DNA from: Rhodobacterales bacterium
GTDB lineage: Bacteria; Pseudomonadota; Alphaproteobacteria; Rhodobacterales; Rhodobacteraceae
DNA: 64,000 nucleotides
NCBI GenBank assembly: GCA_002746935.1
Contig: PDRW01000025.1
Coordinates: forward strand, 1 to 64,000
Direction of reading: 5' to 3'
Shown here in pieces: positions 1-64,000 of this stretch. Positions within the stretch are counted from its first letter, which is position 1, and each line of letters opens with the position of its first letter. A program made the translations under genes and the position numbers. Below the pieces are notes generated by a model. That model saw nothing but the letters and a program-made list of their open reading frames with translations, was not told the origin of the DNA and did no database searches.

Positions 1-2
1 AC

Positions 3-125
3 CTGCGTCGTATCGGCGCTCGATCCTTCACCGGCCTCTTTGAAGCACTCGGTGAAATTTGCGACCTCTATACGCCAGACGAATGCTGGAACTACTTTTA
101 TCAGGCCGGGTATGCTTCTACGTAA
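3..125 (+). CDS. IS630-family transposase, C-terminal tail (partial)
   Basis: The window opens inside an open frame that translates to 40 residues and stops at TAA 123-125. The tail contains the words FTGLFEALGEICDLYTPDEC and NYFYQAGY, which match the typical end of IS630-type DDE transposases (an 'F..L......C...TP.EC.NYF..AGY' ending). The DDE catalytic residues lie upstream, outside the window, so completeness and activity cannot be judged. I did not identify the element's terminal inverted repeat. The stop is followed within 30 bases by an A/T-rich patch and then the first octamer array, so the insertion may sit beside, or have landed in, that repeat. Confidence 0.7.
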   Translation: MRRIGARSFTGLFEALGEICDLYTPDECWNYFYQAGYAST

Positions 126-152
126 ACTGGAAATGCTATAATAATTTACATA

Positions 153-256
153 TTCAAAGTCCATTATTCCGGAATTCCGGACTATTGGATTAACGGACTG
201 CCAAGCTACCGGACTACCAGACTACCAAGCTACCAGACTGGCAGAACAACAAGACA
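153..256. repeat. Octamer-phased palindromic array, copy 1
   Basis: From 161 the sequence divides without slippage into 8-base words: CCATTATT, CCGGAATT, CCGGACTA, TTGGATTA, ACGGACTG, CCAAGCTA, CCGGACTA, CCAGACTA, CCAAGCTA, CCAGACTG, with weaker words to 256. Bases 161-188 form an almost perfect 28-base palindrome around CCGGAATTCCGG. This is the longest of four arrays in the window and lies between the transposase tail and the 3' end of the DUF2125 gene. Function unknown. Confidence 0.75.
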
Positions 257-331
257 ATCAGCCCCCGCACCGCGGGAGGCTGACGTCATTCCGGTTGAAG
301 GCTTCGGTTGAGGGCTGTGGTTGAGGCCGCT

Positions 332-1345
332 CTACGGCAGCACGATCGGCGGCACCGGGCAGATGGGCGCCGGACCGATCAGAAGCTTCCCATCGGCGAA
401 GCGCAGCGGCACCTTGAGCTTGTCCGGGTTGGCCGACTGCCGGGAAATGGCCTCCAGCGCCCTGCGCACCAGGGGCATGTGCTCCGGGGCGATCGCGCGG
501 GTGGCTTCGGCGAGCTTGAGGATTTCGCGCCAGTTGGTCGCCTCAAGGTTGATCTTGCCGGTGCCGACGCCCTCCGGGCTGACATTGATCTGGCCGGTTC
601 CGGTGATTTTGAGCTTGCCCCAGCGGGCGGTGAGCCGGTTGAGCCGCACCTCGCGCGGCTGCGGGCGTCCGCTGTCGATACTGCGCATGTGCCATGGCTT
701 GTTGAACCGGACCGTGAGTGACGCCGACAGGGTGTCGACCTGTTCCGGAAGGGCCGCGATCTGGCGCAACCGCGCGATGTCCTTGCTCTCCGGCGTGAAC
801 TCGTTGAAGGCCAGCTCGAGGTCGTAGACCGGGGCGCCCTCGGTGGGGTTTTCGCGCAGGGCCACTTCGGTGCTGGTGATGTCGGCAGTCCAGCCGAGCG
901 AAGAGGCGATTTTCAGCGCCTCGCCCTCCAGCACCAGCTGGTCCAGCGGCAGGGCGGGGGTGGTGGCGACGTCGAAGGTTCCGCGCATCTGGTTCGATAC
1001 GATTTCCAGCGTTTCACCGGGAAGGCGCAGCTCCTGTTGCGGGGCGAGCGCGGCGGTCAGGTGGGTCGGCTTGTGGCTTTGCGAAAGCACCTCGACCCAT
1101 GGCACCGACCAGCCGATGCCCGTGCCGGGGTCTTCGATCTCCAACTCCTTGACCGTGGTGTCGAACCGGCTCGGGAAGCCGCTGGTCGCGACCGTGGTGG
1201 TTTCGGCGGTCCAGCCGTCGTCGCGGCCGGCGTCGAGCAAGGCCTGAATCCCGCGTTCGGTGGCTTGGGCCCCGAGATACCAGTAGCCCCCCCAGGCGAG
1301 CGCGGCGACGAGGGCGAGGAAGAGAAGGCGGGTCAGGTAACGCAT
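332..1345 (-). CDS. DUF2125 domain-containing membrane-anchored protein
   Basis: A 337-residue protein with an N-terminal hydrophobic segment (about residues 5-25, RLLFLALVAALAWGGYWYL) that acts as a signal anchor or signal peptide. It is followed by a periplasmic domain with GFPSRFD near residue 56, a word typical of DUF2125 proteins of Rhodobacterales. I chose the ATG at 1345 because AAAGGAT lies at ribosome-binding distance and because the hydrophobic segment then starts at once; the frame itself stays open further upstream. The role of DUF2125 is unknown; envelope association is an inference. It is divergent from the MotA-like gene at 1718. Confidence 0.8.
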   Translation of the reverse strand: MRYLTRLLFLALVAALAWGGYWYLGAQATERGIQALLDAGRDDGWTAETTTVATSGFPSRFDTTVKELEIEDPGTGIGWSVPWVEVLSQSHKPTHLTAALAPQQELRLPGETLEIVSNQMRGTFDVATTPALPLDQLVLEGEALKIASSLGWTADITSTEVALRENPTEGAPVYDLELAFNEFTPESKDIARLRQIAALPEQVDTLSASLTVRFNKPWHMRSIDSGRPQPREVRLNRLTARWGKLKITGTGQINVSPEGVGTGKINLEATNWREILKLAEATRAIAPEHMPLVRRALEAISRQSANPDKLKVPLRFADGKLLIGPAPICPVPPIVLP

Positions 1346-1717
1346 GCGATATATCCTTTCAGGATTCGAACTGAACTCTAGCATCAAACCGGCTATGGAG
1401 CCAGAAAAGCCTTGAATTATTAGGTATTTGGATACGATCTGCTGTTGAGCGCCCCGGCTTTTCCCATGCCGAAACAATACGCGCCCGAATCGCCGGCCGG
1501 CACCGCGTGTTCTTCATCTGTCCGTTGGGCCCCTCCGTGGGGCCGGCTGCGGCAGCCTCCCCCCTGAGCCCCCTCAGCCCCCCTTCAGCTCCCCCTCAGG
1601 CCCCCAAAAGGGCCGGTCCCGGCGTCTCTGCGCCCTTGTCGCCCCCCCCTTGTCGGCCCCGCGGCGAACCCCTATCCTCGCGCGGTGACCGGGTTTTCAG
1701 GGGTAGGGGCCTCGCAG
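1346..1717. other. Divergent intergenic region, C-rich
   Basis: Gene-free stretch between two divergent genes. It holds the ribosome-binding site of the DUF2125 gene on one side and, at about 1540-1665, a low-complexity run of C-rich words (CCCCCTCAG-like) on the side of the MotA-like gene. Promoters for both genes are expected here, but I see no convincing -35/-10 pair. Confidence 0.5.
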
Positions 1718-2902
1718 ATGGATCAGCCAGACCGCGCGGTGGAGCCGCATTTCACACGCCCGAGCTTCCAGTTCGTGGTGATGCTGGTGGTGCTCGGGCT
1801 GGTAGGCGCCGGGGTGTCGCTGATCGCGCCGCAGATCGAAAGCGTGTTCTTCGCCAATCTCTACCTCAACCTGTTCATCGCCGCCGTGTTTCTGTTCGGC
1901 GTCGGGGCAACGCTGTTGCAGGTCTTGCAGGTGCATTCCTCGGTGCGCTGGCTCGAACTGTCTCTGCGCCACGAAAACGGCCATGATCCCAACAACCCGC
2001 CGCGCCTGCTGGCGCCGCTCGCGGGGCTGTTGCGCGGACGCGGCGATGCGATGCAGATCAGCTCGACTTCGGCGCGGTCGATCCTCGACTCGGTCGCCAC
2101 CCGGATCGACGAGGTGCGCGACATCACCCGCTATGTCACCAACCTGCTGATCTTCCTTGGCCTCCTCGGCACGTTCTACGGTCTCGCCACCACGGTTCCG
2201 GCGGTGGTCGAGACCATCAAGTCGCTGGCCCCGGCGGAGGGCGACGGCGAGCTTGACGTGTTCAACCGGCTGATGACCGGGCTCGAAAGCCAGCTTTCGG
2301 GCATGGGCACGGCGTTTTCGTCCTCGCTTCTGGGGCTCGCGGGCTCGCTGGTGGTGGGGCTGCTGGAACTCTTCGCCTCGCACGGGCAGAACCGGTTCTA
2401 CCGCCAGCTTGAAGAATGGCTTTCCTCGATCACCCGGCTGGGCTTTGCCCCGGGCGAAGATGGCGCGGGGGCGGTTGACGCGGGCGACGCGGTTGCGGCC
2501 TGGGCCGCGCATATCGCCCGGCAGGTCGAGACCATGGGCGACATGCAGACCCAATCCGACGCATCGCGCGCCCAGCTCGACGAACGTCTCGGCCATCTTG
2601 TCGAATCGATGGAACGGCTCGCCCGCCAGACCGAGGCCGACGGTGCCCTGGCCCCCTATCTCATCCGCATCGCCGAAGGTCAGCAGCAGATGCTGACCGC
2701 GCTCCAGGATCTCGGCAGCGCGGGCGGCAACAGCGCCTATGTCGATGCCGAGAGCCGGATGCGGCTGCGCTCGATCGACGTGCAGCTCTTGCGGCTTCTC
2801 GAGGAAATGAGCGCGGGCCGGCAGGAATCGCTGAGCGAATTGCGCGGCGACATGGCCACGCTCACCCGGGCGATCCGCCAGCTTGCCGGCGGGCGGACCT
2901 GA
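1718..2902 (+). CDS. MotA/TolQ/ExbB-type proton channel subunit
   Basis: A 394-residue protein with four predicted membrane segments at about residues 17-37, 44-70, 139-165 and 201-225. The last two are the conserved MotA/TolQ/ExbB core: a long cytoplasmic loop sits before the third, and LLIFLGLLGTFYGLATTV is the typical pore-lining helix. The roughly 170-residue cytoplasmic tail is polar and partly helical. I preferred the ATG at 1718, preceded by AGGGGTAGGGG, over a GTG 33 bases upstream. Only one base separates its stop from the MotB-like gene, so the two almost surely form one complex. Housekeeping TolQ, ExbB and flagellar MotA are shorter and have other neighbours; a dedicated stator-like unit is an inference. 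Confidence 0.8.
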   Translation: MDQPDRAVEPHFTRPSFQFVVMLVVLGLVGAGVSLIAPQIESVFFANLYLNLFIAAVFLFGVGATLLQVLQVHSSVRWLELSLRHENGHDPNNPPRLLAPLAGLLRGRGDAMQISSTSARSILDSVATRIDEVRDITRYVTNLLIFLGLLGTFYGLATTVPAVVETIKSLAPAEGDGELDVFNRLMTGLESQLSGMGTAFSSSLLGLAGSLVVGLLELFASHGQNRFYRQLEEWLSSITRLGFAPGEDGAGAVDAGDAVAAWAAHIARQVETMGDMQTQSDASRAQLDERLGHLVESMERLARQTEADGALAPYLIRIAEGQQQMLTALQDLGSAGGNSAYVDAESRMRLRSIDVQLLRLLEEMSAGRQESLSELRGDMATLTRAIRQLAGGRT

Positions 2903-2903
2903 C

Positions 2904-5081
2904 ATGGCCCTGACCCGGCGCGCCACCCGCAACGTCTCGTCCTCGATCTGGCCGGGCTTCGTCGATGCGATGACCGCGCTGCTCATGGTGCTGATGTTCG
3001 TGCTGACCATCTTCATGGTGGTGCAGTTCGTGCTGCGCGAGACCATTCAGGGGCAGGAAAGCGAACTCGATCTGCTCCATGCCGAGGTGGCGGCGCTCGC
3101 CTCCGCACTGGGGCTCGAACAGGAGCGCACCGCCTCGCTTTCGGCCGAGGTGGGGATGCTCAACGCCAATATCGCCTCGCAGGAGGTGGAGGCGCAGCGT
3201 CAGGCCGCGCTGATCGCCTCGCTGAACGATCAGGTCGCGGCGAAGGACACCGCCCTTGCCGAGGCCAGCACCAGGATCACCGCCTTCGAGGCCCAGGTGG
3301 CGGCATTGATCGCGGCGCGCGACGAGGCGGTGGCGGCGGGCGAAAGGCTCACCGCGCGGCTCGGCGAGGCCGAGGCCGCCAATGCGGCGCTGATCTCCGA
3401 ACAGGAAGCGCTGAACCTCGCGCTGGCCCAGGCCCGCGAGGAGGTCGACGCCCGGACCGAGGCCGCCCGCCTCGCCGCGGCCCGCCGCGAAGCGCTGGAA
3501 GCGCTGGTGGCCGATCTTCAGGCGTCGGCGGCGGAAAGCGACGCCTCGCTGCGGGCGGCGCTGACGGCGCTCGAAGAGCGGGAGGCGACGCTGGCGGAGA
3601 CCGTGGCGGCGCTGGAGGCCCGCGAGACCTCGTTTGGCGAACTGCTGGCCCAGCTCGAGGCCGAAACCACGTCGCGGATGGCGCTCACCGATGAGGTTGC
3701 GGCGCTGGGCACGGAGCTTTCGGAAAAGGAAAAGGCGCGCCTTGCGGAGGCCGCCGCGGCGGTGGCGCTGCAAGCCCGGGTCGCCGAGCTTGAGACCTCT
3801 CTGAGCGATGAGGAAGCCGCGCGCCTTGCCGAGGTGGCCGCCGCCGAGGCGCTGCGGGCGCGGGTGGCGGAGCTTGAAGCTTCGGTTTCCGAAAACGAGG
3901 CCACGCGCCTCGCCGAACAGGCTGCCGCGCAGGCGTTGCGCCAGCAGCTGTCCGATGCGCAAGCGGCGCTGAGCGAAGAGGAGACCGCCCGGCTTGCCGA
4001 GGCCGCCGCGGCAGAAGCCTTGCGCGAGCGGCTGGAGAATGCCGACAGCGAGCTTACCGCCATGACCCTCGCGCTCGAGGAGGCGCGCAAACGCGCCGAA
4101 GAGACGCTGACCCTGCTTGCCGCCGCCAATGCGGCCAGGGAGGATCTCGACCAGAAGCTTGCCGCGGCGCTGCTGGAGAACGAGACGCTGCGTGCCAGCA
4201 CCGGCGACGGGGAAGATCTGCGCCGGCAGCTGGCCGAGGCTCTCGCCGCCCGGCGCGCCGCCGAGCAGCAATCGGCGCAGGCGCTCACCGAAGCCGAACG
4301 TCAGGCGGCGCTGCTGGCCACCGCCGCCACCGCGCTGGAACAGGAGAAAGCCGCCAGCAGCGAGGCCCAGCGCGAGATGGCCCTGCTCAACGAGCAGATG
4401 ACGGCGCTGCGCACCCAACTCGGCCAGTTGCGCGCCCTGCTCGACGATTACGAGCAGCGCGATGTGGCGGCTCAGGTGCAGATCGAACAGCTTGGCTCCG
4501 ACCTCAATACCGCCCTGGCCCGTGTGGCCGCCGAGGAACGCAAGCGCGCCGAAGCCGAGGCCGAAGCCCGCCGTCTCGCCGAGGCCGACGCCGCCCGGCT
4601 CGCCGAAGAGGCCAGGGATCTCGCCAGCTACCGGTCCGAGTTCTTCGGCCGGATGCGGCAGATCCTCGGCGACCGCGAGGGGGTGAAGATCGTCGGCGAC
4701 CGGTTCGTGTTTTCCTCCGAAGTGCTGTTTGCGCCCGGCAGCGCGGTGCTGTCGCCCGGCGGGCAGGCGCAGATCGCCCATGTGGCCGAGATCCTCTCGG
4801 AGGTATCGGACGAGATCCCGCCGGAGATCGACTGGGTGATCCGGGTCGACGGCCATACCGACCGCACCAAGGTCGGCGCCGCCAGCGATTATGCCGACAA
4901 CTGGGAGCTCAGCCAGGCGCGTGCCCTGTCGGTGGTGCATTACATGACCGGCCAGCTTGGTTTTGCCCCGGAGCGGCTGGCGGCGACGGGCTTTGGCGAG
5001 TTCCAGCCGGTGGCGCTGGGCAACAGCCCGGCCGATTATGCCGCCAACCGCCGGATCGAGCTGAAGCTCACCGAGAAATGA
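2904..5081 (+). CDS. MotB-like protein: one membrane helix, long coiled coil, OmpA peptidoglycan-binding domain
   Basis: 725 residues. The N-terminal part has one membrane helix preceded by SSIWPGFVDAMTALLMVLMF; the Asp in PGFVDAMTALL matches the proton-carrying Asp of MotB (E. coli 'ADFMTAM'). Residues about 50-590 are almost entirely Ala/Glu/Leu/Arg coiled coil, with four in-phase 28-residue repeats at 278-389. The end (about 600-725) is an OmpA-like domain with VDGHTDRTKV, NWELSQARAL and ANRRIEL, the peptidoglycan-binding signature. The ATG at 2904 follows the MotA-like stop by one base. Architecture (MotB plug, rod, peptidoglycan anchor) resembles stator B subunits, but the rod is several times longer than in flagellar MotB. 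Biological role unknown. Confidence 0.8.
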   Translation: MALTRRATRNVSSSIWPGFVDAMTALLMVLMFVLTIFMVVQFVLRETIQGQESELDLLHAEVAALASALGLEQERTASLSAEVGMLNANIASQEVEAQRQAALIASLNDQVAAKDTALAEASTRITAFEAQVAALIAARDEAVAAGERLTARLGEAEAANAALISEQEALNLALAQAREEVDARTEAARLAAARREALEALVADLQASAAESDASLRAALTALEEREATLAETVAALEARETSFGELLAQLEAETTSRMALTDEVAALGTELSEKEKARLAEAAAAVALQARVAELETSLSDEEAARLAEVAAAEALRARVAELEASVSENEATRLAEQAAAQALRQQLSDAQAALSEEETARLAEAAAAEALRERLENADSELTAMTLALEEARKRAEETLTLLAAANAAREDLDQKLAAALLENETLRASTGDGEDLRRQLAEALAARRAAEQQSAQALTEAERQAALLATAATALEQEKAASSEAQREMALLNEQMTALRTQLGQLRALLDDYEQRDVAAQVQIEQLGSDLNTALARVAAEERKRAEAEAEARRLAEADAARLAEEARDLASYRSEFFGRMRQILGDREGVKIVGDRFVFSSEVLFAPGSAVLSPGGQAQIAHVAEILSEVSDEIPPEIDWVIRVDGHTDRTKVGAASDYADNWELSQARALSVVHYMTGQLGFAPERLAATGFGEFQPVALGNSPADYAANRRIELKLTEK
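3735..4070 (+). repeat. 84-bp tandem repeats encoding 28-residue coiled-coil units
   Basis: Four consecutive 84-bp units inside the MotB-like gene encode variants of A-RLAE-AAA--ALR-RVAELE-S-S--E, each 28 residues or four heptads long. The DNA copies have diverged but keep length and phase, so the rod seems to have grown by duplication of whole heptad blocks. Confidence 0.8.
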
Positions 5082-5554
5082 CCCGCCGCCCGCGGGCGGC
5101 GCCAGATGCGGCAGAGGCCCTGTGCCTTGGCTGCGGGCTGTGCTGTGACGGGTCGCTGTTCTGGGCGGTCGAGCTGGCGCCGGGCGATGAGCTGCCCACC
5201 GAACCGCCGGGCGGACGACTGCCCCAGCCCTGCCCCTATTACGGGATAGCGGGCTGCACCATATATGCCGCGCGGCCCGCCCAGTGCCGGGCCTTTCGCT
5301 GCCGGGTGCTCGACGCGGTTGCGCAGGGCAAGCGCGACATGGCCTGGGGCCAGGCCCGCATCGACGCGATGCGTCACCTGCTTGCGGGCCTGGACGATGC
5401 CCTGCCGGGGGAGGGCGCGCTTTACGTCCGCGCCGCGCAATATCTCGAAAGCCCCGCCAGCCTCCCCGACGATGCCCGCATCCGCGCGCGCATCGCGGTC
5501 TACCGGGAGATGATCGGTGATTTCCGCGCGCTGACCGACGAGCCCGGGGCCTGA
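5078..5554 (+). CDS. YkgJ-type cysteine-cluster protein
   Basis: 158 residues, overlapping the MotB-like gene by four bases (ATGA), so translationally coupled to it. The N-terminal CLGCGLCCDGSLFW is the CxxCxxCC motif of the YkgJ/UPF0153 cysteine-cluster family. Further cysteines at CPYYGIAGC and the following ARPAQCRAFRC complete a likely metal (Zn or Fe-S) site. Function in this family is not established. Coupling to a proton-channel pair is notable and could reflect a shared process or simple operon packing. Confidence 0.8.
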   Translation: MTRRPRAAPDAAEALCLGCGLCCDGSLFWAVELAPGDELPTEPPGGRLPQPCPYYGIAGCTIYAARPAQCRAFRCRVLDAVAQGKRDMAWGQARIDAMRHLLAGLDDALPGEGALYVRAAQYLESPASLPDDARIRARIAVYREMIGDFRALTDEPGA

Positions 5555-5573
5555 TCCGGGGCGCGCGCGGTGC

Positions 5574-7112
5574 TCAGCGTTTCATCGCCGAGCGGAAGTC
5601 CGACAGCCGGAAGGCGCCGGCCAGATGTCCGAACAGGAAGTAGCTCGCCCCCCCGGGCACGACCAGCGCCACCAGCGCCAGCGCCCGCCAGCCGGGCGTG
5701 TAGAACAGCCCGCCGAGCCCGAGTGCGAGCGCCCAGAGCACCGCGCCCATGGCGAGCGAGGCGGCGGCGATCCGCCAGATCCGTGCCCGGAACCGCGCGT
5801 CGAAGCGGGTGTGGTCGCCCATCCGGGCGGTGCCGCGCCACAGCAGCGCCACCATCGCCCAGGCCGCGAGCGTGGTGCCGAAGGCGGCGGCGGTATAGCC
5901 GATCAGCGGGGCAAGCCCGATGGCGATCCCGGCATTCACCAGCATCGACACAAGCGCGTAGTAGAACGGGGTCCTGGTGTTTTCGCGGGCGAAATAGACC
6001 GGTTGCAGCACCTTTTGCAGCACGAAGGCGGGGAGCCCGAGGCCGTAGATCTGCAACGCCACCGCAGTGGCGGCGCTGTCTTCGGCGGTGAAGCGGCCGC
6101 GTTCGAACAACACGCTGACCAGCGGCAGCGGCACCACGACCAGCGCCACCGCGGCGGGCACGGTCAGGGCGAGGGCCATCTCGCCCGCCCGGCTCAGCGA
6201 ATGCCGCCCGCCGGCATGGTCATCGGCGCGGAGTTTGCGCGACAGATCCGGCAGCAGCACCACCCCGATGGCGATGCCGACCACGCCGAGGGGCAATTGG
6301 TAGAGCCGGTCGGCGTAGTTCAGCCAGGCGATCGCGCCGTCGAAGAAACTCGCCACCTGGCGGCCGATCAGCAGGTTGATCTGCACCACGCCGCCCGCCA
6401 GCGCGGCGGGGAAGGCGACGATCGCGAGACGCTTCAGCTCCGGGGTCATCCGCGGCCGTTTCGGGAGCAGCCGGTAGCCCGCCCGCGCCGCCGCCACCCA
6501 GACCAGCGCCAGCTGCGCCACCCCGGCCACCGGCACCGCCCAGGCGAGGGTCAGCCCCATGTCCCAGCTGAGCAGCGCGCCGAGGCCGAGGGCCGCGATG
6601 AAGATCACGTTGAGCAGCACCGGCGCGGCGGCTGCGGCGGCGAAGCGGCCGGTGGCGTTGAGCACGCCCGAGAGCAGGGCGGCGAGCGAGATGAACAGGA
6701 TATAGGGAAAGGCGATGCGCCCGAGCAGCACCGTCAGCTCGAAACGTTCGTCGGCGAGAAAGCCCGAGGCCATCGCCAGCACCAGCGCCGGCATGAAGAT
6801 CTGCACCACGAGGGTGAAGCCGATCAGCAGCGTACCGAGCCCGGTGAAGGCATCGCGGGCAAAGCCCAAGGCATCCTCGCCGGCTTCCACCTTTTTGGAA
6901 AACGCCGGCACGAAGGCCATGTTGAACGCCCCTTCGGCGAAGAACCGGCGGAACATGTTGGGCAGTGAAAACGCCACCACGAAGGCTTCCGCCACCGGAC
7001 CGGCGCCCAGCGCCGCGGCGATGGTGATGTCGCGCACGAAGCCGAGCACCCGGCTCGCCATGGTCCACATGCCGACGGTCAGAAAGCCGCGTACCAGCCG
7101 GATCCCCGCCAT
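5574..7112 (-). CDS. murJ: Lipid II flippase MurJ
   Basis: 512 residues, all hydrophobic with many membrane segments as expected of the 14-helix MOP-superfamily flippase. The N-terminal part MASRVLGFVRDITIAAALG followed by AFSLPNMFRRFFAEGAFNMA is diagnostic of MurJ. It moves lipid II across the inner membrane for peptidoglycan synthesis. Its ATG shares one base with the glnD stop (TGATG), so glnD and murJ are coupled, an arrangement I know from other Rhodobacterales. It converges on the YkgJ gene with 19 bases between. Confidence 0.95.
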   Translation of the reverse strand: MAGIRLVRGFLTVGMWTMASRVLGFVRDITIAAALGAGPVAEAFVVAFSLPNMFRRFFAEGAFNMAFVPAFSKKVEAGEDALGFARDAFTGLGTLLIGFTLVVQIFMPALVLAMASGFLADERFELTVLLGRIAFPYILFISLAALLSGVLNATGRFAAAAAAPVLLNVIFIAALGLGALLSWDMGLTLAWAVPVAGVAQLALVWVAAARAGYRLLPKRPRMTPELKRLAIVAFPAALAGGVVQINLLIGRQVASFFDGAIAWLNYADRLYQLPLGVVGIAIGVVLLPDLSRKLRADDHAGGRHSLSRAGEMALALTVPAAVALVVVPLPLVSVLFERGRFTAEDSAATAVALQIYGLGLPAFVLQKVLQPVYFARENTRTPFYYALVSMLVNAGIAIGLAPLIGYTAAAFGTTLAAWAMVALLWRGTARMGDHTRFDARFRARIWRIAAASLAMGAVLWALALGLGGLFYTPGWRALALVALVVPGGASYFLFGHLAGAFRLSDFRSAMKR

Positions 7113-9898
7113 CAGTCGAGTGCCCGTTCCGCGCCGCGCTGGATCGCTTCGCGGAGTTTCATGTCCAGCGTCTCCAGCCGCGCTTCGCTGTGGAATTTCA
7201 GCCCGAACATGTCTGTCACATAGAAGGTGTCCACCACCTGTTCGCCATAGGTGGCGATCACGGCGGACGCGATCTGGACGTTGTTGGCCGCGAGGCAGCG
7301 GGTGAGGTCGTAGAGCAGGCCGGGGCGGTCGCGGGTATCGACCTCGATGATGGTATAGATCTCGGAGCCCTCGTTGTCGAAGATCACCTGGGTCGGCACC
7401 TTGAAGGCGCGTTCGCGCTTCTTCAGCCGGTCGCGCTGGCGCATCGCCTCGCTTGCCACCACTTCGCCCTTCAGGGTCTTGTCGATCATGGTCCTGAGCC
7501 GGGGGAGCTTGCCTTCGTCATAGGGCTTGCCCTCGCGGTCCTGAACCCAGAACACCGGCGTCGCCCAGCCGTCGCGCGTGGTGTAGGTTCTGGCGTCCAC
7601 CACATTGGCGCCGACCAGCGCCAGCGCGCCGGCGAGCCGCGAGAAGATGCCCGGGTGATCGGCCAGCGCGAAGGAGGCGCGGGTGGCGTCGCGGTCGGGG
7701 TCGGCGGAGAGGGAGATGCGGATTTCGTCTTCACTTATCCCCTTGAGAAGATTGGCGAAGATCACATGGTCGGCGGTCTGGAGCCCCTGCCAATAGGGGT
7801 CGCCATGGCGCCGTGTCTCCCGGTGCAGCGCCTTGCTGTCCCAGTCGGGCAGGGCGGCGCGCAACGCCTTGCGCGCCTCGCTCGCCCGCGCCCCGGTCGA
7901 CAGCGCCTCGATCCCGCCTTCCAGCGCCTGCCGCGTGAGGCGGTAGAGATCGCGAAACAGCGTGGCCTTCCAGTTGTTCCATGTGGTGGGGCCGACGCCG
8001 CGGATGTCGCAGACCGTGAGCACCAGCAGCAGATCGAGCCGCTTGCGGGTGCCCACCGCCTTGGCGAAGGCGTTGACGGTGCGCGGGTCCGAAAGATCGC
8101 GCTTCTGGGCCACGTCCGACAGCAGCAGATGCGAGCGCACCAGCCATTCGACGGTGGCGATCTCCTCCTTCGTGAAGCCGAGACGGGTGCAGATCGGCCG
8201 GGCGAGTTTGGCGCCGAGGATCGAATGATCCTCGACCCGGCCCTTGCCGATGTCATGGCAGAACACCGCGAGGTAGAGCACCCGGCGGTTGACCCCGGCG
8301 CGCAGGATCTCGGTCGAGACCTGCAATTCCTCCGCCCGCTCGCCGCGCTCGATCTCCGCCAGCGCGGTGATGCACTGGATGGTATGTTCGTCGACCGTAT
8401 AGGCGTGATACATGTTGAACTGCATCATCGCCACGATCGGCTCGAATTCGGGGATATAGGCCGCGAGCACCCCAAGCTCGTTCATGCGCCTGAGCGCGCG
8501 TTCCGGGTTGCCGTGTTTGAGCAGCAGATCGAGGAAGATCCGCGCCGCTTCGCGGTTGTTTCGCAGCTCGTCGTCGATCAGTTCCAGATGCGCCGCCACC
8601 AGCCGCATCGCGTCGGGGTGGAGGTGGACGCCGGTGCGCAGGCCTTCCTCGAACAGCCTCAGCATGTTGAGCTTGTCGGCGAGGAAGGCGGCCTCGTCAG
8701 CCACCGCGAGGCGCCCCTGCCGCTCGACGAAGGGCGCGCGCACCATGCGGCGGCGCTTGAACAGGCGAAACAGCTTGGGCGCCCGCTTGAGGTGCTGCCC
8801 TTCCAGCGCGGTCAGCAGGATCCGGGTGAGGTCGCCCACCTTCGTGGCATGGCGGAAATACTCCTGCATGAAATGCTCGACCGCGCGGCGTCCGGCGCTG
8901 TCCTTGTAGCCCATCCGGGCGGCCACCTCGACCTGGAGGTCGAAGGTCAACTGGTCCATCGCCCGGTTGGTCACAAGATGCAGATGCGACCGCACGGCCC
9001 AGAGAAATTCGTCGGCGCGGCGGAAGGTCTCGTATTCCTCGGCGGTGAACACGCCGTGCTCGACCAGCTCGCGGATATGTGTCACCCGATGGGTGTATTT
9101 TGCCACCCAGAACATGGTCTGAAGATCGCGCAGCCCCCCCTTGCCCTCCTTCACATTGGGTTCGACCACATAGCGCTGGCCCTGCTTCTGGTGCCGCTTC
9201 TCGCGCTCGGCCAGCTTGCCCTCGATGAATTCGGCCTCGGTGCCCTTGAACAGATGCGCCCAGAGCTGGTCGTCGAGTTCGCGGGCAAGGTCGCGGTCGC
9301 CGCAGATCGCGCGGGTTTCCAGCATCGCGGTGCGGATGGTGAGGTCTTCGCGCCCGAGCCGGAGGCAGTCCTCCACCGTGCGCGCCGCGTGGCCGACCTT
9401 CAGCCGCAGATCCCACAGCATGTAGAGGATGCTCTCGATCACGCTCTCGGCCCAGCCGGTGAGCTTGTAGGGTGACAGGAACAGCAGATCGACGTCGGAA
9501 TGCGGCGCCATCTCGAAGCGGCCGTAGCCGCCCACCGCAAGCACCGCGAGCCGTTCGCCGGTGGTATTGATCTGCACCGGATGGAGATGCCGGGTGGCAG
9601 TATCGTGGACCGCGCGCAGCACGGCGTCGGTCAGCCAGGCATGGGCACGCACCACCGGGTGGCCGGCAAAGGGCTGCGCCTCGAAGGCCGTCTGGATTCT
9701 GGCGCGGCCCACTGCCAGAGCGTCGCGCAGCACCGAAACGGCGGCCGCGCGCATCCGGCCCGCGTCGCCCGCCGCCTCGTCCATACCCGCCGCGATCGCG
9801 CCGGCAACCGCTTCAGAATCGAAGATCTCGCCCGCCGGGCAGATCAGCCTGTCATCGCCCTCGTCAAAGCGATGGGCGGCGAAGTCAGTATCCGGCAC
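7112..9898 (-). CDS. glnD: Bifunctional [protein-PII] uridylyltransferase/uridylyl-removing enzyme GlnD
   Basis: 928 residues, a normal alphaproteobacterial GlnD length. Nucleotidyltransferase motifs GGYGR (123-127) and SDVDLL (134-139) are intact. An HD phosphohydrolase centre lies at CHDIGKGRVEDHS (HD at 548-549). Two ACT domains follow, near residues 750-800 (GANVVDARTYTTRDG) and 850-920 (DTRDRPGLLYDLTRCLAANN). It senses glutamine and adds or removes UMP on PII proteins, controlling nitrogen metabolism. The start is a GTG at 9898 that overlaps the 3' end of the upstream lipoprotein gene by 14 bases; murJ follows with a one-base overlap. Confidence 0.95.
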   Translation of the reverse strand: MPDTDFAAHRFDEGDDRLICPAGEIFDSEAVAGAIAAGMDEAAGDAGRMRAAAVSVLRDALAVGRARIQTAFEAQPFAGHPVVRAHAWLTDAVLRAVHDTATRHLHPVQINTTGERLAVLAVGGYGRFEMAPHSDVDLLFLSPYKLTGWAESVIESILYMLWDLRLKVGHAARTVEDCLRLGREDLTIRTAMLETRAICGDRDLARELDDQLWAHLFKGTEAEFIEGKLAEREKRHQKQGQRYVVEPNVKEGKGGLRDLQTMFWVAKYTHRVTHIRELVEHGVFTAEEYETFRRADEFLWAVRSHLHLVTNRAMDQLTFDLQVEVAARMGYKDSAGRRAVEHFMQEYFRHATKVGDLTRILLTALEGQHLKRAPKLFRLFKRRRMVRAPFVERQGRLAVADEAAFLADKLNMLRLFEEGLRTGVHLHPDAMRLVAAHLELIDDELRNNREAARIFLDLLLKHGNPERALRRMNELGVLAAYIPEFEPIVAMMQFNMYHAYTVDEHTIQCITALAEIERGERAEELQVSTEILRAGVNRRVLYLAVFCHDIGKGRVEDHSILGAKLARPICTRLGFTKEEIATVEWLVRSHLLLSDVAQKRDLSDPRTVNAFAKAVGTRKRLDLLLVLTVCDIRGVGPTTWNNWKATLFRDLYRLTRQALEGGIEALSTGARASEARKALRAALPDWDSKALHRETRRHGDPYWQGLQTADHVIFANLLKGISEDEIRISLSADPDRDATRASFALADHPGIFSRLAGALALVGANVVDARTYTTRDGWATPVFWVQDREGKPYDEGKLPRLRTMIDKTLKGEVVASEAMRQRDRLKKRERAFKVPTQVIFDNEGSEIYTIIEVDTRDRPGLLYDLTRCLAANNVQIASAVIATYGEQVVDTFYVTDMFGLKFHSEARLETLDMKLREAIQRGAERALD

Positions 9899-11063
9899 CG
9901 GTGAAACTTCTCGGTGCGGGGTCGATCACCACGATTTCGCGGTTGCGGATCTGCGCCACCGCAAGGCCGCGTTCGGTGGTGCCATCGGGCAGCAGGCGAA
10001 ACACCCCGCCGACGCCGATGAAACCCTGGCCCTGGGTGAGTGCGGCGCTGGTGAGCGCATCGGCCTTGCCGGCCTTGACCAGCGCGCCGATGGCGGCGAT
10101 GCCGTCATAGGCGAGCCCGGCAATGGCGTGCGGGCTCTTGCCATAGGCGGCGAGGTAGCGCTGCCGGAACTGTTCCTGAAGACCGGGATCGGGCATCGCA
10201 AACCAGCCGTTTTGCAGTCCGGGCAGAGCGCGCGCCGAGTCCGGCACGTCCCAGCGCTGAAGGCCGATGTACTGGACCTTGCCGGGGGTCAGCCCGTTTT
10301 CCGGCAGGAGCTGCGCAAGAAAGGGAATGGCCCCGTCGGTTCCCGAGGTCAGAAACACCGATTGCGCTCCGGAACTGCGCGCCGCCTTGACGATCCCGGG
10401 CACGGCGTTGATCACCCCGTTCTGGCTGAGCTCGAAGCTCTGCACGCCCGCCTGAGCGGCGCCCGGGGTTTGCGAGATTGCCCGCAGCACGGCATTGCGC
10501 CCAAGCGTTTCCGCCGGGTTGTCGCCGTTGACCACGAGAATGCTGCCCTTGCCGGAGGCGGCGGCATGGCGCACCAGACGGCGGGCGGTGTTGTCGAAAG
10601 TGTTGCCGAGCACAAAGACATTGCCGCCGGCGACTGCGGGGTTGTTGGAGAAGGCCAGCACGTTGACCCCCGGTGCCGCGGCTCCCGCGGCGGCGGCGTT
10701 CTGGGCGTAGACCGGGCCGAGAATGATCCTGGCGCCACCGGCAACCGCCTTGGAGGCGGCGGTGGCCGCCTGTTGAGGGTTGCCGCCGGTCGGGTAGACC
10801 GCGAGGTTGATCTTCACCCCGTGTAGCTCCGACATGGCAAGCCGTGCGGCGTTTTCGAGCGAGGAGGCCAGCGCGTCATCCGCCGCATTGCCGCTGCCCG
10901 AGGGCACCAGCAAAGCCACCGGCACCGGTTTCGAGGTGTCGATTTTCGGCCCCCCCCCGGTGGCCCCGGTGAACCCGTCGCCGCAGGCGGTGAGCCAGAC
11001 CAGCGACAGCATCGCGACGATCACCGCCCGAAACTTGCGGGCACCCAACAAAAACGCAAACAT
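9885..11063 (-). CDS. Penicillin-binding protein activator, LppC/LpoA-like lipoprotein
   Basis: 392 residues. The N-terminus is a lipoprotein signal with lipobox LTAC (Cys 27). The rest has the periplasmic type-1 binding fold of LppC/LpoA proteins (PVALLVPSGSG near the start, then GGARIILGPVYAQNAAAAG). In enteric bacteria LpoA activates PBP1a from the outer membrane; the alphaproteobacterial homologues are shorter and less studied. I chose the ATG at 11063 because AAGGAT precedes it and the signal peptide begins there. It is divergent from rsmI, as is common for this pair, and its end overlaps the GTG start of glnD. Confidence 0.85.
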   Translation of the reverse strand: MFAFLLGARKFRAVIVAMLSLVWLTACGDGFTGATGGGPKIDTSKPVPVALLVPSGSGNAADDALASSLENAARLAMSELHGVKINLAVYPTGGNPQQAATAASKAVAGGARIILGPVYAQNAAAAGAAAPGVNVLAFSNNPAVAGGNVFVLGNTFDNTARRLVRHAAASGKGSILVVNGDNPAETLGRNAVLRAISQTPGAAQAGVQSFELSQNGVINAVPGIVKAARSSGAQSVFLTSGTDGAIPFLAQLLPENGLTPGKVQYIGLQRWDVPDSARALPGLQNGWFAMPDPGLQEQFRQRYLAAYGKSPHAIAGLAYDGIAAIGALVKAGKADALTSAALTQGQGFIGVGGVFRLLPDGTTERGLAVAQIRNREIVVIDPAPRSFTGAGY

Positions 11064-11147
11064 GACTGGTATCCTTCTTCGCTGATCGCCCCCGCCGGCT
11101 GGGGTCCGGCGAGGCAATCATAAACGCTTGGGAAGGCAGGTCCACCC

Positions 11148-12005
11148 TTGAAACCGGAACCCACCCCTTTGGCCGCGGGCCTCTACCTCGTGGCAACGCC
11201 GATCGGCAACGCGCGCGACATCACCCTGCGGGCGCTCGACATTCTGACCGCCGCCGATGTCATCGCCGCGGAAGACACCCGAACGGCGCGCAAGCTCATG
11301 GAAATCCACGGGGTCGCGCTCGGCAACCGTCCGCTCATCGCCTATCACGACCATTCCGGCGAAAACGCCCGCGCGGGGCTTCTGAAGCTCATCGGCGAGG
11401 GGCGGTCGGTGGCCTATATGAGCGAAGCCGGCACGCCGCTGGTCTCCGACCCCGGCTATGCGCTGGCGCGTGCCGCGGGCGAAGCAGGATATCTCGTCAC
11501 CGCCGCCCCCGGCGCCTCCGCCGTCCTCGCCGCTCTCAGCCTCGCCGGCCTCCCCTCCGACCGCTTCCTGTTCGCGGGCTTCGCCCCCGCGACCCGGACC
11601 GCGCGCCTGAAATGGCTCGAAGAACTCGTGAGCATCCCCGCGACGCTGGTGATCTACGAAAGCCCCAGACGTGTTTGCGAATTGTTAGCCGATCTGGTGC
11701 AAACTGCGGGGGCAGAGCGGCAAGCGGCGGTGGCGCGCGAGTTAACCAAACGGTTCGAAGAGGTTTTGCGCGGAAGCCTCGGTGAGTTATCCTCTGCGCT
11801 CGAAGGGCGCAGGCTCAAGGGCGAGGTTGTGGTGCTGGTCGACCGCGGGTGCGAAACGGTGGCGGATGACACGATGGAAGCGGCGCTGAAACGCGCGCTC
11901 GAAACCATGAGCCTGAAGGATGCCGCCACCGCCGTGGCGGAAGCCTATGGGCTCAGGCGGCGCAAGGTATACCAGGCGGCGCTGGCAATGGAGAAGAACG
12001 GGTAG
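11148..12005 (+). CDS. rsmI: 16S rRNA (cytidine(1402)-2'-O)-methyltransferase RsmI
   Basis: 285 residues of the tetrapyrrole-methylase-fold family. LYLVATPIGNARDITLRAL at the N-terminus, AEDTRTARKL, and SEAGTPLVSDPGY are the RsmI/YraL signatures for S-adenosylmethionine-dependent 2'-O-methylation of C1402 in 16S rRNA. The start is a TTG at 11148 with GGAAGGCAGG upstream; no ATG fits the family N-terminus. yraN begins at the base after the stop. Confidence 0.93.
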   Translation: MKPEPTPLAAGLYLVATPIGNARDITLRALDILTAADVIAAEDTRTARKLMEIHGVALGNRPLIAYHDHSGENARAGLLKLIGEGRSVAYMSEAGTPLVSDPGYALARAAGEAGYLVTAAPGASAVLAALSLAGLPSDRFLFAGFAPATRTARLKWLEELVSIPATLVIYESPRRVCELLADLVQTAGAERQAAVARELTKRFEEVLRGSLGELSSALEGRRLKGEVVVLVDRGCETVADDTMEAALKRALETMSLKDAATAVAEAYGLRRRKVYQAALAMEKNG

Positions 12006-12371
12006 ATGCAGGACAGGCGTGAACGGGGCAAGATGTCGTGGCTGGCGGGCATGGCGGCGGAAGATGCTGTTGCGGCCGACTATGCCCGGCGCGGCCACAG
12101 GGTCGCGGCGCGGCGCTGGCGCGGTTCGCGCGGCGAGCTTGACATCGTGGCGCGCGATGGCGACGGGCTGATCGTGGTCGAGGTCAAGAAGGGGCGGGAT
12201 TTTGCTTCGGCGCTCGGGCATCTCACCCGCGCCCAGCTTGGCCGGATCTATGGCGCGGCCTCCGAATTCGTCGCGAATGAACCGCGCGGGGCGCTGACCG
12301 ACCTGCGCTTTGACGTCGCGCTGGTCGACGGTGCCGGGCGGATGGAGATTCACGAGAACTTCTGGGCCTGA
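12006..12371 (+). CDS. yraN: YraN family protein (UPF0102), predicted nuclease fold
   Basis: 121 residues with the UPF0102 core [19 protein letters not shown], an endonuclease-like E-x-D...E-V-K arrangement. The family belongs to the restriction-endonuclease-like fold; its cellular substrate is not firmly known. It starts directly after the rsmI stop, the same rsmI-yraN order found in many proteobacteria, and probably shares its transcript with gshB. Confidence 0.92.
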
Positions 12372-12463
12372 TACAGGGGGATTTGCCGCGCGGACGCTCT
12401 GGGGGCCATTGTCACCGGCGCGGCGGCGCGCCATGTAGGGGAGGCTCAGACGGAGAAGACCCC

Positions 12464-13405
12464 ATGCGCCTCAAGACCGCCTTTCAGATGGACCCTGTCG
12501 GTGAGATCGACATCGAGGCCGATTCGACTTTCCGCATCATGGAAGAGGCCCAGGCCCGGGGCCACGAGCTGTTCTACTACACCCCCGACCGGCTATGTTA
12601 TCACGCGGGACGAGTGGTGGCGCGGGGCTGGCCGGTGGAACTGCGCCGCGAAAAGGGCAACCATTACACGCTGGGCGCGGAGCGGGAGATCGACCTTGCG
12701 GCCTGGGATGTGGTCTGGCTGCGCCAGGATCCGCCCTTCGACATGGGCTACATCACCACCACCCACCTGCTTGACATGATCCACCCCGATACGCTGGTGG
12801 TGAACGACCCGTTCTGGGTGCGCAACTACCCCGAGAAGCTCCTGGTGCTGCAATTCCCGGAGCTTACGCCGCCGACGATGATCGCCCGCGACCTTGCGGC
12901 GCTACGCGCTTTCAAGGAGGAGCATGGCGACATCATCCTCAAGCCGCTTTACGGCAACGGTGGGGCCGGGGTGTTCCGGCTCGGCCCGGAGGATCGCAAC
13001 CTCGCGAGCCTGCATGAGCTCTTTGCCAGCATCAACCGCGAACCGCTGATCGCCCAGAAATTCCTGCCCGCGGTGGTGCAGGGCGACAAGCGAATCATCC
13101 TGGTCGACGGCGTGCCGGTCGGCGCCATCAACCGGGTGCCGGCGGCGGGCGAAACCCGGTCCAACATGCATGTCGGTGGACGTGCCGTGAAGGCCGGGCT
13201 TACCGACCGCGACCGCGAGATTTGTGCCAGGATCGGGCCGCTGCTGCGCGAGAAAGGTCAGATCTTCGTCGGGATCGACGTGATTGGCGATTGGCTGACC
13301 GAGATCAACGTGACTTCGCCGACCGGGATACAGGAGCTCGAACGGTTCGACGGCAGCAATGTTGCCCGAATGATCTGGGAGGCGATCGAGGCGCGGCGCA
13401 GGTGA
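12464..13405 (+). CDS. gshB: Glutathione synthase
   Basis: 313 residues of the prokaryotic ATP-grasp glutathione synthase family. [53 protein letters not shown] and [14 protein letters not shown] are characteristic. It joins glycine to gamma-glutamylcysteine using ATP. The ATG at 12464 gives the conserved family N-terminus. The last bases (GTGA) overlap the GTG start of the next gene. Confidence 0.95.
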
Positions 13406-14328
13406 GCCGGCGTCTCCGCGTCCTGTCCTGGCTTGGCCGCCACGTGATGCGGCCCACGGTTGAGCGGTCGGACCCCTTCGAAATCCGCGCCCGTTTCGAG
13501 CGGTTCACCACGCACAGCCTGCCGCCACCACCGCTGACACTGGTGTTGCCCTGCCGCCTTGCGCCGGGGCTCGACGGGCTGGTGGTGGCAAACCGGCCGG
13601 GCACGCGACCCGCGCCACGCGATCGGGTGATCCTCTGGTTCCATGGTGGCGCTTTCGTCGCCGGGAGCTCCCGGAGCCATAAGGCGATGCTCGCGCGGCT
13701 GGCGCGCGCCACCGGGCTCGAAGCGGTTCTGCCGGACTATCGGCTTGCTCCGGAACACCCCTTTCCGGCCGCTGTCGAGGATGCGCGCGCGGCGTTCGAT
13801 TCGCTCGTTGCGCGGGGTCTGTGGCCGGAAAACATCGTGATCGGTGGCGACAGCGCCGGGGGCAATCTGGCACTCGGTCTGTTGGCCGGGCTCCTCGCGG
13901 AGCGGGTCAGGCCTGCGGGCGCGGTAGCGCTGTCGCCGGCAACGGATCTCACCTTTTCGGGCGTGTCGATCCTGTCCAACGAAGCGGTCGACACCATGCT
14001 GCCCGCGAATCGGCGTGGCGACATCTGCCGCTATTACCTTGCCGGCGCCGACCCGGCCGACCCGCGCGCGTCGCCGCTGAAGGCCGCCTTCCCGAACCCG
14101 CCGCCCGTCTTCCTTCAGGTCTCGACCACCGAAATTCTCCATGATGACAGCCGCAGGATGGCACGGAAGCTCGCGGCGGCGGGCGGCCGGGTGGTGCTCG
14201 ATGAATGGGTGGATGTGCCGCATGTGCTGGCGTTGTTTGCGCCTTACGTGCCGGAGGCGAATGCGGCACTGGCGCGGGTGGCGGGTTTCATCGGCGGGCT
14301 ATGGGAGGAACGGCCGCCTCAGGCGTGA
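13402..14328 (+). CDS. Alpha/beta hydrolase, hormone-sensitive-lipase (HSL) family
   Basis: 308 residues. The oxyanion-hole motif [10 protein letters not shown], the nucleophile elbow GDSAGGN and a late His in VPHVLAL define an HSL/family IV esterase; the acid residue is probably in the TEILHDDS segment. A cytoplasmic carboxylesterase acting on short esters is likely; the substrate is unknown. The GTG at 13402 overlaps the gshB stop (GTGA), implying coupling. The gene converges on yifB and the two reading frames overlap by 10 bases at their 3' ends. Confidence 0.88.
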
Positions 14329-15833
14329 GCCATCGCGCCGGCGATGCGGTAGCTCAGGGCCTCGGCGAGATGCGGATTGCGGACCCTTTCCGAGCCCGCG
14401 AGATCGGCGATGGTGCGCGCAACCCGGAGCACCCGGTGATAGCCGCGCGCCGACAGGCCGAAACGCTCGGCGGCCTTGACCAGCAGCGCGCGGCCTTCGG
14501 CATCGGGCGCGGCCACCTCTTCGAGCAGCGCGCCTTCGGCATCGGCATTGACCCGCGCGCCGGTGCCCGCATAGCGCTGCACCTGCACCGCGCGGGCCGC
14601 CGCCACCCGTGCGGCCACCGCGGCCGAGCCCTCGCAGGGGGCGGGCAGGTCGAGGTCTGCGAAAGCGACCGGTGGCACGTCGAGGCGGAGGTCGAACCGG
14701 TCGAGCAGCGGGCCGGAAATGCGTCCCATGTAATCCTCGCCGCAGAGCGGGGCGCGCGAGCAGGCGCGCGACGCATCGGCCAGATAGCCGCATTTGCAGG
14801 GGTTGGCGGCGGCGACCAGAAGGAACCGGCAGGGGTAATGCACATGCGCATTGGCGCGCGCCACCACCACCTCGCCGGTCTCGATCGGCTGGCGCAGGGT
14901 TTCGAGCACCGGGCGGGGGAACTCCGGGATCTCGTCGAGAAACAGCACGCCGTTATGCGCGAGGCTGATTTCGCCGGGTCTGGCGCCGCGCCCGCCGCCG
15001 ACGATGGCCGCCATCGAGGCGGTGTGATGCGGCGCGCGGAACGGCCGGGTGCGGGAGATGCCGCCTTCGGAGATCAGCCCGGCGAGGGAATGGATCATCG
15101 AGGTTTCGAGCGCTTCGGCCGGTTCCAGCGGCGGCAGGATCGAGGGGAAGCGGGCGGCGAGCATCGACTTGCCGGAACCGGGGCTGCCGGCCATCAGCAG
15201 GTGGTGCCGTCCGGCGGCGGCGATCTCGAGCGCGCGTTTCGCGCGTTCCTGGCCTTTGACGTCGGCGAGGTCCTTGGTGGCGTCCGGCTCGGAGACTTCG
15301 CCGGGACGGGCGGGATCGAGCAGTTTCTGACCGGTAAAATGGCGGATGACGGCGGCAAGATCGGGTGGGGCCAGCACCTCGGCGGCGCCGACCCAGGCGG
15401 CCTCGGCGCCGCAGGGTTTCGGCACCACGAGGGTGCGTTCGGCCTCCGCCGCGGCGAGGGCGGCGGGCAGGGCGCCGTTGACCGCGACGAGCGAGCCGTC
15501 GAGCGACAACTCGCCCAGCGACATCGTCCGGGCGATCTCGTCTTCGGGCAGGGCGCCGACGGCCGCGAGCAGCGCCAGCGCGATCGGCAGGTCGAAATGC
15601 GAGCCCTCCTTTGGCAGATCGGCGGGCGAGAGGTTGATGGTGATCCGCCTGGAGGGCAGGGCCACGGCCATTGCGGTCAGCGCCGCCTTGATGCGTTCGC
15701 GCGCCTCGCTCACCGCCTTGTCGGGGAGGCCGACGATGGTGAAGCCGGGCATGCCGGAGGCAAGGGCGCATTGAACCTCGACGGGGCGCGCCTCGACCCC
15801 TTCGAAAGCCACCGTGTGGGCGCGGGCCACCAT
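14319..15833 (-). CDS. comM: YifB family Mg-chelatase-like AAA ATPase (ComM-like)
   Basis: 504 residues. The N-terminal Lon-like domain has GMPGFTIVGLPDKAVSEARE. The AAA+ module has Walker A GSPGSGKS near residue 214, Walker B GVLFLDEIPEF and a Mg-chelatase C-terminal domain ending with a helical segment. ComM, the studied homologue, promotes branch migration during natural transformation. Intact motifs suggest an active ATPase. Transcribed alone on the minus strand; the 3' end overlaps the hydrolase gene. Confidence 0.9.
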   Translation of the reverse strand: MVARAHTVAFEGVEARPVEVQCALASGMPGFTIVGLPDKAVSEARERIKAALTAMAVALPSRRITINLSPADLPKEGSHFDLPIALALLAAVGALPEDEIARTMSLGELSLDGSLVAVNGALPAALAAAEAERTLVVPKPCGAEAAWVGAAEVLAPPDLAAVIRHFTGQKLLDPARPGEVSEPDATKDLADVKGQERAKRALEIAAAGRHHLLMAGSPGSGKSMLAARFPSILPPLEPAEALETSMIHSLAGLISEGGISRTRPFRAPHHTASMAAIVGGGRGARPGEISLAHNGVLFLDEIPEFPRPVLETLRQPIETGEVVVARANAHVHYPCRFLLVAAANPCKCGYLADASRACSRAPLCGEDYMGRISGPLLDRFDLRLDVPPVAFADLDLPAPCEGSAAVAARVAAARAVQVQRYAGTGARVNADAEGALLEEVAAPDAEGRALLVKAAERFGLSARGYHRVLRVARTIADLAGSERVRNPHLAEALSYRIAGAMAHA

Positions 15834-15994
15834 CTTCGTTTCGTTCCTCCGTGCCGGTCCTTCATGCCGGTGGCCACAGGGTTAACGCGCGATGGTTGCG
15901 GAAAGGTTAACGGGTGCGGGACAGGTGGACAATCGCGGCGGGCCTGCGGAACGGAGGCTGCGGAAGCCGTGCGCCGCGCCTGACGCAGCGGCGA

Positions 15995-16014
15995 ACGGCC
16001 GTTGAAACGGCCGT
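15995..16014 (-). terminator. Hairpin downstream of the GST gene
   Basis: A perfect 9-base inverted repeat (ACGGCCGTT / AACGGCCGT) lies 23 bases past the GST stop on the minus strand. There is no T-run, so it is a terminator-like or mRNA-stabilising hairpin rather than a clear intrinsic terminator. Confidence 0.4.
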
Positions 16015-16036
16015 GCCCCGCGCCAGGGTCATGCGT

Positions 16037-16909
16037 TCATCCCTCAACCAGCGCCATGAACTCCGGCCAGGCTTCCGGGTCGGAGGCGGTCTTGTCGCGG
16101 CAGGTGGGGTTGCAGAAGCCGTAGATACGGCCCTCGAATGCGAGGAAATCCGTGACCGGTTTGCCGGAGTATGGACAGGCGGTGTTGACCGAGGGGCCGG
16201 TGGCCACCGCCCGCCCCTTGCACGGCGAGGCTTCGGGCCAAGGGCGGCCGGGCAGATCGAGGGCGTAGGGCTCGGGGTCGTAGGCCCGGGTGAGCCCTTC
16301 GGCGCGCCAGCGGCGAAACGCCGGGTCGGCGAGATGGGCTTTCACATAGGCGCGCGCCGCGTCGCTCACCGGCAGATCGAAGCCGGTGATCCGTGCCGCG
16401 ACCGGCGCGAAGAACACATCCGCCAGCGAATAGCGGCCGAACAGCCAGGGCGCGCTGCCGTCATGGGTGGCGCGGGCCGCGCTCCAGAGCGTGTCGAGCC
16501 GGGCGAGGTCGGCCATGACCGCGTCCGACGGCGCAAAGCCCTCGTAGACCCGCAAAAGCTGCATCGGGCAGTCGCCCCGCAGCGCGGTGAAGCCCGCGTG
16601 CATTTCCGCCACCAGCCAGCGGGCGAGGGCGCGCCGGTCGGGGGCGTCGGGCCAGAGCCCGGCTTCCGGGTGGCGCTCGGCGAGGGTTTCGGCCATCGCC
16701 ATGGTCTCGCCGACAAGGGTGCCTTCCGGCGTGCGCATCACCGGCACCAGCCGGGCGGGGGCAAGCGGGCGGATATGCTCGGCGAAGTTGCCGTCGTAGA
16801 GCGGGAGCATGTGGCTGCGAAACGGCAGGCCGAAGTGTTCGAACATCAGCCAGCCGCGGAGCGACCAGCTCGAGAAGCTCCGGTCGCCGATATAAAGATC
16901 ATAGGTCAT
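16037..16909 (-). CDS. Glutathione S-transferase with C-terminal cysteine-rich extension
   Basis: 290 residues. Residues 1-80 are a GST thioredoxin-fold domain (YIGDRSFSSWSLRGWL; the SxxSWSLR word is typical of zeta/MaiA-like bacterial GSTs) and residues 90-210 the helical GST domain. The last about 55 residues carry CPYSGKPVTDF, then GRIYGFCNPTCRDK, a three-Cys cluster that resembles a YHS or treble-clef metal site and is not part of the GST fold. Ordinary GSTs end near residue 210-230, so this is a fusion or lineage-specific extension. Start chosen at ATG 16909. Substrate unknown. Confidence 0.85.
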   Translation of the reverse strand: MTYDLYIGDRSFSSWSLRGWLMFEHFGLPFRSHMLPLYDGNFAEHIRPLAPARLVPVMRTPEGTLVGETMAMAETLAERHPEAGLWPDAPDRRALARWLVAEMHAGFTALRGDCPMQLLRVYEGFAPSDAVMADLARLDTLWSAARATHDGSAPWLFGRYSLADVFFAPVAARITGFDLPVSDAARAYVKAHLADPAFRRWRAEGLTRAYDPEPYALDLPGRPWPEASPCKGRAVATGPSVNTACPYSGKPVTDFLAFEGRIYGFCNPTCRDKTASDPEAWPEFMALVEG

Positions 16910-16950
16910 GGCGCCGAGTGTATCAGCCCGGTGCGGTGCCGCAAGGGCGC

Positions 16951-17517
16951 TCAGGGGCAGTGGTTGGCGAGGTGTTCCTGCCAGCGGCCGGCGTCGAGGC
17001 GCAGCGCGGTGACCGAGAGGTTGTCAATCTTCTGCGCCATCACCTCGGTGAGCGCGCCGCCGCGGGCGCGGTGGAGCTGGCTGAGGATCACCCCGAAATG
17101 GGCGACCGCGATCAGATCGCCGCCCGGGAGCCGGTCGAGTGCGGCATTCACCCGCGTGGCGAGGTCGGTAAAGCTTTCGCCGCCGGGGGGGCGGACATGG
17201 GACGGGTCGGTCCAGTAGGCGGTGAGGGTTTCGGGGTCTTCGTCGTAGAGCTCTTGCGCGCGGCGCATCTCCCAGGCGCCGAAGTTGATCTCGCGCAGGC
17301 CGGGCGCGTCGGGCAGACGCGGGCGGGGGCCTTGTATCGCGTCGGCGGTCTTGCGCGCGCGGTCGAGATCGGAAGAGACCACCGGGGCCAGGGGAAGGAA
17401 GGCGTCGAGCCGGGCGAGGGCGGTGGTGTCGGAGAGATCGGCAGGCACATCGGACCAGCCGACCATTTCCTTGCGGTGGGTCGGCCCGTGGCGGATCCAC
17501 CAGATGGTGCGGCTCAT
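16951..17517 (-). CDS. Histidine phosphatase family protein, candidate alpha-ribazole phosphatase
   Basis: 188 residues. IRHGPTH near the N-terminus is the RHG catalytic motif of the phosphoglycerate-mutase/histidine-phosphatase superfamily, and the second His lies in LIAVAHFGVI. The ATG at 17517 overlaps the cobU stop (ATGA); an in-frame GTG nine bases upstream is less likely. Coupling to cobU suggests the cobalamin enzyme CobC (alpha-ribazole-phosphate phosphatase), but sequence alone does not separate it from other small histidine phosphatases. Confidence 0.8.
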   Translation of the reverse strand: MSRTIWWIRHGPTHRKEMVGWSDVPADLSDTTALARLDAFLPLAPVVSSDLDRARKTADAIQGPRPRLPDAPGLREINFGAWEMRRAQELYDEDPETLTAYWTDPSHVRPPGGESFTDLATRVNAALDRLPGGDLIAVAHFGVILSQLHRARGGALTEVMAQKIDNLSVTALRLDAGRWQEHLANHCP

Positions 17518-18056
17518 GTGGCCCATTCGGGGAGCGTTCCTTTCAGCACCAGCGGCAGCCCGGCCACCACCTGCACCGCGAGGTCGGCCCGGGCGGCGAG
17601 CCCCTGGTTGAGCCGGCCCTGTGCCGAGCGGAACCGGCGGGCGAGGGCATTGTCCGGCACCACGCCGGCGCCCACCTCGTTGGTGACCACGCAGACCGGT
17701 GCGCGGCAGGCCGAAACGCCATACAGGAACCCGCTTTCGGCATTGGTAAGGTCGGTCCCGCTGGCCATCTGGTTGGAAAGCCAGAGCGTCGCGCAGTCGA
17801 TCAGCACCGCCTCGTGGGGCTGGGCTTCGGCCAGCGGGGTCACCAGGTCGAGCGGGGCTTCGATCGTGGTCCAGCCGGAGCCGCGCCGGGCGCGGTGGGC
17901 AACGATCTTGACCTGCATTTCATCGTCGCGCCCTTCGGCGGTGGCGATGTAGACCAGCCGCCGTCCGGAGCGGATCAGGAGCCGTTCGGCGAAGGCGGAT
18001 TTGCCGGAGGCCGCGGCGCCGATGACGAGGGTGAGATGGGGCAGGTCTCGTTCCAT
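17514..18056 (-). CDS. cobU: Bifunctional adenosylcobinamide kinase/adenosylcobinamide-phosphate guanylyltransferase
   Basis: 180 residues. The P-loop GAAASGKS is at the N-terminus, followed by YIATAEGRDDEM, HRARRG and VTNEVGAGVVP, all conserved in CobU/CobP. It phosphorylates and then guanylylates adenosylcobinamide in the nucleotide-loop assembly of vitamin B12. The downstream histidine phosphatase overlaps its stop. No other cobalamin gene is in the window. Divergent from chaN. Confidence 0.93.
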   Translation of the reverse strand: MERDLPHLTLVIGAAASGKSAFAERLLIRSGRRLVYIATAEGRDDEMQVKIVAHRARRGSGWTTIEAPLDLVTPLAEAQPHEAVLIDCATLWLSNQMASGTDLTNAESGFLYGVSACRAPVCVVTNEVGAGVVPDNALARRFRSAQGRLNQGLAARADLAVQVVAGLPLVLKGTLPEWAT

Positions 18057-18130
18057 GGTCCGGGCCTAGCATTCCGGCGCGCGAAGGGGAAGCGCTTGCA
18101 ACGGGCAGGCCGGCGGCGCAGGGTGGCGCC

Positions 18131-18931
18131 ATGAGACCTGCCCGCGCCTTCCTTCCCCCGCTTGCTGCCCTGTTCGCTCTTGTGGCTCCGCCGATGGAGG
18201 CGGGGCCGCTCGAAGGCGTGAAGGCGGAGGTTTTCATCCTCGGCGAAGTCCATGACAACCCGGCGCATCACCGGGTGCAGGCGGAAGCGGTGGCGGATAT
18301 CGCGCCCAGGGCGCTGGTGTTCGAGATGCTGACGCCCGGGCAGGTCGGGCGGGCCGCCGGGGTCGCGCGCGGGGAGGCGGAGGCCTTCGACTGGGCCGGT
18401 GGCGGCTGGCCGGATTTCGCCATGTATCACCCGATCCTTGCGGCGGCACCAAAGGCGGTGATCTACGGCGCCGCGGTGCCCCGCGACGCGTCGCGGGCGG
18501 CGATGGAGGCCGGGGTGGTGCAAAGCTTTGGCAACGCCGCCGGGCTCTACGGGCTGACCGGGGAAATCGACACCGAACAGCTGGCCGAACGGCTCAACCT
18601 TCAGCTTGCCGCCCATTGCGGGGCGATGCCGCCGGAGCTGATGCCGGGGATGGTGGAGGTGCAGCGGTTGCGCGACGCGACGCTGGCGCGGGTGGCGCTG
18701 CTGGCGCTGGCCGAGACCGGGGGGCCGGTGGTGGTGATTGCCGGCAACGGGCATGCCCGCAGGGATTGGGGCGTGCCGAGCTATCTGGCGCGGGTGGCGC
18801 CGGGGGTGGCGGTGTTCGTGCTCGGACAGGGCGAGGATGGCGATGTGCCCGACGGGGGCTTCGACATGGTGCTGGACGCTCCCGCGGCCGAGCGCGACGA
18901 TCCCTGTGCGGTGTTTGAACAGGCGCGGTGA
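18131..18931 (+). CDS. ChaN family protein
   Basis: 266 residues with an N-terminal signal sequence (about residues 1-24). The body has the ChaN/PhuW-type motifs FILGEVHDNPAHHRVQ and a late GNGHARRDWGVP; the paired GEvHdn and GNGHar motifs mark the active-site-like cleft of the family. Campylobacter ChaN binds cofacial haem and is tied to iron uptake. I see no lipobox Cys here, so it is probably a soluble periplasmic protein. Followed by one copy of the recurrent 3' element. Confidence 0.8.
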   Translation: MRPARAFLPPLAALFALVAPPMEAGPLEGVKAEVFILGEVHDNPAHHRVQAEAVADIAPRALVFEMLTPGQVGRAAGVARGEAEAFDWAGGGWPDFAMYHPILAAAPKAVIYGAAVPRDASRAAMEAGVVQSFGNAAGLYGLTGEIDTEQLAERLNLQLAAHCGAMPPELMPGMVEVQRLRDATLARVALLALAETGGPVVVIAGNGHARRDWGVPSYLARVAPGVAVFVLGQGEDGDVPDGGFDMVLDAPAAERDDPCAVFEQAR

Positions 18932-18997
18932 CCCGGGCGGTGACCCGGGTTTGTCGCGCCGGCCGAAGGTCTGCGCGGGCGGCGCGTCCGGGGTTTT

Positions 18998-19020
18998 GAG
19001 TATTTGAGCCAGGAAAAGGG
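18998..19020 (+). repeat. GAGTATTTG...CCAGGAAAAAG element, copy a
   Basis: GAGTATTTGAGCCAGG followed by AAAAGGG, 66 bases past the chaN stop and just before the convergent stop of the small Cys protein gene. One of seven copies in the window. The preceding G/C hairpin seen at other copies is poor here. Confidence 0.7.
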
Positions 19021-19034
19021 GGGCGGGTGCCGGG

Positions 19035-19259
19035 TTACTCGGCGTCAAGCGGCTCCCAGGTGTAGAGCGTTTTCCAGTAGGCGCGGTCGTCGCGGACTCT
19101 GTAGCGGCGCCCGCAGGCGGTGCAGCGAAGCTCCCATTCGGTGTAATGGCGTTCGGGCCAGTCCACCCGTGCGGTGATTTCGAGGGGCGGGCGCGCGGCC
19201 ACGGTTTCGGGCGAAAGGTCGGGGCTGGGGGTGGTCTGGCAGGGGCAGGGTGTGGTCAT
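19035..19259 (-). CDS. Small cysteine-containing protein
   Basis: 74 residues, starting at the ATG at 19259 with GGAGA upstream. It has CPC near the N-terminus and CTACGRRYRVRD in the middle, a single rubredoxin-like or zinc-ribbon-like knuckle. The family is not known to me. It begins 22 bases after the moeB stop and is probably cotranscribed with dut and moeB. A small metal-binding or sulfur-handling partner of the MoeB-like protein is conceivable but only from position. Confidence 0.55.
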   Translation of the reverse strand: MTTPCPCQTTPSPDLSPETVAARPPLEITARVDWPERHYTEWELRCTACGRRYRVRDDRAYWKTLYTWEPLDAE

Positions 19260-19281
19260 GGTCGTGTCTCCGGGGCGGATG

Positions 19282-20313
19282 TCAGCCGCAGACCGGGCAG
19301 CCCTTGCGTCTGGTGGTGCGGATGACGCGTGGGGAGGCGTCGAGGCCATCCCAGAGCAAAAGCCGGCCGCGCAGGGGCTCGCCCGCGCCGGTGAGGATCT
19401 TGAGCGCTTCGGTGGCCATCATCGTGCCGATGACGCCGGGAAGCGGGCCGATCACCCCGGCTTCGGCGCAGCTGGGCGCGAGGCCGTCGGCGGGCGGTTC
19501 GGGGAAAACGCAGGCGTAGCACGGGGCGCCGTTGGCCGGATCCCAGACCGAAAGCTGGCCCTCCCACTGGCTGATCGCGCCGCCCACCACCGGAATGCCG
19601 AGCGTCGCCGCCACCCGGTTCACCAGATAGCGGGTGGCGAAATTGTCGGAGCCTTCGAGCACCAGGTCATAGCCGGCGAGCAGCTCTTCGGCATTGGCCT
19701 CGGTGAGGCGGGTCTGGTGGCTGCGCACGGCGATATGCGGGTTCTGCGCGCGCATCGCCGCCCTGGCGGACAGCACCTTGGGCTGGCCGATATCGGCGGT
19801 GCGGTGGATCACCTGGCGTTGCAGGTTGGAGTTCGACACCTCGTCATCGTCCACCACGCCGATGGTGCCGACGCCCGCGGCGGCGAGGTAGAGCAGCACC
19901 GGGCTGCCGAGGCCGCCGGCGCCGACCGCGAGCACCCGGGCCTGTTTCAGCGCCTTCTGTCCGGGCCCGCCGATCTCGCGCAGCACGATGTGGCGGGCGT
20001 AGCGGTCGAGCTCGGTGGGGGTGAAGGGGGCCTCCGGCCCGGGGGCAGGCTCCGGTTCCGGCACCCGCGCGCGGATCCAGGCGAGTCCGCTGGCATAGAG
20101 CGCGGCCAGCGCGGTGGCGCCCGCAAGCGTTGCCCATCCGGCGAAACTGCCGCCCCAGATCTGCGGCAGCGGCGCGCCGGGGGGGAACAGCGCGTGGCTG
20201 AGCAGGATCAGCGCAAACAACCCGGCGGTCAGCCCGGCTTTCAGGCCGCGCGCCAGCCCGGCCCAGGCGCCGAGGCCCCAGATGGCGGCGAGCGCGATCA
20301 GAAACGGCGTCAT
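19282..20313 (-). CDS. moeB: Membrane-anchored MoeB/ThiF-type adenylyltransferase
   Basis: 343 residues. The first about 80 residues form two to three hydrophobic helices, absent from E. coli MoeB. The E1-like domain follows: [19 protein letters not shown], the nucleotide site [19 protein letters not shown], and the zinc knuckle pairs CYAC and CPVC. It activates the C-terminal Gly-Gly of MoaD or ThiS as acyl adenylate for sulfur transfer. Its ATG overlaps the dut stop by four bases. Whether it serves molybdopterin, thiamine or another sulfur carrier is not decided by the sequence. Confidence 0.88.
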
Positions 20314-20774
20314 GCGCGCCCCGTCGAGCCGAAACCGCCGCTGCCGCGGGCGGTGTCGTCGAGCGCCTCCACCGGCTCCCAGCGCGCGCGTACCACGGGG
20401 GCCACCACCGCCTGGGCGATGCGGTCGCCGTGGTGGATGACGTAAGGTTCGATCCCGAGGTTGATCAGCAGCACCCCGAGCGGCCCACGGTAGTCGCTGT
20501 CGATGGTGGCGGGGGTGTTGGGCAGGGAAATGCCGTGGCGCAGCGCCAGGCCGGAACGCGGGCGGATCTGCATTTCGAACCCCGGAGGGATTGCAACCCG
20601 GAGCCCGGTCGGCACGATGCGGCGCTCCATCGGCGCCATGACGATGCCGAGAAGCCGCTGTTCCTCGGGCAGGTTGGCGCGCAGATCGGCGCCGGCGGCG
20701 CCTTCGGTGGCGTAATCGGGCAGGGGCACCTTCGGGTCGGAGCCCTGGTCGCGGGTTATCTTGATGGATGTCAT
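20310..20774 (-). CDS. dut: dUTP diphosphatase
   Basis: 154 residues of the trimeric dUTPase family. Motifs are in order: [51 protein letters not shown] and the C-terminal arginine-finger segment [12 protein letters not shown]. It hydrolyses dUTP to dUMP, keeping uracil out of DNA. The start overlaps the coaBC stop by four bases, and moeB overlaps its own stop, making a tight coaBC-dut-moeB operon. Confidence 0.96.
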
Positions 20775-21976
20775 GTTCCGGCCTCCAGCGCTTCGGCGAT
20801 CCGGGCAGCGAGCCTTGCCGCCACCTCCTGTTTGCTCATCCGCGGCCAGTCTTCGCGGCCGCCCGCGCGGATCAGATGCACCGCGTTTTCGGTGCCGCCC
20901 ATGATGCCGGTTTCGGGGCTCACGTCATTCGCCACGATCCAGTCGCAGCCCTTGCGGGCCCGTTTCGCGGTGGCATTGGCGATCACGTCATCGGTCTCGG
21001 CGGCGAAGCCCACGACCAGCGGCGGGCGGCCAATGCTGCGCTGCGAGATGGTGGCGAGGATGTCGGGGTTTTCGGCGAATTCGAGCATCGGCAGCTTTCC
21101 GGTGCCGTCCTTCTTGATCTTGCTGGCGGAGGCGGAGGCGACGCGCCAATCCGCCACCGCGGCGGCGAAAACCGCCGCATCGGCCGGAAGCGCGGCCTCG
21201 ACGGCCTCGAGCATCTGTTGCGCGGTCTCGACGCGCACCACCCGGACGCCCGCGGGCGGCGGCACCTCGGCCGGGCCGGTGACGAAGGTGACATCGGCGC
21301 CAAGGGCCGCGAGGGCGGCGGCCAGGCCCGTGCCTTGCGCGCCGGAGGAGCGGTTGGCGATGTAGCGCACCGGGTCGATCGGTTCGTGGGTCGGGCCGGA
21401 GGTGACCAGCACATGGCGGCCGTTCAGCGGACCCTGCGCGAGCGCCGCCCCGATGGCCTGCGCGATCGCCTCCGGCTCCGCCATGCGTCCGGGGCCGACC
21501 TCGCCGCAGGCCATGGCGCCTTCGGTCGGGCCGGCGAAAAGCACGCCGTCGGCTTCAAGGGTCGCGACATTGCGCCGGGTCGCCGGGTGCTCCCACATCC
21601 GCAGGTTCATCGCCGGGGCCACCAGCACCCGCTTGTCGGTGGCCATGAGCAGGGTGGAGGCGAGATCGTTGGCGAGGCCGTTGGCCATCTTGGCGAGGAG
21701 ATCGGCGGTGGCTGGGGCGACCACCACGAGGTCGGCGTCGCGCGACAGCTCTATGTGGCCCATCTCGGCCTCGTTGGTAAGGTCGAAGAGGTCGGTATAA
21801 ACCTTTTCCGCCGCCAGTGCCGAGGCGCTGAGGGGGGTGACGAATTCGCGTCCCGCCGGGGTCAGCACCGGCACCACGCTGGCGCCCTGTTCCCTGAGAA
21901 GCCGGATCAGGGTCAGCGCCTTGAACGCCGCCACCCCGCCACCGATGATGAGAAGGATCCTTTTGCCTGCGAGCAT
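20771..21976 (-). CDS. coaBC: Bifunctional phosphopantothenoylcysteine decarboxylase/phosphopantothenate-cysteine ligase
   Basis: 401 residues. The CoaC flavoprotein half begins [20 protein letters not shown] and contains [14 protein letters not shown]; the CoaB half begins [20 protein letters not shown] and has a late GFAAETDD. It makes 4'-phosphopantetheine for coenzyme A. The ATG at 21976 matches the family N-terminus and follows CGGAGGCTGAG. The frame stays open through the upstream tandem repeats, but that extension is only repeat sequence. Pairing with dut is common in bacteria. Confidence 0.95.
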
Positions 21977-22068
21977 CTCAGCCTCCGCCGCTGTCTGCCT
22001 CTTGTTACGGGGGATTGGCGGGGGGGGCAATGTTCGGGCGCTGTGGCGGGGCCGGGCTGCGGGGGAAG

Positions 22069-22219
22069 CCGGGGGGTCCACCCCCGGACACACCCCTGAC
22101 CCGGGGGGTCCACCCCCGGACATACCCCTGACCCGGGGGGTCCACCCCCGGACACACCCCTGACCCGGGGGTTCCACCCCCGGACACACCCTTGACCCGG
22201 GGGTTCCACCCCCGGACCC
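22069..22219. repeat. 32-bp tandem hairpin repeats
   Basis: Four full 32-base units start at 22069, 22101, 22133 and 22165, and a partial fifth at 22197. Each reads CCGGGGG(G/T)TCCACCCCCGG plus a CACACCCCTGAC tail. Within each unit CCGGGGG and CCCCCGG can pair as a short hairpin. Units differ at only one or two bases. The array ends in a copy of the GAGTATTTG element, whose usual 5' part is just such a hairpin, so this looks like amplification of that part. Confidence 0.9.
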
Positions 22220-22224
22220 CCCGG

Positions 22225-22250
22225 GAGTATTTGAGCCAGGAAAAAGGGGG
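22225..22250 (+). repeat. GAGTATTTG...CCAGGAAAAAG element, copy b
   Basis: GAGTATTTGAGCCAGGAAAA plus AGGGGG directly after the 32-bp array and 11 bases before the 3' end of the minus-strand SH3 gene. No plus-strand gene precedes it. Confidence 0.75.
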
Positions 22251-22261
22251 GTGTTGCGGGG

Positions 22262-22882
22262 CTATTCGAAAATCTCGGCGGGCCCCACGCCCCAGAGATG
22301 CGATTTGAGGAGCCAGCCGCGGTATCCGCCGGCTTTGGCCTGGCACCAGGAGGGGCCACAGCGGGTGAGGGTGGCGATGACGCCGGGGTCCAGTTCGGCG
22401 TTGACTTGCGAGGCGGTGTCGGCGCGGGCGAAAAGCACCGCGCCGCCGGGTTTGACCAGTCCGGCGCGCGCGCCCGAGAGCATCCGGTAATGCACCCAGC
22501 CGCCGACCCCGTCATGGTCGCGCACCCGGCGCCAGTGGCCGTATTCGCCCACCACTTCGAGCGGCATCCCCCGCGCGGTGAACACCCAGTCGATCCGGTG
22601 GGTGAGCGAGGGGCCGCGGCGCACGTTGGCCTTGCTGCTTCTGAGGGTCACGAAGCGGGGCAGGGGGAGGCCGGTTACCGGGCCGCGGGCGGTTTCCCGG
22701 GGCGCGGGGGGCGCGGGGGCGGCGGTTTCGGCCGGCGTGGTCAGTGGGCCGTTGCCGGCAGTGGTCTGGAGACCGTTACCGGCCAGGGCCACGGGCGCTC
22801 GGGCGGTGACGCTCGCGAACAGGATCCCCACGGCAATAGCCAGAAGTGCGGCCACAAGGGCGATTGTCCGGGATCTGTTCAT
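22262..22882 (-). CDS. SH3 domain-containing protein
   Basis: 206 residues. An N-terminal membrane anchor or signal peptide (RTIALVAALLAIAVGILFASV) is followed by an Ala/Pro-rich spacer, then a bacterial SH3-like domain with FVTLRSSKANVRRGPSLTHRI and a second half with CGPSWCQAKAGGYRGWLLKS. Such domains bind cell-wall peptides in some proteins; the family in Rhodobacterales is uncharacterised. Start taken at ATG 22882. Divergent from the dehydrogenase gene at 22996. Confidence 0.82.
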   Translation of the reverse strand: MNRSRTIALVAALLAIAVGILFASVTARAPVALAGNGLQTTAGNGPLTTPAETAAPAPPAPRETARGPVTGLPLPRFVTLRSSKANVRRGPSLTHRIDWVFTARGMPLEVVGEYGHWRRVRDHDGVGGWVHYRMLSGARAGLVKPGGAVLFARADTASQVNAELDPGVIATLTRCGPSWCQAKAGGYRGWLLKSHLWGVGPAEIFE

Positions 22883-22995
22883 CTGCCTGCCCGCCTGCTC
22901 GGGGCCCTGTGCGCCTGTTCCGGCGCTTGTGCGAGCCGTCGTTCGGTGACACGATGGCTCAAGGTGCGAGGAATGCAAGGGGTGGGAGGAGCCCG

Positions 22996-23982
22996 ATGGC
23001 TGAGAAACGGCTGAGTGTTACCGTCACGCGACGTCTGCCGGAGGTGGTGGAGCGACGCATGGGGGAATTGTTCGACGTGGTGCTGAACCCGGACGACCAT
23101 CCGCTCGCCCGCGACGAACTGGTGCGGGCGATGACGACTGCGGATGTGCTGGTGCCGACCATCACCGACCGGATCGACGCCGGCCTGATCGCCGAGGCCG
23201 GTCCCCGGCTGAAGCTGATCGCGAGCTATGGCGCCGGGGTCGACCATATCGACCTCGATGCCGCCGAGGCCCGGGGGATCGCGGTGACCAACACCCCCGG
23301 TGTGCTCAACGACGATGTGGCCGACATGACCATTGCGCTGATCCTGGGTGTCACCCGGCGGATCTCCGAGGGGCTGGCGGTGATGAATGAGGGGCGCTGG
23401 GAGGGCTGGGCACCGACCGCTTTCCTGGGCGGGCGGATCAAGGGGCGCAAGCTCGGCATTCTCGGCATGGGCCGGATCGGCCGCGCGGTGGCGCAGCGGG
23501 CGCGCTGTTTCGGCATGGAGGTGCATTATCACAACCGCCACCGGCTGCACGAAGAGATCGAGGCCGCCCATGGCGCGACCTATTGGCCGAGTCTCGACCA
23601 GATGGTGAGCCGGGTCGACATCCTGTCGATCAACTGCCCGCATACGCCCTCGACCTTCCATCTGATCAACGCCCGCCGCCTGCAACTGATGAAGCCCGAT
23701 GCGGTGATCGTGAACACCTCGCGCGGCGAAGTGATCGACGAGAATGCGCTCACCCGCAGGCTGCGCGCGGGCGAACTGGCCGGAGCAGGGCTCGACGTGT
23801 TCGAGAGCGGGGCGCAGGTCAACCCGCGGCTGCGCGCCCTGCCCAATGTGGTGGCGCTGCCGCATATGGGCTCGGCCACCCGCGAGGGCCGGGTGGAGAT
23901 GGGCGAAAGGGTGATTTTCAACGTCCAGACCCATGCCGACGGGATGACCCCGCCCGACCTCGTATTGCCGGAGATGGTCTAG
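22996..23982 (+). CDS. D-2-hydroxyacid dehydrogenase (glyoxylate/hydroxypyruvate reductase type)
   Basis: 328 residues. The Rossmann motif GILGMGRIGRAVAQRARCFG, the substrate-site Arg in VNTSRGEVIDENAL, Glu in GLDVFES and His in LPHMGSATREGR are all in place, so an active enzyme is expected. Sequence is closest in style to GyaR-type glyoxylate reductases. The ATG at 22996 follows GGGAGGAGCC. The downstream lipoprotein gene begins at the next base after the stop. Confidence 0.9.
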   Translation: MAEKRLSVTVTRRLPEVVERRMGELFDVVLNPDDHPLARDELVRAMTTADVLVPTITDRIDAGLIAEAGPRLKLIASYGAGVDHIDLDAAEARGIAVTNTPGVLNDDVADMTIALILGVTRRISEGLAVMNEGRWEGWAPTAFLGGRIKGRKLGILGMGRIGRAVAQRARCFGMEVHYHNRHRLHEEIEAAHGATYWPSLDQMVSRVDILSINCPHTPSTFHLINARRLQLMKPDAVIVNTSRGEVIDENALTRRLRAGELAGAGLDVFESGAQVNPRLRALPNVVALPHMGSATREGRVEMGERVIFNVQTHADGMTPPDLVLPEMV

Positions 23983-24705
23983 GTGGGGGTGCTGCGGCGG
24001 GCGGTCCGGCCGGTGGCGCGGCGGGTCGCCCTGTTTGCCTTCGTGGCGGTCACGGCGCTGACGGCCGCCTGTACCCGCCCGCTCACCCCCAACGAGACGG
24101 CGGTGGCGAAAAGCCTGTTCGGCGACACGCTCGACACCGGGGCGGTGCGTGTCACTGCCGGGATCGGCGTGCTGCCGTTGCCGCGTCCGAAGACGGGGGC
24201 GGTGGTGGGGGGCGCGGGGCCGGGCAAGGTCCGCAAGGCCCCCGAAGGGCTCTGCACCCGCAAGCGGTCCACCCAGCGCCACTGGCGCTGGCCCGCCGCC
24301 TTCGTGCTCGGCAATACGGTGTTCTTTTCTTACGACTTCTACCGCGCCGACAGTTTCGCGGGTTTCCCCGAAAGCGCGCCCTTCCCGGTCTCGGTGATCA
24401 TGGCGCATGAGCTTACCCATGTCTGGCAATGGCAGAACCGGGCGCGCACCGGATACAGCATCCCGGAATCGGCGGGCGAGACGCTGAAGCGGGTCGACCC
24501 CTATTGGTTCACCACCGGCCCCAGGGCCGAATTCCTGAAGATGGGGTTCGAGCAGCAGGGCGCAATGGTGCAGGATTTCACCTGCTACGCGCTGTTTGAC
24601 CCGCGAAACCCGAAGCTCGGCGAGTTGGCCGCCATTCTGCGCCCGGTGCTGCCGGTTGACGGGTTTCTGGCAAGGCTCAGGGCAGGGCGTCAGGCGGGGC
24701 GCTGA
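23983..24705 (+). CDS. Lipoprotein with HExxH metalloprotease-like motif
   Basis: 240 residues from a GTG immediately after the dehydrogenase stop. A basic N-terminus and hydrophobic stretch end in LTAAC, a probable lipobox. The middle carries MAHELTHVWQWQNR, a zinc-type HExxH motif, and a later Glu-rich segment. It resembles the hypothetical vgr-related or DUF4157-like metallopeptidases that share HELTHVWQ, but I cannot assign the family with certainty. Likely faces the periplasm. A bidirectional hairpin follows. Confidence 0.65.
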   Translation: MGVLRRAVRPVARRVALFAFVAVTALTAACTRPLTPNETAVAKSLFGDTLDTGAVRVTAGIGVLPLPRPKTGAVVGGAGPGKVRKAPEGLCTRKRSTQRHWRWPAAFVLGNTVFFSYDFYRADSFAGFPESAPFPVSVIMAHELTHVWQWQNRARTGYSIPESAGETLKRVDPYWFTTGPRAEFLKMGFEQQGAMVQDFTCYALFDPRNPKLGELAAILRPVLPVDGFLARLRAGRQAGR

Positions 24706-24720
24706 TTTCTCAACATAGAG

Positions 24721-24742
24721 AGGGGCGCCCGCGAGCGCCCCT
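24721..24742. terminator. Bidirectional hairpin between convergent genes
   Basis: AGGGGCGC and GCGCCCCT form a perfect 8-base stem around a 6-base loop, followed by TCT on the plus strand and CTCTCT on the minus strand. It lies between the lipoprotein gene and the convergent glyA and can end transcription from both. Confidence 0.65.
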
Positions 24743-24765
24743 TCTGAACGCAGGCGAAGAGCCCC

Positions 24766-26058
24766 TCAGAACCCCTCGTAGACCGGGAAGCGGGCGCAAA
24801 GCTCGGCCACTTTCGCCTTCACCGCCATCTCGACGGCGCTGTTGCCCGCCTCACCATGGGTCGCGAGCCCGTCGACCACCTCGACGATCAGCCGCCCGAT
24901 CTGACGGAACTCCGCCTCGCCGAAGCCGCGGGTGGTGCCCGCCGGGGTGCCGAGGCGGATACCGGAGGTGACCATCGGCTTCTCCGGGTCGAAGGGGATG
25001 CCGTTCTTGTTGCAGGTGATATGGGCGCGGCCGAGTGCCTTTTCGGTGGCATTGCCCTTCACCCCCTTGGGGCGCAGGTCCACCAGCATCAGATGCGTAT
25101 CGGTGCCGCCGGACACGATGTCGAGCCCGCCTTGCATCAGCTCGTCCGCCAGCGCCACCGCATTGGCGCGCACCGCCTTGGCGTAGGTCTTGAAGGAGGG
25201 GTCCAGCGCCTCGGCGAAGGCCACCGCCTTGGCAGCGATCACATGCATCAGAGGCCCGCCCTGGAGCCCGGGGAAGATCGCCGAATTGACCTTCTTCGCG
25301 ATCGCCTCGTCATTGGTGAGGATCATCCCGCCGCGGGGGCCGCGCAAGGTCTTGTGGGTGGTGGTGGTGGCCACATCCGCATGGGGGAAGGGCGAGGGGT
25401 GTTCGCCCGCCGCCACCAGCCCCGCGAAATGCGCCATGTCGACCATCAGGAAGGCGCCCACCGCATCGGCGATCTCGCGGAAGCGGGCGAAATCCAGCTG
25501 GCGCGGGATCGCCGAGCCGCCGGCGATGATCAGCTTCGGCCGGTGTTCCTCGGCCAGGGCGCGGATCTGGTCGTAATCCACCAGATGATCCGCCTCGCGC
25601 ACCCCGTATTGCACCGCCTTGAACCATTTGCCCGACTGGTTCGGCGGTGCGCCATGGGTGAGGTGGCCGCCGGAGGCGAGGTTCATGCCAAGGATGGTGT
25701 CGCCGGGCCGGATCAGCGCCATGAAGGCGCCCTGGTTGGCCTGGCTGCCGGAATTGGGCTGGACATTGGCAAAGCCGCAGCCGAACAGCCGCTTCGCCCG
25801 CTCGATGGCGAGGTTTTCGGCCACATCGACCCAGTCGCAGCCGCCATAATAGCGCCGCCCGGGGTAGCCTTCGGCATATTTGTTGGTCAGCACCGAGCCC
25901 TGCGCTTCCAGCACCGCGCGGGAGACGATGTTTTCCGAGGCGATCAGCTCGATCTCGTCCTGCTGACGTTTGAGTTCGCCCCCGATCGCGGCAAACAGTT
26001 CGGGATCGCGCGCGGACAGCGGTTCGGTGAAAAAGCCAGGGCTGGCGGTGTCGGTCAT
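24766..26058 (-). CDS. glyA: Serine hydroxymethyltransferase
   Basis: 430 residues. [14 protein letters not shown] near the N-terminus, the PLP-lysine segment [16 protein letters not shown] and the C-terminal [16 protein letters not shown] are diagnostic. It interconverts serine and glycine with tetrahydrofolate. The ATG at 26058 is preceded by CCGGAGGCCTCC. Divergent from nadK with about 160 bases between. Confidence 0.97.
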
Positions 26059-26217
26059 GGAGGCCTCCGGTGGAAAAAGCTGGCCGTTTCCATAGGCGAA
26101 ATCGCGCGCGCCCGAAAGCCCCAAACCCGGCGCGGGAAGACCGGGCCCACCGTTCCTCTGGCGCCGAACGGAAACCTGTGATTGTTTCGGAACCGAAACG
26201 GCGCACGGGGAAACACC

Positions 26218-26979
26218 ATGGGCTTGAAACTGCATTTCACGGCTTCCGAAAGTGCGCGGGCGCGAGGCTCGCTTGCCGGTCTGACGCGGCGCTACGGCCA
26301 GGTGCCGCAGGACGAAGCCGATGTGCTGGTGGCGCTTGGCGGCGACGGCTTCATGTTGCAGACGCTGCACCAGTTGTCGCATCTGGGCAAACCGGTCTAC
26401 GGCATGAACCGGGGCACGGTCGGGTTTCTGATGAACGCCTATGAGGAAACCGGCCTTGAGGCCCGGGTCGAAGCGGCGGAACTTGCGGTGCTCAACCCGC
26501 TACGGATGCGCGCCACCTGTGTCGACGGCAAGACCCGCGAGGCGCTGGCGATCAACGAGGTGGCGCTGCTGCGCGCCGGGTCGCAGGCGGCGAAACTGGC
26601 GGTTTCGGTCGATGGCAAGCTGAGAATGGCCGAGTTGATCTGCGACGGCACGCTTGTGGCCACCCCTGCGGGCTCCACGGCCTATAATTACTCGGCGCAC
26701 GGGCCGATTCTGCCGATTGGCGCCGATGTTCTGGCGGTCACTGCGATTGCCGCCTACCGGCCGCGGCGCTGGCGCGGGGCGCTGCTGCCGAAACGGGCAA
26801 AGGTGCGAATCGATGTGCTCGAACCCGACAAGCGCCCGGTCATGGCCGATGCCGACGGCCGCCCCTCGGGCAATGTGCTCTCGGTCGAGATCGCCAGTGC
26901 CGCCGATATTGCCCACCGGGTGCTGTTCGACCCGGGCCACGGGCTCGAAGAACGCTTGATCCGCGAACAGTTCGTTTGA
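26218..26979 (+). CDS. nadK: NAD kinase
   Basis: 253 residues, short like other alphaproteobacterial NAD kinases. The GGDG motif is at residues 41-44 ([13 protein letters not shown]), then [10 protein letters not shown], and the conserved [16 protein letters not shown]. It makes NADP from NAD and ATP. Start at ATG 26218 after CACGGGGAAACACC. The gene precedes the curli locus, but an A/T-rich gap and different character suggest separate transcription. Confidence 0.95.
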
Positions 26980-27195
26980 GTGAGAATTTCTGCAAGTAGC
27001 TGAAAGAAATTGGTTTTCTGATTCTGTTATGGCCTAACGGGGCGGTCGTCAGGCGATAGCGGCGCGGCGTTATTGCGTGTCTTCAGGGGGCCGGCGCAAG
27101 GTTGGCTTGTCGCTGCCGGGGGCGTTGCTGAAAAGGAACCGAAACCGGCGGCGCACAACGAAAAGCAACAGAAGACCCAACAGAAAGAGACAGAG

Positions 27196-27633
27196 ATGAC
27201 CTTCCTCAGCTTCATCAAGACCGCCACAATCGCCACCCTGGTCGCCACCGCCACCGCGCCCGTCGCTGCGGATACCAACAACATCCGCATCACCCAGCGG
27301 GGCGATATGTTGTCCATCGGTGGGTCGCAATCGGGCTACTGGAACCGGCTGAGCGTTTCTCAGCGTGGCTGGGGCAATACCACGATCGCCACCCAGGACG
27401 GCCGCCACAACCGCACCGTCGCCACCCAGTCGGGCCGCAACAACGACATGGTCACCAGCCAGTCGGGCCGCTGCAACATCCTCGGCGTCGCCCAGGCCGG
27501 CAGCAACAACGCCGCCGACGTCGACCAGCGCGGCCGGTGCAACGCGCTCGCGGTGATCCAGGCCGGCAACGGCAATACCGCGCACACCACCCAGCGCGGC
27601 TCCGGCAACGTTGCGGTGGTCGTCCAGGACTGA
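27196..27633 (+). CDS. Curlin-type amyloid subunit with ten 11-residue repeats
   Basis: 145 residues: an N-terminal signal peptide (about 1-25, ending PVAA), then exactly ten 11-residue repeats (34-143) of the form Q-x-G-x-x-N-x5, beginning QRGDMLSIGGS and ending QRGSGNVAVVV, and a final QD. Gln, Gly and Asn ladders at fixed spacing are the curlin (CsgA/CsgB) signature; each 11-residue unit would be one beta-strand plus turn. Repeats 6 and 8 carry Cys at the same position (SGRCN and RGRCN), unusual for curlins. Extracellular amyloid fibre or nucleator is the likely role. First gene of the curlin-csgH-curlin operon. Confidence 0.9.
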   Translation: MTFLSFIKTATIATLVATATAPVAADTNNIRITQRGDMLSIGGSQSGYWNRLSVSQRGWGNTTIATQDGRHNRTVATQSGRNNDMVTSQSGRCNILGVAQAGSNNAADVDQRGRCNALAVIQAGNGNTAHTTQRGSGNVAVVVQD

Positions 27634-27648
27634 TCCGCAGGAACAACA

Positions 27649-27670
27649 CGGGGCGGCATCTGCCGCCCCG
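27649..27670 (+). promoter_or_regulatory. Intercistronic hairpin after the first curlin gene
   Basis: CGGGGCGGCA and TGCCGCCCCG form a near-perfect 9-10 base stem with a 2-4 base loop, 16 bases after the curlin stop. There is no T-run. Its place suggests partial termination or protection of the curlin message, so that the subunit is made in excess of the chaperone; that is an inference. Confidence 0.55.
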
Positions 27671-27712
27671 GCCAAGGCAGAGAAAGACCGAAAACAGGAA
27701 GGAGAGAGAGAC

Positions 27713-28162
27713 ATGCAAGCCAGACGCACTCCCGCAACAGCCACCCGCATCCCCGCCCGGAAGCGCAGCCGGAAAGACGGCGCAAGATTCCGGCTCCTGG
27801 CCGCGGGCGCACTGTTTGTCGCCAGCGCCTGCGCCGCGCCGATGCTGGCCACCGAGACCGGCCCCGCGGCCCAAAGCCCCGCGCCCATGAGTTGCGGCAT
27901 CGCCACCGAGATCCGCGGCGGCATGACCATCTTCCGCCCCTGGGTCTGGCTCGACCTGCCCCGCCCCATGAGCTTCCGCTTCACGGTGCAGGGCTACGGC
28001 ACCGCGATCAACCAGGGCGGCAGCCTCTATCCCGCCGCGCCCGGGCAATCCATCCTCGGTGAGGCCATGGTTACGGGGCCGGCCGCGAATTACGATGCCC
28101 GGCTGACGATCGACACCGGCGGCGTTACCTACACGTGCCCCGTCGCGGGCCAGGACCTCTGA
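27713..28162 (+). CDS. csgH: Curli chaperone-like protein CsgH
   Basis: 149 residues with a strongly basic N-terminus, a hydrophobic signal segment (about 22-40) and a roughly 90-residue domain rich in beta-strand pattern, from MSCGIATEI to VTYTCPVAG. The two Cys at the domain's ends could form a disulfide. It matches the alphaproteobacterial CsgH, the counterpart of CsgC, an Ig-like periplasmic protein that blocks premature curlin fibre formation. Position between two curlin genes supports this. ATG at 27713 has AAGGAGAGAGAG upstream. Confidence 0.8.
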   Translation: MQARRTPATATRIPARKRSRKDGARFRLLAAGALFVASACAAPMLATETGPAAQSPAPMSCGIATEIRGGMTIFRPWVWLDLPRPMSFRFTVQGYGTAINQGGSLYPAAPGQSILGEAMVTGPAANYDARLTIDTGGVTYTCPVAGQDL

Positions 28163-28182
28163 ACGCTGAAAGAGAGAACAAC

Positions 28183-28572
28183 ATGTTGCGTAAAGCCATA
28201 TGCACGGCCCTTGCGGCCACGATGCTGCTGGGCGCCCAGCCGGCCGAAGCCGGGGGCAGCGTCAGCGTGACGATTGAAGCCAGCAACGGCAGGGAACGTG
28301 AGACGATCTCGCAGTTTCTGCAATTTGCCGCCGTCGGTTCGGCTGCGGTGGAGGTGCTCCAGAGAGGGTCCGGCAATGCCGCTGCGGTTGGGCAGCGCGG
28401 ATGGGACAACCGCGCGCTCGTGTCGCAGCAGGGCCAGGGCCATAACGCCCACGTCAACCAGAACGGCAACGGCCACCGGCTCGGGGTGTTCCAGTTTGGC
28501 GAAGGCACCAATGTGAACATGTCCCAGAACGGCCGCGATGGCGCGGCGCTGGTGTTCGCAGCCGGATGGTGA
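28183..28572 (+). CDS. Second curlin-type protein (CsgB/CsgA-like)
   Basis: 130 residues, 20 bases after csgH. A signal peptide ends near GAQPAEA (about residue 24). Then comes a non-repeat segment (SVSVTIEASNGRERETIS), followed by curlin-like units QRGSGNAAAVG, QRGWDNRALVS, QQGQGHNAHVN, QNGNGHRLGVF and less regular ones. A leading non-repeat part with fewer, less regular repeats is reminiscent of a minor or nucleating subunit (CsgB role), but that is inference. A strong intrinsic terminator follows at 28660. Confidence 0.85.
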   Translation: MLRKAICTALAATMLLGAQPAEAGGSVSVTIEASNGRERETISQFLQFAAVGSAAVEVLQRGSGNAAAVGQRGWDNRALVSQQGQGHNAHVNQNGNGHRLGVFQFGEGTNVNMSQNGRDGAALVFAAGW

Positions 28573-29080
28573 GGGGCGCGGTGGGGGCCCGCGCGCGCGC
28601 GCCCCGCGGGCAGCGGGGCGGGTCCGCGCAACCGGGGGGGCTGTGCGGGCCCGGGGGGGCATGTGCGCGGGTCGGGTGAACCGCCCGCGCACATGTTTTT
28701 CGCTTTTTCCGCTTTTTGCGCGCCCTGTTCCCGCGTCCGGCGCCGTGGCGTGCCTGCGCCCGGGCGGGGCTCGCGGCGCGCCTTTCCGCTGTCGGCCGGG
28801 TTCAACGGCCTTCCCGCGGCTGAGCCGTTCTCTTGTTTTGCATCTGTTTCGCATCTCGGGCGGCCTGAACTGGCGCTCCCTTTGGCGGCTTGTGCCAGGG
28901 CCGTGCCGGGGCAGGCGTTGAGGCTCGGGTTTGGGTCTGGGTTTGGGCCTGGGTTTGGGCCTGGACCTGGGCGCCCGCTGGCATCCTGCCGACCCCTTTT
29001 CCAACGGTTCCACCTCACGGCGTGGCAGGCTCCCGAATGGCTCGCCCGCGGCGGACGGTTACGCGCGGATTGCGCGTCGG
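28573..29080. other. Gene-free region between curli operon and regulator; G-quadruplex motif
   Basis: 508 bases between convergent units. Besides the terminator it holds a G/C-alternating run at about 28590-28625 and, at 28927-28971, six GGG runs spaced by exactly three bases (GGGTTTGGGTCTGGGTTTGG and on), a textbook intramolecular G-quadruplex pattern on the plus strand. The minus-strand transcript of the regulator gene would carry the C-rich complement just after its stop. I find no supported gene here. Confidence 0.7.
28660..28700 (+). terminator. Strong intrinsic terminator of the curli operon
   Basis: CATGTGCGCGGG (28660-28671) pairs perfectly with CCCGCGCACATG (28684-28695), with three further pairs across the loop, and is followed at once by TTTTT and a second T-run. 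It lies 88 bases past the second curlin stop. Confidence 0.9.
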
Positions 29081-30619
29081 TCAGCTTCCGGCTTTGCTCC
29101 AGGTATTGCGCTTGCGGTAGAGGGTAGAGGGCGAAACGCCCAGCACCCGGGCGGCGCGGGGGAGTGAGCCGGATTCGGCGTCGATTGTCGCCTCGATGAC
29201 CGCGCGCTCGACCTCGGCGAGCGTCATGCCGATCAGCCCGTCTGCCCGCATCCTGCCCGCAGAAACGCCCGCCGCACCGCTCCTCCGCGTCGCGGAAAAG
29301 GGCGGGCCCGGCCGCGGGGCCGCGCCGGCGCGCAGTTCCGCGGGCAACAGGTCCGGCGTGACCAGCGGCCCCCGGTTCAGCAGCACCACACTGCGCACCA
29401 CATTGATGAGCTCGCGCAGGTTTCCGGGCCAGTCGTAGCCCGCGATCATCGACAGGGCGCTGTCGGAAAACCCGGTAAAGCCGCGCCCCTCGGCTTCGGA
29501 ACACATGGTCAGTCGCCTTCGGGCGATCCGTACCGCATCGCCATCGCGCGCCCGCAGCGGCGGTACTTCGATCGGCGCGACATGCAGACGGTAGTAGAGA
29601 TCCGGCCGCAGCCCTCCGGTTTGCGCCATGGCGGCCGGGTCGGAGACGGCCGGATCGGGCGTTGTAGAGGCGATCACCCGGATGCCATCCCCGCCCGCTC
29701 CCGGTCCGGGCCTTTCGAGCAGGTGCAGCACCCTGGGCTGAACCGCCGGAGACAGATCGGCGAGTTCATCCAGATGCAGCGTTCCTCCGGCGGCGCGGAC
29801 GAGCGCCCCGCCGGGCCCCAGGAAGGCCGCGTCGACGGTTTCGGGCGTCAGCCCGGCGCAGGTGAGTGTGACCAGCGGCCGCGCGGAACGGGGCGAAAGC
29901 TCATGGACGATCTGCGCCAGCCAGCTCTTGCCGCTGCCGGTCTCGCCGGAGATGAACACCGGCGCATCGGAGCGGGCCACCGCGCGCGCCCTTTGCAGCA
30001 GCGCCTGCATCGCACCGGACGCGGTGACGAACCCGCGCCGCGCGAGGCTGAGGCTGTCAACCGCGGTTTGCGGGTCCGGCAGGGCGAGCGGATCGCGAAG
30101 CCCGGCGGGCGCGGCGTGGCGGCTGCACTGCGGGTCATTGGGCAGAGCCGACTGCGATCGCTGATGCTTCCGGCGGTGCTGTTTCAGCGCGCCGTGGATC
30201 GTGCGGGCGAGGCGGGCGCGGGAGAAGGGGCGAAACAGGCAATCATGGGCCCCAAGGCGCATTGCCTCGGCGGCGATGTCGATCTGGTCGTTCGAGGCGA
30301 GCACCACCACCACCGGCCGGGGCTCTCGGGCGAGGCATTTGCGCAGCTGGCCTGTGGCCGGCCTGCCTTCGATAACCAGCGGCATGAACACGAGGTCGGG
30401 CGGATGGGCGGTGCAGCTTTCGCGGGCCTGGTCGGAGCCGTGCGCGCGCAGCAGCCGGCACCCGGCCTCCGCGAACACCTCGTCGGGAAGCAGCCAGTCT
30501 TCCTGCGTCCCGCCGACGGCGAGCACGAGCGGAAGCGGGCGGGCCACGCCGCCTGCCGCGCCGCCAGCCATGCCGCGCTCACGCCCGGTCAGGCCCTGTT
30601 GCAGCTTGTCCTTCGACAC
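29081..30619 (-). CDS. NtrC-like regulator with pseudo-receiver and AAA+ domain lacking GAFTGA
   Basis: 512 residues from a GTG with GAGGT upstream. Residues about 30-150 have the response-regulator fold pattern, but the acidic pair is replaced (LVLAVGGTQED), the phospho-Asp site reads PDLVFMPLVIEG (Pro for Asp) and the late Lys is Arg (CLFRPFS). The AAA+ domain has Walker A GETGSGKS (225-232) and Walker B GGTLHLDELADL, but the intervening region (TVDAAFLGPGGALVRAA) has no GAFTGA loop. The C-terminal about 55 residues are a Fis-type helix-turn-helix (SLPRAARVLGVSPSTLYRKR). So a phosphorylation-independent activator or repressor not acting through sigma-54 is expected. It faces the curli operon. 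Confidence 0.82.
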   Translation of the reverse strand: MSKDKLQQGLTGRERGMAGGAAGGVARPLPLVLAVGGTQEDWLLPDEVFAEAGCRLLRAHGSDQARESCTAHPPDLVFMPLVIEGRPATGQLRKCLAREPRPVVVVLASNDQIDIAAEAMRLGAHDCLFRPFSRARLARTIHGALKQHRRKHQRSQSALPNDPQCSRHAAPAGLRDPLALPDPQTAVDSLSLARRGFVTASGAMQALLQRARAVARSDAPVFISGETGSGKSWLAQIVHELSPRSARPLVTLTCAGLTPETVDAAFLGPGGALVRAAGGTLHLDELADLSPAVQPRVLHLLERPGPGAGGDGIRVIASTTPDPAVSDPAAMAQTGGLRPDLYYRLHVAPIEVPPLRARDGDAVRIARRRLTMCSEAEGRGFTGFSDSALSMIAGYDWPGNLRELINVVRSVVLLNRGPLVTPDLLPAELRAGAAPRPGPPFSATRRSGAAGVSAGRMRADGLIGMTLAEVERAVIEATIDAESGSLPRAARVLGVSPSTLYRKRNTWSKAGS

Positions 30620-30739
30620 GACAATACCTCGCGATCACCTCCATGACCGGCAGCATTGCACGCACGAGTTGAGAAAAGGAAAATGTCTCAATTTATGGAA
30701 AACCCCCGGCAACCCGCCGGGGGCGCGCGAATGCGGGGC

Positions 30740-31129
30740 TCAGCCTTTGACCCCACCCGGGCCGGGTTCCTCCTCGACGACGACCGCGTCTTCAACGTCG
30801 TCTGCTCGGGGCTTTTCGGTGTCGGCCGTGGCATCATTGTCGCCCTCGCGCACGATCTCGAGGGTCACCTTGCTGAAGAAGGCAATCGCCGCGCCGATCA
30901 GCGCCAGCGCCGGGGCGGCAAGCACCGCGGCACCGCCGGCCAGCGCGCCGACCGTCAGCGGGATGTCGACGGCGATGTCGCCATCGGGCTCCTTGATGCG
31001 GACCCGCCGCACCGAGGCCTCATTGGCGAGATCCCTGATCTTGCCCATCAACCTGTCGGCGGAGACCTCTATTTCCTCGGTGAAGGTCCGCTGATCCTTG
31101 CCGGTCCTGTTTTCCTGTTTCGGGTCCAT
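30740..31129 (-). CDS. DUF4342 domain-containing protein
   Basis: 129 residues. FTEEIEVSADRLMGKIRDLA, then RRVRIKEPDGDIAVDIPLTVG and a hydrophobic stretch GGAAVLAAPALALIGAAIAF match DUF4342, a small family with a ubiquitin-associated-like N-terminus and one membrane segment. The C-terminal 35 residues are acidic. Function unknown. It lies upstream of the regulator gene on the same strand with about 120 bases between, so cotranscription is possible. Confidence 0.78.
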   Translation of the reverse strand: MDPKQENRTGKDQRTFTEEIEVSADRLMGKIRDLANEASVRRVRIKEPDGDIAVDIPLTVGALAGGAAVLAAPALALIGAAIAFFSKVTLEIVREGDNDATADTEKPRADDVEDAVVVEEEPGPGGVKG

Positions 31130-31280
31130 GGCGTTCTCCTCTGGGTCTTACAACAGAGATATGGGGCCCCGGGGCGGAGATCGTCAGAGGGTGAAGCGTG
31201 CAGGTTTTAACTTCGGCCGGTTCCTGCCGAAACCGGGGCTGCAGGCGGTGGGGCTCCGGGGAATATGGTCGTCTGTTTGT

Positions 31281-31328
31281 CCGGACTGCCAGTAGTCCAT
31301 TAGTCCGGAATTCCGGACTAATGGATTC
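31281..31328. repeat. Octamer-phased palindromic array, copy 2
   Basis: In-phase 8-base words CCGGACTG, CCAGTAGT, CCATTAGT, CCGGAATT, CCGGACTA, ATGGATTC. Bases 31296-31325 are a perfect 30-base palindrome centred on GGAATTCC. Confidence 0.85.
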
Positions 31329-31364
31329 TCCTTCAGTGCCTTGAAAGGAAACGCAAAAATCATG

Positions 31365-31401
31365 AAAAACGGCGGGGTCCGCACCTGCGGAACCCCGCCG
31401 T
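31365..31401 (-). terminator. Intrinsic terminator of prpE
   Basis: On the minus strand ACGGCGGGGT TCCGCA pairs with TGCGGACCCCGCCGT (14 pairs, one bulge, 4-base loop) and is followed by TTTTT, 54 bases past the prpE stop. A strong intrinsic terminator. Confidence 0.9.
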
Positions 31402-31454
31402 CCAACCGGTCATGACCCCGCGCCGGGGCCCGGCCCGCTCGAGCCCGGAGCCGG

Positions 31455-33344
31455 TCAGCCGCCGGCGTAGCCGAGCGTTTGCAGCGCCTCCCCGATCTCA
31501 TCGAGGATCGACGGGTCGTCGATCGTTGCGGGCATCTTGAATTCCCGGCCATCGGCGATCGAGACCATGGTGCCGCGCAGGATCTTGCCCGAGCGGGTCT
31601 TGGGCAGGCGGTCGACAACCACCGCGGCCTTGAAGGCGGCGACCGGGCCGATCTGGTCGCGCACCAGCTTCACGCATTCGGCCACCACCTCCTTGTGGTC
31701 GCGCTGTGACCCGGCATTGAGGCACAGGAACCCGAGCGGCAGCTGGCCCTTGAGCTGGTCGGTCACGCCGATCACCGCGCATTCGGCCACATCCGGATGC
31801 GAGGCAAGCACCTCTTCCATGGCGCCGGTCGAGAGCCGGTGTCCGGCGACGTTGATCACGTCATCGGTGCGCGCCATGATGTAGAGATAGCCGTCCTCGT
31901 CCTTGTAGCCCGCGTCGCCGGTCTCGTAATAGCCCGGGAACAGGGTGAGATAGGACTTCCGGAACCGGTCTTCGGCGTTCCACAGATTGGGCAGCGTGCC
32001 CGGCGGCAGCGGCAGTTTGATGGCGATGGCGCCGAGCGTGCCCGCCTCGACCTCGTGACCGCCCTCGTCGAGGATATGCACGTCAAACCCCGGCAGCGGC
32101 ACCGAGGGGCTGCCGAGCTTCACCGGCAGCAGTTCGATCCCGACCGGGTTGCAGACCGCCGGATAGCCGATTTCGGTCTGCCACCAATGGTCGATCACCG
32201 GAATGCCAAGCTGATCCTGGGCCCAGACGATGGTGTCCGGGTCGGCGCGTTCGCCCGCGAGATAGACCACACGGAGCCCCGAAAGATCGTATTTCTTCAC
32301 ATAGTCGCCGGCCGGGTCTTCACGTTTCACCGCGCGGAAGGCGGTGGGGGCGGTGAAGAAACTCTTGACCTTGTGTTCCTCGATCACCCGCCAGAAGGTG
32401 CCCGCATCCGGCGTGCCCACGGGTTTGCCCTCGAACACGATGGTGGTGGCGCCATAGGTCAGCGGCCCGTAGCAGATATAGCTGTGGCCGACGACCCAGC
32501 CGACGTCGGACGCCGCCCAGAACACCTCGCCGGGCTCGACATTATAGACCGCCTTCATGGTCCAGTTGAGCGCCACCAGATGGCCCGCGGTGTCCCGGAT
32601 CACGCCCTTGGGCTGGCCGGTGGTGCCGGAGGTGTAGAGAATATAGGCCGGGTGATTGCCCTCGACCGGCACGCAATCCACCGGGTCGGCGGCTTCGACC
32701 TCGGCCCAGTCGACATCGCGGCCCGCGATCATATCGGCGGGTTTCTCCTCGCGTTGCAGGATCACGCAGAAATCCGGCTTGTCATTGGCCTGCGCGATCG
32801 CCGAATCGAGCAGCGGCTTGTAGGGCACGATCCGCCCCGGTTCGAGCCCGGCGGAAGCGGCGATGATCGCCTTTGGCCGGGCGTCGTCGATCCGCACCGC
32901 GAGTTCATGGGCGGCAAAACCGCCAAACACCACCGAATGGATCGCGCCGAGCCGGGTGACCGCGAGCATGGCGATCAGCGCTTCGGGCACCATCGGCATG
33001 TAGATGATCACCCGGTCGCCCTTGCCGACGCCGCGCGCCGCGAGGCCCCCGGCGAAGCGCGACACCCGCGCTTTCAGCTCCGCATAGGTGAAGGTGGCCT
33101 TGCGCCCGGTGATCGGGCTGTCGTAGATGATCGCCACCTGATCGGCGCGGCCGTTTTCCACATGGCGGTCGACGGCGTTCCAGCAGCTGTTGAGCTTGCC
33201 GTCGGCGAACCATTCGAACAGACCGTCGCCCTTGTCGAACAGCGCTTTCGAGGGCGGTTTGTCCCAGTCGATTGCCCTGGCCGCCTCCATCCAGAACCCT
33301 TCCGGGTCGGCCTTCCAGCTGTCGTAGACCTCTTTGTAACCCAT
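31455..33344 (-). CDS. prpE: Propionyl-CoA synthetase (acetyl-CoA synthetase family)
   Basis: 629 residues. The adenylation P-loop YTSGTTGQPKGVIRD, the PrpE-like WAASDVGWVVGHSYICYGPL, WWQTEIGYP and the C-terminal lysine motif LPKTRSGKILRGTM are intact. Length and the start MGYKEVYDSWKADPEGFW favour PrpE over Acs. It activates propionate (and probably acetate) to the CoA ester. ATG 33344 has GGGAGG upstream. Transcribed alone with its own terminator. Confidence 0.92.
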   Translation of the reverse strand: MGYKEVYDSWKADPEGFWMEAARAIDWDKPPSKALFDKGDGLFEWFADGKLNSCWNAVDRHVENGRADQVAIIYDSPITGRKATFTYAELKARVSRFAGGLAARGVGKGDRVIIYMPMVPEALIAMLAVTRLGAIHSVVFGGFAAHELAVRIDDARPKAIIAASAGLEPGRIVPYKPLLDSAIAQANDKPDFCVILQREEKPADMIAGRDVDWAEVEAADPVDCVPVEGNHPAYILYTSGTTGQPKGVIRDTAGHLVALNWTMKAVYNVEPGEVFWAASDVGWVVGHSYICYGPLTYGATTIVFEGKPVGTPDAGTFWRVIEEHKVKSFFTAPTAFRAVKREDPAGDYVKKYDLSGLRVVYLAGERADPDTIVWAQDQLGIPVIDHWWQTEIGYPAVCNPVGIELLPVKLGSPSVPLPGFDVHILDEGGHEVEAGTLGAIAIKLPLPPGTLPNLWNAEDRFRKSYLTLFPGYYETGDAGYKDEDGYLYIMARTDDVINVAGHRLSTGAMEEVLASHPDVAECAVIGVTDQLKGQLPLGFLCLNAGSQRDHKEVVAECVKLVRDQIGPVAAFKAAVVVDRLPKTRSGKILRGTMVSIADGREFKMPATIDDPSILDEIGEALQTLGYAGG

Positions 33345-33650
33345 GTGGACCTCCCATTTTGCTATGTGATTGTTACGGGCCCCACAGGCTTGCGACAAGC
33401 CGCTTGAGGCCGTTACCGGGGCCGGCAATGCGCTCTGGCTTGCGTTTTCCGGCCACAAGGCGCGCAAACCCGCCCGGGTCCGGGCGGCCGGGCAGAGGCC
33501 CGACAGCGCCGCACGGACCGGCAACCCGTCAAAAACGCTTGCAACATGGGCCAAAGCCGGCCCGCTGCGGCCCGTTTATTGCCCGGAGGGCTTGCACAAA
33601 TCCCGCGCCCCGGGCAACCTGACCGGGAACACATTGCCCCGGGGAGCACC
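33345..33650. other. Divergent intergenic region prpE / secreted protein
   Basis: 306 bases between divergent genes, expected to hold both promoters. I see no confident promoter boxes or operators and no supported gene; the G+C content stays high throughout. Confidence 0.5.
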
Positions 33651-35279
33651 ATGCACCGTCTTCGCCGTTTCCTGCCCGCTTTCATCGCCCTCTCGGTTCC
33701 GGCCGTCCTGTTTGCCACCGCGCCGGCCAGCGCGCAGACTTGGCGCGTCACCGAATCTCAGGGCAGCGGCACCAGCGCCTCGGTCTGCCCTCAGGGCGTG
33801 GAGGGCAGCGACGACTTCCTTTGTTTCCGGCTGGAATGCACCCCGCTCGAGCCGATCCATTTCACCATCGACCTTGCCGGGCGTGGCACGCTGACAGCGC
33901 CGGTCGAGGTGGGTCTCGGGGTCGATGGCGGCGAGGCGGGTGTGATGAGCTTCGTGCCCCACGAGGCCGACGGCCATACCCACCTGACCGCGCCCTTCAA
34001 CCCGCTGCTGCATGAAAGCATGGTCGATCTGCTGCAACGCGGCCGCCGCGCGAGCCTTTCGCTGAACCTGCCCGGTGGCGTGGAAGAGGTGCCAATGGGC
34101 CTGACCCTCTCGGCCGACTCGCTGCTGACCGCGATGCGCGACTGCCCCAAACCGGTGCCGCCGGTCGGCGATGCCGCCTCGCTGGTGCTCGAAGAGATTT
34201 CCAGAGATTGCCGCGATCTGGGCGGAACGGTTACGGTGGAGCCGGGGTTTGAACGCCGTGAAGACCTCGACGGCGACGGGCGTGAAGATGTCGTGATCGA
34301 CTACGCCGCCGCCGTCTGCTCGGCTTCCGCCACCCTCAACTGCACCTCCGGCGGCTGCAAGGTGGGCTTTTTCCTGGCGCGCGGCGAGGGTTACAAACGG
34401 TTCTTCGCCGAGGTGATTCGCGGCTATGAGGTCTTTTCCGGGGGCTTTCTGGCGCTCGACATGGATGGGGCCGCCTGCGGGCTCTACGGTTTCGAGGCCT
34501 GCCGCAAGGTTTTCGACATCGCGGGCGACGCACCGGTGCTGGCCGAAGAAATGGCCGGACCCGGCGCGGAGACGGTCGCCATCGGGGGCGACGCCGGGCC
34601 AGAGACGGGGCCAGAGACGGGTGCAGAGACCGGAGCAGATCCGGGCGCGGCAGAAGCGGTGTCCGGCCCCCCCGCAGAAACCGCTGAAGCGGCGGTGGCC
34701 GGAGAGGCCGCGCCGGTGGTCGTTGCCGTGACCGAAGGTGTGACGATAACCCCGGAAGGGCCGGTAGAGGAGGTTGTGGAGGCAACGGTTGAAACGACCG
34801 TCGTGACCACCGGCGGGACCGCGGCCGAAACCCCGGCGGTGAACGAACCGGTGAGCGAAGCCGTGGCGGAAACGCCAGCGGAAGCGGAGGTTCCCGCAAC
34901 GGCGACGCAGACCGGGGAGCCCGCGGCGCCCGAAGCCGGCGAACCCGCTGCGGCCGAAGCCGGTGCCCCGGCCGGGCCGGGCGCCTCCTCCGCTGAAGAA
35001 ATGCCCGCGCCCGACACCGCCGCGCCCGCAGAAGCCGCGCCCGCCGAAGCAGCGCCCGAGACCGAGACCGCGACAGCGCCGGATACAACAGGCCCTGGCG
35101 CGCCTGCGTTTCCTGTCAGCGCGGCCCCCGTGCCCGAACCGCCCGTTCCCGCCGCCGCGATGCAGGCTGGCGAAGGCCCGACGTCGCGTCACATGGCCGG
35201 TCCCGCGCCGGTGCTTCCCGAAGGCGCCCGGTTCCGTGGCGACGGCACGCTCATCCGGCCGGAGGACGATGCACAATAG
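33651..35279 (+). CDS. Secreted protein with Ala/Pro/Glu-rich C-terminal half
   Basis: 542 residues. A clear signal peptide (LPAFIALSVPAVLFATAPASAQ, cleavage near residue 29) is followed by a Cys-containing globular part (about 30-300). This includes DLDGDGREDVVIDYAA, a calcium-loop-like DxDxDG segment as in FG-GAP or EF-hand loops, and paired Cys near LNCTSGGCKVGFF. From about 300 to 525 the chain is low-complexity Ala/Glu/Pro/Thr (repeated GPETG, VAETPAEAE-like words). Start at ATG 33651. Family not recognised; exported, probably periplasmic or surface-linked through a disordered stalk. Confidence 0.75.
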   Translation: MHRLRRFLPAFIALSVPAVLFATAPASAQTWRVTESQGSGTSASVCPQGVEGSDDFLCFRLECTPLEPIHFTIDLAGRGTLTAPVEVGLGVDGGEAGVMSFVPHEADGHTHLTAPFNPLLHESMVDLLQRGRRASLSLNLPGGVEEVPMGLTLSADSLLTAMRDCPKPVPPVGDAASLVLEEISRDCRDLGGTVTVEPGFERREDLDGDGREDVVIDYAAAVCSASATLNCTSGGCKVGFFLARGEGYKRFFAEVIRGYEVFSGGFLALDMDGAACGLYGFEACRKVFDIAGDAPVLAEEMAGPGAETVAIGGDAGPETGPETGAETGADPGAAEAVSGPPAETAEAAVAGEAAPVVVAVTEGVTITPEGPVEEVVEATVETTVVTTGGTAAETPAVNEPVSEAVAETPAEAEVPATATQTGEPAAPEAGEPAAAEAGAPAGPGASSAEEMPAPDTAAPAEAAPAEAAPETETATAPDTTGPGAPAFPVSAAPVPEPPVPAAAMQAGEGPTSRHMAGPAPVLPEGARFRGDGTLIRPEDDAQ

Positions 35280-35400
35280 CCGGTCCCGCCCCGGTTTCCG
35301 CAGCGTCTCTTCGGGCGGGCTCCGGTTCCCGCCCGTGATGGGCTTGCGCCGGGGCGCGGCGGGTGGCTAACCTTGGGCCATTCGGACAAAGGGGGAGAAG

Positions 35401-35802
35401 ATGCCGATGCCGCTCATCGAAGCTGCAACCGCCGTGCGCGCCAATGCCCACGCGCCTTATTCGGGTTTCAAGGTCGGCGCGGCGCTCCGCACGCCTTCGG
35501 GCAGGGTCTTCACCGGGGTGAATGTCGAAAACGCCGCCTACCCGGAGGGCACCTGTGCCGAGGCCGGGGCCATCGCCGCGATGGTGGCGGCGGGTGAAAC
35601 CGCCATTGCCGAGATCGCGGTGATCGGCGACGCCCCCACGCCGGTGACCCCCTGCGGCGGCTGCCGCCAGAAGATCGCCGAGTTTGCCCCGCCCGGCACC
35701 CGGGTCACCTGCGCCAATCTCGCGGGCGACAGGCTCACCCTCAACATCGAAGACCTGCTTCCCCATGCCTTTGCCAAGGCCCAGCTGGAGACCGTCAAAT
35801 GA
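35401..35802 (+). CDS. cdd: Cytidine deaminase
   Basis: 133 residues, the tetrameric zinc type. NAAYPEGTCAEAGAI holds the catalytic CAE, and PCGGCRQ the other zinc cysteines. It deaminates cytidine and deoxycytidine to the uridine forms. Its stop overlaps the deoB ATG by four bases. With deoB and upp it forms a nucleoside salvage group. Confidence 0.95.
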   Translation: MPMPLIEAATAVRANAHAPYSGFKVGAALRTPSGRVFTGVNVENAAYPEGTCAEAGAIAAMVAAGETAIAEIAVIGDAPTPVTPCGGCRQKIAEFAPPGTRVTCANLAGDRLTLNIEDLLPHAFAKAQLETVK

Positions 35803-37010
35803 CCCGTGCTTTCATCGTTGTGCTCGACAGTTTCGGTATCGGCGGCGCGCCCGACGCCGCCGGTTTCTTCAATGACGGCACCCCCGATACCGGCGCCAAC
35901 ACCCTCGGTGCCATTGCCGCCGCCTGCGCTGCCGGAAAGGCCGATGACGGCCGTGCCGGACCGCTGGCGCTGCCCAATCTCGACGCGCTCGGCCTCGGCG
36001 CCGCTGCCGCGCTGGCCTGTGGCACCCGTCCGGCGGGGCTCGACGCCACGCCGCAGGGGCTCTGGGGCGCCGCCACCGAGACCGGCCGCGGCAAGGATAC
36101 GCCCTCGGGCCACTGGGAGATCGCGGGCGTGCCGGTCTCGTTCGACTGGACCTATTTCCCCAAGACCGAACCCGCCTTCCCCGAAGATGTGACCCGGGCG
36201 CTCATCGAGGCCGGCGGTGCGGGCGGGGTGCTTGGCAACAAGCACAGCTCCGGTACGGTGATCCTCGACGAGCTTGGCGCCGAACACATCGCGACCGGCC
36301 TGCCGATCGTCTACACCTCCGCCGATTCGGTGGTGCAGATCGCCGCCCATGAAGAGGCCTTCGGGCTTGAGCGGCTCTATGAGATGTGCCGGGCGGTGGC
36401 GCCGATGCTGCATGACATGCGCGTCGGCCGGGTGATCGCGCGGCCCTTCGTCGGGTCGCCCGAAACCGGCTTTACCCGCACCACCAACCGCAAGGATTTC
36501 TCGCTGGAACCGCCCGCGCCGACGCTGATGGACTGGGCCCAGGCCGCCGGCCGGCCGGTGCATGCGATCGGCAAGATCGACGACATCTTTGCCCATCGCG
36601 GCATGGACAGCGGCATCCACGGGGCCGACGCCGATCTGTTCGAGGCGCTGGTGGGCTGGGGCGAAAAGGCGGAGGAGGGCGCGCTGGTGTTTGCCAATCT
36701 GGTCGAGTTCGATTCGAAATACGGCCACCGGCGCGATATCGCGGGCTACGCCCGCCATCTCGAATGGTTCGACCGCGAGCTGCCGCGTTTCCTCGCCACG
36801 CTCGGGGAAGGCGATCTGGCGATCTTCACCGCCGACCACGGCAACGACCCTTCCTGGGTCGGCACCGACCACACCCGCGAACGCGTGCCGGTGCTCGGCT
36901 GGGGGGTTGGCACAAGAGCGGTGGGGCAGGTGGGCTTTGCCGACATCGGCGCGTCGGTGGCAGACCATCTCGGGCTGGAGGAGCGCGGCGCGGGCAAGAG
37001 CTTTCTGTGA
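35799..37010 (+). CDS. deoB: Phosphopentomutase
   Basis: 403 residues of the alkaline-phosphatase superfamily. The N-terminal RAFIVVLDSFGIGGAPDA, TPSGHWE (phospho-accepting Thr region), HAIGKIDDIFAHRG and the metal-site TADHGNDPSW are diagnostic of DeoB. It interconverts (deoxy)ribose 1- and 5-phosphates. Overlaps cdd by four bases. Confidence 0.96.
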   Translation: MTRAFIVVLDSFGIGGAPDAAGFFNDGTPDTGANTLGAIAAACAAGKADDGRAGPLALPNLDALGLGAAAALACGTRPAGLDATPQGLWGAATETGRGKDTPSGHWEIAGVPVSFDWTYFPKTEPAFPEDVTRALIEAGGAGGVLGNKHSSGTVILDELGAEHIATGLPIVYTSADSVVQIAAHEEAFGLERLYEMCRAVAPMLHDMRVGRVIARPFVGSPETGFTRTTNRKDFSLEPPAPTLMDWAQAAGRPVHAIGKIDDIFAHRGMDSGIHGADADLFEALVGWGEKAEEGALVFANLVEFDSKYGHRRDIAGYARHLEWFDRELPRFLATLGEGDLAIFTADHGNDPSWVGTDHTRERVPVLGWGVGTRAVGQVGFADIGASVADHLGLEERGAGKSFL

Positions 37011-37170
37011 TGGCCGCGCCGGGAACGTCCCGCTGAACGTCCCGCTGTGTGCGCCCCTCTCCGGGCCGGGCGCAACCGGCTCGGAGCGCGCGCAACCCGG
37101 GTGGCCCTTGGCGCCGGCTTTTGCGATGATGCGGTGACGGCACTCATCGCCGAGAGACTGGAGCCGAAAG

Positions 37171-37803
37171 ATGCTTGACCACCTGACCGTCGTGAAACAC
37201 CCGCTCGTGCAGCACAAGCTGACCCTGATGCGCCAGAAAGAGACCTCGACGGCCAGTTTCCGCCAGCTCCTGCGCGAAATCTCCCTGCTGCTGGCCTATG
37301 AGGTGACCCGCGAACTGCCGATGACCAGCCGCACCATCGAAACCCCGCTGAAAGAGGTGGAGGCGCCGATTCTCGCGGGCAAGAAGATGGCACTGGTCTC
37401 GATCCTGCGCGCGGGCAACGGGTTGCTCGACGGCGTGCTCGAGCTGATTCCCTCCGCCCGGGTCGGCTTCGTCGGGCTCTACCGCAACGAGGAAACTCTG
37501 GAACCGGTGCAGTATTACTTCAAGGTGCCTTCCGAGATCGAAGACCGGATGGTGATCGTGGTCGATCCGATGCTCGCCACCGGCAACAGTTCTGTTGCGG
37601 CGATTGATCTGTTGAAGGAAGCCGGCGCCAGGACCCTCCGATTCCTTTGTCTGCTGGCGGCGCCGGAAGGGGTGGAGCGGATGCGCGAGGCCCATCCGGA
37701 CGTGCCGATCGTGACCGCCGCCGTGGACGAAAGACTCAATGAAAATGGGTACATCGTGCCCGGTCTGGGCGACGCGGGCGACCGCATGTATGGAACGAAA
37801 TAG
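37171..37803 (+). CDS. upp: Uracil phosphoribosyltransferase
   Basis: 210 residues. [22 protein letters not shown], the PRPP-binding [20 protein letters not shown] and the uracil-site [18 protein letters not shown] mark UPRT. Converts uracil and PRPP to UMP, completing the salvage route begun by cdd and deoB. The roughly 160-base gap before it contains a 12-base direct duplication (GAACGTCCCGCT twice at 37022-37045) and no gene. Confidence 0.96.
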
Positions 37804-37923
37804 TACAATTCCGACGCAACCCGGCGGGATTGTTCCTGAAATCCGGTTCGAATCGTTATACCCTCTGGACTCGTGGCTTTGGCTTTGCCACAGTGTTGCC
37901 ACATCTGTCTTGGGGGACGGGAA

Positions 37924-39285
37924 ATGAGATTTTCATCATCTGCGGCCGCGCTGGCCGCCGTTGCCTTGCTGTGGGGTGCCGCGGCCACCGGGTTGACCCT
38001 GTCGCAGGCGGCCACGCCCGCAGAGGCCCCGCCGCCAGGTTTTTCGAAAGAGGTTTTTGTCGACAGCCGTGGCTGCGTCTATGTGCGCGCTTCGATCGGC
38101 TCGACGGTCAACTGGGTGCCGCGCCTGTCGCGGGACCGCAAGACGGTGATCTGCGGGATGACACCGAGCGCCTCGGTCGCGGCCGCCCCGGCTGCGGGCG
38201 CGGCGGCTCCGCCCGAACCGCCCGCGCCACCCGCTCCGCCGCCGGTTGCCGCCGCCCCTCCTGCGCCCGCCGCATCTGCGCCGGCCCCCGCGCCCGCCGC
38301 GCGTGCACCGGCTGCGCGTGCCGCCGCTCCGGCCCCTGCGCCGACGCCGACGCCGAAACGCACGGCACATCTGTCCGCACCTTCTGCCGCCGCGCCCGCC
38401 GCGGCTGCCCCGCCGCCGGCCCCCTCTCCGGGCTCTTCGCCGGCCCCCGAAGGCTTTGACCGGACCCTGGCGGTAACCTGTACCGCAGACGGTTCTGCCT
38501 TGCGGGTAAGGATCGGCGGTGACACTGTGAAGATCAGTTGCCCCGCGGGCATGAGCCGAGATGTCGCCTATATCGTGACCCACGGTGACGGCAGCCGCTC
38601 CCGCCTGATCGCCCACCCGGCCCCCGCCACGCGCACCGCTGCCGCGCCGGCGGCTCCCGGACCGGATGTGATCATCGGCAACCGTGCCCCGGGCGAGCCC
38701 AATACGGCCTTTGGCAACGGCTACGGCTTCAGCCATGATTATCCGCCGCAGGATCCGGTCCCGGGCATCGCAACGGCCGGCCGGACGGCTCCGGTCGCTC
38801 CCGTCGCTCCTGCGGCGCGCGCAACTCCTGCGGCGCCGGCTCCGACCGCGCAAGCGGGGGCGCGCAACGCAGGAGACGGCATTTTCGAAGCCACGCCCGG
38901 CCCCGGCAGCCCGGCCCCGTCGATTCCGGCCGGTTACCGTCCGGCCTGGGACGACGACCGGCTGAACCCGAACCGCGGACCCCGGAGCGGCAGCGCCACG
39001 GCGCCGATGCCGCAGGCCCGGGGTGCCGCGAAACCGGCTGCCGGCAATGCGGCATCTGCCACGATGAGCCGGCCGCGCTACGTGCAGGTCGGTGCCTTCC
39101 GGCAGGCCGGGAATGCCAGAAACGCGGTGGCGAATATCCAGAGGCTCGGCATGAGCGCGGCAACCTCGCATACCCGCTCCGGGCTCACCCAGGTGCTGGC
39201 GGGTCCGTTCACGGATCCGGCGGAATTGCAACGCGCGCTCAGAACCCTGCGCGGCCATTACCCGGATGCCTATACCCGCGGCTGA
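37924..39285 (+). CDS. SPOR domain-containing secreted protein
   Basis: 453 residues. A signal peptide (about 1-27) is followed by a short conserved domain with GCVYVRASIGSTVNWVPRLS, then a long Ala/Pro linker (about 85-170), a second Cys-bearing segment (LAVTCTADGSALRVRIGGDT), another linker, and a C-terminal SPOR domain (PRYVQVGAFRQAGNARNAVA to the end). SPOR domains bind denuded peptidoglycan at the division septum, so a division or envelope role is likely. Start at ATG 37924, after GGGGGACGGGAA. Confidence 0.85.
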   Translation: MRFSSSAAALAAVALLWGAAATGLTLSQAATPAEAPPPGFSKEVFVDSRGCVYVRASIGSTVNWVPRLSRDRKTVICGMTPSASVAAAPAAGAAAPPEPPAPPAPPPVAAAPPAPAASAPAPAPAARAPAARAAAPAPAPTPTPKRTAHLSAPSAAAPAAAAPPPAPSPGSSPAPEGFDRTLAVTCTADGSALRVRIGGDTVKISCPAGMSRDVAYIVTHGDGSRSRLIAHPAPATRTAAAPAAPGPDVIIGNRAPGEPNTAFGNGYGFSHDYPPQDPVPGIATAGRTAPVAPVAPAARATPAAPAPTAQAGARNAGDGIFEATPGPGSPAPSIPAGYRPAWDDDRLNPNRGPRSGSATAPMPQARGAAKPAAGNAASATMSRPRYVQVGAFRQAGNARNAVANIQRLGMSAATSHTRSGLTQVLAGPFTDPAELQRALRTLRGHYPDAYTRG

Positions 39286-39319
39286 CCGGCTGACCGCAGC
39301 CCTGGCACCCAACAGCCTG

Positions 39320-39343
39320 AAAGCCCCGCCGGAGGGTGGGGTT
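39320..39343. terminator. Hairpin with flanking A/T runs between convergent genes
   Basis: AAAGCCCCGCC pairs with GGTGGGGTTT around GGAG (one bulge, one G-T pair). AAA on one side and TTT on the other make it usable in both directions. It lies between the SPOR gene and the convergent membrane-protein gene. Confidence 0.6.
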
Positions 39344-39417
39344 TGCCGCCCGGAGCTTCCCCGGAGCTTCACGGGACCTCCCGGCCCCGGCATCCTCCCC
39401 ACGGCAATCCGGGCCGT

Positions 39418-40443
39418 CTACCTTGTGCAGATCGCCTGCAACCGTGCCCAGTCCTCGGGCGGCAGCAGCGGTACCGCCTCTTCGGCGGAGATACGGTCGG
39501 CCTCGATCAGCCCGAGCGTGGTCTCGCCGGTCTGGTCGAGGGCGAGGGCATAGGGTGTGATCCGCACCCCGGCGGCAGAGAACCGCTCCAGCAGCGGTTC
39601 CCTGGCAATTGCCGCCGGGGCCTGAGCGAAAACCGCTTCGCCATAGCTGTCGAGCACCCCGCCGGGGAGTTCTCCGGTGGTCAGCAGCCGGGCGGTGGCC
39701 AGGGGACCGGCGTGATCGAGCAGGGGAGCCATCGGGTCGCGGTCGGAGGCCCGCTGCACCTCGGCGAGGATGAACCCCGCCGCCACGTCAGGCTGTTCGT
39801 AATCCTCGACCTGCGCCCGGTCGAGCAGCACGATCTTGCCCGGAAGGTGCCGTGCCCCGTCAATCCCGGAGGCAAGCACCCGCACCTTCAGTGTCTCCGC
39901 CGCCCCGGCAACCCGCGCCGCCAGCCGGTCGAGCGCGGCCTGTCCGAGCTTGTCGCCGCAAGGCGCACCGGCCACCCGTTCGATCCGCTCGAGCAGATGC
40001 ATGCCGACAGAGGCCCGCACCGCGTCAGGCAGAACCGAGAGCGTATGCCGGGTAAGGGCAGACGGCAGCCAGACCGCCGCCGCCGCAAGCATCAGTGCGG
40101 CAGCCGCAGTCGTGACCGCCAGCCTGAGCCGGCCCTTGCGCGGGTGGGATCGCTCGATGGCGCGTCGTACGGTCTCGATTGCCTCGATCATCAACGGCTC
40201 GGCGATCTCGAGCGTCTCGGCCTCGTCCATGGCGGCGGAAGGGGAATAGAGTGCCGGGCGTGCACCGGGGTTCAGCCGCCGCACAGCGGGCAGCGACCAA
40301 TGCGCGAGCGGCCGCCCGGACATGTCGGCGAGGGTGAGGGTGGCGTCACCGATGGAGACGGCAACATCAAGCCGCCGCGCCTCCGGGGCGCTCTGCCAGA
40401 GGCCAGGGGCTTCCAGCCGCTGATATTTCCTGAGGGCCGTCAT
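39418..40443 (-). CDS. Uncharacterised single-pass membrane protein
   Basis: 341 residues. I do not recognise the family. The N-terminal about 100 residues look cytoplasmic (SIGDATLTLADMSGRPLAHWS, then Glu-rich), one membrane helix lies at about 108-128 (LRLAVTTAAAALMLAAAAVW), and a roughly 210-residue periplasmic part follows with repeated Ala/Leu helices and an intact-looking globular pattern (PGKIVLLDRAQVEDYEQPDV). The topology resembles an anti-sigma or sensor-like protein, but no sigma factor is adjacent. Start at ATG 40443; the frame upstream only runs through the octamer repeat. Confidence 0.7.
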   Translation of the reverse strand: MTALRKYQRLEAPGLWQSAPEARRLDVAVSIGDATLTLADMSGRPLAHWSLPAVRRLNPGARPALYSPSAAMDEAETLEIAEPLMIEAIETVRRAIERSHPRKGRLRLAVTTAAAALMLAAAAVWLPSALTRHTLSVLPDAVRASVGMHLLERIERVAGAPCGDKLGQAALDRLAARVAGAAETLKVRVLASGIDGARHLPGKIVLLDRAQVEDYEQPDVAAGFILAEVQRASDRDPMAPLLDHAGPLATARLLTTGELPGGVLDSYGEAVFAQAPAAIAREPLLERFSAAGVRITPYALALDQTGETTLGLIEADRISAEEAVPLLPPEDWARLQAICTR

Positions 40444-40795
40444 CGGGGCCGGGACTGCTCGTTGCTCGTTTGTGGGGGAAGATAGCGCGGGCGGGTGGCA
40501 AGCGTCCAGTTTTTCCGGGGCGTGTGTGGTCGGGACGACAAAGTCCAATAGTCCGGAATTCCGGTATTCCAGTAATCCAGTAGTCCGGAATTCCGGACTA
40601 TTGGACACCCACCTCGCCAAAGCTGACCGGCAGGATCCCGGCCTCTACAGGAACCTGGCCCGCTTCCAACCCAAACCCCGGCCTGTGTCACACCGCCCTG
40701 AAACGCGTCGGGAAACAATGGGTTCACCCATGAAAACAGAGCGTTGCACGACGCCCCCCGACGCCCCCCGGCAAATCCCCGCTCGCAAACCCCGC
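40444..40795. other. Intergenic region with octamer array copy 3
   Basis: 352 bases between two minus-strand genes. It holds the third octamer array (40537-40608) with a large hairpin; the remainder shows no supported gene. The promoter of the downstream membrane-protein gene should lie between the array and 40444. Confidence 0.65.
40537..40608. repeat. Octamer-phased array, copy 3, with 22-bp inverted repeat
   Basis: In-phase words GACAAAGT, CCAATAGT, CCGGAATT, CCGGTATT, CCAGTAAT, CCAGTAGT, CCGGAATT, CCGGACTA, TTGGACAC. Arms 40543-40564 and 40585-40606 are perfect 22-base complements separated by 20 bases, so the whole array can fold into one long hairpin or two smaller palindromes. Confidence 0.9.
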
Positions 40796-42424
40796 TCAAA
40801 GCTCCTTCACGCGTTTCCTCAGCTGGAACTTCTGGATCTTGCCTGTCGAGGTCTTGGGAAGCTCCTCGAAGATCACCTGTTTCGGTGTCTTGAACCCCGC
40901 AAGCCGCTCCCGCGCGAAGGCGATGAGCTCTTCCTCGCTGGCCTCGGCGCCCTCCTTCAGCTCCACGAAAGCGCAGGGCACCTCGCCCCATTTCTCGTCC
41001 GGCTTCGCCACCACCGCGCAGAGCAGCACCGCCGGGTGATGCATCAAGGCCGCCTCGACCTCGACCGACGACACGTTTTCGCCGCCGGAGATGATGATGT
41101 CCTTCGAACGGTCGGTGATCTTGATATAGCCGTCCGGATGCTGCCGGGCGACATCGCCCGAATGGAAATAACCGCCCCGGAACGCCTCGGCCGTGGCCTC
41201 CGGGTTCTTGAGATAGCCCTTCATCACCACATTGCCGCGGAACATCACCTCGCCCACGGTCTCGCCGTCCATCGGCACCTGCGCCATGCTCTCGGGCTCC
41301 AGCACGGTCACATGTTCCATCATCACCTGCCCGAGCCCGGTGCGGGCCTTGCGCGCAAACCGCTCTTCATCGGGCAGATCCGCCCATTCGTCCTTCCAGA
41401 TGCATTCGACCGTGTGGCCATAGGTCTCGGTGAGCCCGTAGGTCTGGGTCACCCGGAAACCCAGCGGCTCGATTGCGGCCAGGATCGCGGCGGGCGGCGG
41501 CGCGCCGGCGGTATAGGTGTTGACGATGTGGTCAAACGCCCGCCGGTCTTCGTCTTTCGCATTCACGATCATGTTGAGCACGATCGGCGCGCCGCCGAAA
41601 TTGGTCACCCCCTCGTCGGCAATCGCGTCATAGATCGCCTTGGCGGTGATGTCGCGGCAACAGACCACGGTGCCGCCCACCGCCGGGATTGCCCAGGTGT
41701 GCACCCAGTTGTTGCAGTGAAACAGCGGCACGATGGTGAGATAGACCGTGTCGCGGTTCAGCCCCCAGTCGAGCGCCAGCCCGAGCGTATGCAGATAGGC
41801 GCCGCGATGGCTGTAGACCACGCCTTTCGGCCGTCCGGTGGTGCCGGAGGTGTAGTTGAGCGCGAGGCTTTCCCATTCGTCCTCGGGCAGGTGCCACGGG
41901 AAATCGGCCGACCCCGCGGCGATGAAATCCTCATATTCCAGATGCCGCCCCGTGGGCTGGAACCCGGCCTCCGGGTCGGCCACCTCGATGATCCGGGGGC
42001 CCGCGCCCTCCATCCGCGCGATCGCCCGCTCGACCGGTCCGAGAAAGGCGGTGTCGACCAGCGCCACCCTGGCCTCCCCATGGCCGAAGATATAGGCGAT
42101 GGTGTCGACATCGAGCCGGGTGTTGATCGTGTTCAGCACCGCGCCCGCCGCCGGCACCCCCCAATGCGCCTCCGCCTGCGGCAGGGTGTTGGGCAGCAGC
42201 GTCGCCACCACATCGCCCGGGCCCACCCCGGCCTGAACCAGCGCCGACGCGAGCCGCGACGCCCGGGCGTGATATTCGGCATAGGTAAAACGGCGCCCCC
42301 GGTCGACGATGGCAGTCTTGTCGGGAAAATGCGCCGCCGCCCGGTTCAGATGGCTGAGCGGTGTCAGCGGCACATGGTTGGCCGCGGTTTTCTCAAGCCC
42401 GTTTTCGTCATTAAGCCAGCCCAT
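40796..42424 (-). CDS. AMP-dependent acyl-CoA synthetase
   Basis: 542 residues of the ANL superfamily. NYTSGTTGRPKGVVYSHRG is the P-loop, TYGLTETYGHT the A5 motif, GDVARQHPDGYIKITDRSKD the hinge and LPKTSTGKIQKF the catalytic Lys segment. The style is that of medium-chain or DmdB-like acyl-CoA ligases with MGWLNDENGLEKTAANH at the start. The substrate cannot be read from the sequence. It sits beside the aromatic island on the same strand as ligC, but 324 bases away, so an aromatic or side-chain acid is possible, not shown. ATG 42424 has GGGAGGACACC upstream. Confidence 0.85.
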   Translation of the reverse strand: MGWLNDENGLEKTAANHVPLTPLSHLNRAAAHFPDKTAIVDRGRRFTYAEYHARASRLASALVQAGVGPGDVVATLLPNTLPQAEAHWGVPAAGAVLNTINTRLDVDTIAYIFGHGEARVALVDTAFLGPVERAIARMEGAGPRIIEVADPEAGFQPTGRHLEYEDFIAAGSADFPWHLPEDEWESLALNYTSGTTGRPKGVVYSHRGAYLHTLGLALDWGLNRDTVYLTIVPLFHCNNWVHTWAIPAVGGTVVCCRDITAKAIYDAIADEGVTNFGGAPIVLNMIVNAKDEDRRAFDHIVNTYTAGAPPPAAILAAIEPLGFRVTQTYGLTETYGHTVECIWKDEWADLPDEERFARKARTGLGQVMMEHVTVLEPESMAQVPMDGETVGEVMFRGNVVMKGYLKNPEATAEAFRGGYFHSGDVARQHPDGYIKITDRSKDIIISGGENVSSVEVEAALMHHPAVLLCAVVAKPDEKWGEVPCAFVELKEGAEASEEELIAFARERLAGFKTPKQVIFEELPKTSTGKIQKFQLRKRVKEL

Positions 42425-42748
42425 GGTGTCCTCCCTCGCCGTAGATGCGGAAAAGTCTGGCCCATGGCGGGCGTTCGGGTCAATGGTGCAGGCCACTTCC
42501 TTTGCCCCCGGCAGGGCGTCTGCACTCGGGCGTCACAAGAGGAGCCGCGCCCTGTTCAGGATCGCCGCAGCCGAAGACCTGAAATCCGTCGCCCGCAGCC
42601 TGCACTACATCGCCATCGAGGCGTGACCCCCGCCTTCGCCCCGGCGCCATCTTCTTTTTCCTGGGGCAAATACTCCGGGGGTCCGGGGGCAGCGCCCCCG
42701 GCTCACGTCGCGCTCCGGGTGAAACTCCGGGCGAAACCCGGTCCGATC
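42425..42748. other. Intergenic region between acyl-CoA synthetase and ligC
   Basis: 324 bases. Holds copy c of the recurrent element (42651-42681) preceded, on the minus strand, by a G/C hairpin (GGGGGCGCTGCCCCCGG). An open plus-strand frame ending at 42626 is visible, but it has no homologue I know and mostly reads antisense to the synthetase gene, so I do not call it. Confidence 0.6.
42651..42681 (-). repeat. GAGTATTTG...CCAGGAAAAAG element, copy c
   Basis: On the minus strand CCCCCGGAGTATTTGCCCCA then GGAAAAAGAAG, after a G/C hairpin and about 70 bases past the ligC stop. The order hairpin, GAGTATTT, purine tail agrees with the other copies. Confidence 0.8.
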
Positions 42749-43696
42749 TCAGCTCCGGAAGCCTTTCTCGATCCGGTCGAGCGTTTCCATCGCCGGCAAC
42801 ACCTGCGCCACCGACCCGTTGGGCTCGCGGCCTTCGCGGATCGCCGCCACGAACTCACGGTCGATCAGCTCGATGCCGTTGTTCGACACCGCCACGTCCG
42901 ACAGATCAATCTGGTTTTCGCGCCCGTCGAACAGATCGTCATAGCGGGCGATATAGGTGCCATTGTCGCAGATATACCGGAAGAACGTGCCCAGCGGCCC
43001 GTCATTGTTGAACGACAGGCTGAGGGTGCAGATCGCCCCCGAGGGGGTCTTCATGCCGATCGCCATGTCCATGGCGATGCCGAGATCGGGATGCGCCGGG
43101 CCCTGAAGTCCGAACGCCTCCGAGACGCTTTCGCCAGTCTGATATTGGAACAGGTCCACCGTGTGGCAGGCGTGGTGCCACAGCAGATGGTCGGTCCAGC
43201 TGCGCGGCTCGCCCTTGGCGTTGGTGTTGGTGCGGCGGAAGAAATAGGTCTGCACATCCATCTGCTGGAGCTTGAGCTCGCCCGCCGCGATCCGGTTGTG
43301 GATCCACTGATGCGACGGGTTGAAGCGGCGCACCTGACCCGCCATCGCCACCAGCCCTGTCTCTTCCTGCTTCGCCACGATGCGGCGCGAATCCGCGAGC
43401 GAATCCGCCATCGGGATTTCCACCAGCACATGTTTGCCCGCCGCCATGCAGGCGATCGCCTGCTCGGCATGCATCTGGGTCGGGGTCGAGAGGATCACCG
43501 CGTCGACATCCTCGCGGGCGAGGCAGTCTTCGAGCGTGGTGCCGGCATGGGCGATGCCGCGTTCGGCGGCCAGTGCCTCGATCTTCTCCTTCGTCGGCCC
43601 CATGACGGAGGTGACCTCCACCCCCTCGATCCGGGCGAGGGCGTCGAGATGTTTGAGGCCGAAGGCGCCGTAGGCACCGGCTACGCAGATACGCAT
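42749..43696 (-). CDS. ligC: 4-carboxy-2-hydroxymuconate-6-semialdehyde dehydrogenase
   Basis: 315 residues of the Gfo/Idh/MocA oxidoreductase family. MRICVAGAYGAFGLKHLDAL is the NAD(P) site and VEIPMADS replaces the usual EKP. WHHACHTVDLFQYQTGE matches LigC, which oxidises the hemiacetal of the protocatechuate 4,5-cleavage product to 2-pyrone-4,6-dicarboxylate. The context (ligAB, ligI, pobA on the other side of the LysR gene) makes this firm. Start at ATG 43696. Same strand as the regulator gene and about 240 bases after it. Confidence 0.9.
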   Translation of the reverse strand: MRICVAGAYGAFGLKHLDALARIEGVEVTSVMGPTKEKIEALAAERGIAHAGTTLEDCLAREDVDAVILSTPTQMHAEQAIACMAAGKHVLVEIPMADSLADSRRIVAKQEETGLVAMAGQVRRFNPSHQWIHNRIAAGELKLQQMDVQTYFFRRTNTNAKGEPRSWTDHLLWHHACHTVDLFQYQTGESVSEAFGLQGPAHPDLGIAMDMAIGMKTPSGAICTLSLSFNNDGPLGTFFRYICDNGTYIARYDDLFDGRENQIDLSDVAVSNNGIELIDREFVAAIREGREPNGSVAQVLPAMETLDRIEKGFRS

Positions 43697-43934
43697 GAAA
43701 TGTCTCCTCAGATCAGGGTCGGGGGCCGTTGCGGCCGTGGGTCTTGTTGCGGGTTTCGTTACGCCGGGGCGGGCGCTTGAGGTGTTTTCGCCGGGCGCCG
43801 CGCCCATGACAAGTCGGAATGCGGCTGTCGCATCCGGGTTTCCTTCAGAGCTAGGGGGCGGAGGCGGCGAGGGGAAATCGAAACCGCCGCCGGGCTATTG
43901 GTTTTGCCTGTAGGTGGGGTCGGACCGCCCCTTG

Positions 43935-45158
43935 TTACGCCCCCGCCGCCGCCCGCAGGAGGTCGAGAAACCGCGCCTGTGTCGGCGTCGGTATCCAGCC
44001 CGCCCGCATGGTCAGCCCGATCGGCCGCGCCGAGCCCGGCAGCGGCAGATCGAGCGGCTGCATCAGCCCCTGCGCCACCTCCACCGCCGCCTGTCGCGGC
44101 GACATCAGCGTAAGATACGGCCCCCGGGTGAGCAGCCCGCGCACCAGCACCATCGACGAAGTCACCACCGACACCGGGCTTTGCGCGAGCTCACCGATCC
44201 GCAGGCTGCGGTAGAGATAGGCCCCGGCGGGCGTGTCCTTCGGGCCGGCGATCCAGGGGTAGTGCAGCGTGTCTTCGAGCCGCAGCCCGGTGCGCCGGGC
44301 GAGCGGATGCCCGGGGCCCGCCATCACCGCCAGCCGGTCGTCGAACAGCGCCTCCTGCACCACGTCCTCGGCGGGGGGCGGGTCGCGCAGCGCGCCGACC
44401 AGAAGATCGAGTTCGCCGTAACGCAGGCTGCGCAGAAGCTCGCCGAACGGCGCGTCGGTGAAGCGGAGCTGCACCCCCGCGGCCTCCCGCAACAGCGCAT
44501 CACAGGCGGCGGGCAGGATCTCGCTGCGCGACAGCGGCAGCGAGCCCACGCGGATGCGGGTCGCATCCGCGCCCGCGAGCCGGGTAAGCTCGTCAAGCCC
44601 TTGCCCGAGTTCCGCCGCCGCGAGTTTCACCGCGCGGGCAAAGGCCTCGGCGGCCGGGGTGAGGTCGACACCCTTGCGGGCGGGGGCGAACAGCGTCAGC
44701 CCCGCGAGGCGCTCCAGATCGCGCGCGGCGCGGTGAACCGAGGGTTGCGCGAGGCCAAGCGCGCGCGCGGCGAGGCTGAAACTGCCCGCGTCGCGCACCG
44801 CGATCAGCGCCCGCAGCTGCGCCGCGGTTGCGCGCAGGTGGAAATCCGCAACCGGTTTCGTCTCACCGCGCGGCTCTCCGCGCCCCGCCAGCCGCAACGC
44901 CCGCCCGGCGCCTTCGGCGAGGTGGCCGAACATCCGCCGCACCCGGGCAAGCAGCACCGCGCCTTCGGCGGTGGGAAACATGCCCCCGGGGCCCCGGGTG
45001 AACAGCGCCGCGCCGAAGCGCCGTTCGAGCCCCGAGATCGCCTGGGTCACCGCCGGCTGGCTGAGGTGAACCCGGTGCGCCGCGGCGCTGATACCGCCCG
45101 CATCCGCAACGTCGATGAACGCACGAAGATGTCTCAGATTAGGGAATTCCAATGTCAT
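43935..45158 (-). CDS. LysR-family regulator with two tandem HTH domains
   Basis: 407 residues, about 100 longer than ordinary LysR proteins. A first helix-turn-helix covers about 7-66 (GGISAAAHRVHLSQPAVTQA) and a second about 110-172 (GSFSLAARALGLAQPSVHRA), each with the LysR N-terminal pattern; the effector-binding domain follows (about 190-400). It is divergent from galB and lies between galB and ligC, the expected place for the activator of the protocatechuate genes. The inducer is probably a pathway intermediate, by analogy with LigR-type regulators. Confidence 0.88.
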   Translation of the reverse strand: MTLEFPNLRHLRAFIDVADAGGISAAAHRVHLSQPAVTQAISGLERRFGAALFTRGPGGMFPTAEGAVLLARVRRMFGHLAEGAGRALRLAGRGEPRGETKPVADFHLRATAAQLRALIAVRDAGSFSLAARALGLAQPSVHRAARDLERLAGLTLFAPARKGVDLTPAAEAFARAVKLAAAELGQGLDELTRLAGADATRIRVGSLPLSRSEILPAACDALLREAAGVQLRFTDAPFGELLRSLRYGELDLLVGALRDPPPAEDVVQEALFDDRLAVMAGPGHPLARRTGLRLEDTLHYPWIAGPKDTPAGAYLYRSLRIGELAQSPVSVVTSSMVLVRGLLTRGPYLTLMSPRQAAVEVAQGLMQPLDLPLPGSARPIGLTMRAGWIPTPTQARFLDLLRAAAGA

Positions 45159-45344
45159 TGCACGGCCTGTATCCAGCTTCGCCTGTGCGAGCGCAGGCTC
45201 GCCATAGCAATAATTTATGATCGGGGGGAGGGATTCAAATGGTCCCCTGCGGGGTTCGGGGCTAAGCCCAAAACAACCCGGAGAAACCCCGGCCGACCGA
45301 ACAGGTCAGGGAAGCGGCCCCAAACGACCCCAAGGGAGACACAT
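45159..45344. promoter_or_regulatory. Divergent LysR/galB control region
   Basis: 186 bases between the divergent regulator and galB. Overlapping inverted repeats GCCTG...CAGGC (45181-45198) and GCGAG...CTCGC (45187-45202) are followed by the A/T-rich TAATAATTTATGAT-like patch (45206-45222), a candidate LysR operator next to a -10 region. AAGGGAGACA is the galB ribosome-binding site. Confidence 0.55.
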
Positions 45345-46082
45345 ATGTCCGACCGCAAGACCGCATTGGTCATTTCCGCCCATTCCGCCGATTTCGTCTG
45401 GCGCGCCGGCGGCGCCATCGCGCTGCACGCGGCCAAAGGCTACGAGGTGACCGTGGTCTGCCTCAGCTACGGCGAACGCGGCGAAAGCGCGAAATTGTGG
45501 AAGCAGGAGGGGATGACGCTGGAGCGGGTCAAGGCGGCGCGGCGCGAAGAGGCCGAAAACGCCGCCCGGGCGCTGGGCGTCAGCGACATCCGCTTTCTCG
45601 ACCGGGGCGATTATCCGCTCGATCTTGGCCGCGAGACCCTCGACATGATGGTCGACATCATCCGCGAGGTGCAGCCGACCTTCATGTTTTCGCATTCGAA
45701 ATGGGATCCATACAACACCGACCACATGCGCACCACCGACTTTGTGCTGGAAGCCCGCATGGTGGCGCAGGCCTGGGGGCACAACCCGGGCCAGAAGGTG
45801 CTGGGCGCGCCGCAGCTTTACCTGTTCGAGCCGCACCAGACCGAACAGATGGGCTGGAAGCCCAATGTGTTTCTCGACATCACCCCGGTCTGGGACAAGA
45901 AATGGGCCGCGATCCAGTGCATGCAGGGGCAGGAACATCTGTGGCATTTCTACGAGAATGTCGCCGAAAACCGCGCCAACCATTACCGCCGCAATTCGGG
46001 CGGCATGGCGGGCGGGAAGCCCGCGAAATACGCCGAAGGGTTCGAGGCGGTGTTCCCGCGGACGGTCGAGGAGCTGGAGTGA
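45345..46082 (+). CDS. galB: 4-oxalomesaconate hydratase, PIG-L/LmbE type
   Basis: 245 residues of the PIG-L deacetylase-like family. [19 protein letters not shown] carries the metal-binding motif, and [20 protein letters not shown] the second metal His segment. Pseudomonas GalB, a zinc-type PIG-L-family protein, hydrates 4-oxalomesaconate; Sphingobium uses the unrelated amidohydrolase LigJ instead. The direct coupling to ligK (one-base overlap TGATG) supports the hydratase role. First gene of galB-ligK-galD-ligI-ligA-ligB. Confidence 0.88.
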
Positions 46083-46774
46083 TGCGGATCGAGCCGGGCA
46101 CCACGGGGGTCGTGGTTCAACAGATCGGGCGGGCGCCGCAAGAGGTGGTCGACGGGCTTGCGGAGATGGGCTGTGCGACGGTGCATGAGGCGCAGGGGCG
46201 CAAGGGGTTGCTGGCGAGCTACATGCGGCCGGTCTGGCCCGGCGCGCGGGTGGCGGGGTCGGCGCTGACGATCCTGAGCCCGCCTGCGGACAACTGGATG
46301 GTCCATGTGGCGATCGAACAGATCGAGGCGGGCGACATCATGGTGCTTGGCACCACCTCGCCGTCGGATGCGGGCTACTTCGGCGATCTGCTGGCGACTT
46401 CGGCGATGGTGAAGGGTTGCCGCGGGCTGGTGATCGACGCCGGGGTGCGCGATGTGGCGGATCTGGCGGAGATGCGGTTTCCGGTGTGGTCGAAAGCGGT
46501 GGGCGCGCAGGGGACGATCAAGGAGACGCTCGGTTCGGTCAATGTGCCGGTGGTCTGTGCGGGCGAGCTGGTCAATCCCGGCGATGTGATCGTGGCCGAT
46601 GATGACGGGGTGGTCTGCGTGCGCCGCGAAGAGGCTGTGGCGGTGCTGGAGAAGGCGCGCGCCCGGGTGGCGGATGAGGAGGCGAAGCGAGCGCGGTTTG
46701 CGGCCGGGGAGTTGGGGCTCGACATTTACGGGATGCGCGAGCGGCTGGCGGCGAAGGGGTTGAAATATATCTGA
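46082..46774 (+). CDS. ligK: 4-carboxy-4-hydroxy-2-oxoadipate aldolase
   Basis: 230 residues of the RraA-like class II aldolase family. [37 protein letters not shown] (Arg and Asp of the pyruvate/metal site) and [16 protein letters not shown] are typical of HMG/CHA aldolases. It cleaves the last pathway intermediate to pyruvate and oxaloacetate. Overlaps galB by one base. A copy of the recurrent element separates it from galD. Confidence 0.92.
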
Positions 46775-46830
46775 GGGGGCGGTGGGGGGCGACCCGGACC
46801 ACACCATTGCCGGGGGGCCAGCCCCCCGGA

Positions 46831-46866
46831 CCCCCCGAGGTATTTCTGGAACAAAGGAAGGACAAG
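46831..46866 (+). repeat. GAGTATTTG-type element, copy d, overlapping the galD ribosome-binding site
   Basis: CCCCCCGAGGTATTTCTGGA followed by ACAAAGGAAGG, after a GGGGGGCCAGCCCCCC hairpin (46812-46827), 57 bases past the ligK stop. The purine tail AAAGGAAGG is at ribosome-binding distance from the TTG start of galD. Confidence 0.75.
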
Positions 46867-46869
46867 GCC

Positions 46870-47928
46870 TTGGCTGAAGCTGTGCGGGCGATGTGGATGC
46901 GGGGCGGAACGTCGAAGGGCGGGTATTTTCTGGCCTCCGACCTTCCGGCGGAGGCGGGTGCGCGGGATGCGTTTCTGCTGCGGGTGATGGGGTCGCCCGA
47001 TGTGCGTCAGATCGACGGCATGGGCGGGGCCGATCCGCTGACGTCCAAGGTGGCGGTGGTGAAGCGCTCGGCGCGTCCCGGGGTCGATGTGGATTATCTG
47101 TTCCTTCAGGTGTTCGTCGACCGGGCGCTGGTGTCGGACGCGCAGAATTGCGGCAATATTCTTGCGGGCGTCGGGCCTTTTGCCATCGAGCGCGGGCTGG
47201 TGCCGGTGGCGGGCGAGGTGACGCGGGTGGCGATCCATATGGAGAACACCGGACAGGTGGCGGTGGCGGAGGTGGCCACCCCCGGTGGCGCGGTGTGCTA
47301 CAGCGGTGACGCGCGGATTGACGGCGTGCCGGGCACGGCCGCGCCGGTGCCGCTGGAGTTTCGCGACACCGCGGGGAGTTCCTGCGGGGCGCTGTTGCCG
47401 ACGGGGCATGCGGTGGATCTGGTCGGGGGCGTCGAGGCGACGCTGATCGACAACGGCATGCCCTGCGTGGTGCTGCGGGCGGCGGATCTCGGGATTGCGG
47501 GCGACGAAAGCCCGGAGGTGCTGGAGGCCAATGTGGGCCTGCGGGAGAAGCTGGAGGCGATCCGGCTTGAGGCCGGGCTGCTGATGAACCTCGGCGATGT
47601 GGCCGAAAAATCGGTGCCGAAGCTGACCATGGTGAGTGCGCCGAGGGCAGGGGGGGCGGTGGCGACCCGGACCTTCATTCCGCATCGCTGCCACAAGTCC
47701 ATCGGCGTGCTGGGGGCGGTGTCGGTCGCCACCGCCTGTCTGATCGAGGGCACGCCGGCCGCGGCGCTGGCCGAGACCGGCGCGGGCGCGACCCGCAGGC
47801 TCGCCATCGAACATCCCACCGGGGAGATGAGTGTCATCGTCCGGCTGGATGCCACCGGAACCCCGGCTTCGGCCGCCATCCTGCGCACCGCGCGCAAGCT
47901 GATGGACGGCGAGGTGTTTGGAGACTGA
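46870..47928 (+). CDS. galD: 4-oxalomesaconate tautomerase, PrpF family
   Basis: 352 residues of the PrpF/AcnD-accessory isomerase family. MWMRGGTSKGGYFLASDLP at the start, DGMGGADPLTSKVAVV, NCGNILAGVGPFAIERG and HRCHKSIGVLGAVSVATACL match GalD, which tautomerises the keto and enol forms of oxalomesaconate. I chose the TTG at 46870: it gives the family N-terminus and has AAGGAAGG eight bases upstream. The open frame extends to 46807, but that adds only repeat-derived residues. Four bases separate it from ligI. Confidence 0.9.
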   Translation: MAEAVRAMWMRGGTSKGGYFLASDLPAEAGARDAFLLRVMGSPDVRQIDGMGGADPLTSKVAVVKRSARPGVDVDYLFLQVFVDRALVSDAQNCGNILAGVGPFAIERGLVPVAGEVTRVAIHMENTGQVAVAEVATPGGAVCYSGDARIDGVPGTAAPVPLEFRDTAGSSCGALLPTGHAVDLVGGVEATLIDNGMPCVVLRAADLGIAGDESPEVLEANVGLREKLEAIRLEAGLLMNLGDVAEKSVPKLTMVSAPRAGGAVATRTFIPHRCHKSIGVLGAVSVATACLIEGTPAAALAETGAGATRRLAIEHPTGEMSVIVRLDATGTPASAAILRTARKLMDGEVFGD

Positions 47929-47931
47929 CGC

Positions 47932-48822
47932 ATGGAAAAACAGATCACCGATGCCGATTGGCTCGACTTTCACCCCGCCCCGAAACGTCCGGATTTCGTG
48001 TTGCCCGAGGGGGCGGTGGACGCGCATTGCCATGTGTTCGGGCCGCGCGAGGCCTTTCCCTTCGCGCCCGAGCGGAAATACACGCCTTGCGACGCGGGCA
48101 AGGACAAGCTCTTTGAATTGCGCGATTATCTCGGGTTTTCGCGCAATGTGATCGTGCAGGCCACCTGTCATGGCACGGACAATGCGGCGCTGGTGGATGC
48201 CTGCCGGGCCGGCGGCGCGCGGGCGCGCGGTGTGGCTTCGGTGCGCCATGACATCAGCCGCGACGCGCTTGCGGAGATGGATTCCGCCGGGGTGCGCGGG
48301 GTGCGGTTCAACTTCGTGCGCCGTCTGGTGGAAGCGACACCGCGGGCGCATTTCGTCGAGGTGGCGGAGCGGATTCAGGAGTTCGGCTGGTCGATCGTGG
48401 TCTATTTCGAGGCCGCCGATCTTGCGGGGCTGGCGCCCTTCCTCGCCGGGCTGCCGGGCATCGTCGTGGTCGACCATATGGGCCGGCCCGACATTGCCAA
48501 AGGTGTGGAGCATGAGGATTTCGGCGCTTTCATCCGGCTGATGCAGGACAACCCGCATATCTGGACCAAGGTCACCTGTCCGGAGCGGCTGTCGGTGGCG
48601 GGGCCGCCGGGTTACGGTGATGTGGTGCCCTTTGCGGCGAGGATCGTCGAACTGTTCCCCGACCGGGTGCTCTGGGGCACCGACTGGCCGCATCCCAACA
48701 TGACATCCCACATGCCCGACGACGGAAACCTCGTCGATTTCATCCCGCGCATCGCGCCTGACGCAGAGGTGCGGCGCAAATTGCTCGTGGACAACCCGAT
48801 GCGGCTCTACTGGGCCAGATGA
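47932..48822 (+). CDS. ligI: 2-pyrone-4,6-dicarboxylate hydrolase
   Basis: 296 residues of the amidohydrolase superfamily. VDAHCHVFGPREAFPFAPER holds the first HxH, FVRRL the substrate Arg segment, VVDHMGRPD the second His and LWGTDWPHPNM the catalytic Asp. LigI opens the lactone of 2-pyrone-4,6-dicarboxylate to 4-oxalomesaconate without needing a metal. Its end overlaps an ATG upstream of ligA, so the two are closely linked. Confidence 0.94.
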   Translation: MEKQITDADWLDFHPAPKRPDFVLPEGAVDAHCHVFGPREAFPFAPERKYTPCDAGKDKLFELRDYLGFSRNVIVQATCHGTDNAALVDACRAGGARARGVASVRHDISRDALAEMDSAGVRGVRFNFVRRLVEATPRAHFVEVAERIQEFGWSIVVYFEAADLAGLAPFLAGLPGIVVVDHMGRPDIAKGVEHEDFGAFIRLMQDNPHIWTKVTCPERLSVAGPPGYGDVVPFAARIVELFPDRVLWGTDWPHPNMTSHMPDDGNLVDFIPRIAPDAEVRRKLLVDNPMRLYWAR

Positions 48823-48839
48823 CAGCGGAGGAAACAGAC

Positions 48840-49199
48840 ATGGCTGACATGCCAGGCTTCGACTACCATATCGACATTCCCGGAACCACGCTCTTCGACG
48901 GCAAGCAGGCCATGAAAGGCTATGCGCTGAACAAGATGTGTTATTCCTTCAACGCCCAGGCGGCGCGCGATGCCTTTGTGGCCGATGCCGAAGCCTATAT
49001 GGAAAAATTCGGCCTCAACGAAGCGCAGAAACAGGCGGTCCGCGACCGTGATGTGCTCGGGATGATCGAGGCGGGAGGGAATATCTATTACCTCGCCAAG
49101 CTCGCCGGGATCTTCAAGCTCGGGGTGCAGGACGTGGGCGGCATGCAGACCGGCATGACCACCGAGGAATTCCAGGACTTCCTCAAGAGCCAGGCATAG
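48840..49199 (+). CDS. ligA: Protocatechuate 4,5-dioxygenase alpha subunit
   Basis: 119 residues. FDYHIDIPGTTLFDGKQAMK and GYALNKMCYSFN, then a helical body with DRDVLGMIEAGGNIYYLAKL, match the small subunit of class III extradiol protocatechuate dioxygenase, which closes the active site over the beta subunit. The ATG at 48840 is preceded by GGAGGAAACAGAC; an earlier ATG at 48819 overlaps ligI but has a poor binding site. Nine bases separate it from ligB. Confidence 0.95.
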   Translation: MADMPGFDYHIDIPGTTLFDGKQAMKGYALNKMCYSFNAQAARDAFVADAEAYMEKFGLNEAQKQAVRDRDVLGMIEAGGNIYYLAKLAGIFKLGVQDVGGMQTGMTTEEFQDFLKSQA

Positions 49200-49208
49200 G
49201 GGGGTATC

Positions 49209-50054
49209 ATGGCGCAGATTATCGGTGGCATCGCTACATCACACATTCCCGCAATCGGCAATGCGATCCAGAAAGGCTTGCAGGAAGATCCGTATTGGAA
49301 GCCGTTTTTCGAGGGCTACCCGCCGATCCATGCCTGGATCGCCGAGCACAGGCCCGATTATGTGATCAATATCTACAATGACCACGGGCTCGGTTTCTTT
49401 CTCGACAAGATGCCCACCTTCGCGATCGGGGCGGCGCATGAATACCGCAACGAGGACGAAGGCTGGGGGCTGCCCGCGCTCGATCCGTTCCCCGGCGCGC
49501 CGGAGCTCAGCTGGCATATCATCGAGAGCATGGTGGCGGATGAGTTCGACATCACCTCCTGTCAGGAGCTGGCGGTGGATCATGGGTTCGTGGTGCCGAT
49601 GCAGCTGTTCTGGCCGGGGGCGCCGCATCATCCCGACATGCCGAAGACCGTGCCGGTCAGCGCCAATACGGTGCAGCACCCGATCCCGACGGTGAAACGC
49701 GCGCTCGCCTTCGGCCGCGCCCTGCGACATGCGCTGCTGAGCTTCCCGGAGGACGCGAAGATCGTGGTGCTCGGGACCGGCGGGCTGTCGCATCAGCTCG
49801 AGGGGCAGCGGGCCGGGTTCATCAACAAGGAGTTTGACCGCTATTGCATGGAGCATATCGTCCATGACCCGGATGTGCTGACGAAGATCACCCGCCAGCA
49901 ACTGGTGGAGAAGGCCGGGGCCCAGGGGACGGAATTTCTGATGTGGATGATGATGCGCGGGGCGCTCGGCAACAAGGTGACCGAGGTGACGCGGAATTAT
50001 CACATCCCGGTGTCGAATACCGCGGCGGGCACCATGCTTCTCGAGTGTGGCTGA
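49209..50054 (+). CDS. ligB: Protocatechuate 4,5-dioxygenase beta subunit
   Basis: 281 residues. Iron ligands and acid/base residues are recognisable: His in ATSHIPAIGNA, His in NIYNDHGLGFF, His in TGGLSHQLEG (proton donor) and Glu in GTEFLMWMMM. It cleaves protocatechuate between carbons 4 and 5 to 4-carboxy-2-hydroxymuconate semialdehyde. Last gene of the operon; a G/C hairpin and element copy e follow before the convergent AraC gene. Confidence 0.96.
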   Translation: MAQIIGGIATSHIPAIGNAIQKGLQEDPYWKPFFEGYPPIHAWIAEHRPDYVINIYNDHGLGFFLDKMPTFAIGAAHEYRNEDEGWGLPALDPFPGAPELSWHIIESMVADEFDITSCQELAVDHGFVVPMQLFWPGAPHHPDMPKTVPVSANTVQHPIPTVKRALAFGRALRHALLSFPEDAKIVVLGTGGLSHQLEGQRAGFINKEFDRYCMEHIVHDPDVLTKITRQQLVEKAGAQGTEFLMWMMMRGALGNKVTEVTRNYHIPVSNTAAGTMLLECG

Positions 50055-50062
50055 GGCCGCTG

Positions 50063-50120
50063 CCCGGGGGGGTTCACACCCCCGGGACCCCCGTGGAGTA
50101 TTTCACCCAGGAAAAAGGGG
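50063..50120 (+). repeat. G/C hairpin plus GAGTATTTG-type element, copy e
   Basis: CCCGGGGG (50063-50070) pairs with CCCCCGGG (50079-50086), then GGAGTATTTCACCCAGGAAA with an AAGGGG end up to 50120. It starts eight bases after the ligB stop and ends just before the stop of the convergent AraC gene. No T-run, so any terminator role is uncertain. Confidence 0.75.
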
Positions 50121-50124
50121 CGGG

Positions 50125-50976
50125 TCAGGCGCTGGCTTCGGATTTTCGGCGGAACCCGGTGGGGGAGAGGCCGGTGGCGCGGCGGAACACGCGGGAGAAA
50201 TGCGCCGGGTCTTCATAGCCGAGCCCGTAGGCGATCTGGGCGACGGAGAGGGTCGAATAGGCGAGCTGGCGGCGGGCCTCGCGGATGATGCGCTCGCGGA
50301 TCACTTCGGTGGCCGGGCGTCCGGTGGCGGCGCGCATCACCCGGGTGAGATGGGTCGGGGTGACGCCGAGGCGGGCGGCATAGGTCGAGACCGGCAGGTG
50401 CTCGGCGTAATGGGCGTCGACCAGGGTTTCGAAACGGCGTTGCAGGGTGTTTTCGGTGGCGGCGGCGCCGGGGAGGCCGGCTTCGGCGATGGCGCGGGCG
50501 ACAAGACCGGCGAGAAGCGCTGTGCGGGCGCGCAGCTCATGGGCGCGGCCGAAGGCACGGCCGTCGAAAGCGGCGAAGATCGCGCGGATGGTGGCGGCGA
50601 TCTCGTCGGTGCTGTCGAAGACATGGGGACGCGCCAGCATCGGCCGCAGGCCTTCGCCCTCGGCGAGGCCTTCGTCGAGCACCTCCACCGGGATCGTCAC
50701 CACCCAGCCTTCGGTGCCCGGGGTGAAGCTGAACCCGTGCACGCAGCCGGCCGGCACATTGGCCACATGGCCGCGCGCGAGCGCCCGGGTCTCGCCGTCG
50801 AGCGTCGCCCGGCCACCGCCTTCGGCCACCGCCAGAACCTGATGCAGACGCGCGTGACGATGGGGGACGAATTCCCAGTCGTGCCGCAGCGACCGGGTGG
50901 CGATTTCCTCGCAATGGACCACGTCGGGCAGGTCGTCCGATTCGCCGAACAGGTTGTAGCTCTCGATCCGTTTCAT
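50125..50976 (-). CDS. pobR: AraC-family regulator, PobR/PobC type
   Basis: 283 residues from ATG 50976 (an in-frame ATG 36 bases upstream is possible; neither has a clear binding site). KRIESYNLFGE is the N-terminal word typical of AraC-type 4-hydroxybenzoate regulators. A cupin-like effector domain (HRHARLHQVLAVAEGGG) is followed by two C-terminal helix-turn-helices, ending SVAQIAYGLGYEDPAHFSRVFRRATGLSP. Divergent from pobA with a 102-base gap, so activation of pobA by 4-hydroxybenzoate is likely. Confidence 0.87.
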   Translation of the reverse strand: MKRIESYNLFGESDDLPDVVHCEEIATRSLRHDWEFVPHRHARLHQVLAVAEGGGRATLDGETRALARGHVANVPAGCVHGFSFTPGTEGWVVTIPVEVLDEGLAEGEGLRPMLARPHVFDSTDEIAATIRAIFAAFDGRAFGRAHELRARTALLAGLVARAIAEAGLPGAAATENTLQRRFETLVDAHYAEHLPVSTYAARLGVTPTHLTRVMRAATGRPATEVIRERIIREARRQLAYSTLSVAQIAYGLGYEDPAHFSRVFRRATGLSPTGFRRKSEASA

Positions 50977-51078
50977 GTTCGATCGGTACAGGCGGCTGTG
51001 GTTTTGGTCCATTCAAACAGGGGGGATCGGCCGCGATAGTGGCACAGATTCTGCATATACGCGAACGGGAGGCGTTGC

Positions 51079-52263
51079 ATGGGAACCAATCTCAAAACCC
51101 GGGTGGGCATCGTTGGCGGCGGGCCGTCGGGGCTTTTGCTGTCGCAACTGCTCGACCTCAAGGGGATCGACAATGTGGTGCTGGAGAAACACACCCGCGA
51201 CTATGTGTTGGGGCGCATCCGGGCCGGCGTGCTGGAGCACGGGTTTGCCGCGCTGATGCGCGAGGCCGAGTGCGGCGCGCGGATGGATGCCGAGGGCGAG
51301 ATCCACGAGGGCTTCTTCATCAACGACAACGGCACCATGCACCGGATGGACCTTGCGGCGCATACGGGGGGCAATTCGGTGCTGGTCTACGGCCAGACCG
51401 AGCTCACCCGCGACCTCTATGACGCCCGCGCGAAGATGGGTGGCAATGTGGTCCACGAGGCGCTCGACGTGGCGCTGCATGGCATCGACAGCGACAGCCC
51501 CTCGATCACCTATCGGCAGGGCGACGAGAAATTCACCGTGGAGTGCGATTTCATCATCGGCGCCGACGGGTTCCACGGGGTGAGCCGCAAGTCGATCCCC
51601 CGCGACGTGCTGCGCGAATACGAGAAGGTCTATCCGTTCGGCTGGCTTGGGGTGTTGAGCCGCACGAAACCGGTGAGCCCGGAGCTGATCTATTCGAAGA
51701 CGACCCGTGGGTTTTCACTGTGTTCGCTGCGGTCGCAGGTGCTCAGCCGCTACTATATCCAGGTGCCGCTCACCGACACGGTCGAGGATTGGTCGGACGA
51801 GGCCTTCTGGGCCGAGCTGAAGGCGCGTCTGCCCGAAGCGGTGGCGGAGACGCTCGAAACCGGCCCGTCGATCGAAAAGTCGATCGCGCCGCTGCGCTCT
51901 TTCGTGGCCGAGCCGATGCGCTACGGCAACCTGTTCCTCGCGGGCGATGCCGCCCATATCGTGCCGCCCACGGGCGCGCGCGGGCTGAACTCGGCGGCGT
52001 CGGATATCTACTATCTCTACCACGCGCTGATGGATCATTACCTCAAGGGTGATTCGTCCGGGTTGGAAAAGTACTCGCAAAAGGCCCTTGCCCGGGTCTG
52101 GAAAGCGCAGCGTTTCTCCTGGTGGATGACCTCGATGCTGCATCGCTTCCCCGAACAAGCCGAATATGATCAGCGCTTGCAGGATATCGAACTTGCCTAT
52201 CTGCTAAGCTCCGGCGCGGCAAAGGATTCGCTTGCCGAGAACTACGTGGGCCTGCCTTTCTGA
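51079..52263 (+). CDS. pobA: 4-hydroxybenzoate 3-monooxygenase
   Basis: 394 residues, the length of Pseudomonas PobA. FAD motifs are intact: VGIVGGGPSGLLLSQLL, the DG motif IGADGFHGVSR and NLFLAGDAAHIVPPTGARGL. GRIRAGVLEHG and YIQVPLTD are conserved in p-hydroxybenzoate hydroxylases. It converts 4-hydroxybenzoate to protocatechuate with NAD(P)H and O2, feeding LigAB. GGGAGG precedes the ATG at 51079. A hairpin GGCCCCGG/CCGGGGCC (52303-52322) follows about 40 bases after the stop. Confidence 0.96.
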   Translation: MGTNLKTRVGIVGGGPSGLLLSQLLDLKGIDNVVLEKHTRDYVLGRIRAGVLEHGFAALMREAECGARMDAEGEIHEGFFINDNGTMHRMDLAAHTGGNSVLVYGQTELTRDLYDARAKMGGNVVHEALDVALHGIDSDSPSITYRQGDEKFTVECDFIIGADGFHGVSRKSIPRDVLREYEKVYPFGWLGVLSRTKPVSPELIYSKTTRGFSLCSLRSQVLSRYYIQVPLTDTVEDWSDEAFWAELKARLPEAVAETLETGPSIEKSIAPLRSFVAEPMRYGNLFLAGDAAHIVPPTGARGLNSAASDIYYLYHALMDHYLKGDSSGLEKYSQKALARVWKAQRFSWWMTSMLHRFPEQAEYDQRLQDIELAYLLSSGAAKDSLAENYVGLPF

Positions 52264-52356
52264 AACATTCCGAACCCTGGCAACAGGTTGATGCAGGTCA
52301 TGGCCCCGGGGGGCCGGGGCCTTCATCATGGTCGGGAGCGAAACAGGGAGCGCGCC

Positions 52357-52764
52357 ATGTACAGAAACATCCTCGTGCCCGTGGCCTTCGAAACCGGCCG
52401 GGACACCATGCAGTCCATTGAAATTGCTGAGCGTTTGATTGACAAGGGCGGCACGATCACCGCTTTGCATGTGATTGAGGAAGTTCCCTCCTATGTGGCG
52501 CAGTATCTGCCGGAAGGACAATTGGACACAAGTATCAAGGAAATTGAAACAATCCTGCATAAAAGGCTAAACGAGCACGCGGAAGTTGTGGTAAAAGTGA
52601 TCGAAGGCCACGCCGGGCACTCGATTGTTGACTATGCATCGGAGAATGGCATCGACTGCATCGTCATCGCCTCGCATCGGCCAGGGTTGCAGGATCTGGT
52701 GCTTGGGTCCACTGCGGCGCGTGTCGTGCGCCATGCGCCATGTGCGGTGCACGTCGTTCGCTGA
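52357..52764 (+). CDS. Universal stress protein, UspA family
   Basis: 135 residues, one Usp domain. YRNILVPVAFE at the start and GSTAARVVRHAPCAVHVVR at the end, the latter a close form of the G-x2-G...(S/T) ATP-binding end of Usp proteins (the first Gly pair is weaker: SHRPGLQDLVLGS). Probably an ATP-binding stress protein. The 3' end is marked by a strong terminator. Codon use is less G/C-rich in the middle (52480-52600) than in neighbours. Confidence 0.88.
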   Translation: MYRNILVPVAFETGRDTMQSIEIAERLIDKGGTITALHVIEEVPSYVAQYLPEGQLDTSIKEIETILHKRLNEHAEVVVKVIEGHAGHSIVDYASENGIDCIVIASHRPGLQDLVLGSTAARVVRHAPCAVHVVR

Positions 52765-52871
52765 CGCGGGATCTGCGCGAAACGAAGTCATATTGCCGGA
52801 GACGGTACGTCGGAAAGAGGAAAGAGGCCCGGACCACCCCTCACGGACACCACCCCCAGTCGGGCCTCCTG

Positions 52872-52906
52872 CGGGCGCATTCCAGTATTCGGGATGCGCC
52901 CGTTTT
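52872..52906 (+). terminator. Intrinsic terminator after the Usp gene
   Basis: CGGGCGCAT (52872-52880) pairs perfectly with ATGCGCCCG (52894-52902), the stem extends inward by three more pairs, and TTTT follows. Ends the pobA-usp side of transcription. Confidence 0.9.
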
Positions 52907-53501
52907 ATGTTCCGGTTCCGGCCGGGCGGGGCAGGGCGGGGCTGTTTGAGTGGCATGATCTGCTGCATGTTATCGGTCCGGACGGGATGCGCGCGCCACT
53001 GACGCAGGAGCAGGTCAGGATTTGCCGCCGGGATCGCGGAAGCGCCGCGGCAACAGCCGGAGTTCCCTGAAGCGGTTCCTCTCGCGGCGCAGGCTGGGGG
53101 CGGCAAAAGGAGCTCGGAAACGCATTTTCCCAACATTTGGCGCGTTCTGCATCATGTTGGCCGCAGCGGGTCTTGCCTTATGCCGACTTCTGCGCTGCCA
53201 CATAAAGCGTTATGCGAAAACCTGAATCACCCAAGAACTGCCTGAAATCAGAGATTTTGGGCGCGTCACGCGATGCTCTGTGTCAGGTATTTCGTCAAAC
53301 GCTATATCTGTTGGCATCTGCACCTTTTCACGGCTTCTTTGCCAGCCGCTTCGCCGGGCAAGAGGTGGCAGGGCCCTTGCCCGCGCCCAACCGGCCTTTC
53401 GGCAAAATCCCGCGCGTGCGGGATTTGCGCGGGGCATGGCGGGCATCGCGGGTTGCGCCGAACCGTGGCATGGACATAGTGGGGGTTCGGCAGTCACGCG
53501 G
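52907..53501. other. Gene-free region between usp and the VanZ-like gene
   Basis: About 595 bases after the usp terminator. G+C drops at 53120-53330. Several short open frames exist in both directions, but none has a good start, a recognisable motif or consistent codon bias, so I call no gene. It may hold a decayed gene or an unrecognised small RNA. Confidence 0.5.
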
Positions 53502-53933
53502 ATGGGAAGACAGGTGGACAGTTTCGAATTCAGCCCGGTCGCCGGGCCGGACAAGGCTTACCGGTTGCGTCTTCTCTGGTTGGTCTCGACCGCCGGCATT
53601 GCTCTTCTGATCGGCGTTCTCACGCTTGCCCCGACCGTTCCGATGCCACCGGGCGAGCTGCCTTTCGACAAGATTGCCCATGCGCTTGCCTTCATGGCCC
53701 TGGTCATCCCGACGGCGGCGCTCTGGCCGCGGCTGACAGTCTGGGTCGGTCTGGCCGCGGTGCTTTACGGTGGTCTGATAGAGGTCGTCCAGCCCTATGC
53801 GGGGCGCACGGCGGAGGTCGCCGATCTGCTGGCCGACGGGGCCGGGGTGGTGCTTGGGGTGATCCTGGGGATGGGCTTTCGCCTCGCCTTCGCCCGCCGC
53901 CGTGCCCGTCGCCCTGTCCGGCATCGCCGATAG
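53502..53933 (+). CDS. VanZ-like family membrane protein
   Basis: 143 residues with three to four hydrophobic helices. DKIAHALAFMALVIPTAALW (the conserved K-x-x-H-x-x-x-F of VanZ-like proteins) and VLYGGLIEVVQPYAGRTAEV, then DLLADGAGVVLG, place it in the VanZ-like family. These proteins are common in bacteria without glycopeptide resistance and mostly uncharacterised. The start is uncertain: ATG 53502, or GTG 53514 with GGGAAG upstream. Confidence 0.8.
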   Translation: MGRQVDSFEFSPVAGPDKAYRLRLLWLVSTAGIALLIGVLTLAPTVPMPPGELPFDKIAHALAFMALVIPTAALWPRLTVWVGLAAVLYGGLIEVVQPYAGRTAEVADLLADGAGVVLGVILGMGFRLAFARRRARRPVRHRR

Positions 53934-54155
53934 AGGCACTGGCGGCGGCACCTGGCAAGGCCATCATTTTTCCGGACTGTCCGGCTTCCGGCGACGGCAA
54001 CGCCGGTCAAGATGCCGGGGCTGAAGCTGACCGAAGCCGACCGGTGGTGGGCGGGGTTTTCGCCCGGCCTTGCTTGCCGAAATGTCTGGCAAGACCCGCG
54101 GCACCCGCGGCAGGCCGGGAGACGCATTTCCGGGGCGCGTGACAAAGGCTGGCCC

Positions 54156-54953
54156 TCAGAAGGATGCCGGCAGAAGCGTCAGCACCCACCAGCCGGCCAG
54201 GAGATAGGCCGACAGCATCGAGCCATAGGCAAGCAGGCCGAGCCGCGCTTCGGCGCGGGTGAGACCGGGGCGCGGCCCCGGTTGCGGCGGCGGAACCAGC
54301 ATCAGTGCGCCCGCGGCGGTGAGGCCGACAAGCAACAGCAGAAGTGATTGCATGGTGAGCGACATGCCCAGAAACATCGCCGCGAAGGCCGCGCCGGCAA
54401 GCCCCGAGACCCGCGGGAAACGCGCCTCGACGAGGATCTGCACCAGCCGCCCGCCCGCCAGTGGCCAGAGCGGCAGCAGCGAGACGAAGTTGAGCGCACC
54501 GGCGGCCAGCGCATAGCTCCTGAGTGCCTCGGCCAGCCCGGGGGCGGTTTCAGCGAACAGATTGCTGAGCGCGAAGGCCGCGACCATCGGCGCCAGCCCG
54601 AGCCCGGGCCCCATGAGCAGGATGAAGAAGCTGGCGAGATCGTCGCGCGGCCGGGTGCCCGTCGCTTCCGGCCCTCGTGGGAAGGGCACGAGGCGGAAAT
54701 CCGCGTCATCGTCGCCAGCCAGCCTTTGCCCGACAAGATGGCCCGCCGCCTTGACCAGCCCCGCTGCCAGCAGGCCCAGGGCATATCCCGTTCCCAGCAG
54801 CAACGCGCCAGCCGAAATGGCGAGAATAAGGACAACCACCCCGCGCGCTTCGATACGCAGGCGCTGAGGCCACAAATTGCCCGAGGCCAGAACCGGCGCC
54901 GCCACCCGGAGGGTGGCGGCGAGAAGAACCATTGAAAGCAACAGATAGGCCAT
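54156..54953 (-). CDS. Polytopic membrane protein, degenerate site-2-protease (M50)-like
   Basis: 265 residues with about six hydrophobic segments. NFVSLLPLWPLAGGRLVQIL aligns with the second catalytic motif of M50 intramembrane proteases (NxxPxPxLDGG) but has Ala for the Asp ligand, and VKAAGHLVGQRL resembles the HExxH helix with the His-Glu pair lost. So it looks like an inactive member of the fold; the match is by pattern and not certain. Start at ATG 54953 with the first helix directly after it. Confidence 0.55.
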   Translation of the reverse strand: MAYLLLSMVLLAATLRVAAPVLASGNLWPQRLRIEARGVVVLILAISAGALLLGTGYALGLLAAGLVKAAGHLVGQRLAGDDDADFRLVPFPRGPEATGTRPRDDLASFFILLMGPGLGLAPMVAAFALSNLFAETAPGLAEALRSYALAAGALNFVSLLPLWPLAGGRLVQILVEARFPRVSGLAGAAFAAMFLGMSLTMQSLLLLLVGLTAAGALMLVPPPQPGPRPGLTRAEARLGLLAYGSMLSAYLLAGWWVLTLLPASF

Positions 54954-55543
54954 GGAGACCCTTGAATTCACAGGGGGCCACGCGGTCATGATCGGAGGAA
55001 TCATCGCGCGGCCCGTGTCTGGAATGTGCCGAATTTGTGGCAATAGGACAAGGTCATTGATGAAAAAAGACTGTTTCCGCCTTCTTTCGTCAAAGTTTTC
55101 CACAATGTTGCAGTTTTCTGAACCATATGCAGGCCAGAATGCGGATGATTCGCCTGACGGCCCCCCCCACACGCGGCTCCCAAGGCTGACGGGAGTGGAT
55201 CTTGAGCCGGATTCACGGAGTATCAGCGTAAATTCAAGGTGTTACAGGCAAGGGGTCCAATCAGGATTGCGTCATTTGGCTGGATTGGCGGTGCTGTGCG
55301 GAGGTTCCGCAGGGGGCGGTAAGGGCGTTGCAGATCGGGCCTTTTGCGGGTCGCGGCAGTAAGCCCGGCGATTCGGGAACGGGTATGATCGTCTTGGCGC
55401 TCCGCCGGTTGGCAACATTTCGACGGCCCGCGGCGAGGGGCAGGCCGCCTCCGGCTCGGTCCGGCAGGTGAGTCGCCCTCATGTGGATGGCGCTGGACCT
55501 TGCCTGCCTTGCATGGTTATCTCCGCCCAACCGGGAGGGCAGC
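54954..55543. other. Gene-free region with A/T-rich patch
   Basis: 590 bases between divergent genes. 55030-55130 is clearly A/T-richer than the surroundings (GATGAAAAAAGACTG, TTTTCCACAATGTTGCAG) and probably contains the promoter of the minus-strand membrane protein. No gene is supported; short frames on both strands lack motifs. Confidence 0.5.
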
Positions 55544-55738
55544 ATGGGCCGAATACTCGCTTACATCCTGGGTGCCGCGATGATCCTGGTGGGGGTGGTG
55601 GCGCTCGTTGGTGCCGTCGAGGTGCTCATCGGCGGCGGCAGTACCGAGGCCATCGCCCAGAGCTTTCTGGTGCCCGCGTCGCTGTTCGTGGTTGGCGGCT
55701 TCGTGATCTGGATGGGGATGCAGTCGGGGCGCAGATAA
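55544..55738 (+). CDS. Small two-helix membrane protein
   Basis: 64 residues with two hydrophobic helices (AYILGAAMILVGVVALVGAV and FLVPASLFVVGGFVIWMGM). The ATG at 55544 has GGGAGGGC upstream, which supports translation. No family recognised. It converges on fabB with about 70 bases between. Confidence 0.6.
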   Translation: MGRILAYILGAAMILVGVVALVGAVEVLIGGGSTEAIAQSFLVPASLFVVGGFVIWMGMQSGRR

Positions 55739-55805
55739 CGTGCCGGGGAAGCGGACGTCCGCTCCGCCCGGTGCCCCGACCCGTCGCCCGGTTCAGCCGC
55801 CCGCT

Positions 55806-57035
55806 TCAGCCGCGGAACCGGCTCAACACCATCGAGCCGTTGGTGCCGCCGAAGCCGAAGGAATTGGTCATCACCGAATCGAGCCCGGCGTTTTCCACCA
55901 GCGTCGTGGCAATCTCGCCCGGGTTGATGCCCGGATCGAGGGTTTCGACATTGATCGACGGGGCGATGAAATCGTGCTCCAGCATCAGCAGGCAATAGAC
56001 CGCCTCCTGCGCGCCGGTGGCGCCCTGGCTGTGGCCGGTCATCGACTTGGTGGAACTGATCGGCGGCGTGTTGCCTTCGCCAAAGACCCGCCGCACCGCC
56101 TCCACCTCGCCGACATCGCCCACCGGCGTCGAGGTGCCATGGGCGTTGATGTAGCTCACCTTGCGGCCTTCGGGCAGGGTCTCGAGCGCGAGCCGCATGG
56201 CGCGTTCGCCGCCCTCGCCGGAGGGGGCCACCATGTCATGGCCGTCGGAGGTGGCGCCGAAGCCGGTGACCTCGGCGTAGATCTTCGCCCCGCGCGCCCG
56301 GGCGTGCTCCAGCTCTTCCAGCACCAGCATCGCCCCGCCGCCGGCGATCACGAAACCGTCGCGATCAGCATCGAAGGCGCGCGACGCCCGTTCCGGCGTG
56401 TCGTTGTATTTCGAGCTCATCGCGCCCATCGCGTCGAACAGACACGACAGGGTCCAGTCAAGCTCCTCGCCGCCGCCGGCAAACATGATGTCCTGCTTGC
56501 CCATCATGATCTGCTCCGAGGCGACGCCGATATTATGCAGCGAGGTCGAACAGGCCGAGGTGATCGAATAGCTGATACCCTTGATCTTGAAGGCGGTCGC
56601 AAGGTTGGCGCTGATCGTCGACGACATGCATTTCGGCACCGCAAACGGCCCGATCCGCTTGGTGGCGCCGGATTTCAGCACCGTCTGATGCGCGGCGAAC
56701 ATGGCCGAGGTCGACGGCCCCCCGGAGCCCGCGATCACCCCGGTGCGCGGGTGCGACACCTGTTCCGGCGCCAGCCCCGCATCGGCAATCGCCTGCTGCA
56801 TCGAGATATGGGCATAGGCCGCGCCCGGCCCCATGAAGCGCAGCGTGCGCTTGTCGATGAAATCGGCCGGATTGATCTGCGGCGCCCCCGCGACCTGGCT
56901 GCGAAACCCATGCGCCTGCATGGCCTCGTTGGCGGTGATCCCGGATTTCCCGGCCTTCAGGTTCTCCAGCACCTCTTTGGCAGTGTTGCCGATCGGCGAG
57001 ACGATCCCGAGCCCGGTGACGACGACGCGACGCAT
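55806..57035 (-). CDS. fabB: Beta-ketoacyl-ACP synthase I
   Basis: 409 residues, close to E. coli FabB along its length. [17 protein letters not shown] start, active Cys in [14 protein letters not shown], His in [14 protein letters not shown] and [13 protein letters not shown], and C-terminal SFGFGGTN. Elongates acyl-ACP, including the unsaturated branch with FabA. ATG 57035 has AAGGAGGAGAAC upstream. In Rhodobacterales fabB usually follows fabA; here it is about 7 kb from the probable fabA at 63983 and on the opposite strand. Confidence 0.94.
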
Positions 57036-57130
57036 TGCGTTCTCCTCCTTGAGTTCGCCCATCTGTCTAGGGCAGGGGGCGGGTCCGGGCAAGGCGAATG
57101 GAGGCGCTGCCGGCCTTCCGGGCGGCCCCC

Positions 57131-57192
57131 TCTTCCTCTTTATTCCCGGGCCAAATACTCCGGGGGAGTTCGAGGGGGCAGAGCCCCCTCGT
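57131..57192 (-). repeat. G/C hairpin plus GAGTATTTG-type element, copy f
   Basis: On the minus strand, past the ppk2 stop: GAGGGGGCTCTGCCCCCTC hairpin, then CCCCCGGAGTATTTGGCCCG and GGAATAAAGAGGAAGA. Same order as copies c, d and e, and again directly downstream of a gene on the same strand. Confidence 0.8.
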
Positions 57193-57210
57193 CCCCGCTG
57201 CTTCAATCCT

Positions 57211-58017
57211 TCACAGGAAATCCTTGTGTATCTCCGGCACGAAGGTCTGGTCGGCCATCGGCGGGCGGACATAGCCCTTCTGCGGCGGGCGTTCCTCGAG
57301 CACGATATCGTCGGGCGTCACATCCTCATAGGGCACCTGGCTCAGGAGGTGGCTGATGCAGTCGAGCCGCGCGTGTTTCTTGATGTCGGAATTCACCACG
57401 AACCACGGCGCCTGCTTGATGTCCGTATGCGAGAACATCATGTCCTTGGCGCGGGAATATTCGTTCCAGCGCTTGCGGCTTTCGAGGTCCATCGGTGAGA
57501 GCTTCCAACGTTTCGTCGGGTCGGTGAGCCGTGACTGGAAGCGGCGTTCCTGTTCCTCGTCGGAGACCGAAAACCAGTATTTGATCAGATGGATGCCGGA
57601 ACGCACCAGCATCCGTTCGAACTCGGGGGCAGAACGGAGAAACTCCTCGTATTCCTCATCGGTGCAGAAGCCCATGACCTTCTCGACCCCGGCGCGATTG
57701 TACCATGACCGGTCGAAGATCACCATTTCACCCGCGGCGGGCAGGTGTTTGACGTAGCGCTGAAAATACCACTGGGTCTTCTCGCGTTCGGTGGGGGCGG
57801 GCAGGGCCACCACCTCGCAGACGCGCGGGTTCATCGCCGCGGTGATGCGGCTGATGGTGCCGCCCTTGCCCGCGGCGTCGCGGCCTTCGAAGATCACCAC
57901 CATCTTGTAGCCGGTGGCCTTGATCCATTCCTGCATCTTGACCAGTTCGATCTGGAGCCGTTTCAATTCGGCCTCATAGGTCTTGTTCTTGATCTTCGGC
58001 TGAGATGTGCGTGCCAT
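57211..58017 (-). CDS. ppk2: Polyphosphate kinase 2
   Basis: 268 residues. [20 protein letters not shown] is the PPK2 Walker A segment, [19 protein letters not shown] the Walker B/lid motif, and [15 protein letters not shown] the next conserved block. One-domain PPK2 enzymes phosphorylate nucleoside diphosphates (class I) using polyphosphate; class cannot be settled here. ATG 58017 has GGGGGAC upstream. Confidence 0.94.
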
Positions 58018-58334
58018 GCTGTCCCCCGTGGCTTGGCTGGCGCAGGGCTTTTGCCCCGTCTTCGGCTTGTCATGGTTACAACACATAGCGAAAAGGCTTC
58101 GATTCGCCACGTTTCCTCCGGCGCCGGGCCGTGGCGGCGGGTGGAGGTCCGCCCCGCGGCCCTTCGCCGCCTGCCGCGCAAGAGGGGCGGGGGCCTGGTG
58201 CGGATCATGCGGTTTTGGGGACGCGGCAGATCAGGTCGCCACCCTTGCGGGGCGGCTGCGGGGCGCGGCCAGACCGCCCCGGCTGACCTGATCTGATATG
58301 CTGATGTAAAACGAGAAAACTGCGGCCAGCATGT

Positions 58335-58390
58335 CCAATAGTCCGGAATTCCGGACTATTGGTATTCCGGACTTCCGGAAACACAGACGT
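58335..58390. repeat. Octamer-phased palindromic array, copy 4
   Basis: In-phase words CCAATAGT, CCGGAATT, CCGGACTA, TTGGTATT, CCGGACTT, CCGGAAAC, ACAGACGT. Bases 58335-58362 are a perfect 28-base palindrome, the same as in copy 1 apart from two bases. Confidence 0.88.
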
Positions 58391-58426
58391 GCCGTTTGCG
58401 GACCGCTTCGCCGAAGCCGAAACCGG

Positions 58427-58486
58427 CCCAGACCAACCCAGACCGTCCCAATCTGGCCCGGACCGTCCAAATCCGGCCGGGCTGGC
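58427..58486. repeat. Degenerate 10-bp tandem words
   Basis: Six consecutive 10-base words, CCCAGACCAA, CCCAGACCGT, CCCAATCTGG, CCCGGACCGT, CCAAATCCGG, CCGGGCTGGC, 36 bases after octamer array copy 4. Composition is like the octamers but the period differs. Confidence 0.5.
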
Positions 58487-58735
58487 CGGTCTCGACCGGG
58501 ATCCTGGCGCAGCGCGCCACCCGGCTTGCGCCTGCGCCTGAAGCATATGGCCAGGCGCCGCAATCCGGACGATGTCGCCTGGAAACAGCCCTTTGATTGG
58601 CGCCGATACTGTCAGGACCAGGGCAGTCAGGGTCCACACCCATCAGTCCCGCCCATCAGTCCCGCCCGTCGGCAATGCCGGGGCGCAGGCCGGGGCGGGG
58701 TTGCGCCGGGGCGCGGCAGCACGCAGATTGTGGCC

Positions 58736-59722
58736 ATGAGACATGCCCTTGCCGTTCTGGCCACCGCCCTGATCTTCGCCTTTCCTCCTGCTGCGCCGGC
58801 AGACCCGCGCCTCGGCCTGCCGATCGACTGCACCCTGGGCGAAGACTGCTTCCTGATGAACTATGTCGACCGCGACCCCGGGCCGGGCGCCGAGGATTTC
58901 ACCTGCGGTCCGGCGAGCTACGACGGCCACGACGGCACCGATTTCGCCCTGCCCTCCCTCGCGGCGATGGAGCGCGGCGTGGCGGTGCTGGCCGCCGCCC
59001 CGGGCCTGGTGCGCGCCACCCGCGACGGGATGCCGGACCTCGGGTTGCACGGCACGCCCGAAGACCGGATCGCCGGCCGGGAATGCGGCAACGGGGTGGT
59101 CATCGACCATGGCGACGGCTGGGAAACGCAGTATTGCCATTTGCGCGAGGGCAGCATCTCGGTGCGCGAGGGCGACAGGGTGACGGCGGGTGCGCCGCTC
59201 GGGCAGGTGGGGTTCTCGGGGATGACCGAATTTCCCCATGTCCACCTCGCGGTGCGGCACGAGGGGGTGGTGGTGGACCCGTTCGACACCGCAAGCGAGC
59301 GGGTGTGCGGCTCGGGCGACAGGTCTGAAAACGCGCTCTGGAATGTCCCGCTCGGGTATCTCGCCGGCGGTATCGTCGCCGTTGGCGCCTTTACCGGGGT
59401 GCCCGATTACGAGGCCATCAAGGCGGGCAAGGCACATATGCCCGCGCTCGGGCCAGATGCCCCCGCGCTGGTGGGCTGGGTGCTTCTCAACAACGGCCGG
59501 GCGGGAGATACGGTCACGATCACCCTCAGCGCGCCCGACGGAAGCGTCTGGCACCGCCACGAAGATGTGCTCGGGAAGAAACTGGCGCTGGCGATGCGCG
59601 CGTCCGGCCGCAAGCGTCCGGCGGACGGCTGGGAGCCCGGAACCTGGACGGTCCGGGCCGTGGTCGCGCGCGAAGGCACGGTGCTCGGGGCCGCCGAAAC
59701 CGAAGTGCGCGTGGGCAAATAG
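58736..59722 (+). CDS. M23 family metallopeptidase (LytM-type), secreted
   Basis: 328 residues with a signal peptide (about 1-22, ending APAD). The LytM domain has HDGTDFALPSLAAM (first His and Asp zinc ligands), GNGVVIDHGDGWETQYCHL and the HxH of FPHVHLAVRHEG. A C-terminal domain of about 120 residues follows. Likely cuts peptidoglycan cross-links or acts as an envelope regulator; catalytic residues appear intact. ATG at 58736; no strong binding site seen. Confidence 0.87.
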   Translation: MRHALAVLATALIFAFPPAAPADPRLGLPIDCTLGEDCFLMNYVDRDPGPGAEDFTCGPASYDGHDGTDFALPSLAAMERGVAVLAAAPGLVRATRDGMPDLGLHGTPEDRIAGRECGNGVVIDHGDGWETQYCHLREGSISVREGDRVTAGAPLGQVGFSGMTEFPHVHLAVRHEGVVVDPFDTASERVCGSGDRSENALWNVPLGYLAGGIVAVGAFTGVPDYEAIKAGKAHMPALGPDAPALVGWVLLNNGRAGDTVTITLSAPDGSVWHRHEDVLGKKLALAMRASGRKRPADGWEPGTWTVRAVVAREGTVLGAAETEVRVGK

Positions 59723-59724
59723 CG

Positions 59725-59748
59725 CAGGGCTGCCGCGCGGCAGCCCTG
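59725..59748 (+). terminator. Hairpin after the M23 peptidase gene
   Basis: CAGGGCTGCC and GGCAGCCCTG form a perfect 10-base stem with a 4-base loop, three bases after the stop. No T-run follows, so termination strength is uncertain. Confidence 0.55.
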
Positions 59749-59892
59749 AGCAGGCCGCACGCGGCGCGGGGCGCGCTGGCCGGTGTTGCGTCCGCCTTCG
59801 CCCCTCTCTACCCCGGGGGCCGTTTCCGGCCGCTTCGCTTGACACACCGGCCCGGGGGACGCATATCCAACCGGACAAGACAGGTGCGCCCG

Positions 59893-60450
59893 ATGTTCAT
59901 CCAGACCGAATCCACGCCGAACCCGGCGACGCTGAAATTCCTTCCCGGCCGGACCGTGCTCGACGCAGGCTCCGCCGATTTTCCGACCGCCGAAGCCGCC
60001 GCCAACGCGCCGCTCGCGCGCCGGATCTTCGAGGTCGACGGGGTGACGGGGGTGTTTTTCGGCACGGATTTCGTGACCGTCACCAAGGCCGACGCCGTGG
60101 CCTGGGAGCACATCAAACCCGCGATTCTCGGTGCGATCGTGGAGCATTTCCAGTCCGGCGAGCCGGCGGTCGCGGGGCCGGTCGCGGGCGGCCACCGTCC
60201 TGTTGACGCGGAAAACGCCGAGCTGATCGGCCAGATTCAGGAGCTGCTCGATACCCGCGTGCGCCCCGCCGTCGCACAGGACGGCGGCGACATCATCTTC
60301 CACGGTTTCGATCGCGGTGTCGTCTATCTGCACCTGCAAGGCGCCTGCGCGGGCTGCCCCTCGTCGACATTGACCCTGAAGATGGGCATCGAAAACCTGC
60401 TCAAGCATTTTCTGCCGGAAGTGATCGAGGTGCGCGCCATTGCGCCCTGA
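59893..60450 (+). CDS. NifU family Fe-S cluster scaffold (Nfu type)
   Basis: 185 residues. An N-terminal Nfu domain (MFIQTESTPNPATLKFLPGR) precedes a C-terminal NifU-like domain with QDGGDIIFHGFDRG and the cluster-ligand motif CAGCPSSTLTLK (CxxC). It carries and delivers Fe-S clusters to target enzymes. Start at ATG 59893. Its 3' end overlaps the TTG start of tsaB by 11 bases. Confidence 0.93.
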   Translation: MFIQTESTPNPATLKFLPGRTVLDAGSADFPTAEAAANAPLARRIFEVDGVTGVFFGTDFVTVTKADAVAWEHIKPAILGAIVEHFQSGEPAVAGPVAGGHRPVDAENAELIGQIQELLDTRVRPAVAQDGGDIIFHGFDRGVVYLHLQGACAGCPSSTLTLKMGIENLLKHFLPEVIEVRAIAP

Positions 60451-61039
60451 TCCGGTCGTTCTGGGCTTCGACACGTCGGCCGCGCATTGCGCGGCCGCTT
60501 TGCTTGCGGGCGGAGACATCGTCGCCGCGCGGGTCGAGGAGATGCAACGCGGCCAGGCCGAACGGCTGATGCCGCTGCTCGAAGAACTGCTCAGCGAAGC
60601 CGGGTGCGGCTGGGCCGATCTTGACGCGCTGGGCGTGGGCATCGGCCCGGGCAATTTCACCGGCATCCGCATCGCCGTCGCCGCCGCCCGCGGCCTCGCG
60701 CTGGGGCTCGGAAAGCCCGCGATCGGCGTCGACGGGTTCGAGGCCCGCAGCTTCGGCAAAACCCCACCGTTCGCCTGCCTCGTCCCGGCCCCGCGCGGCG
60801 CGGTCTACCGGGTGGAGATGCACGAAACCGGGGCCTCAGACCCGGTGCTCCAGCCCCGCCCTGACGCCGCGCTCGGGCTCACCGTCCTGCCCGAGCCCCC
60901 AGTGGCCACCCAGGTGGAAAACATCGCCCGCGCCGCGGCCTGCCGCTGCCACGTCCCGCAGCCCCGCCCGGCGCCGCTCTACCTGCGCGCCGCCGACGCC
61001 GCCCCGCCGCGCGATCCGGCCCCGGTCATCCTGCCATGA
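60440..61039 (+). CDS. tsaB: tRNA threonylcarbamoyladenosine biosynthesis protein TsaB
   Basis: 199 residues of the ASKHA fold. VLGFDTSAAHCAAALL at the start, LMPLLEELLSEAG and the GIGPGNFTGIRIAVAAARGLALG motif define TsaB, the partner of TsaD in t6A modification of tRNA. The start is a TTG at 60440 within the end of the nfu gene. The acetyltransferase gene overlaps its stop by four bases, the usual tsaB-rimI pairing. Confidence 0.92.
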   Translation: MRPDPVVLGFDTSAAHCAAALLAGGDIVAARVEEMQRGQAERLMPLLEELLSEAGCGWADLDALGVGIGPGNFTGIRIAVAAARGLALGLGKPAIGVDGFEARSFGKTPPFACLVPAPRGAVYRVEMHETGASDPVLQPRPDAALGLTVLPEPPVATQVENIARAAACRCHVPQPRPAPLYLRAADAAPPRDPAPVILP

Positions 61040-61470
61040 CCCCGCCGGAGAGCAGCCCGGCCCTGACCCCGCAGGACATGGCCGCCCTCTACGCCCGCGC
61101 CTTCCCCGCCAGCCGCCCGTGGTCCGCCGCCGAGATCGCCGCGCTCACCGCCCCACCCGGCTTCGCCACCTGTGCCGAAACCGGCTTCGCCCTCGGTCGC
61201 AGCGTGGCCGGTGAGGCCGAACTGATCACCATCGCGGTCGACCCCGCCGCCCGCCGCAAAGGCACCGGCCGCGCCCTGCTCGACGCCTTCCACGCGCTGG
61301 CCCGCGCCCGGGGCGCCGCAACCGCCTTCCTTGAAGTCGCCGAAGACAATGCCCCCGCCCGCGCCCTCTACCGCGCCGCCGGCTGGCGCGAGACCGGCCG
61401 CCGCCGCGGCTATTACCAACGCCCGACCGGCCCGGTCGACGCCATCACCATGGCCCGCCCGCTCCCCTGA
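61036..61470 (+). CDS. rimI: GNAT acetyltransferase, RimI-like
   Basis: 144 residues. The acetyl-CoA site AVDPAARRKGTGRALLDAFH, FLEVAEDNAPARALYRAAGW and the terminal GRRRGYYQRP are typical of RimI, which acetylates the N-terminal alanine of ribosomal protein S18. Coupling to tsaB supports this over other GNAT roles. A reverse-oriented element copy follows. Confidence 0.88.
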   Translation: MTPPESSPALTPQDMAALYARAFPASRPWSAAEIAALTAPPGFATCAETGFALGRSVAGEAELITIAVDPAARRKGTGRALLDAFHALARARGAATAFLEVAEDNAPARALYRAAGWRETGRRRGYYQRPTGPVDAITMARPLP

Positions 61471-61473
61471 CCT

Positions 61474-61500
61474 GCTCCTTTTTCCTGGCCCAAATACTCA
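61474..61500 (-). repeat. GAGTATTTG...CCAGGAAAAAG element, copy g
   Basis: On the minus strand TGAGTATTTGGGCCAGGAAA with AAGGAG, starting four bases after the plus-strand rimI stop. Here the element reads against the preceding gene, and no minus-strand gene precedes it. Confidence 0.75.
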
Positions 61501-61617
61501 AACCCGGCGCCACCGCCCCCGCGACGCGGCCTGCACCCCCGGCAAAACCGGGGGACACAGGCCTGCCCCGCCCCGAATCCCTGGACATATCAAGGCCATT
61601 GCACCAATACCGACCCC

Positions 61618-62532
61618 ATGCAGATCTACCTCCCCATTGCCGAAGTCTCGGTCAACGCCTTCCTGCTCCTCGGTCTCGGGGGGCTTGTCGGGGTGCTTTC
61701 GGGCATCTTCGGTGTCGGCGGCGGCTTTCTGATGACGCCCCTGCTGTTCATGATCGGCATCCCGCCTGCGGTGGCGGTCGCGACCGAAGCCAACCAGATC
61801 GTCGCTTCTTCCTTCTCCGGGGTGCTCGCGCATCTCAAACGCCGGACGGTCGACATCAAGATGGGGATCGTGTTGCAGATCGGCGGGCTGATCGGCGCGA
61901 CGCTGGGGATCCAGCTGTTCAACTGGCTGAAAGCCATGGGCCAGGTCGATCTGCTGGTGAAACTTTCCTATGTGGTCTTTCTCAGCATCGTCGGCGCGCT
62001 GATGTTCATCGAATCGCTGCGTGCGATCCTGAAATCGCGCAGCGGCGCGCCACCCCCCACAAGGCGCAAACACACTTGGGTGCACAACCTGCCGTTCAAG
62101 ATGAAATTCCGCGCCTCCGGCCTCTATATCTCGGCCATCCCGCCGATCATGGTGGGGGTCATGGTCGGTATCCTCGCTGCGATCATGGGCGTCGGCGGCG
62201 GCTTCATCATGGTCCCGGCGATGATCTACATCCTCGGCATGCCGACCAAGGTGGTGGTGGGCACCTCGCTGTTCCAGATCATCCTCACCACCGCCTACAC
62301 CACGATGATGCATGCGACCACCAACTACACCGTCGACGTGGCGCTCGCGGTGCTGTTGCTGGTCGGCGGCGTCATCGGCGCACAGGTCGGCACCCGCATC
62401 GGGGTGAGGCTCAAGGCCGAACAGCTGCGGATATTGCTGGCAATGATGGTGCTTGCGGTCTGCATCAAGCTCGGGCTCGATCTGCTGATCGAACCCGCCG
62501 AGCTCTATGAAATCGGCGCGGGGGGGCATTGA
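61618..62532 (+). CDS. TauE/SafE (TSUP) family membrane transporter
   Basis: 304 residues with about eight membrane helices in two homologous halves, each with a glycine motif: SGIFGVGGGFLMTPLLFMIG (half one) and AAIMGVGGGFIMVPAMIYIL (half two). TSUP proteins export sulfite, sulfoacetate or related organic anions. The TIGR02186 gene begins one base after its stop; this pair recurs in alphaproteobacteria, suggesting a joint function. Confidence 0.9.
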   Translation: MQIYLPIAEVSVNAFLLLGLGGLVGVLSGIFGVGGGFLMTPLLFMIGIPPAVAVATEANQIVASSFSGVLAHLKRRTVDIKMGIVLQIGGLIGATLGIQLFNWLKAMGQVDLLVKLSYVVFLSIVGALMFIESLRAILKSRSGAPPPTRRKHTWVHNLPFKMKFRASGLYISAIPPIMVGVMVGILAAIMGVGGGFIMVPAMIYILGMPTKVVVGTSLFQIILTTAYTTMMHATTNYTVDVALAVLLLVGGVIGAQVGTRIGVRLKAEQLRILLAMMVLAVCIKLGLDLLIEPAELYEIGAGGH

Positions 62533-62533
62533 G

Positions 62534-63301
62534 ATGAACCGCCTGTTCGCGTTTCTGAGCTTCATCGCCTTGCTTTGCCTTCCGGCGCGGGCGCCCGCGG
62601 AAGAAATCGTCGCCGGGCTCAGCCAGAACGTGGTCTCGATCACCGCGACCTTCGTCGGCTCCGAGATTCTCGTCTTCGGCGCGGTCAAGCGCGAAGCCCC
62701 CGCGCCCGCGGGCGAGCTTGGCGTGGTCGTGGTGGTCGAGGGTCCGTCGCATCCGATCACCGTGCGCCGCAAGGCGCGCCGGGCGGGGATCTGGGTCAAT
62801 ACCGACAGCGTCGAGGTCGACCGCGCCCCCTCGTTCTACGCCATTTCCACCTCTGCTCCCTTCGCGGAGGTCATCGGCGAGAACGCCGACCGCGCCATGC
62901 ATGTCTCGATCCCGGAATCGATCCGCATCTTCTCCTCGGAGGATGTGGAAGACCCGGAGGCTTTCGCCGAAGCGGTGATCCGCATCCGCAAGAAATCCGG
63001 GCTCTACAAGATCGACGAAGGTAATGTCACCGTGACCGACGGCACCCTGTTCGACACCCGCATCGAACTGCCCGCGAACCTGACCGAAGGGGCCTACAAG
63101 ACGCGGATCTTTCTCACCCGGGGCGGCGAGGTGGTCTCGCAATACGCCACCGAGATCGACGTGCGCAAGGTCGGTCTCGAACGCTGGCTCTACAACCTGG
63201 CCCATGAACAGGCGCTGCTCTATGGGCTGATGTCGCTTGCCATCGCCGTGGCGGCGGGCTGGGGCGCCTCGGCCTTCTTCCGGATGGTGCTGCGGAACTG
63301 A
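62534..63301 (+). CDS. TIGR02186 family membrane-anchored protein
   Basis: 255 residues. A signal peptide (about 1-22) is followed by a periplasmic domain (EEIVAGLSQNVVSITATFVG, VVVEGPSHPITVRRKARRAG, IWVNTDSVEVDRAPSFYA) and a C-terminal membrane helix (about 230-250). This matches TIGR02186, a conserved family of unknown function found next to TSUP transporters. The ATG at 62534 directly follows the transporter stop. A periplasmic partner of the transporter is the simplest reading. Confidence 0.85.
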   Translation: MNRLFAFLSFIALLCLPARAPAEEIVAGLSQNVVSITATFVGSEILVFGAVKREAPAPAGELGVVVVVEGPSHPITVRRKARRAGIWVNTDSVEVDRAPSFYAISTSAPFAEVIGENADRAMHVSIPESIRIFSSEDVEDPEAFAEAVIRIRKKSGLYKIDEGNVTVTDGTLFDTRIELPANLTEGAYKTRIFLTRGGEVVSQYATEIDVRKVGLERWLYNLAHEQALLYGLMSLAIAVAAGWGASAFFRMVLRN

Positions 63302-63357
63302 ATTTGCGGGCAAATCTTTGGGGCAGGGTCTTCTGCCCGTGTCTTCCCCGGTGGCCG

Positions 63358-63789
63358 TCAGACCCGTCTGAGGCGGATCACCACGTCGATCCTGGAAATC
63401 TCGGTGCCTTCGGGAGCCGGCGGCAGGTTTGACACCGTTACCTCGCCCGAAGACCCGCCATGACCGGCATCCGCCAGCTCGCCGGTATCTTCGCAGTAGA
63501 AATGCGCATGGTTCGACACGTCGGTGTCGAAATAGCTGCGTGTGCCGTTCACGGTGATTTCGCGCAGAAGTCCCGCTTGCGAAAACACCTTGAGCGTATT
63601 GTATATCGTGGCCAGCGCAACCTTCCCGCCGCTTTCGCGCACCGCTTCGTAAAGGCTTTCGGCAGTCACATGACGGTGTTTCCCATCGCCCGCCAGAAGC
63701 CCGGCGATCAGCAGCCGCTGCCGGGTCAGGCGTACACCGGCCTTGTTGAGCCAGGCTGCGCTCCGGTGTTTTGCATCCCTGCCGGTCAT
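63358..63789 (-). CDS. irr: Fur-family iron response regulator Irr
   Basis: 143 residues. LNKAGVRLTRQRLLIAGLL and VALATIYNTLKVFSQAGLLR are the winged-helix DNA-binding part, and NHAHFYCEDTGEL the metal/haem region. Fur's Cys-rich zinc site is missing, as in Irr. Irr represses or activates iron genes according to haem state in alphaproteobacteria. Divergent from the probable fabA, a gene order I know from Rhodobacterales. Confidence 0.88.
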   Translation of the reverse strand: MTGRDAKHRSAAWLNKAGVRLTRQRLLIAGLLAGDGKHRHVTAESLYEAVRESGGKVALATIYNTLKVFSQAGLLREITVNGTRSYFDTDVSNHAHFYCEDTGELADAGHGGSSGEVTVSNLPPAPEGTEISRIDVVIRLRRV

Positions 63790-63982
63790 TTTGTTTCAGT
63801 CTTGTTCCAGTTCAATGCGCTGGTACCGGACGATAAGGGGCAAGGCCCGGTTTTTCAAACCTTTTCCCGCACCGCGGTCAGGCATCCCGCCCTTGCCGCG
63901 CCCTTGCCGCGCCCTTGCCCCGGCCCGCCCCCCGGGTGTACGCTCGCCCAAACTCCCCGGCAAGAAAGGCTGCGACGCCCCA
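63790..63982. promoter_or_regulatory. Divergent irr/fabA region
   Basis: 193 bases between divergent starts. Near irr (63785-63830) the sequence is A/T-richer with TTTGTTTCAG and TTGTTCCAGTTC words, a likely promoter zone. 63880-63950 is low-complexity CCCTTGCCGCG repeated three times. Confidence 0.4.
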
Positions 63983-64000
63983 ATGGCAGATTATCCCACC
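63983..64000 (+). CDS. fabA: Start of probable 3-hydroxydecanoyl-ACP dehydratase (partial)
   Basis: Six codons (MADYPT) before the window ends, with AAGAAAGG about 15 bases upstream. MADYPT is how I recall Rhodobacterales FabA beginning, and irr is its usual divergent neighbour. Too short to prove. Confidence 0.5.

Follow-up and report, generated by a model that had tools for sequence, protein, structure and literature searches.

The four arrays of phased octamers in the window, which is the whole 64-kb stretch of DNA analysed, are probably copies of a two-part non-coding module, roughly 65 to 115 bp long, that is dispersed through intergenic DNA. Its copies are scattered with a conserved core and a fixed tail spacing, are extended on one side, have counterparts with other words in sister species and avoid divergent gaps between genes. 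The first half would be an octamer array folding into hairpins, which in the host genome appears to have settled into a 30-bp hairpin core, and the second a tail in which a putative IHF-type site has a constant spacing and the motif GTYAAC stands at either of two places. The module represents a little-studied kind of dispersed repeat, in which the words vary by species and the 8-base rhythm is constant.

The first-pass annotation had divided four stretches of the window into 8-base words, and a strict octamer scan (8-base word with TCC at 1-3 or GGA at 4-6) placed arrays within a few bases of these, at 160-215, 31280-31327, 40544-40607 and 58334-58381. They are also A/T-richer than their surroundings as had been described, with a G+C of 0.49, 0.50, 0.48 and 0.48 for arrays 1-4 compared to 0.60, 0.64, 0.65 and 0.68 in the 300-bp flanks. 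Array 1 (160..239, forward strand as for all four) consists of a diverged core at 160-189 (2 mismatches) and in-phase octamers decaying rightward; on its left side (144..159, forward strand) it has a type-B-like tail junction, ATTTACATATTCAAAG, with near-identical junctions at C82:50548, C13:16474 and C4:2537 and no IHF match in this tail (best 4/9). In array 2 (31280..31327) the extension words TCCGGACT GCCAGTAG precede a perfect 30-bp core at 31296-31325, while array 3 (40543..40607) has two CCGGAATTCCGG centres, a core at 40576-40605 and 22-nt arms, 100% complementary and separated by 20 nt. Array 4 (58334..58381) starts with a core at 58334-58363 followed by two extension words, and to its left is a weak type-B tail (IHF 7/9 at +28, GGTTRAC absent). 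A convincing tail is absent from three of the four arrays. RNA folding gave z values of -5.1, -10.9 and -7.0 for arrays 2, 3 and 4, respectively, and no curated Rfam family reached its gathering score anywhere in the window.

Two of the annotated features hold only in part. Perfect palindromes are found in arrays 2, 3 and 4 (28 bp in array 4, by eye) but the palindrome of array 1 is imperfect, with 91% pairing over 22-nt arms. All arrays had been placed between genes, which is correct for arrays 2 and 4; array 1 is flanked by a DUF2125 gene and, at the contig edge, by a transposase-like frame, and array 3 lies within a called frame, 39418-40620 (TTG start), the start of which is probably over-extended. 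The transposase-like frame (3..125, forward strand) is a C-terminal end (LRRIGAR...YQAGYAST*) truncated by the contig edge, and the same C-terminus was also found at the end of contig C48; its 40 residues gave no Pfam match and it may be IS630-like.

A search of the host genome for the 30-bp hairpin core, TCCATTAGTCCGG-NATN-CCGGACTAATGGA, revealed 50 copies at ≤3 mismatches with none in the reversed control, and none at this threshold in 393 genomes from other genera of the family, a set with one genome per genus that does not include the same-genus genomes G001-G006. The strict scan found 25 arrays in 849 kb and none on the reversed sequence. These 849 kb comprise the window and 40 stretches, of which 35 tile most of C65, C63, C41 and C4 and the rest of C28, all large contigs with known copies, and five were chosen for holding hits; the reversed control is sound, but with contigs preselected for copies the array density is not an unbiased genome-wide value. 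The core is locally duplicated in C2, C30 and C66, the last with three copies spaced by 161 bp. Period 8 did not stand out in de novo lag counts over these 849 kb, with 3 clusters at lag 8 compared to 24 at lag 12, because most copies are short or degenerate. An exact 18-mer scan identified 17 loci in genome contigs and five in viral contigs, none with such flanking octamers, two of these loci (L055 and L058) starting at a contig edge so that only one side is in view. A chance origin of arrays, core and tails was rejected on the empty reversed controls, the phase control and the random intergenic points.

When reading 57 copies of the core, 31 were found to be bare and 26 to carry extra in-phase octamers on one side only (12 left, 14 right, none on both), with 0 to 5 extra words per copy. 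The geometry of the 30-bp core forces the internal phase, and about three words per array are therefore not independent evidence for the 8-bp phase that had been annotated; the independent evidence is the in-phase fit of the first flanking words, 26 of 114, the seven remaining phases having 0, 2, 3, 3, 3, 5 and 12. At C30:13079 the word TCCGGAAG is present five times in tandem. Of 22 oriented copies, 18 have their extension on the side opposite the tail, among them every one of the 12 with at least two words, and the other four have a single word on the tail side; restricting the count to confident tails gives 12 of 14 opposite the tail. In four copies the words decay with distance from the tail (by eye). 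Growth by octamer duplication, which the first-pass annotation had suggested beside a hypothetical octamer-reading protein, is well supported, since octamer number varies among copies and the arrays of sister species, about 3 to 16 units long, use words that differ from those of the host.

The hairpins are strong, with RNA fold z from -3.2 to -10.9. In all 31 type-A copies 96.3% of the stem cells are paired (shuffles 0.86), and six cells in three pairs are altered on both sides, covariation that is only moderate evidence since copies within one genome are related. A covariance model and a first stem count were made with 28 of these 31 copies; the three omitted were one member each of the C2 pair and the C66 trio, and C89:13043, which has a broken stem.

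The IHF consensus (at least 8/9) is located at +21 in 21, at +20 in two and at +28 in four of the 57 copies, with a background of 399 matches when both strands of 1.117 Mb are counted. At a threshold of at least 7/9 it was found in 42 of 57 copies compared to 11 of 925 random intergenic points treated in the same way; the 15 copies lacking an IHF-like tail include three of the four in the window. GTYAAC occurs 19 times within the first 90 tail bases of the 31 type-A copies, 18 of these at 64, 65, 75 or 76, whereas about one is expected from the intergenic background, and in seven of 11 type-B copies a GGTTRAC-type motif is found at +44 and nowhere else in the first 90 bases of those copies. 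Between the +21 and +64 sites the bases vary while the length is constant (by eye), and positions +8 to +11 are T-rich. GTYAAC resembles a CtrA half-site, with its two placements one helical turn apart, but IHF, CtrA and promoter assignments of the tail motifs are putative and based on consensus letters. The type-B junction ACAYATTCAAAT matches 129 of 394 family genomes, with no octamer array at the 19 extra-genus loci that were read out of 30; the reversed control was much emptier, an excess that we assume to reflect codon usage. Within the genus five of seven genomes match, G001 among them, and of the places read in the other four, arrays adjoin the junction in the host, in G004 and at one of two places in G002 and not in G006.

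In the same genus other words make up the octamer arrays: G002 and G004 both have (ACCGGAAA)n and G004 also (CTCTAGAA)n, with up to about 16 units. Overlapping hits to (ACCGGAAA)x3 numbered 220 in G004, 107 in G002, three in G006 and one in G001, with none in the reversed control or in 73 genomes of other genera. These arrays were read at 16 places across G002 and G004; only three of the 16 have an IHF match (at least 8/9) nearby, at differing positions, and TTGAC is found 22 to 26 bases from the junction in nine of 11 with a readable leader side (by eye). With few IHF matches and TTGAC instead, it is a matter of judgement that they and the type-A module have a common origin. A 9/9 IHF match lies at +17 of each of two (CTCTAGAA) arrays, both about 15 units long, and (CTCTAGAA)x3 was found neither in 394 family genomes, a set without other members of the genus, nor in viral contigs, while (CCGGAATT)x3 matches one viral contig. 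The exact 17-mer of the core is absent from G001-G006, which were also searched with the covariance model, and the strict lag test showed no octamer array in 400 kb of G001 and one in 400 kb of G004. A gene encoding 686 aa was considered as an orthologous site in three species and dropped, because the host gene is a paralogue (by eye), so that only the G004/G002 pair stands as an array locus common to close species. The flanks of the relatives are about 67 to 89% identical and the orthologous gaps too diverged for element ends to be read; no filled/empty pair at single-base precision or target duplication was found, and BLAST of four stretches against plasmids gave one weak 34-base match and nothing more.

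The copies are not evenly placed among genes. Divergent gaps hold three of 50 classified host sites compared to 107 of 435 gaps (p = 0.0007), and none of 13 classified sites (out of 20 regions) in G002 and G004, while the enrichment in convergent gaps is not significant (p = 0.09). For 42 oriented copies the neighbouring gene ends at head and tail were 3'/3' in 14, 3'/5' in 14, 5'/3' in 11 and 5'/5' in three, and beyond the array there is often the 3' end of a gene. When 283 proteins encoded in the flanks were compared all against all, clusters had four members at most and none pointed to a shared mobiliser gene.

We consider it somewhat probable that the arrays represent a non-autonomous, RIB/BIME-1-like module between genes, with an octamer array as its hairpin and a one-sided IHF-type/GTYAAC tail. 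Replication slippage or hairpin-templated repair would add octamers, mainly at the end opposite the tail, and as one word is seen repeatedly at loci that are not linked, whole modules may have spread through a trans-acting transposase or locus-to-locus copying; no mobilising enzyme was identified and Y1 transposases (Y1_Tnp/RAYT) had no matches in the genome, which is 83.9% complete. IHF could bind and bend the DNA and together with the hairpin form a 3'-boundary element, as nucleoprotein or RNA, downstream of genes. Between species the word may be replaced with period and setting kept, a proposal that compares separate loci and not one locus with two words. The first-pass annotation had argued against a plain mobile palindrome and the varying octamer number agrees with this, but half of what it had named as a refutation is seen as well, since the 50 fixed-end cores, the many shared tails and the 31 of 57 bare hairpins also make the module a REP/RIB-like dispersed palindrome. 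That it is only a REP/MITE-like mobile palindrome, with the phase a by-product of hairpin spacing and chance slippage, the tail a transposon end and its spacing a matter of ancestry, is unlikely though it would explain a core and tail conserved as a single unit, the bare cores and the local duplications at C66, C30 and C2; the arrays of other words in sister species, the one-sided in-phase extensions, the constant count of varying bases from +21 to +64 and the lack of Y1 transposase matches in the 83.9% complete genome speak against it.

Intrinsic terminators or 3'-UTR stabilisers selected at gene ends, a hairpin followed by a T-rich tract, would fit the fold strength, the tail positions +8 to +11 and the avoidance of divergent gaps, but this is rather improbable as strand preference is small (head 3'/tail 5' in 14 and the reverse in 11 of 42) and terminators need neither an IHF site nor GTYAAC at set distances. 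Less probable still is a promoter or regulator-binding array, in which a CtrA/IHF or sigma-70 promoter in the tail fires into octamers that titrate a protein as transcript or as DNA: the 11-bp distance between GTYAAC positions is compatible with TTAA-N7-TTAA, the CtrA full site according to the accessible part of one source (PMC6180460), and the TTGAC positions at (ACCGGAAA) arrays agree with it, whereas a gene's 3' end often lies beyond the array, no -10 box could be established and species-specific words would require matching changes in a single reader protein. Extension polarity, a roughly helical motif spacing at 44, 64 and 75 and the decay of words away from the tail would also suit a tail-anchored recombinase that adds or exchanges 8-bp units via IHF bending, but with no enzyme found, no spacers or inserts seen and slippage accounting for growth by itself, this is highly improbable. 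The broader notion that the tail, with an IHF-type bend and a GTYAAC anchor at 44, 64 or 75 bp, directs genus-wide polar growth and replacement of 8-bp palindromic words, unit by unit at dozens of loci, through recombinase or repair, giving every species a word of its own as a spacer-less analogue of a leader and its array, is doubtful, about as much so as the terminator reading.

For the RIB/BIME-1-like module, the significance lies in one period being kept with different words in sister species and tied to an IHF-type site and gene 3' ends. A natural series, from clean arrays in G004 and G002 to decayed hairpins in the host genome, makes it possible to ask how short arrays spread, how REP-like hairpin palindromes are born and whether protein-DNA interactions steer repeat growth.

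Among known systems, IHF-binding 3'-end repeats (RIBs) were reportedly described in E. coli by Boccard and Prentki in 1993. The RIB/RIP/BIME-1 elements of E. coli, palindromes between genes that number in the tens, have an IHF site and lie where transcription units end, on the 3' side; they have been proposed to act as nucleoprotein or RNA 3'-boundary elements downstream of genes. The octamer module shares with them the intergenic palindromes, the copy number, the fixed-place IHF site (in part of the copies, by consensus letters) and the 3'-end placement, seen here as divergent-gap avoidance in the gene layout. It differs in having an unrelated hairpin sequence (by inspection the enterobacterial REP sequence, as in the familiar E. 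coli consensus, is not in the core), octamer periodicity and extension, and a single hairpin with a tail instead of paired REPs. A CRISPR array has a leader on one side, which contains an IHF site and another anchor motif; the octamer arrays are likewise flanked on one side by an IHF-type site and an anchor motif, but their 8-bp units abut with no spacers. REP/REPIN elements with RAYT are, as far as the accessible sources go, also short intergenic hairpins in many copies, but here Y1_Tnp matches are lacking in a genome that is 83.9% complete, and in the flanks of 35 copies no positions are conserved as a GTAG or CGTC tag beside the palindrome. Correia/NEMIS of Neisseria are similarly small non-autonomous repeats with a longer form containing an IHF site and an almost always intergenic location; the accessible part of the source (PMC2229807) reports terminal inverted repeats and target duplication, neither of which was seen for the octamer module in the strongly diverged gaps, and these elements have no octamers.

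The earlier statement that no described family has this structure was too strong in view of the E. coli RIBs and of dispersed intergenic heptamer arrays, (GGGAATC)n in Xanthomonas, GGGGA(C/T)T in Nostoc and the heptanucleotides of Calothrix, given in the available part of a report that calls accounts of bacterial tandem repeats of 6-9 bp rare (PMC4692102). The unit is eight here and seven there, a 7-bp period not holding for the octamers, and the octamer words contain a CCGG or CTAG palindrome while the heptamers, in the text available, contain G-runs. The octamer module furthermore has its one-sided IHF-type tail, with the host arrays turned into hairpin cores, and was seen to be shared at one place only, in contrast to the heptamer loci, most of which that text describes as common to close species. 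Alike in both, as far as the same text goes, are a short tandem unit, dispersed intergenic loci and variation in length and sequence between close species, and many intergenic loci share a word, as seen from the 50 cores in the host and the 16 places of (ACCGGAAA)n in G002 and G004.

The four octamer arrays that the first-pass annotation had placed in the window (153-256, 31281-31328, 40537-40608 and 58335-58390) were confirmed by direct and word-by-word reading, and a composition comparison bore out that they are A/T-richer than their flanks. A strict word scan of 849 kb (the window and 40 further stretches, 35 of them tiling most of the large contigs in which copies had been seen before and five chosen for hits) revealed 25 octamer arrays, and none in the reversed sequence. 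A 30-bp hairpin, TCCATTAGTCCGG-NATN-CCGGACTAATGGA, forms the core and occurs genome-wide at ≤3 mismatches in 50 copies in the window's own genome (2.8 Mb, 94 contigs, 83.9% complete; reversed control 0). Protein matches to plasmids of Pseudorhodobacter and Paracoccus would place this genome, as a guess, in or near Rhodobacteraceae. At the same tolerance it was found in 0 of 393 other genomes of the family, sampled as one per genus, and the exact core 17-mer was absent from six genomes of the same genus and from 139 further relatives. The counts below concern 57 core copies from 1.117 Mb fetched along large contigs and around known hits. Local repetition was also seen: a 161-bp unit that includes the hairpin, an IHF-like site and GTTAACC stands three times in tandem in contig C66 (5910-6330), and the element is duplicated in pairs with parts of its flanks in C30 (72124 and 72442) and C2 (12977 and 13214). 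The window itself holds a tandem repeat at 22069-22217 (unit 32 bp, 4.7 copies, 96% matches).

When the copies were aligned on the core a tail appeared on one side only. The IHF consensus is WATCARNNNNTTR; 21 copies have a match of at least 8/9 that starts 21 bases outward from the core and two have one at +20 (type A), while in four it starts at +28 (type B, where the tail frequently begins near TTTGAATRTG), the background being 399 such matches in 1.117 Mb, both strands. At ≥7/9 the 57 copies divide into 31 of type A, 11 of type B and 15 of neither; of 925 intergenic points drawn at random, 11 satisfied this test. The first 90 tail bases of type A contain 19 occurrences of GTYAAC, 18 of these at 64, 65, 75 or 76, where about one is expected from the intergenic background; in type B a GGTTRAC-type motif lies at +44 in seven of 11 copies and is absent elsewhere in the first 90 bases. 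Positions 64 and 75 lie 11 bp apart, a distance equal to one turn of the helix and to the period of the full CtrA site (TTAA-N7-TTAA; PMC6180460). By eye, the letters between the tail sites vary and the spacing is constant. A convincing tail is lacking in three of the four window copies, and the tail of the fourth is weak.

Within a single core the strict 8-bp phase noticed earlier is a geometric consequence, forced because TCC and GGA stand 8 apart in a symmetric hairpin; outside the core nothing forces it. Counting both sides, the first flanking word is in phase 26 of 114 times, and the seven other phases have 0 to 12. Extra in-phase words occur only to the left in 12 copies, only to the right in 14, on both sides in 0 and not at all in 31; at C30:13079 TCCGGAAG is repeated five times consecutively. 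Among the 22 copies with extra words that could be oriented by their tail, the words point away from it in 18 and lie on the tail side in four, all 12 copies with at least two words being directed away; with confident tails only, the figures are 12 of 14, including 7/7 with at least two words. Word decay, judged by eye, rises with distance from the tail at C28:160, C13:16474, C27:69432 and C82:50548. Growth by octamer duplication, as first proposed, is well supported.

Across the 31 type-A stems, standard pairs make up 96.3% of 403 pair cells, and six cells, spread over three of the 13 pairs, carry a change on each side (shuffle mean 0.86), and in all 57 stems 92.8% are standard with 11 such cells in five pairs (shuffles 2.49); an earlier count on 28 of the 31 type-A copies gave 97.0% and five cells. 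RNA fold z-scores for window arrays 1-4 were -3.2, -5.1, -10.9 and -7.0. The evidence that the hairpin is maintained is moderate, and only so because copies in one genome are related.

Using a simple purpose-made gene caller, without curated annotation, 50 sites were classified (the 57 minus four at edges and three within called frames) as 32 tandem, 15 convergent and three divergent, the comparison gaps of at least 100 bases being 239, 89 and 107. Divergent gaps are avoided (p = 0.0007), and convergent enrichment is not significant for these 50 sites (p = 0.09). Array regions of the same-genus relatives G002 and G004, classifiable in 13 of 20 cases, are convergent in six, tandem in seven and divergent in none. 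C-terminal ends of transposase-like frames (YQAGYAST*, IQNAGYNST*), which we take to be IS630-like, lie beside or close to octamer arrays where contigs stop (window 3-125; C28:94821-94894; end of C48), as though the arrays served as landing sites. At the start of contig C2 of G004 (locus L322, 1-140) a transposase end runs straight into a (CTCTAGAA) array, with DDE_Tnp_1_2 at 29.0 bits, slightly below the Pfam cut-off of 29.2.

At the window site 40537 no array was found in G001, G004 or G006, where both flanks match with ~15-75 bases between them; in G005 the site is partly N. Of site 31281 the AMP-binding gene side alone is shared (G001, G002, G004, G006), with no adjoining array. One array place, after a 686-aa gene, is common to G004 and G002. 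A covariance model of 28 type-A copies, searched with E up to 1, matched 125 times in the window's genome (both strands), seven times weakly in G004, twice in G002 and not in the four remaining same-genus genomes. The nine G004 and G002 matches are mostly octamer arrays or octamer-phased palindromes in other words than those of the window's genome, including (CTCTAGAA) and (ACCGGAAA) in G004 and (ACCGGAAA) in G002, and both genomes show mixed CCGG words following a type-B-like junction. Overlapping hits to (ACCGGAAA)x3 at ≤3 mismatches number 96+124 in G004, 41+66 in G002, 2+1 in G006 and 0+1 in G001, with 0 in the window's genome, G003, G005, 73 other-genus genomes and the reversed control. 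Array length is ~3 to 16 units (20 fetched regions and five other loci), five arrays lie at or close to contig ends, and the loci L333, L334, L294 and L289 have no strict array. Among the 16 (ACCGGAAA) arrays longer than 4 units, 10 have by eye the junction TC-ACCGG in common; in 11 the leader side can be read, and nine of these have, also by eye, TTGAC 22-26 bases out. A nearby IHF match of at least 8/9 accompanies 3/16. Two (CTCTAGAA) arrays have a 9/9 IHF match at +17 and a third, of 3.6 units, an 8/9 match at +33. In G006, contig C18 (L287, 1499-1525) carries a TTTCCGGT array of 3.4 units with GTTAACC 44 bases off, the type-B distance.

Exact (ACCGGAAA)x3 is present in two IMG/VR contigs, neither with an INPHARED phage match by megablast. 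One of these (L337, viral contig 3300039456, G+C 0.48) carries, within 14.8 kb, octamer arrays of the (ACCGGAAA) type at four places (4778-4817, 7065-7091, 8545-8596 and 9904-9939), three of the four with TACGTAA beside them. There are thus hints that CCGG-type octamer arrays extend past one genus. On L337 one array immediately precedes an ORF that begins MARKNRITLIGHVG and by eye resembles SSB. Palindromes with a CCGGAATTCCGG core, by eye without octamer phase, were seen in the cyanobacterium Oculatella sp. LEGE 06141 (L049, L053).

What was observed fits a non-coding module that is dispersed in the genome and combines a foldable octamer array with a tail bearing an IHF-type site and an anchor motif. 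Copy number and shared words demonstrate its dispersal, and we infer that it is mobile. By analogy with RIBs, it may act as a 3'-boundary or nucleoid element. A literature search for five of the repeat words turned up a single, unrelated paper, and searches of open-licence papers on octameric, heptameric and intergenic palindromic repeats showed no family of this sort among the matches listed. Of the kinds described, those nearest to the module are RIB/BIME-1 elements and the dispersed heptamer arrays of Xanthomonas and Nostoc (PMC4692102).
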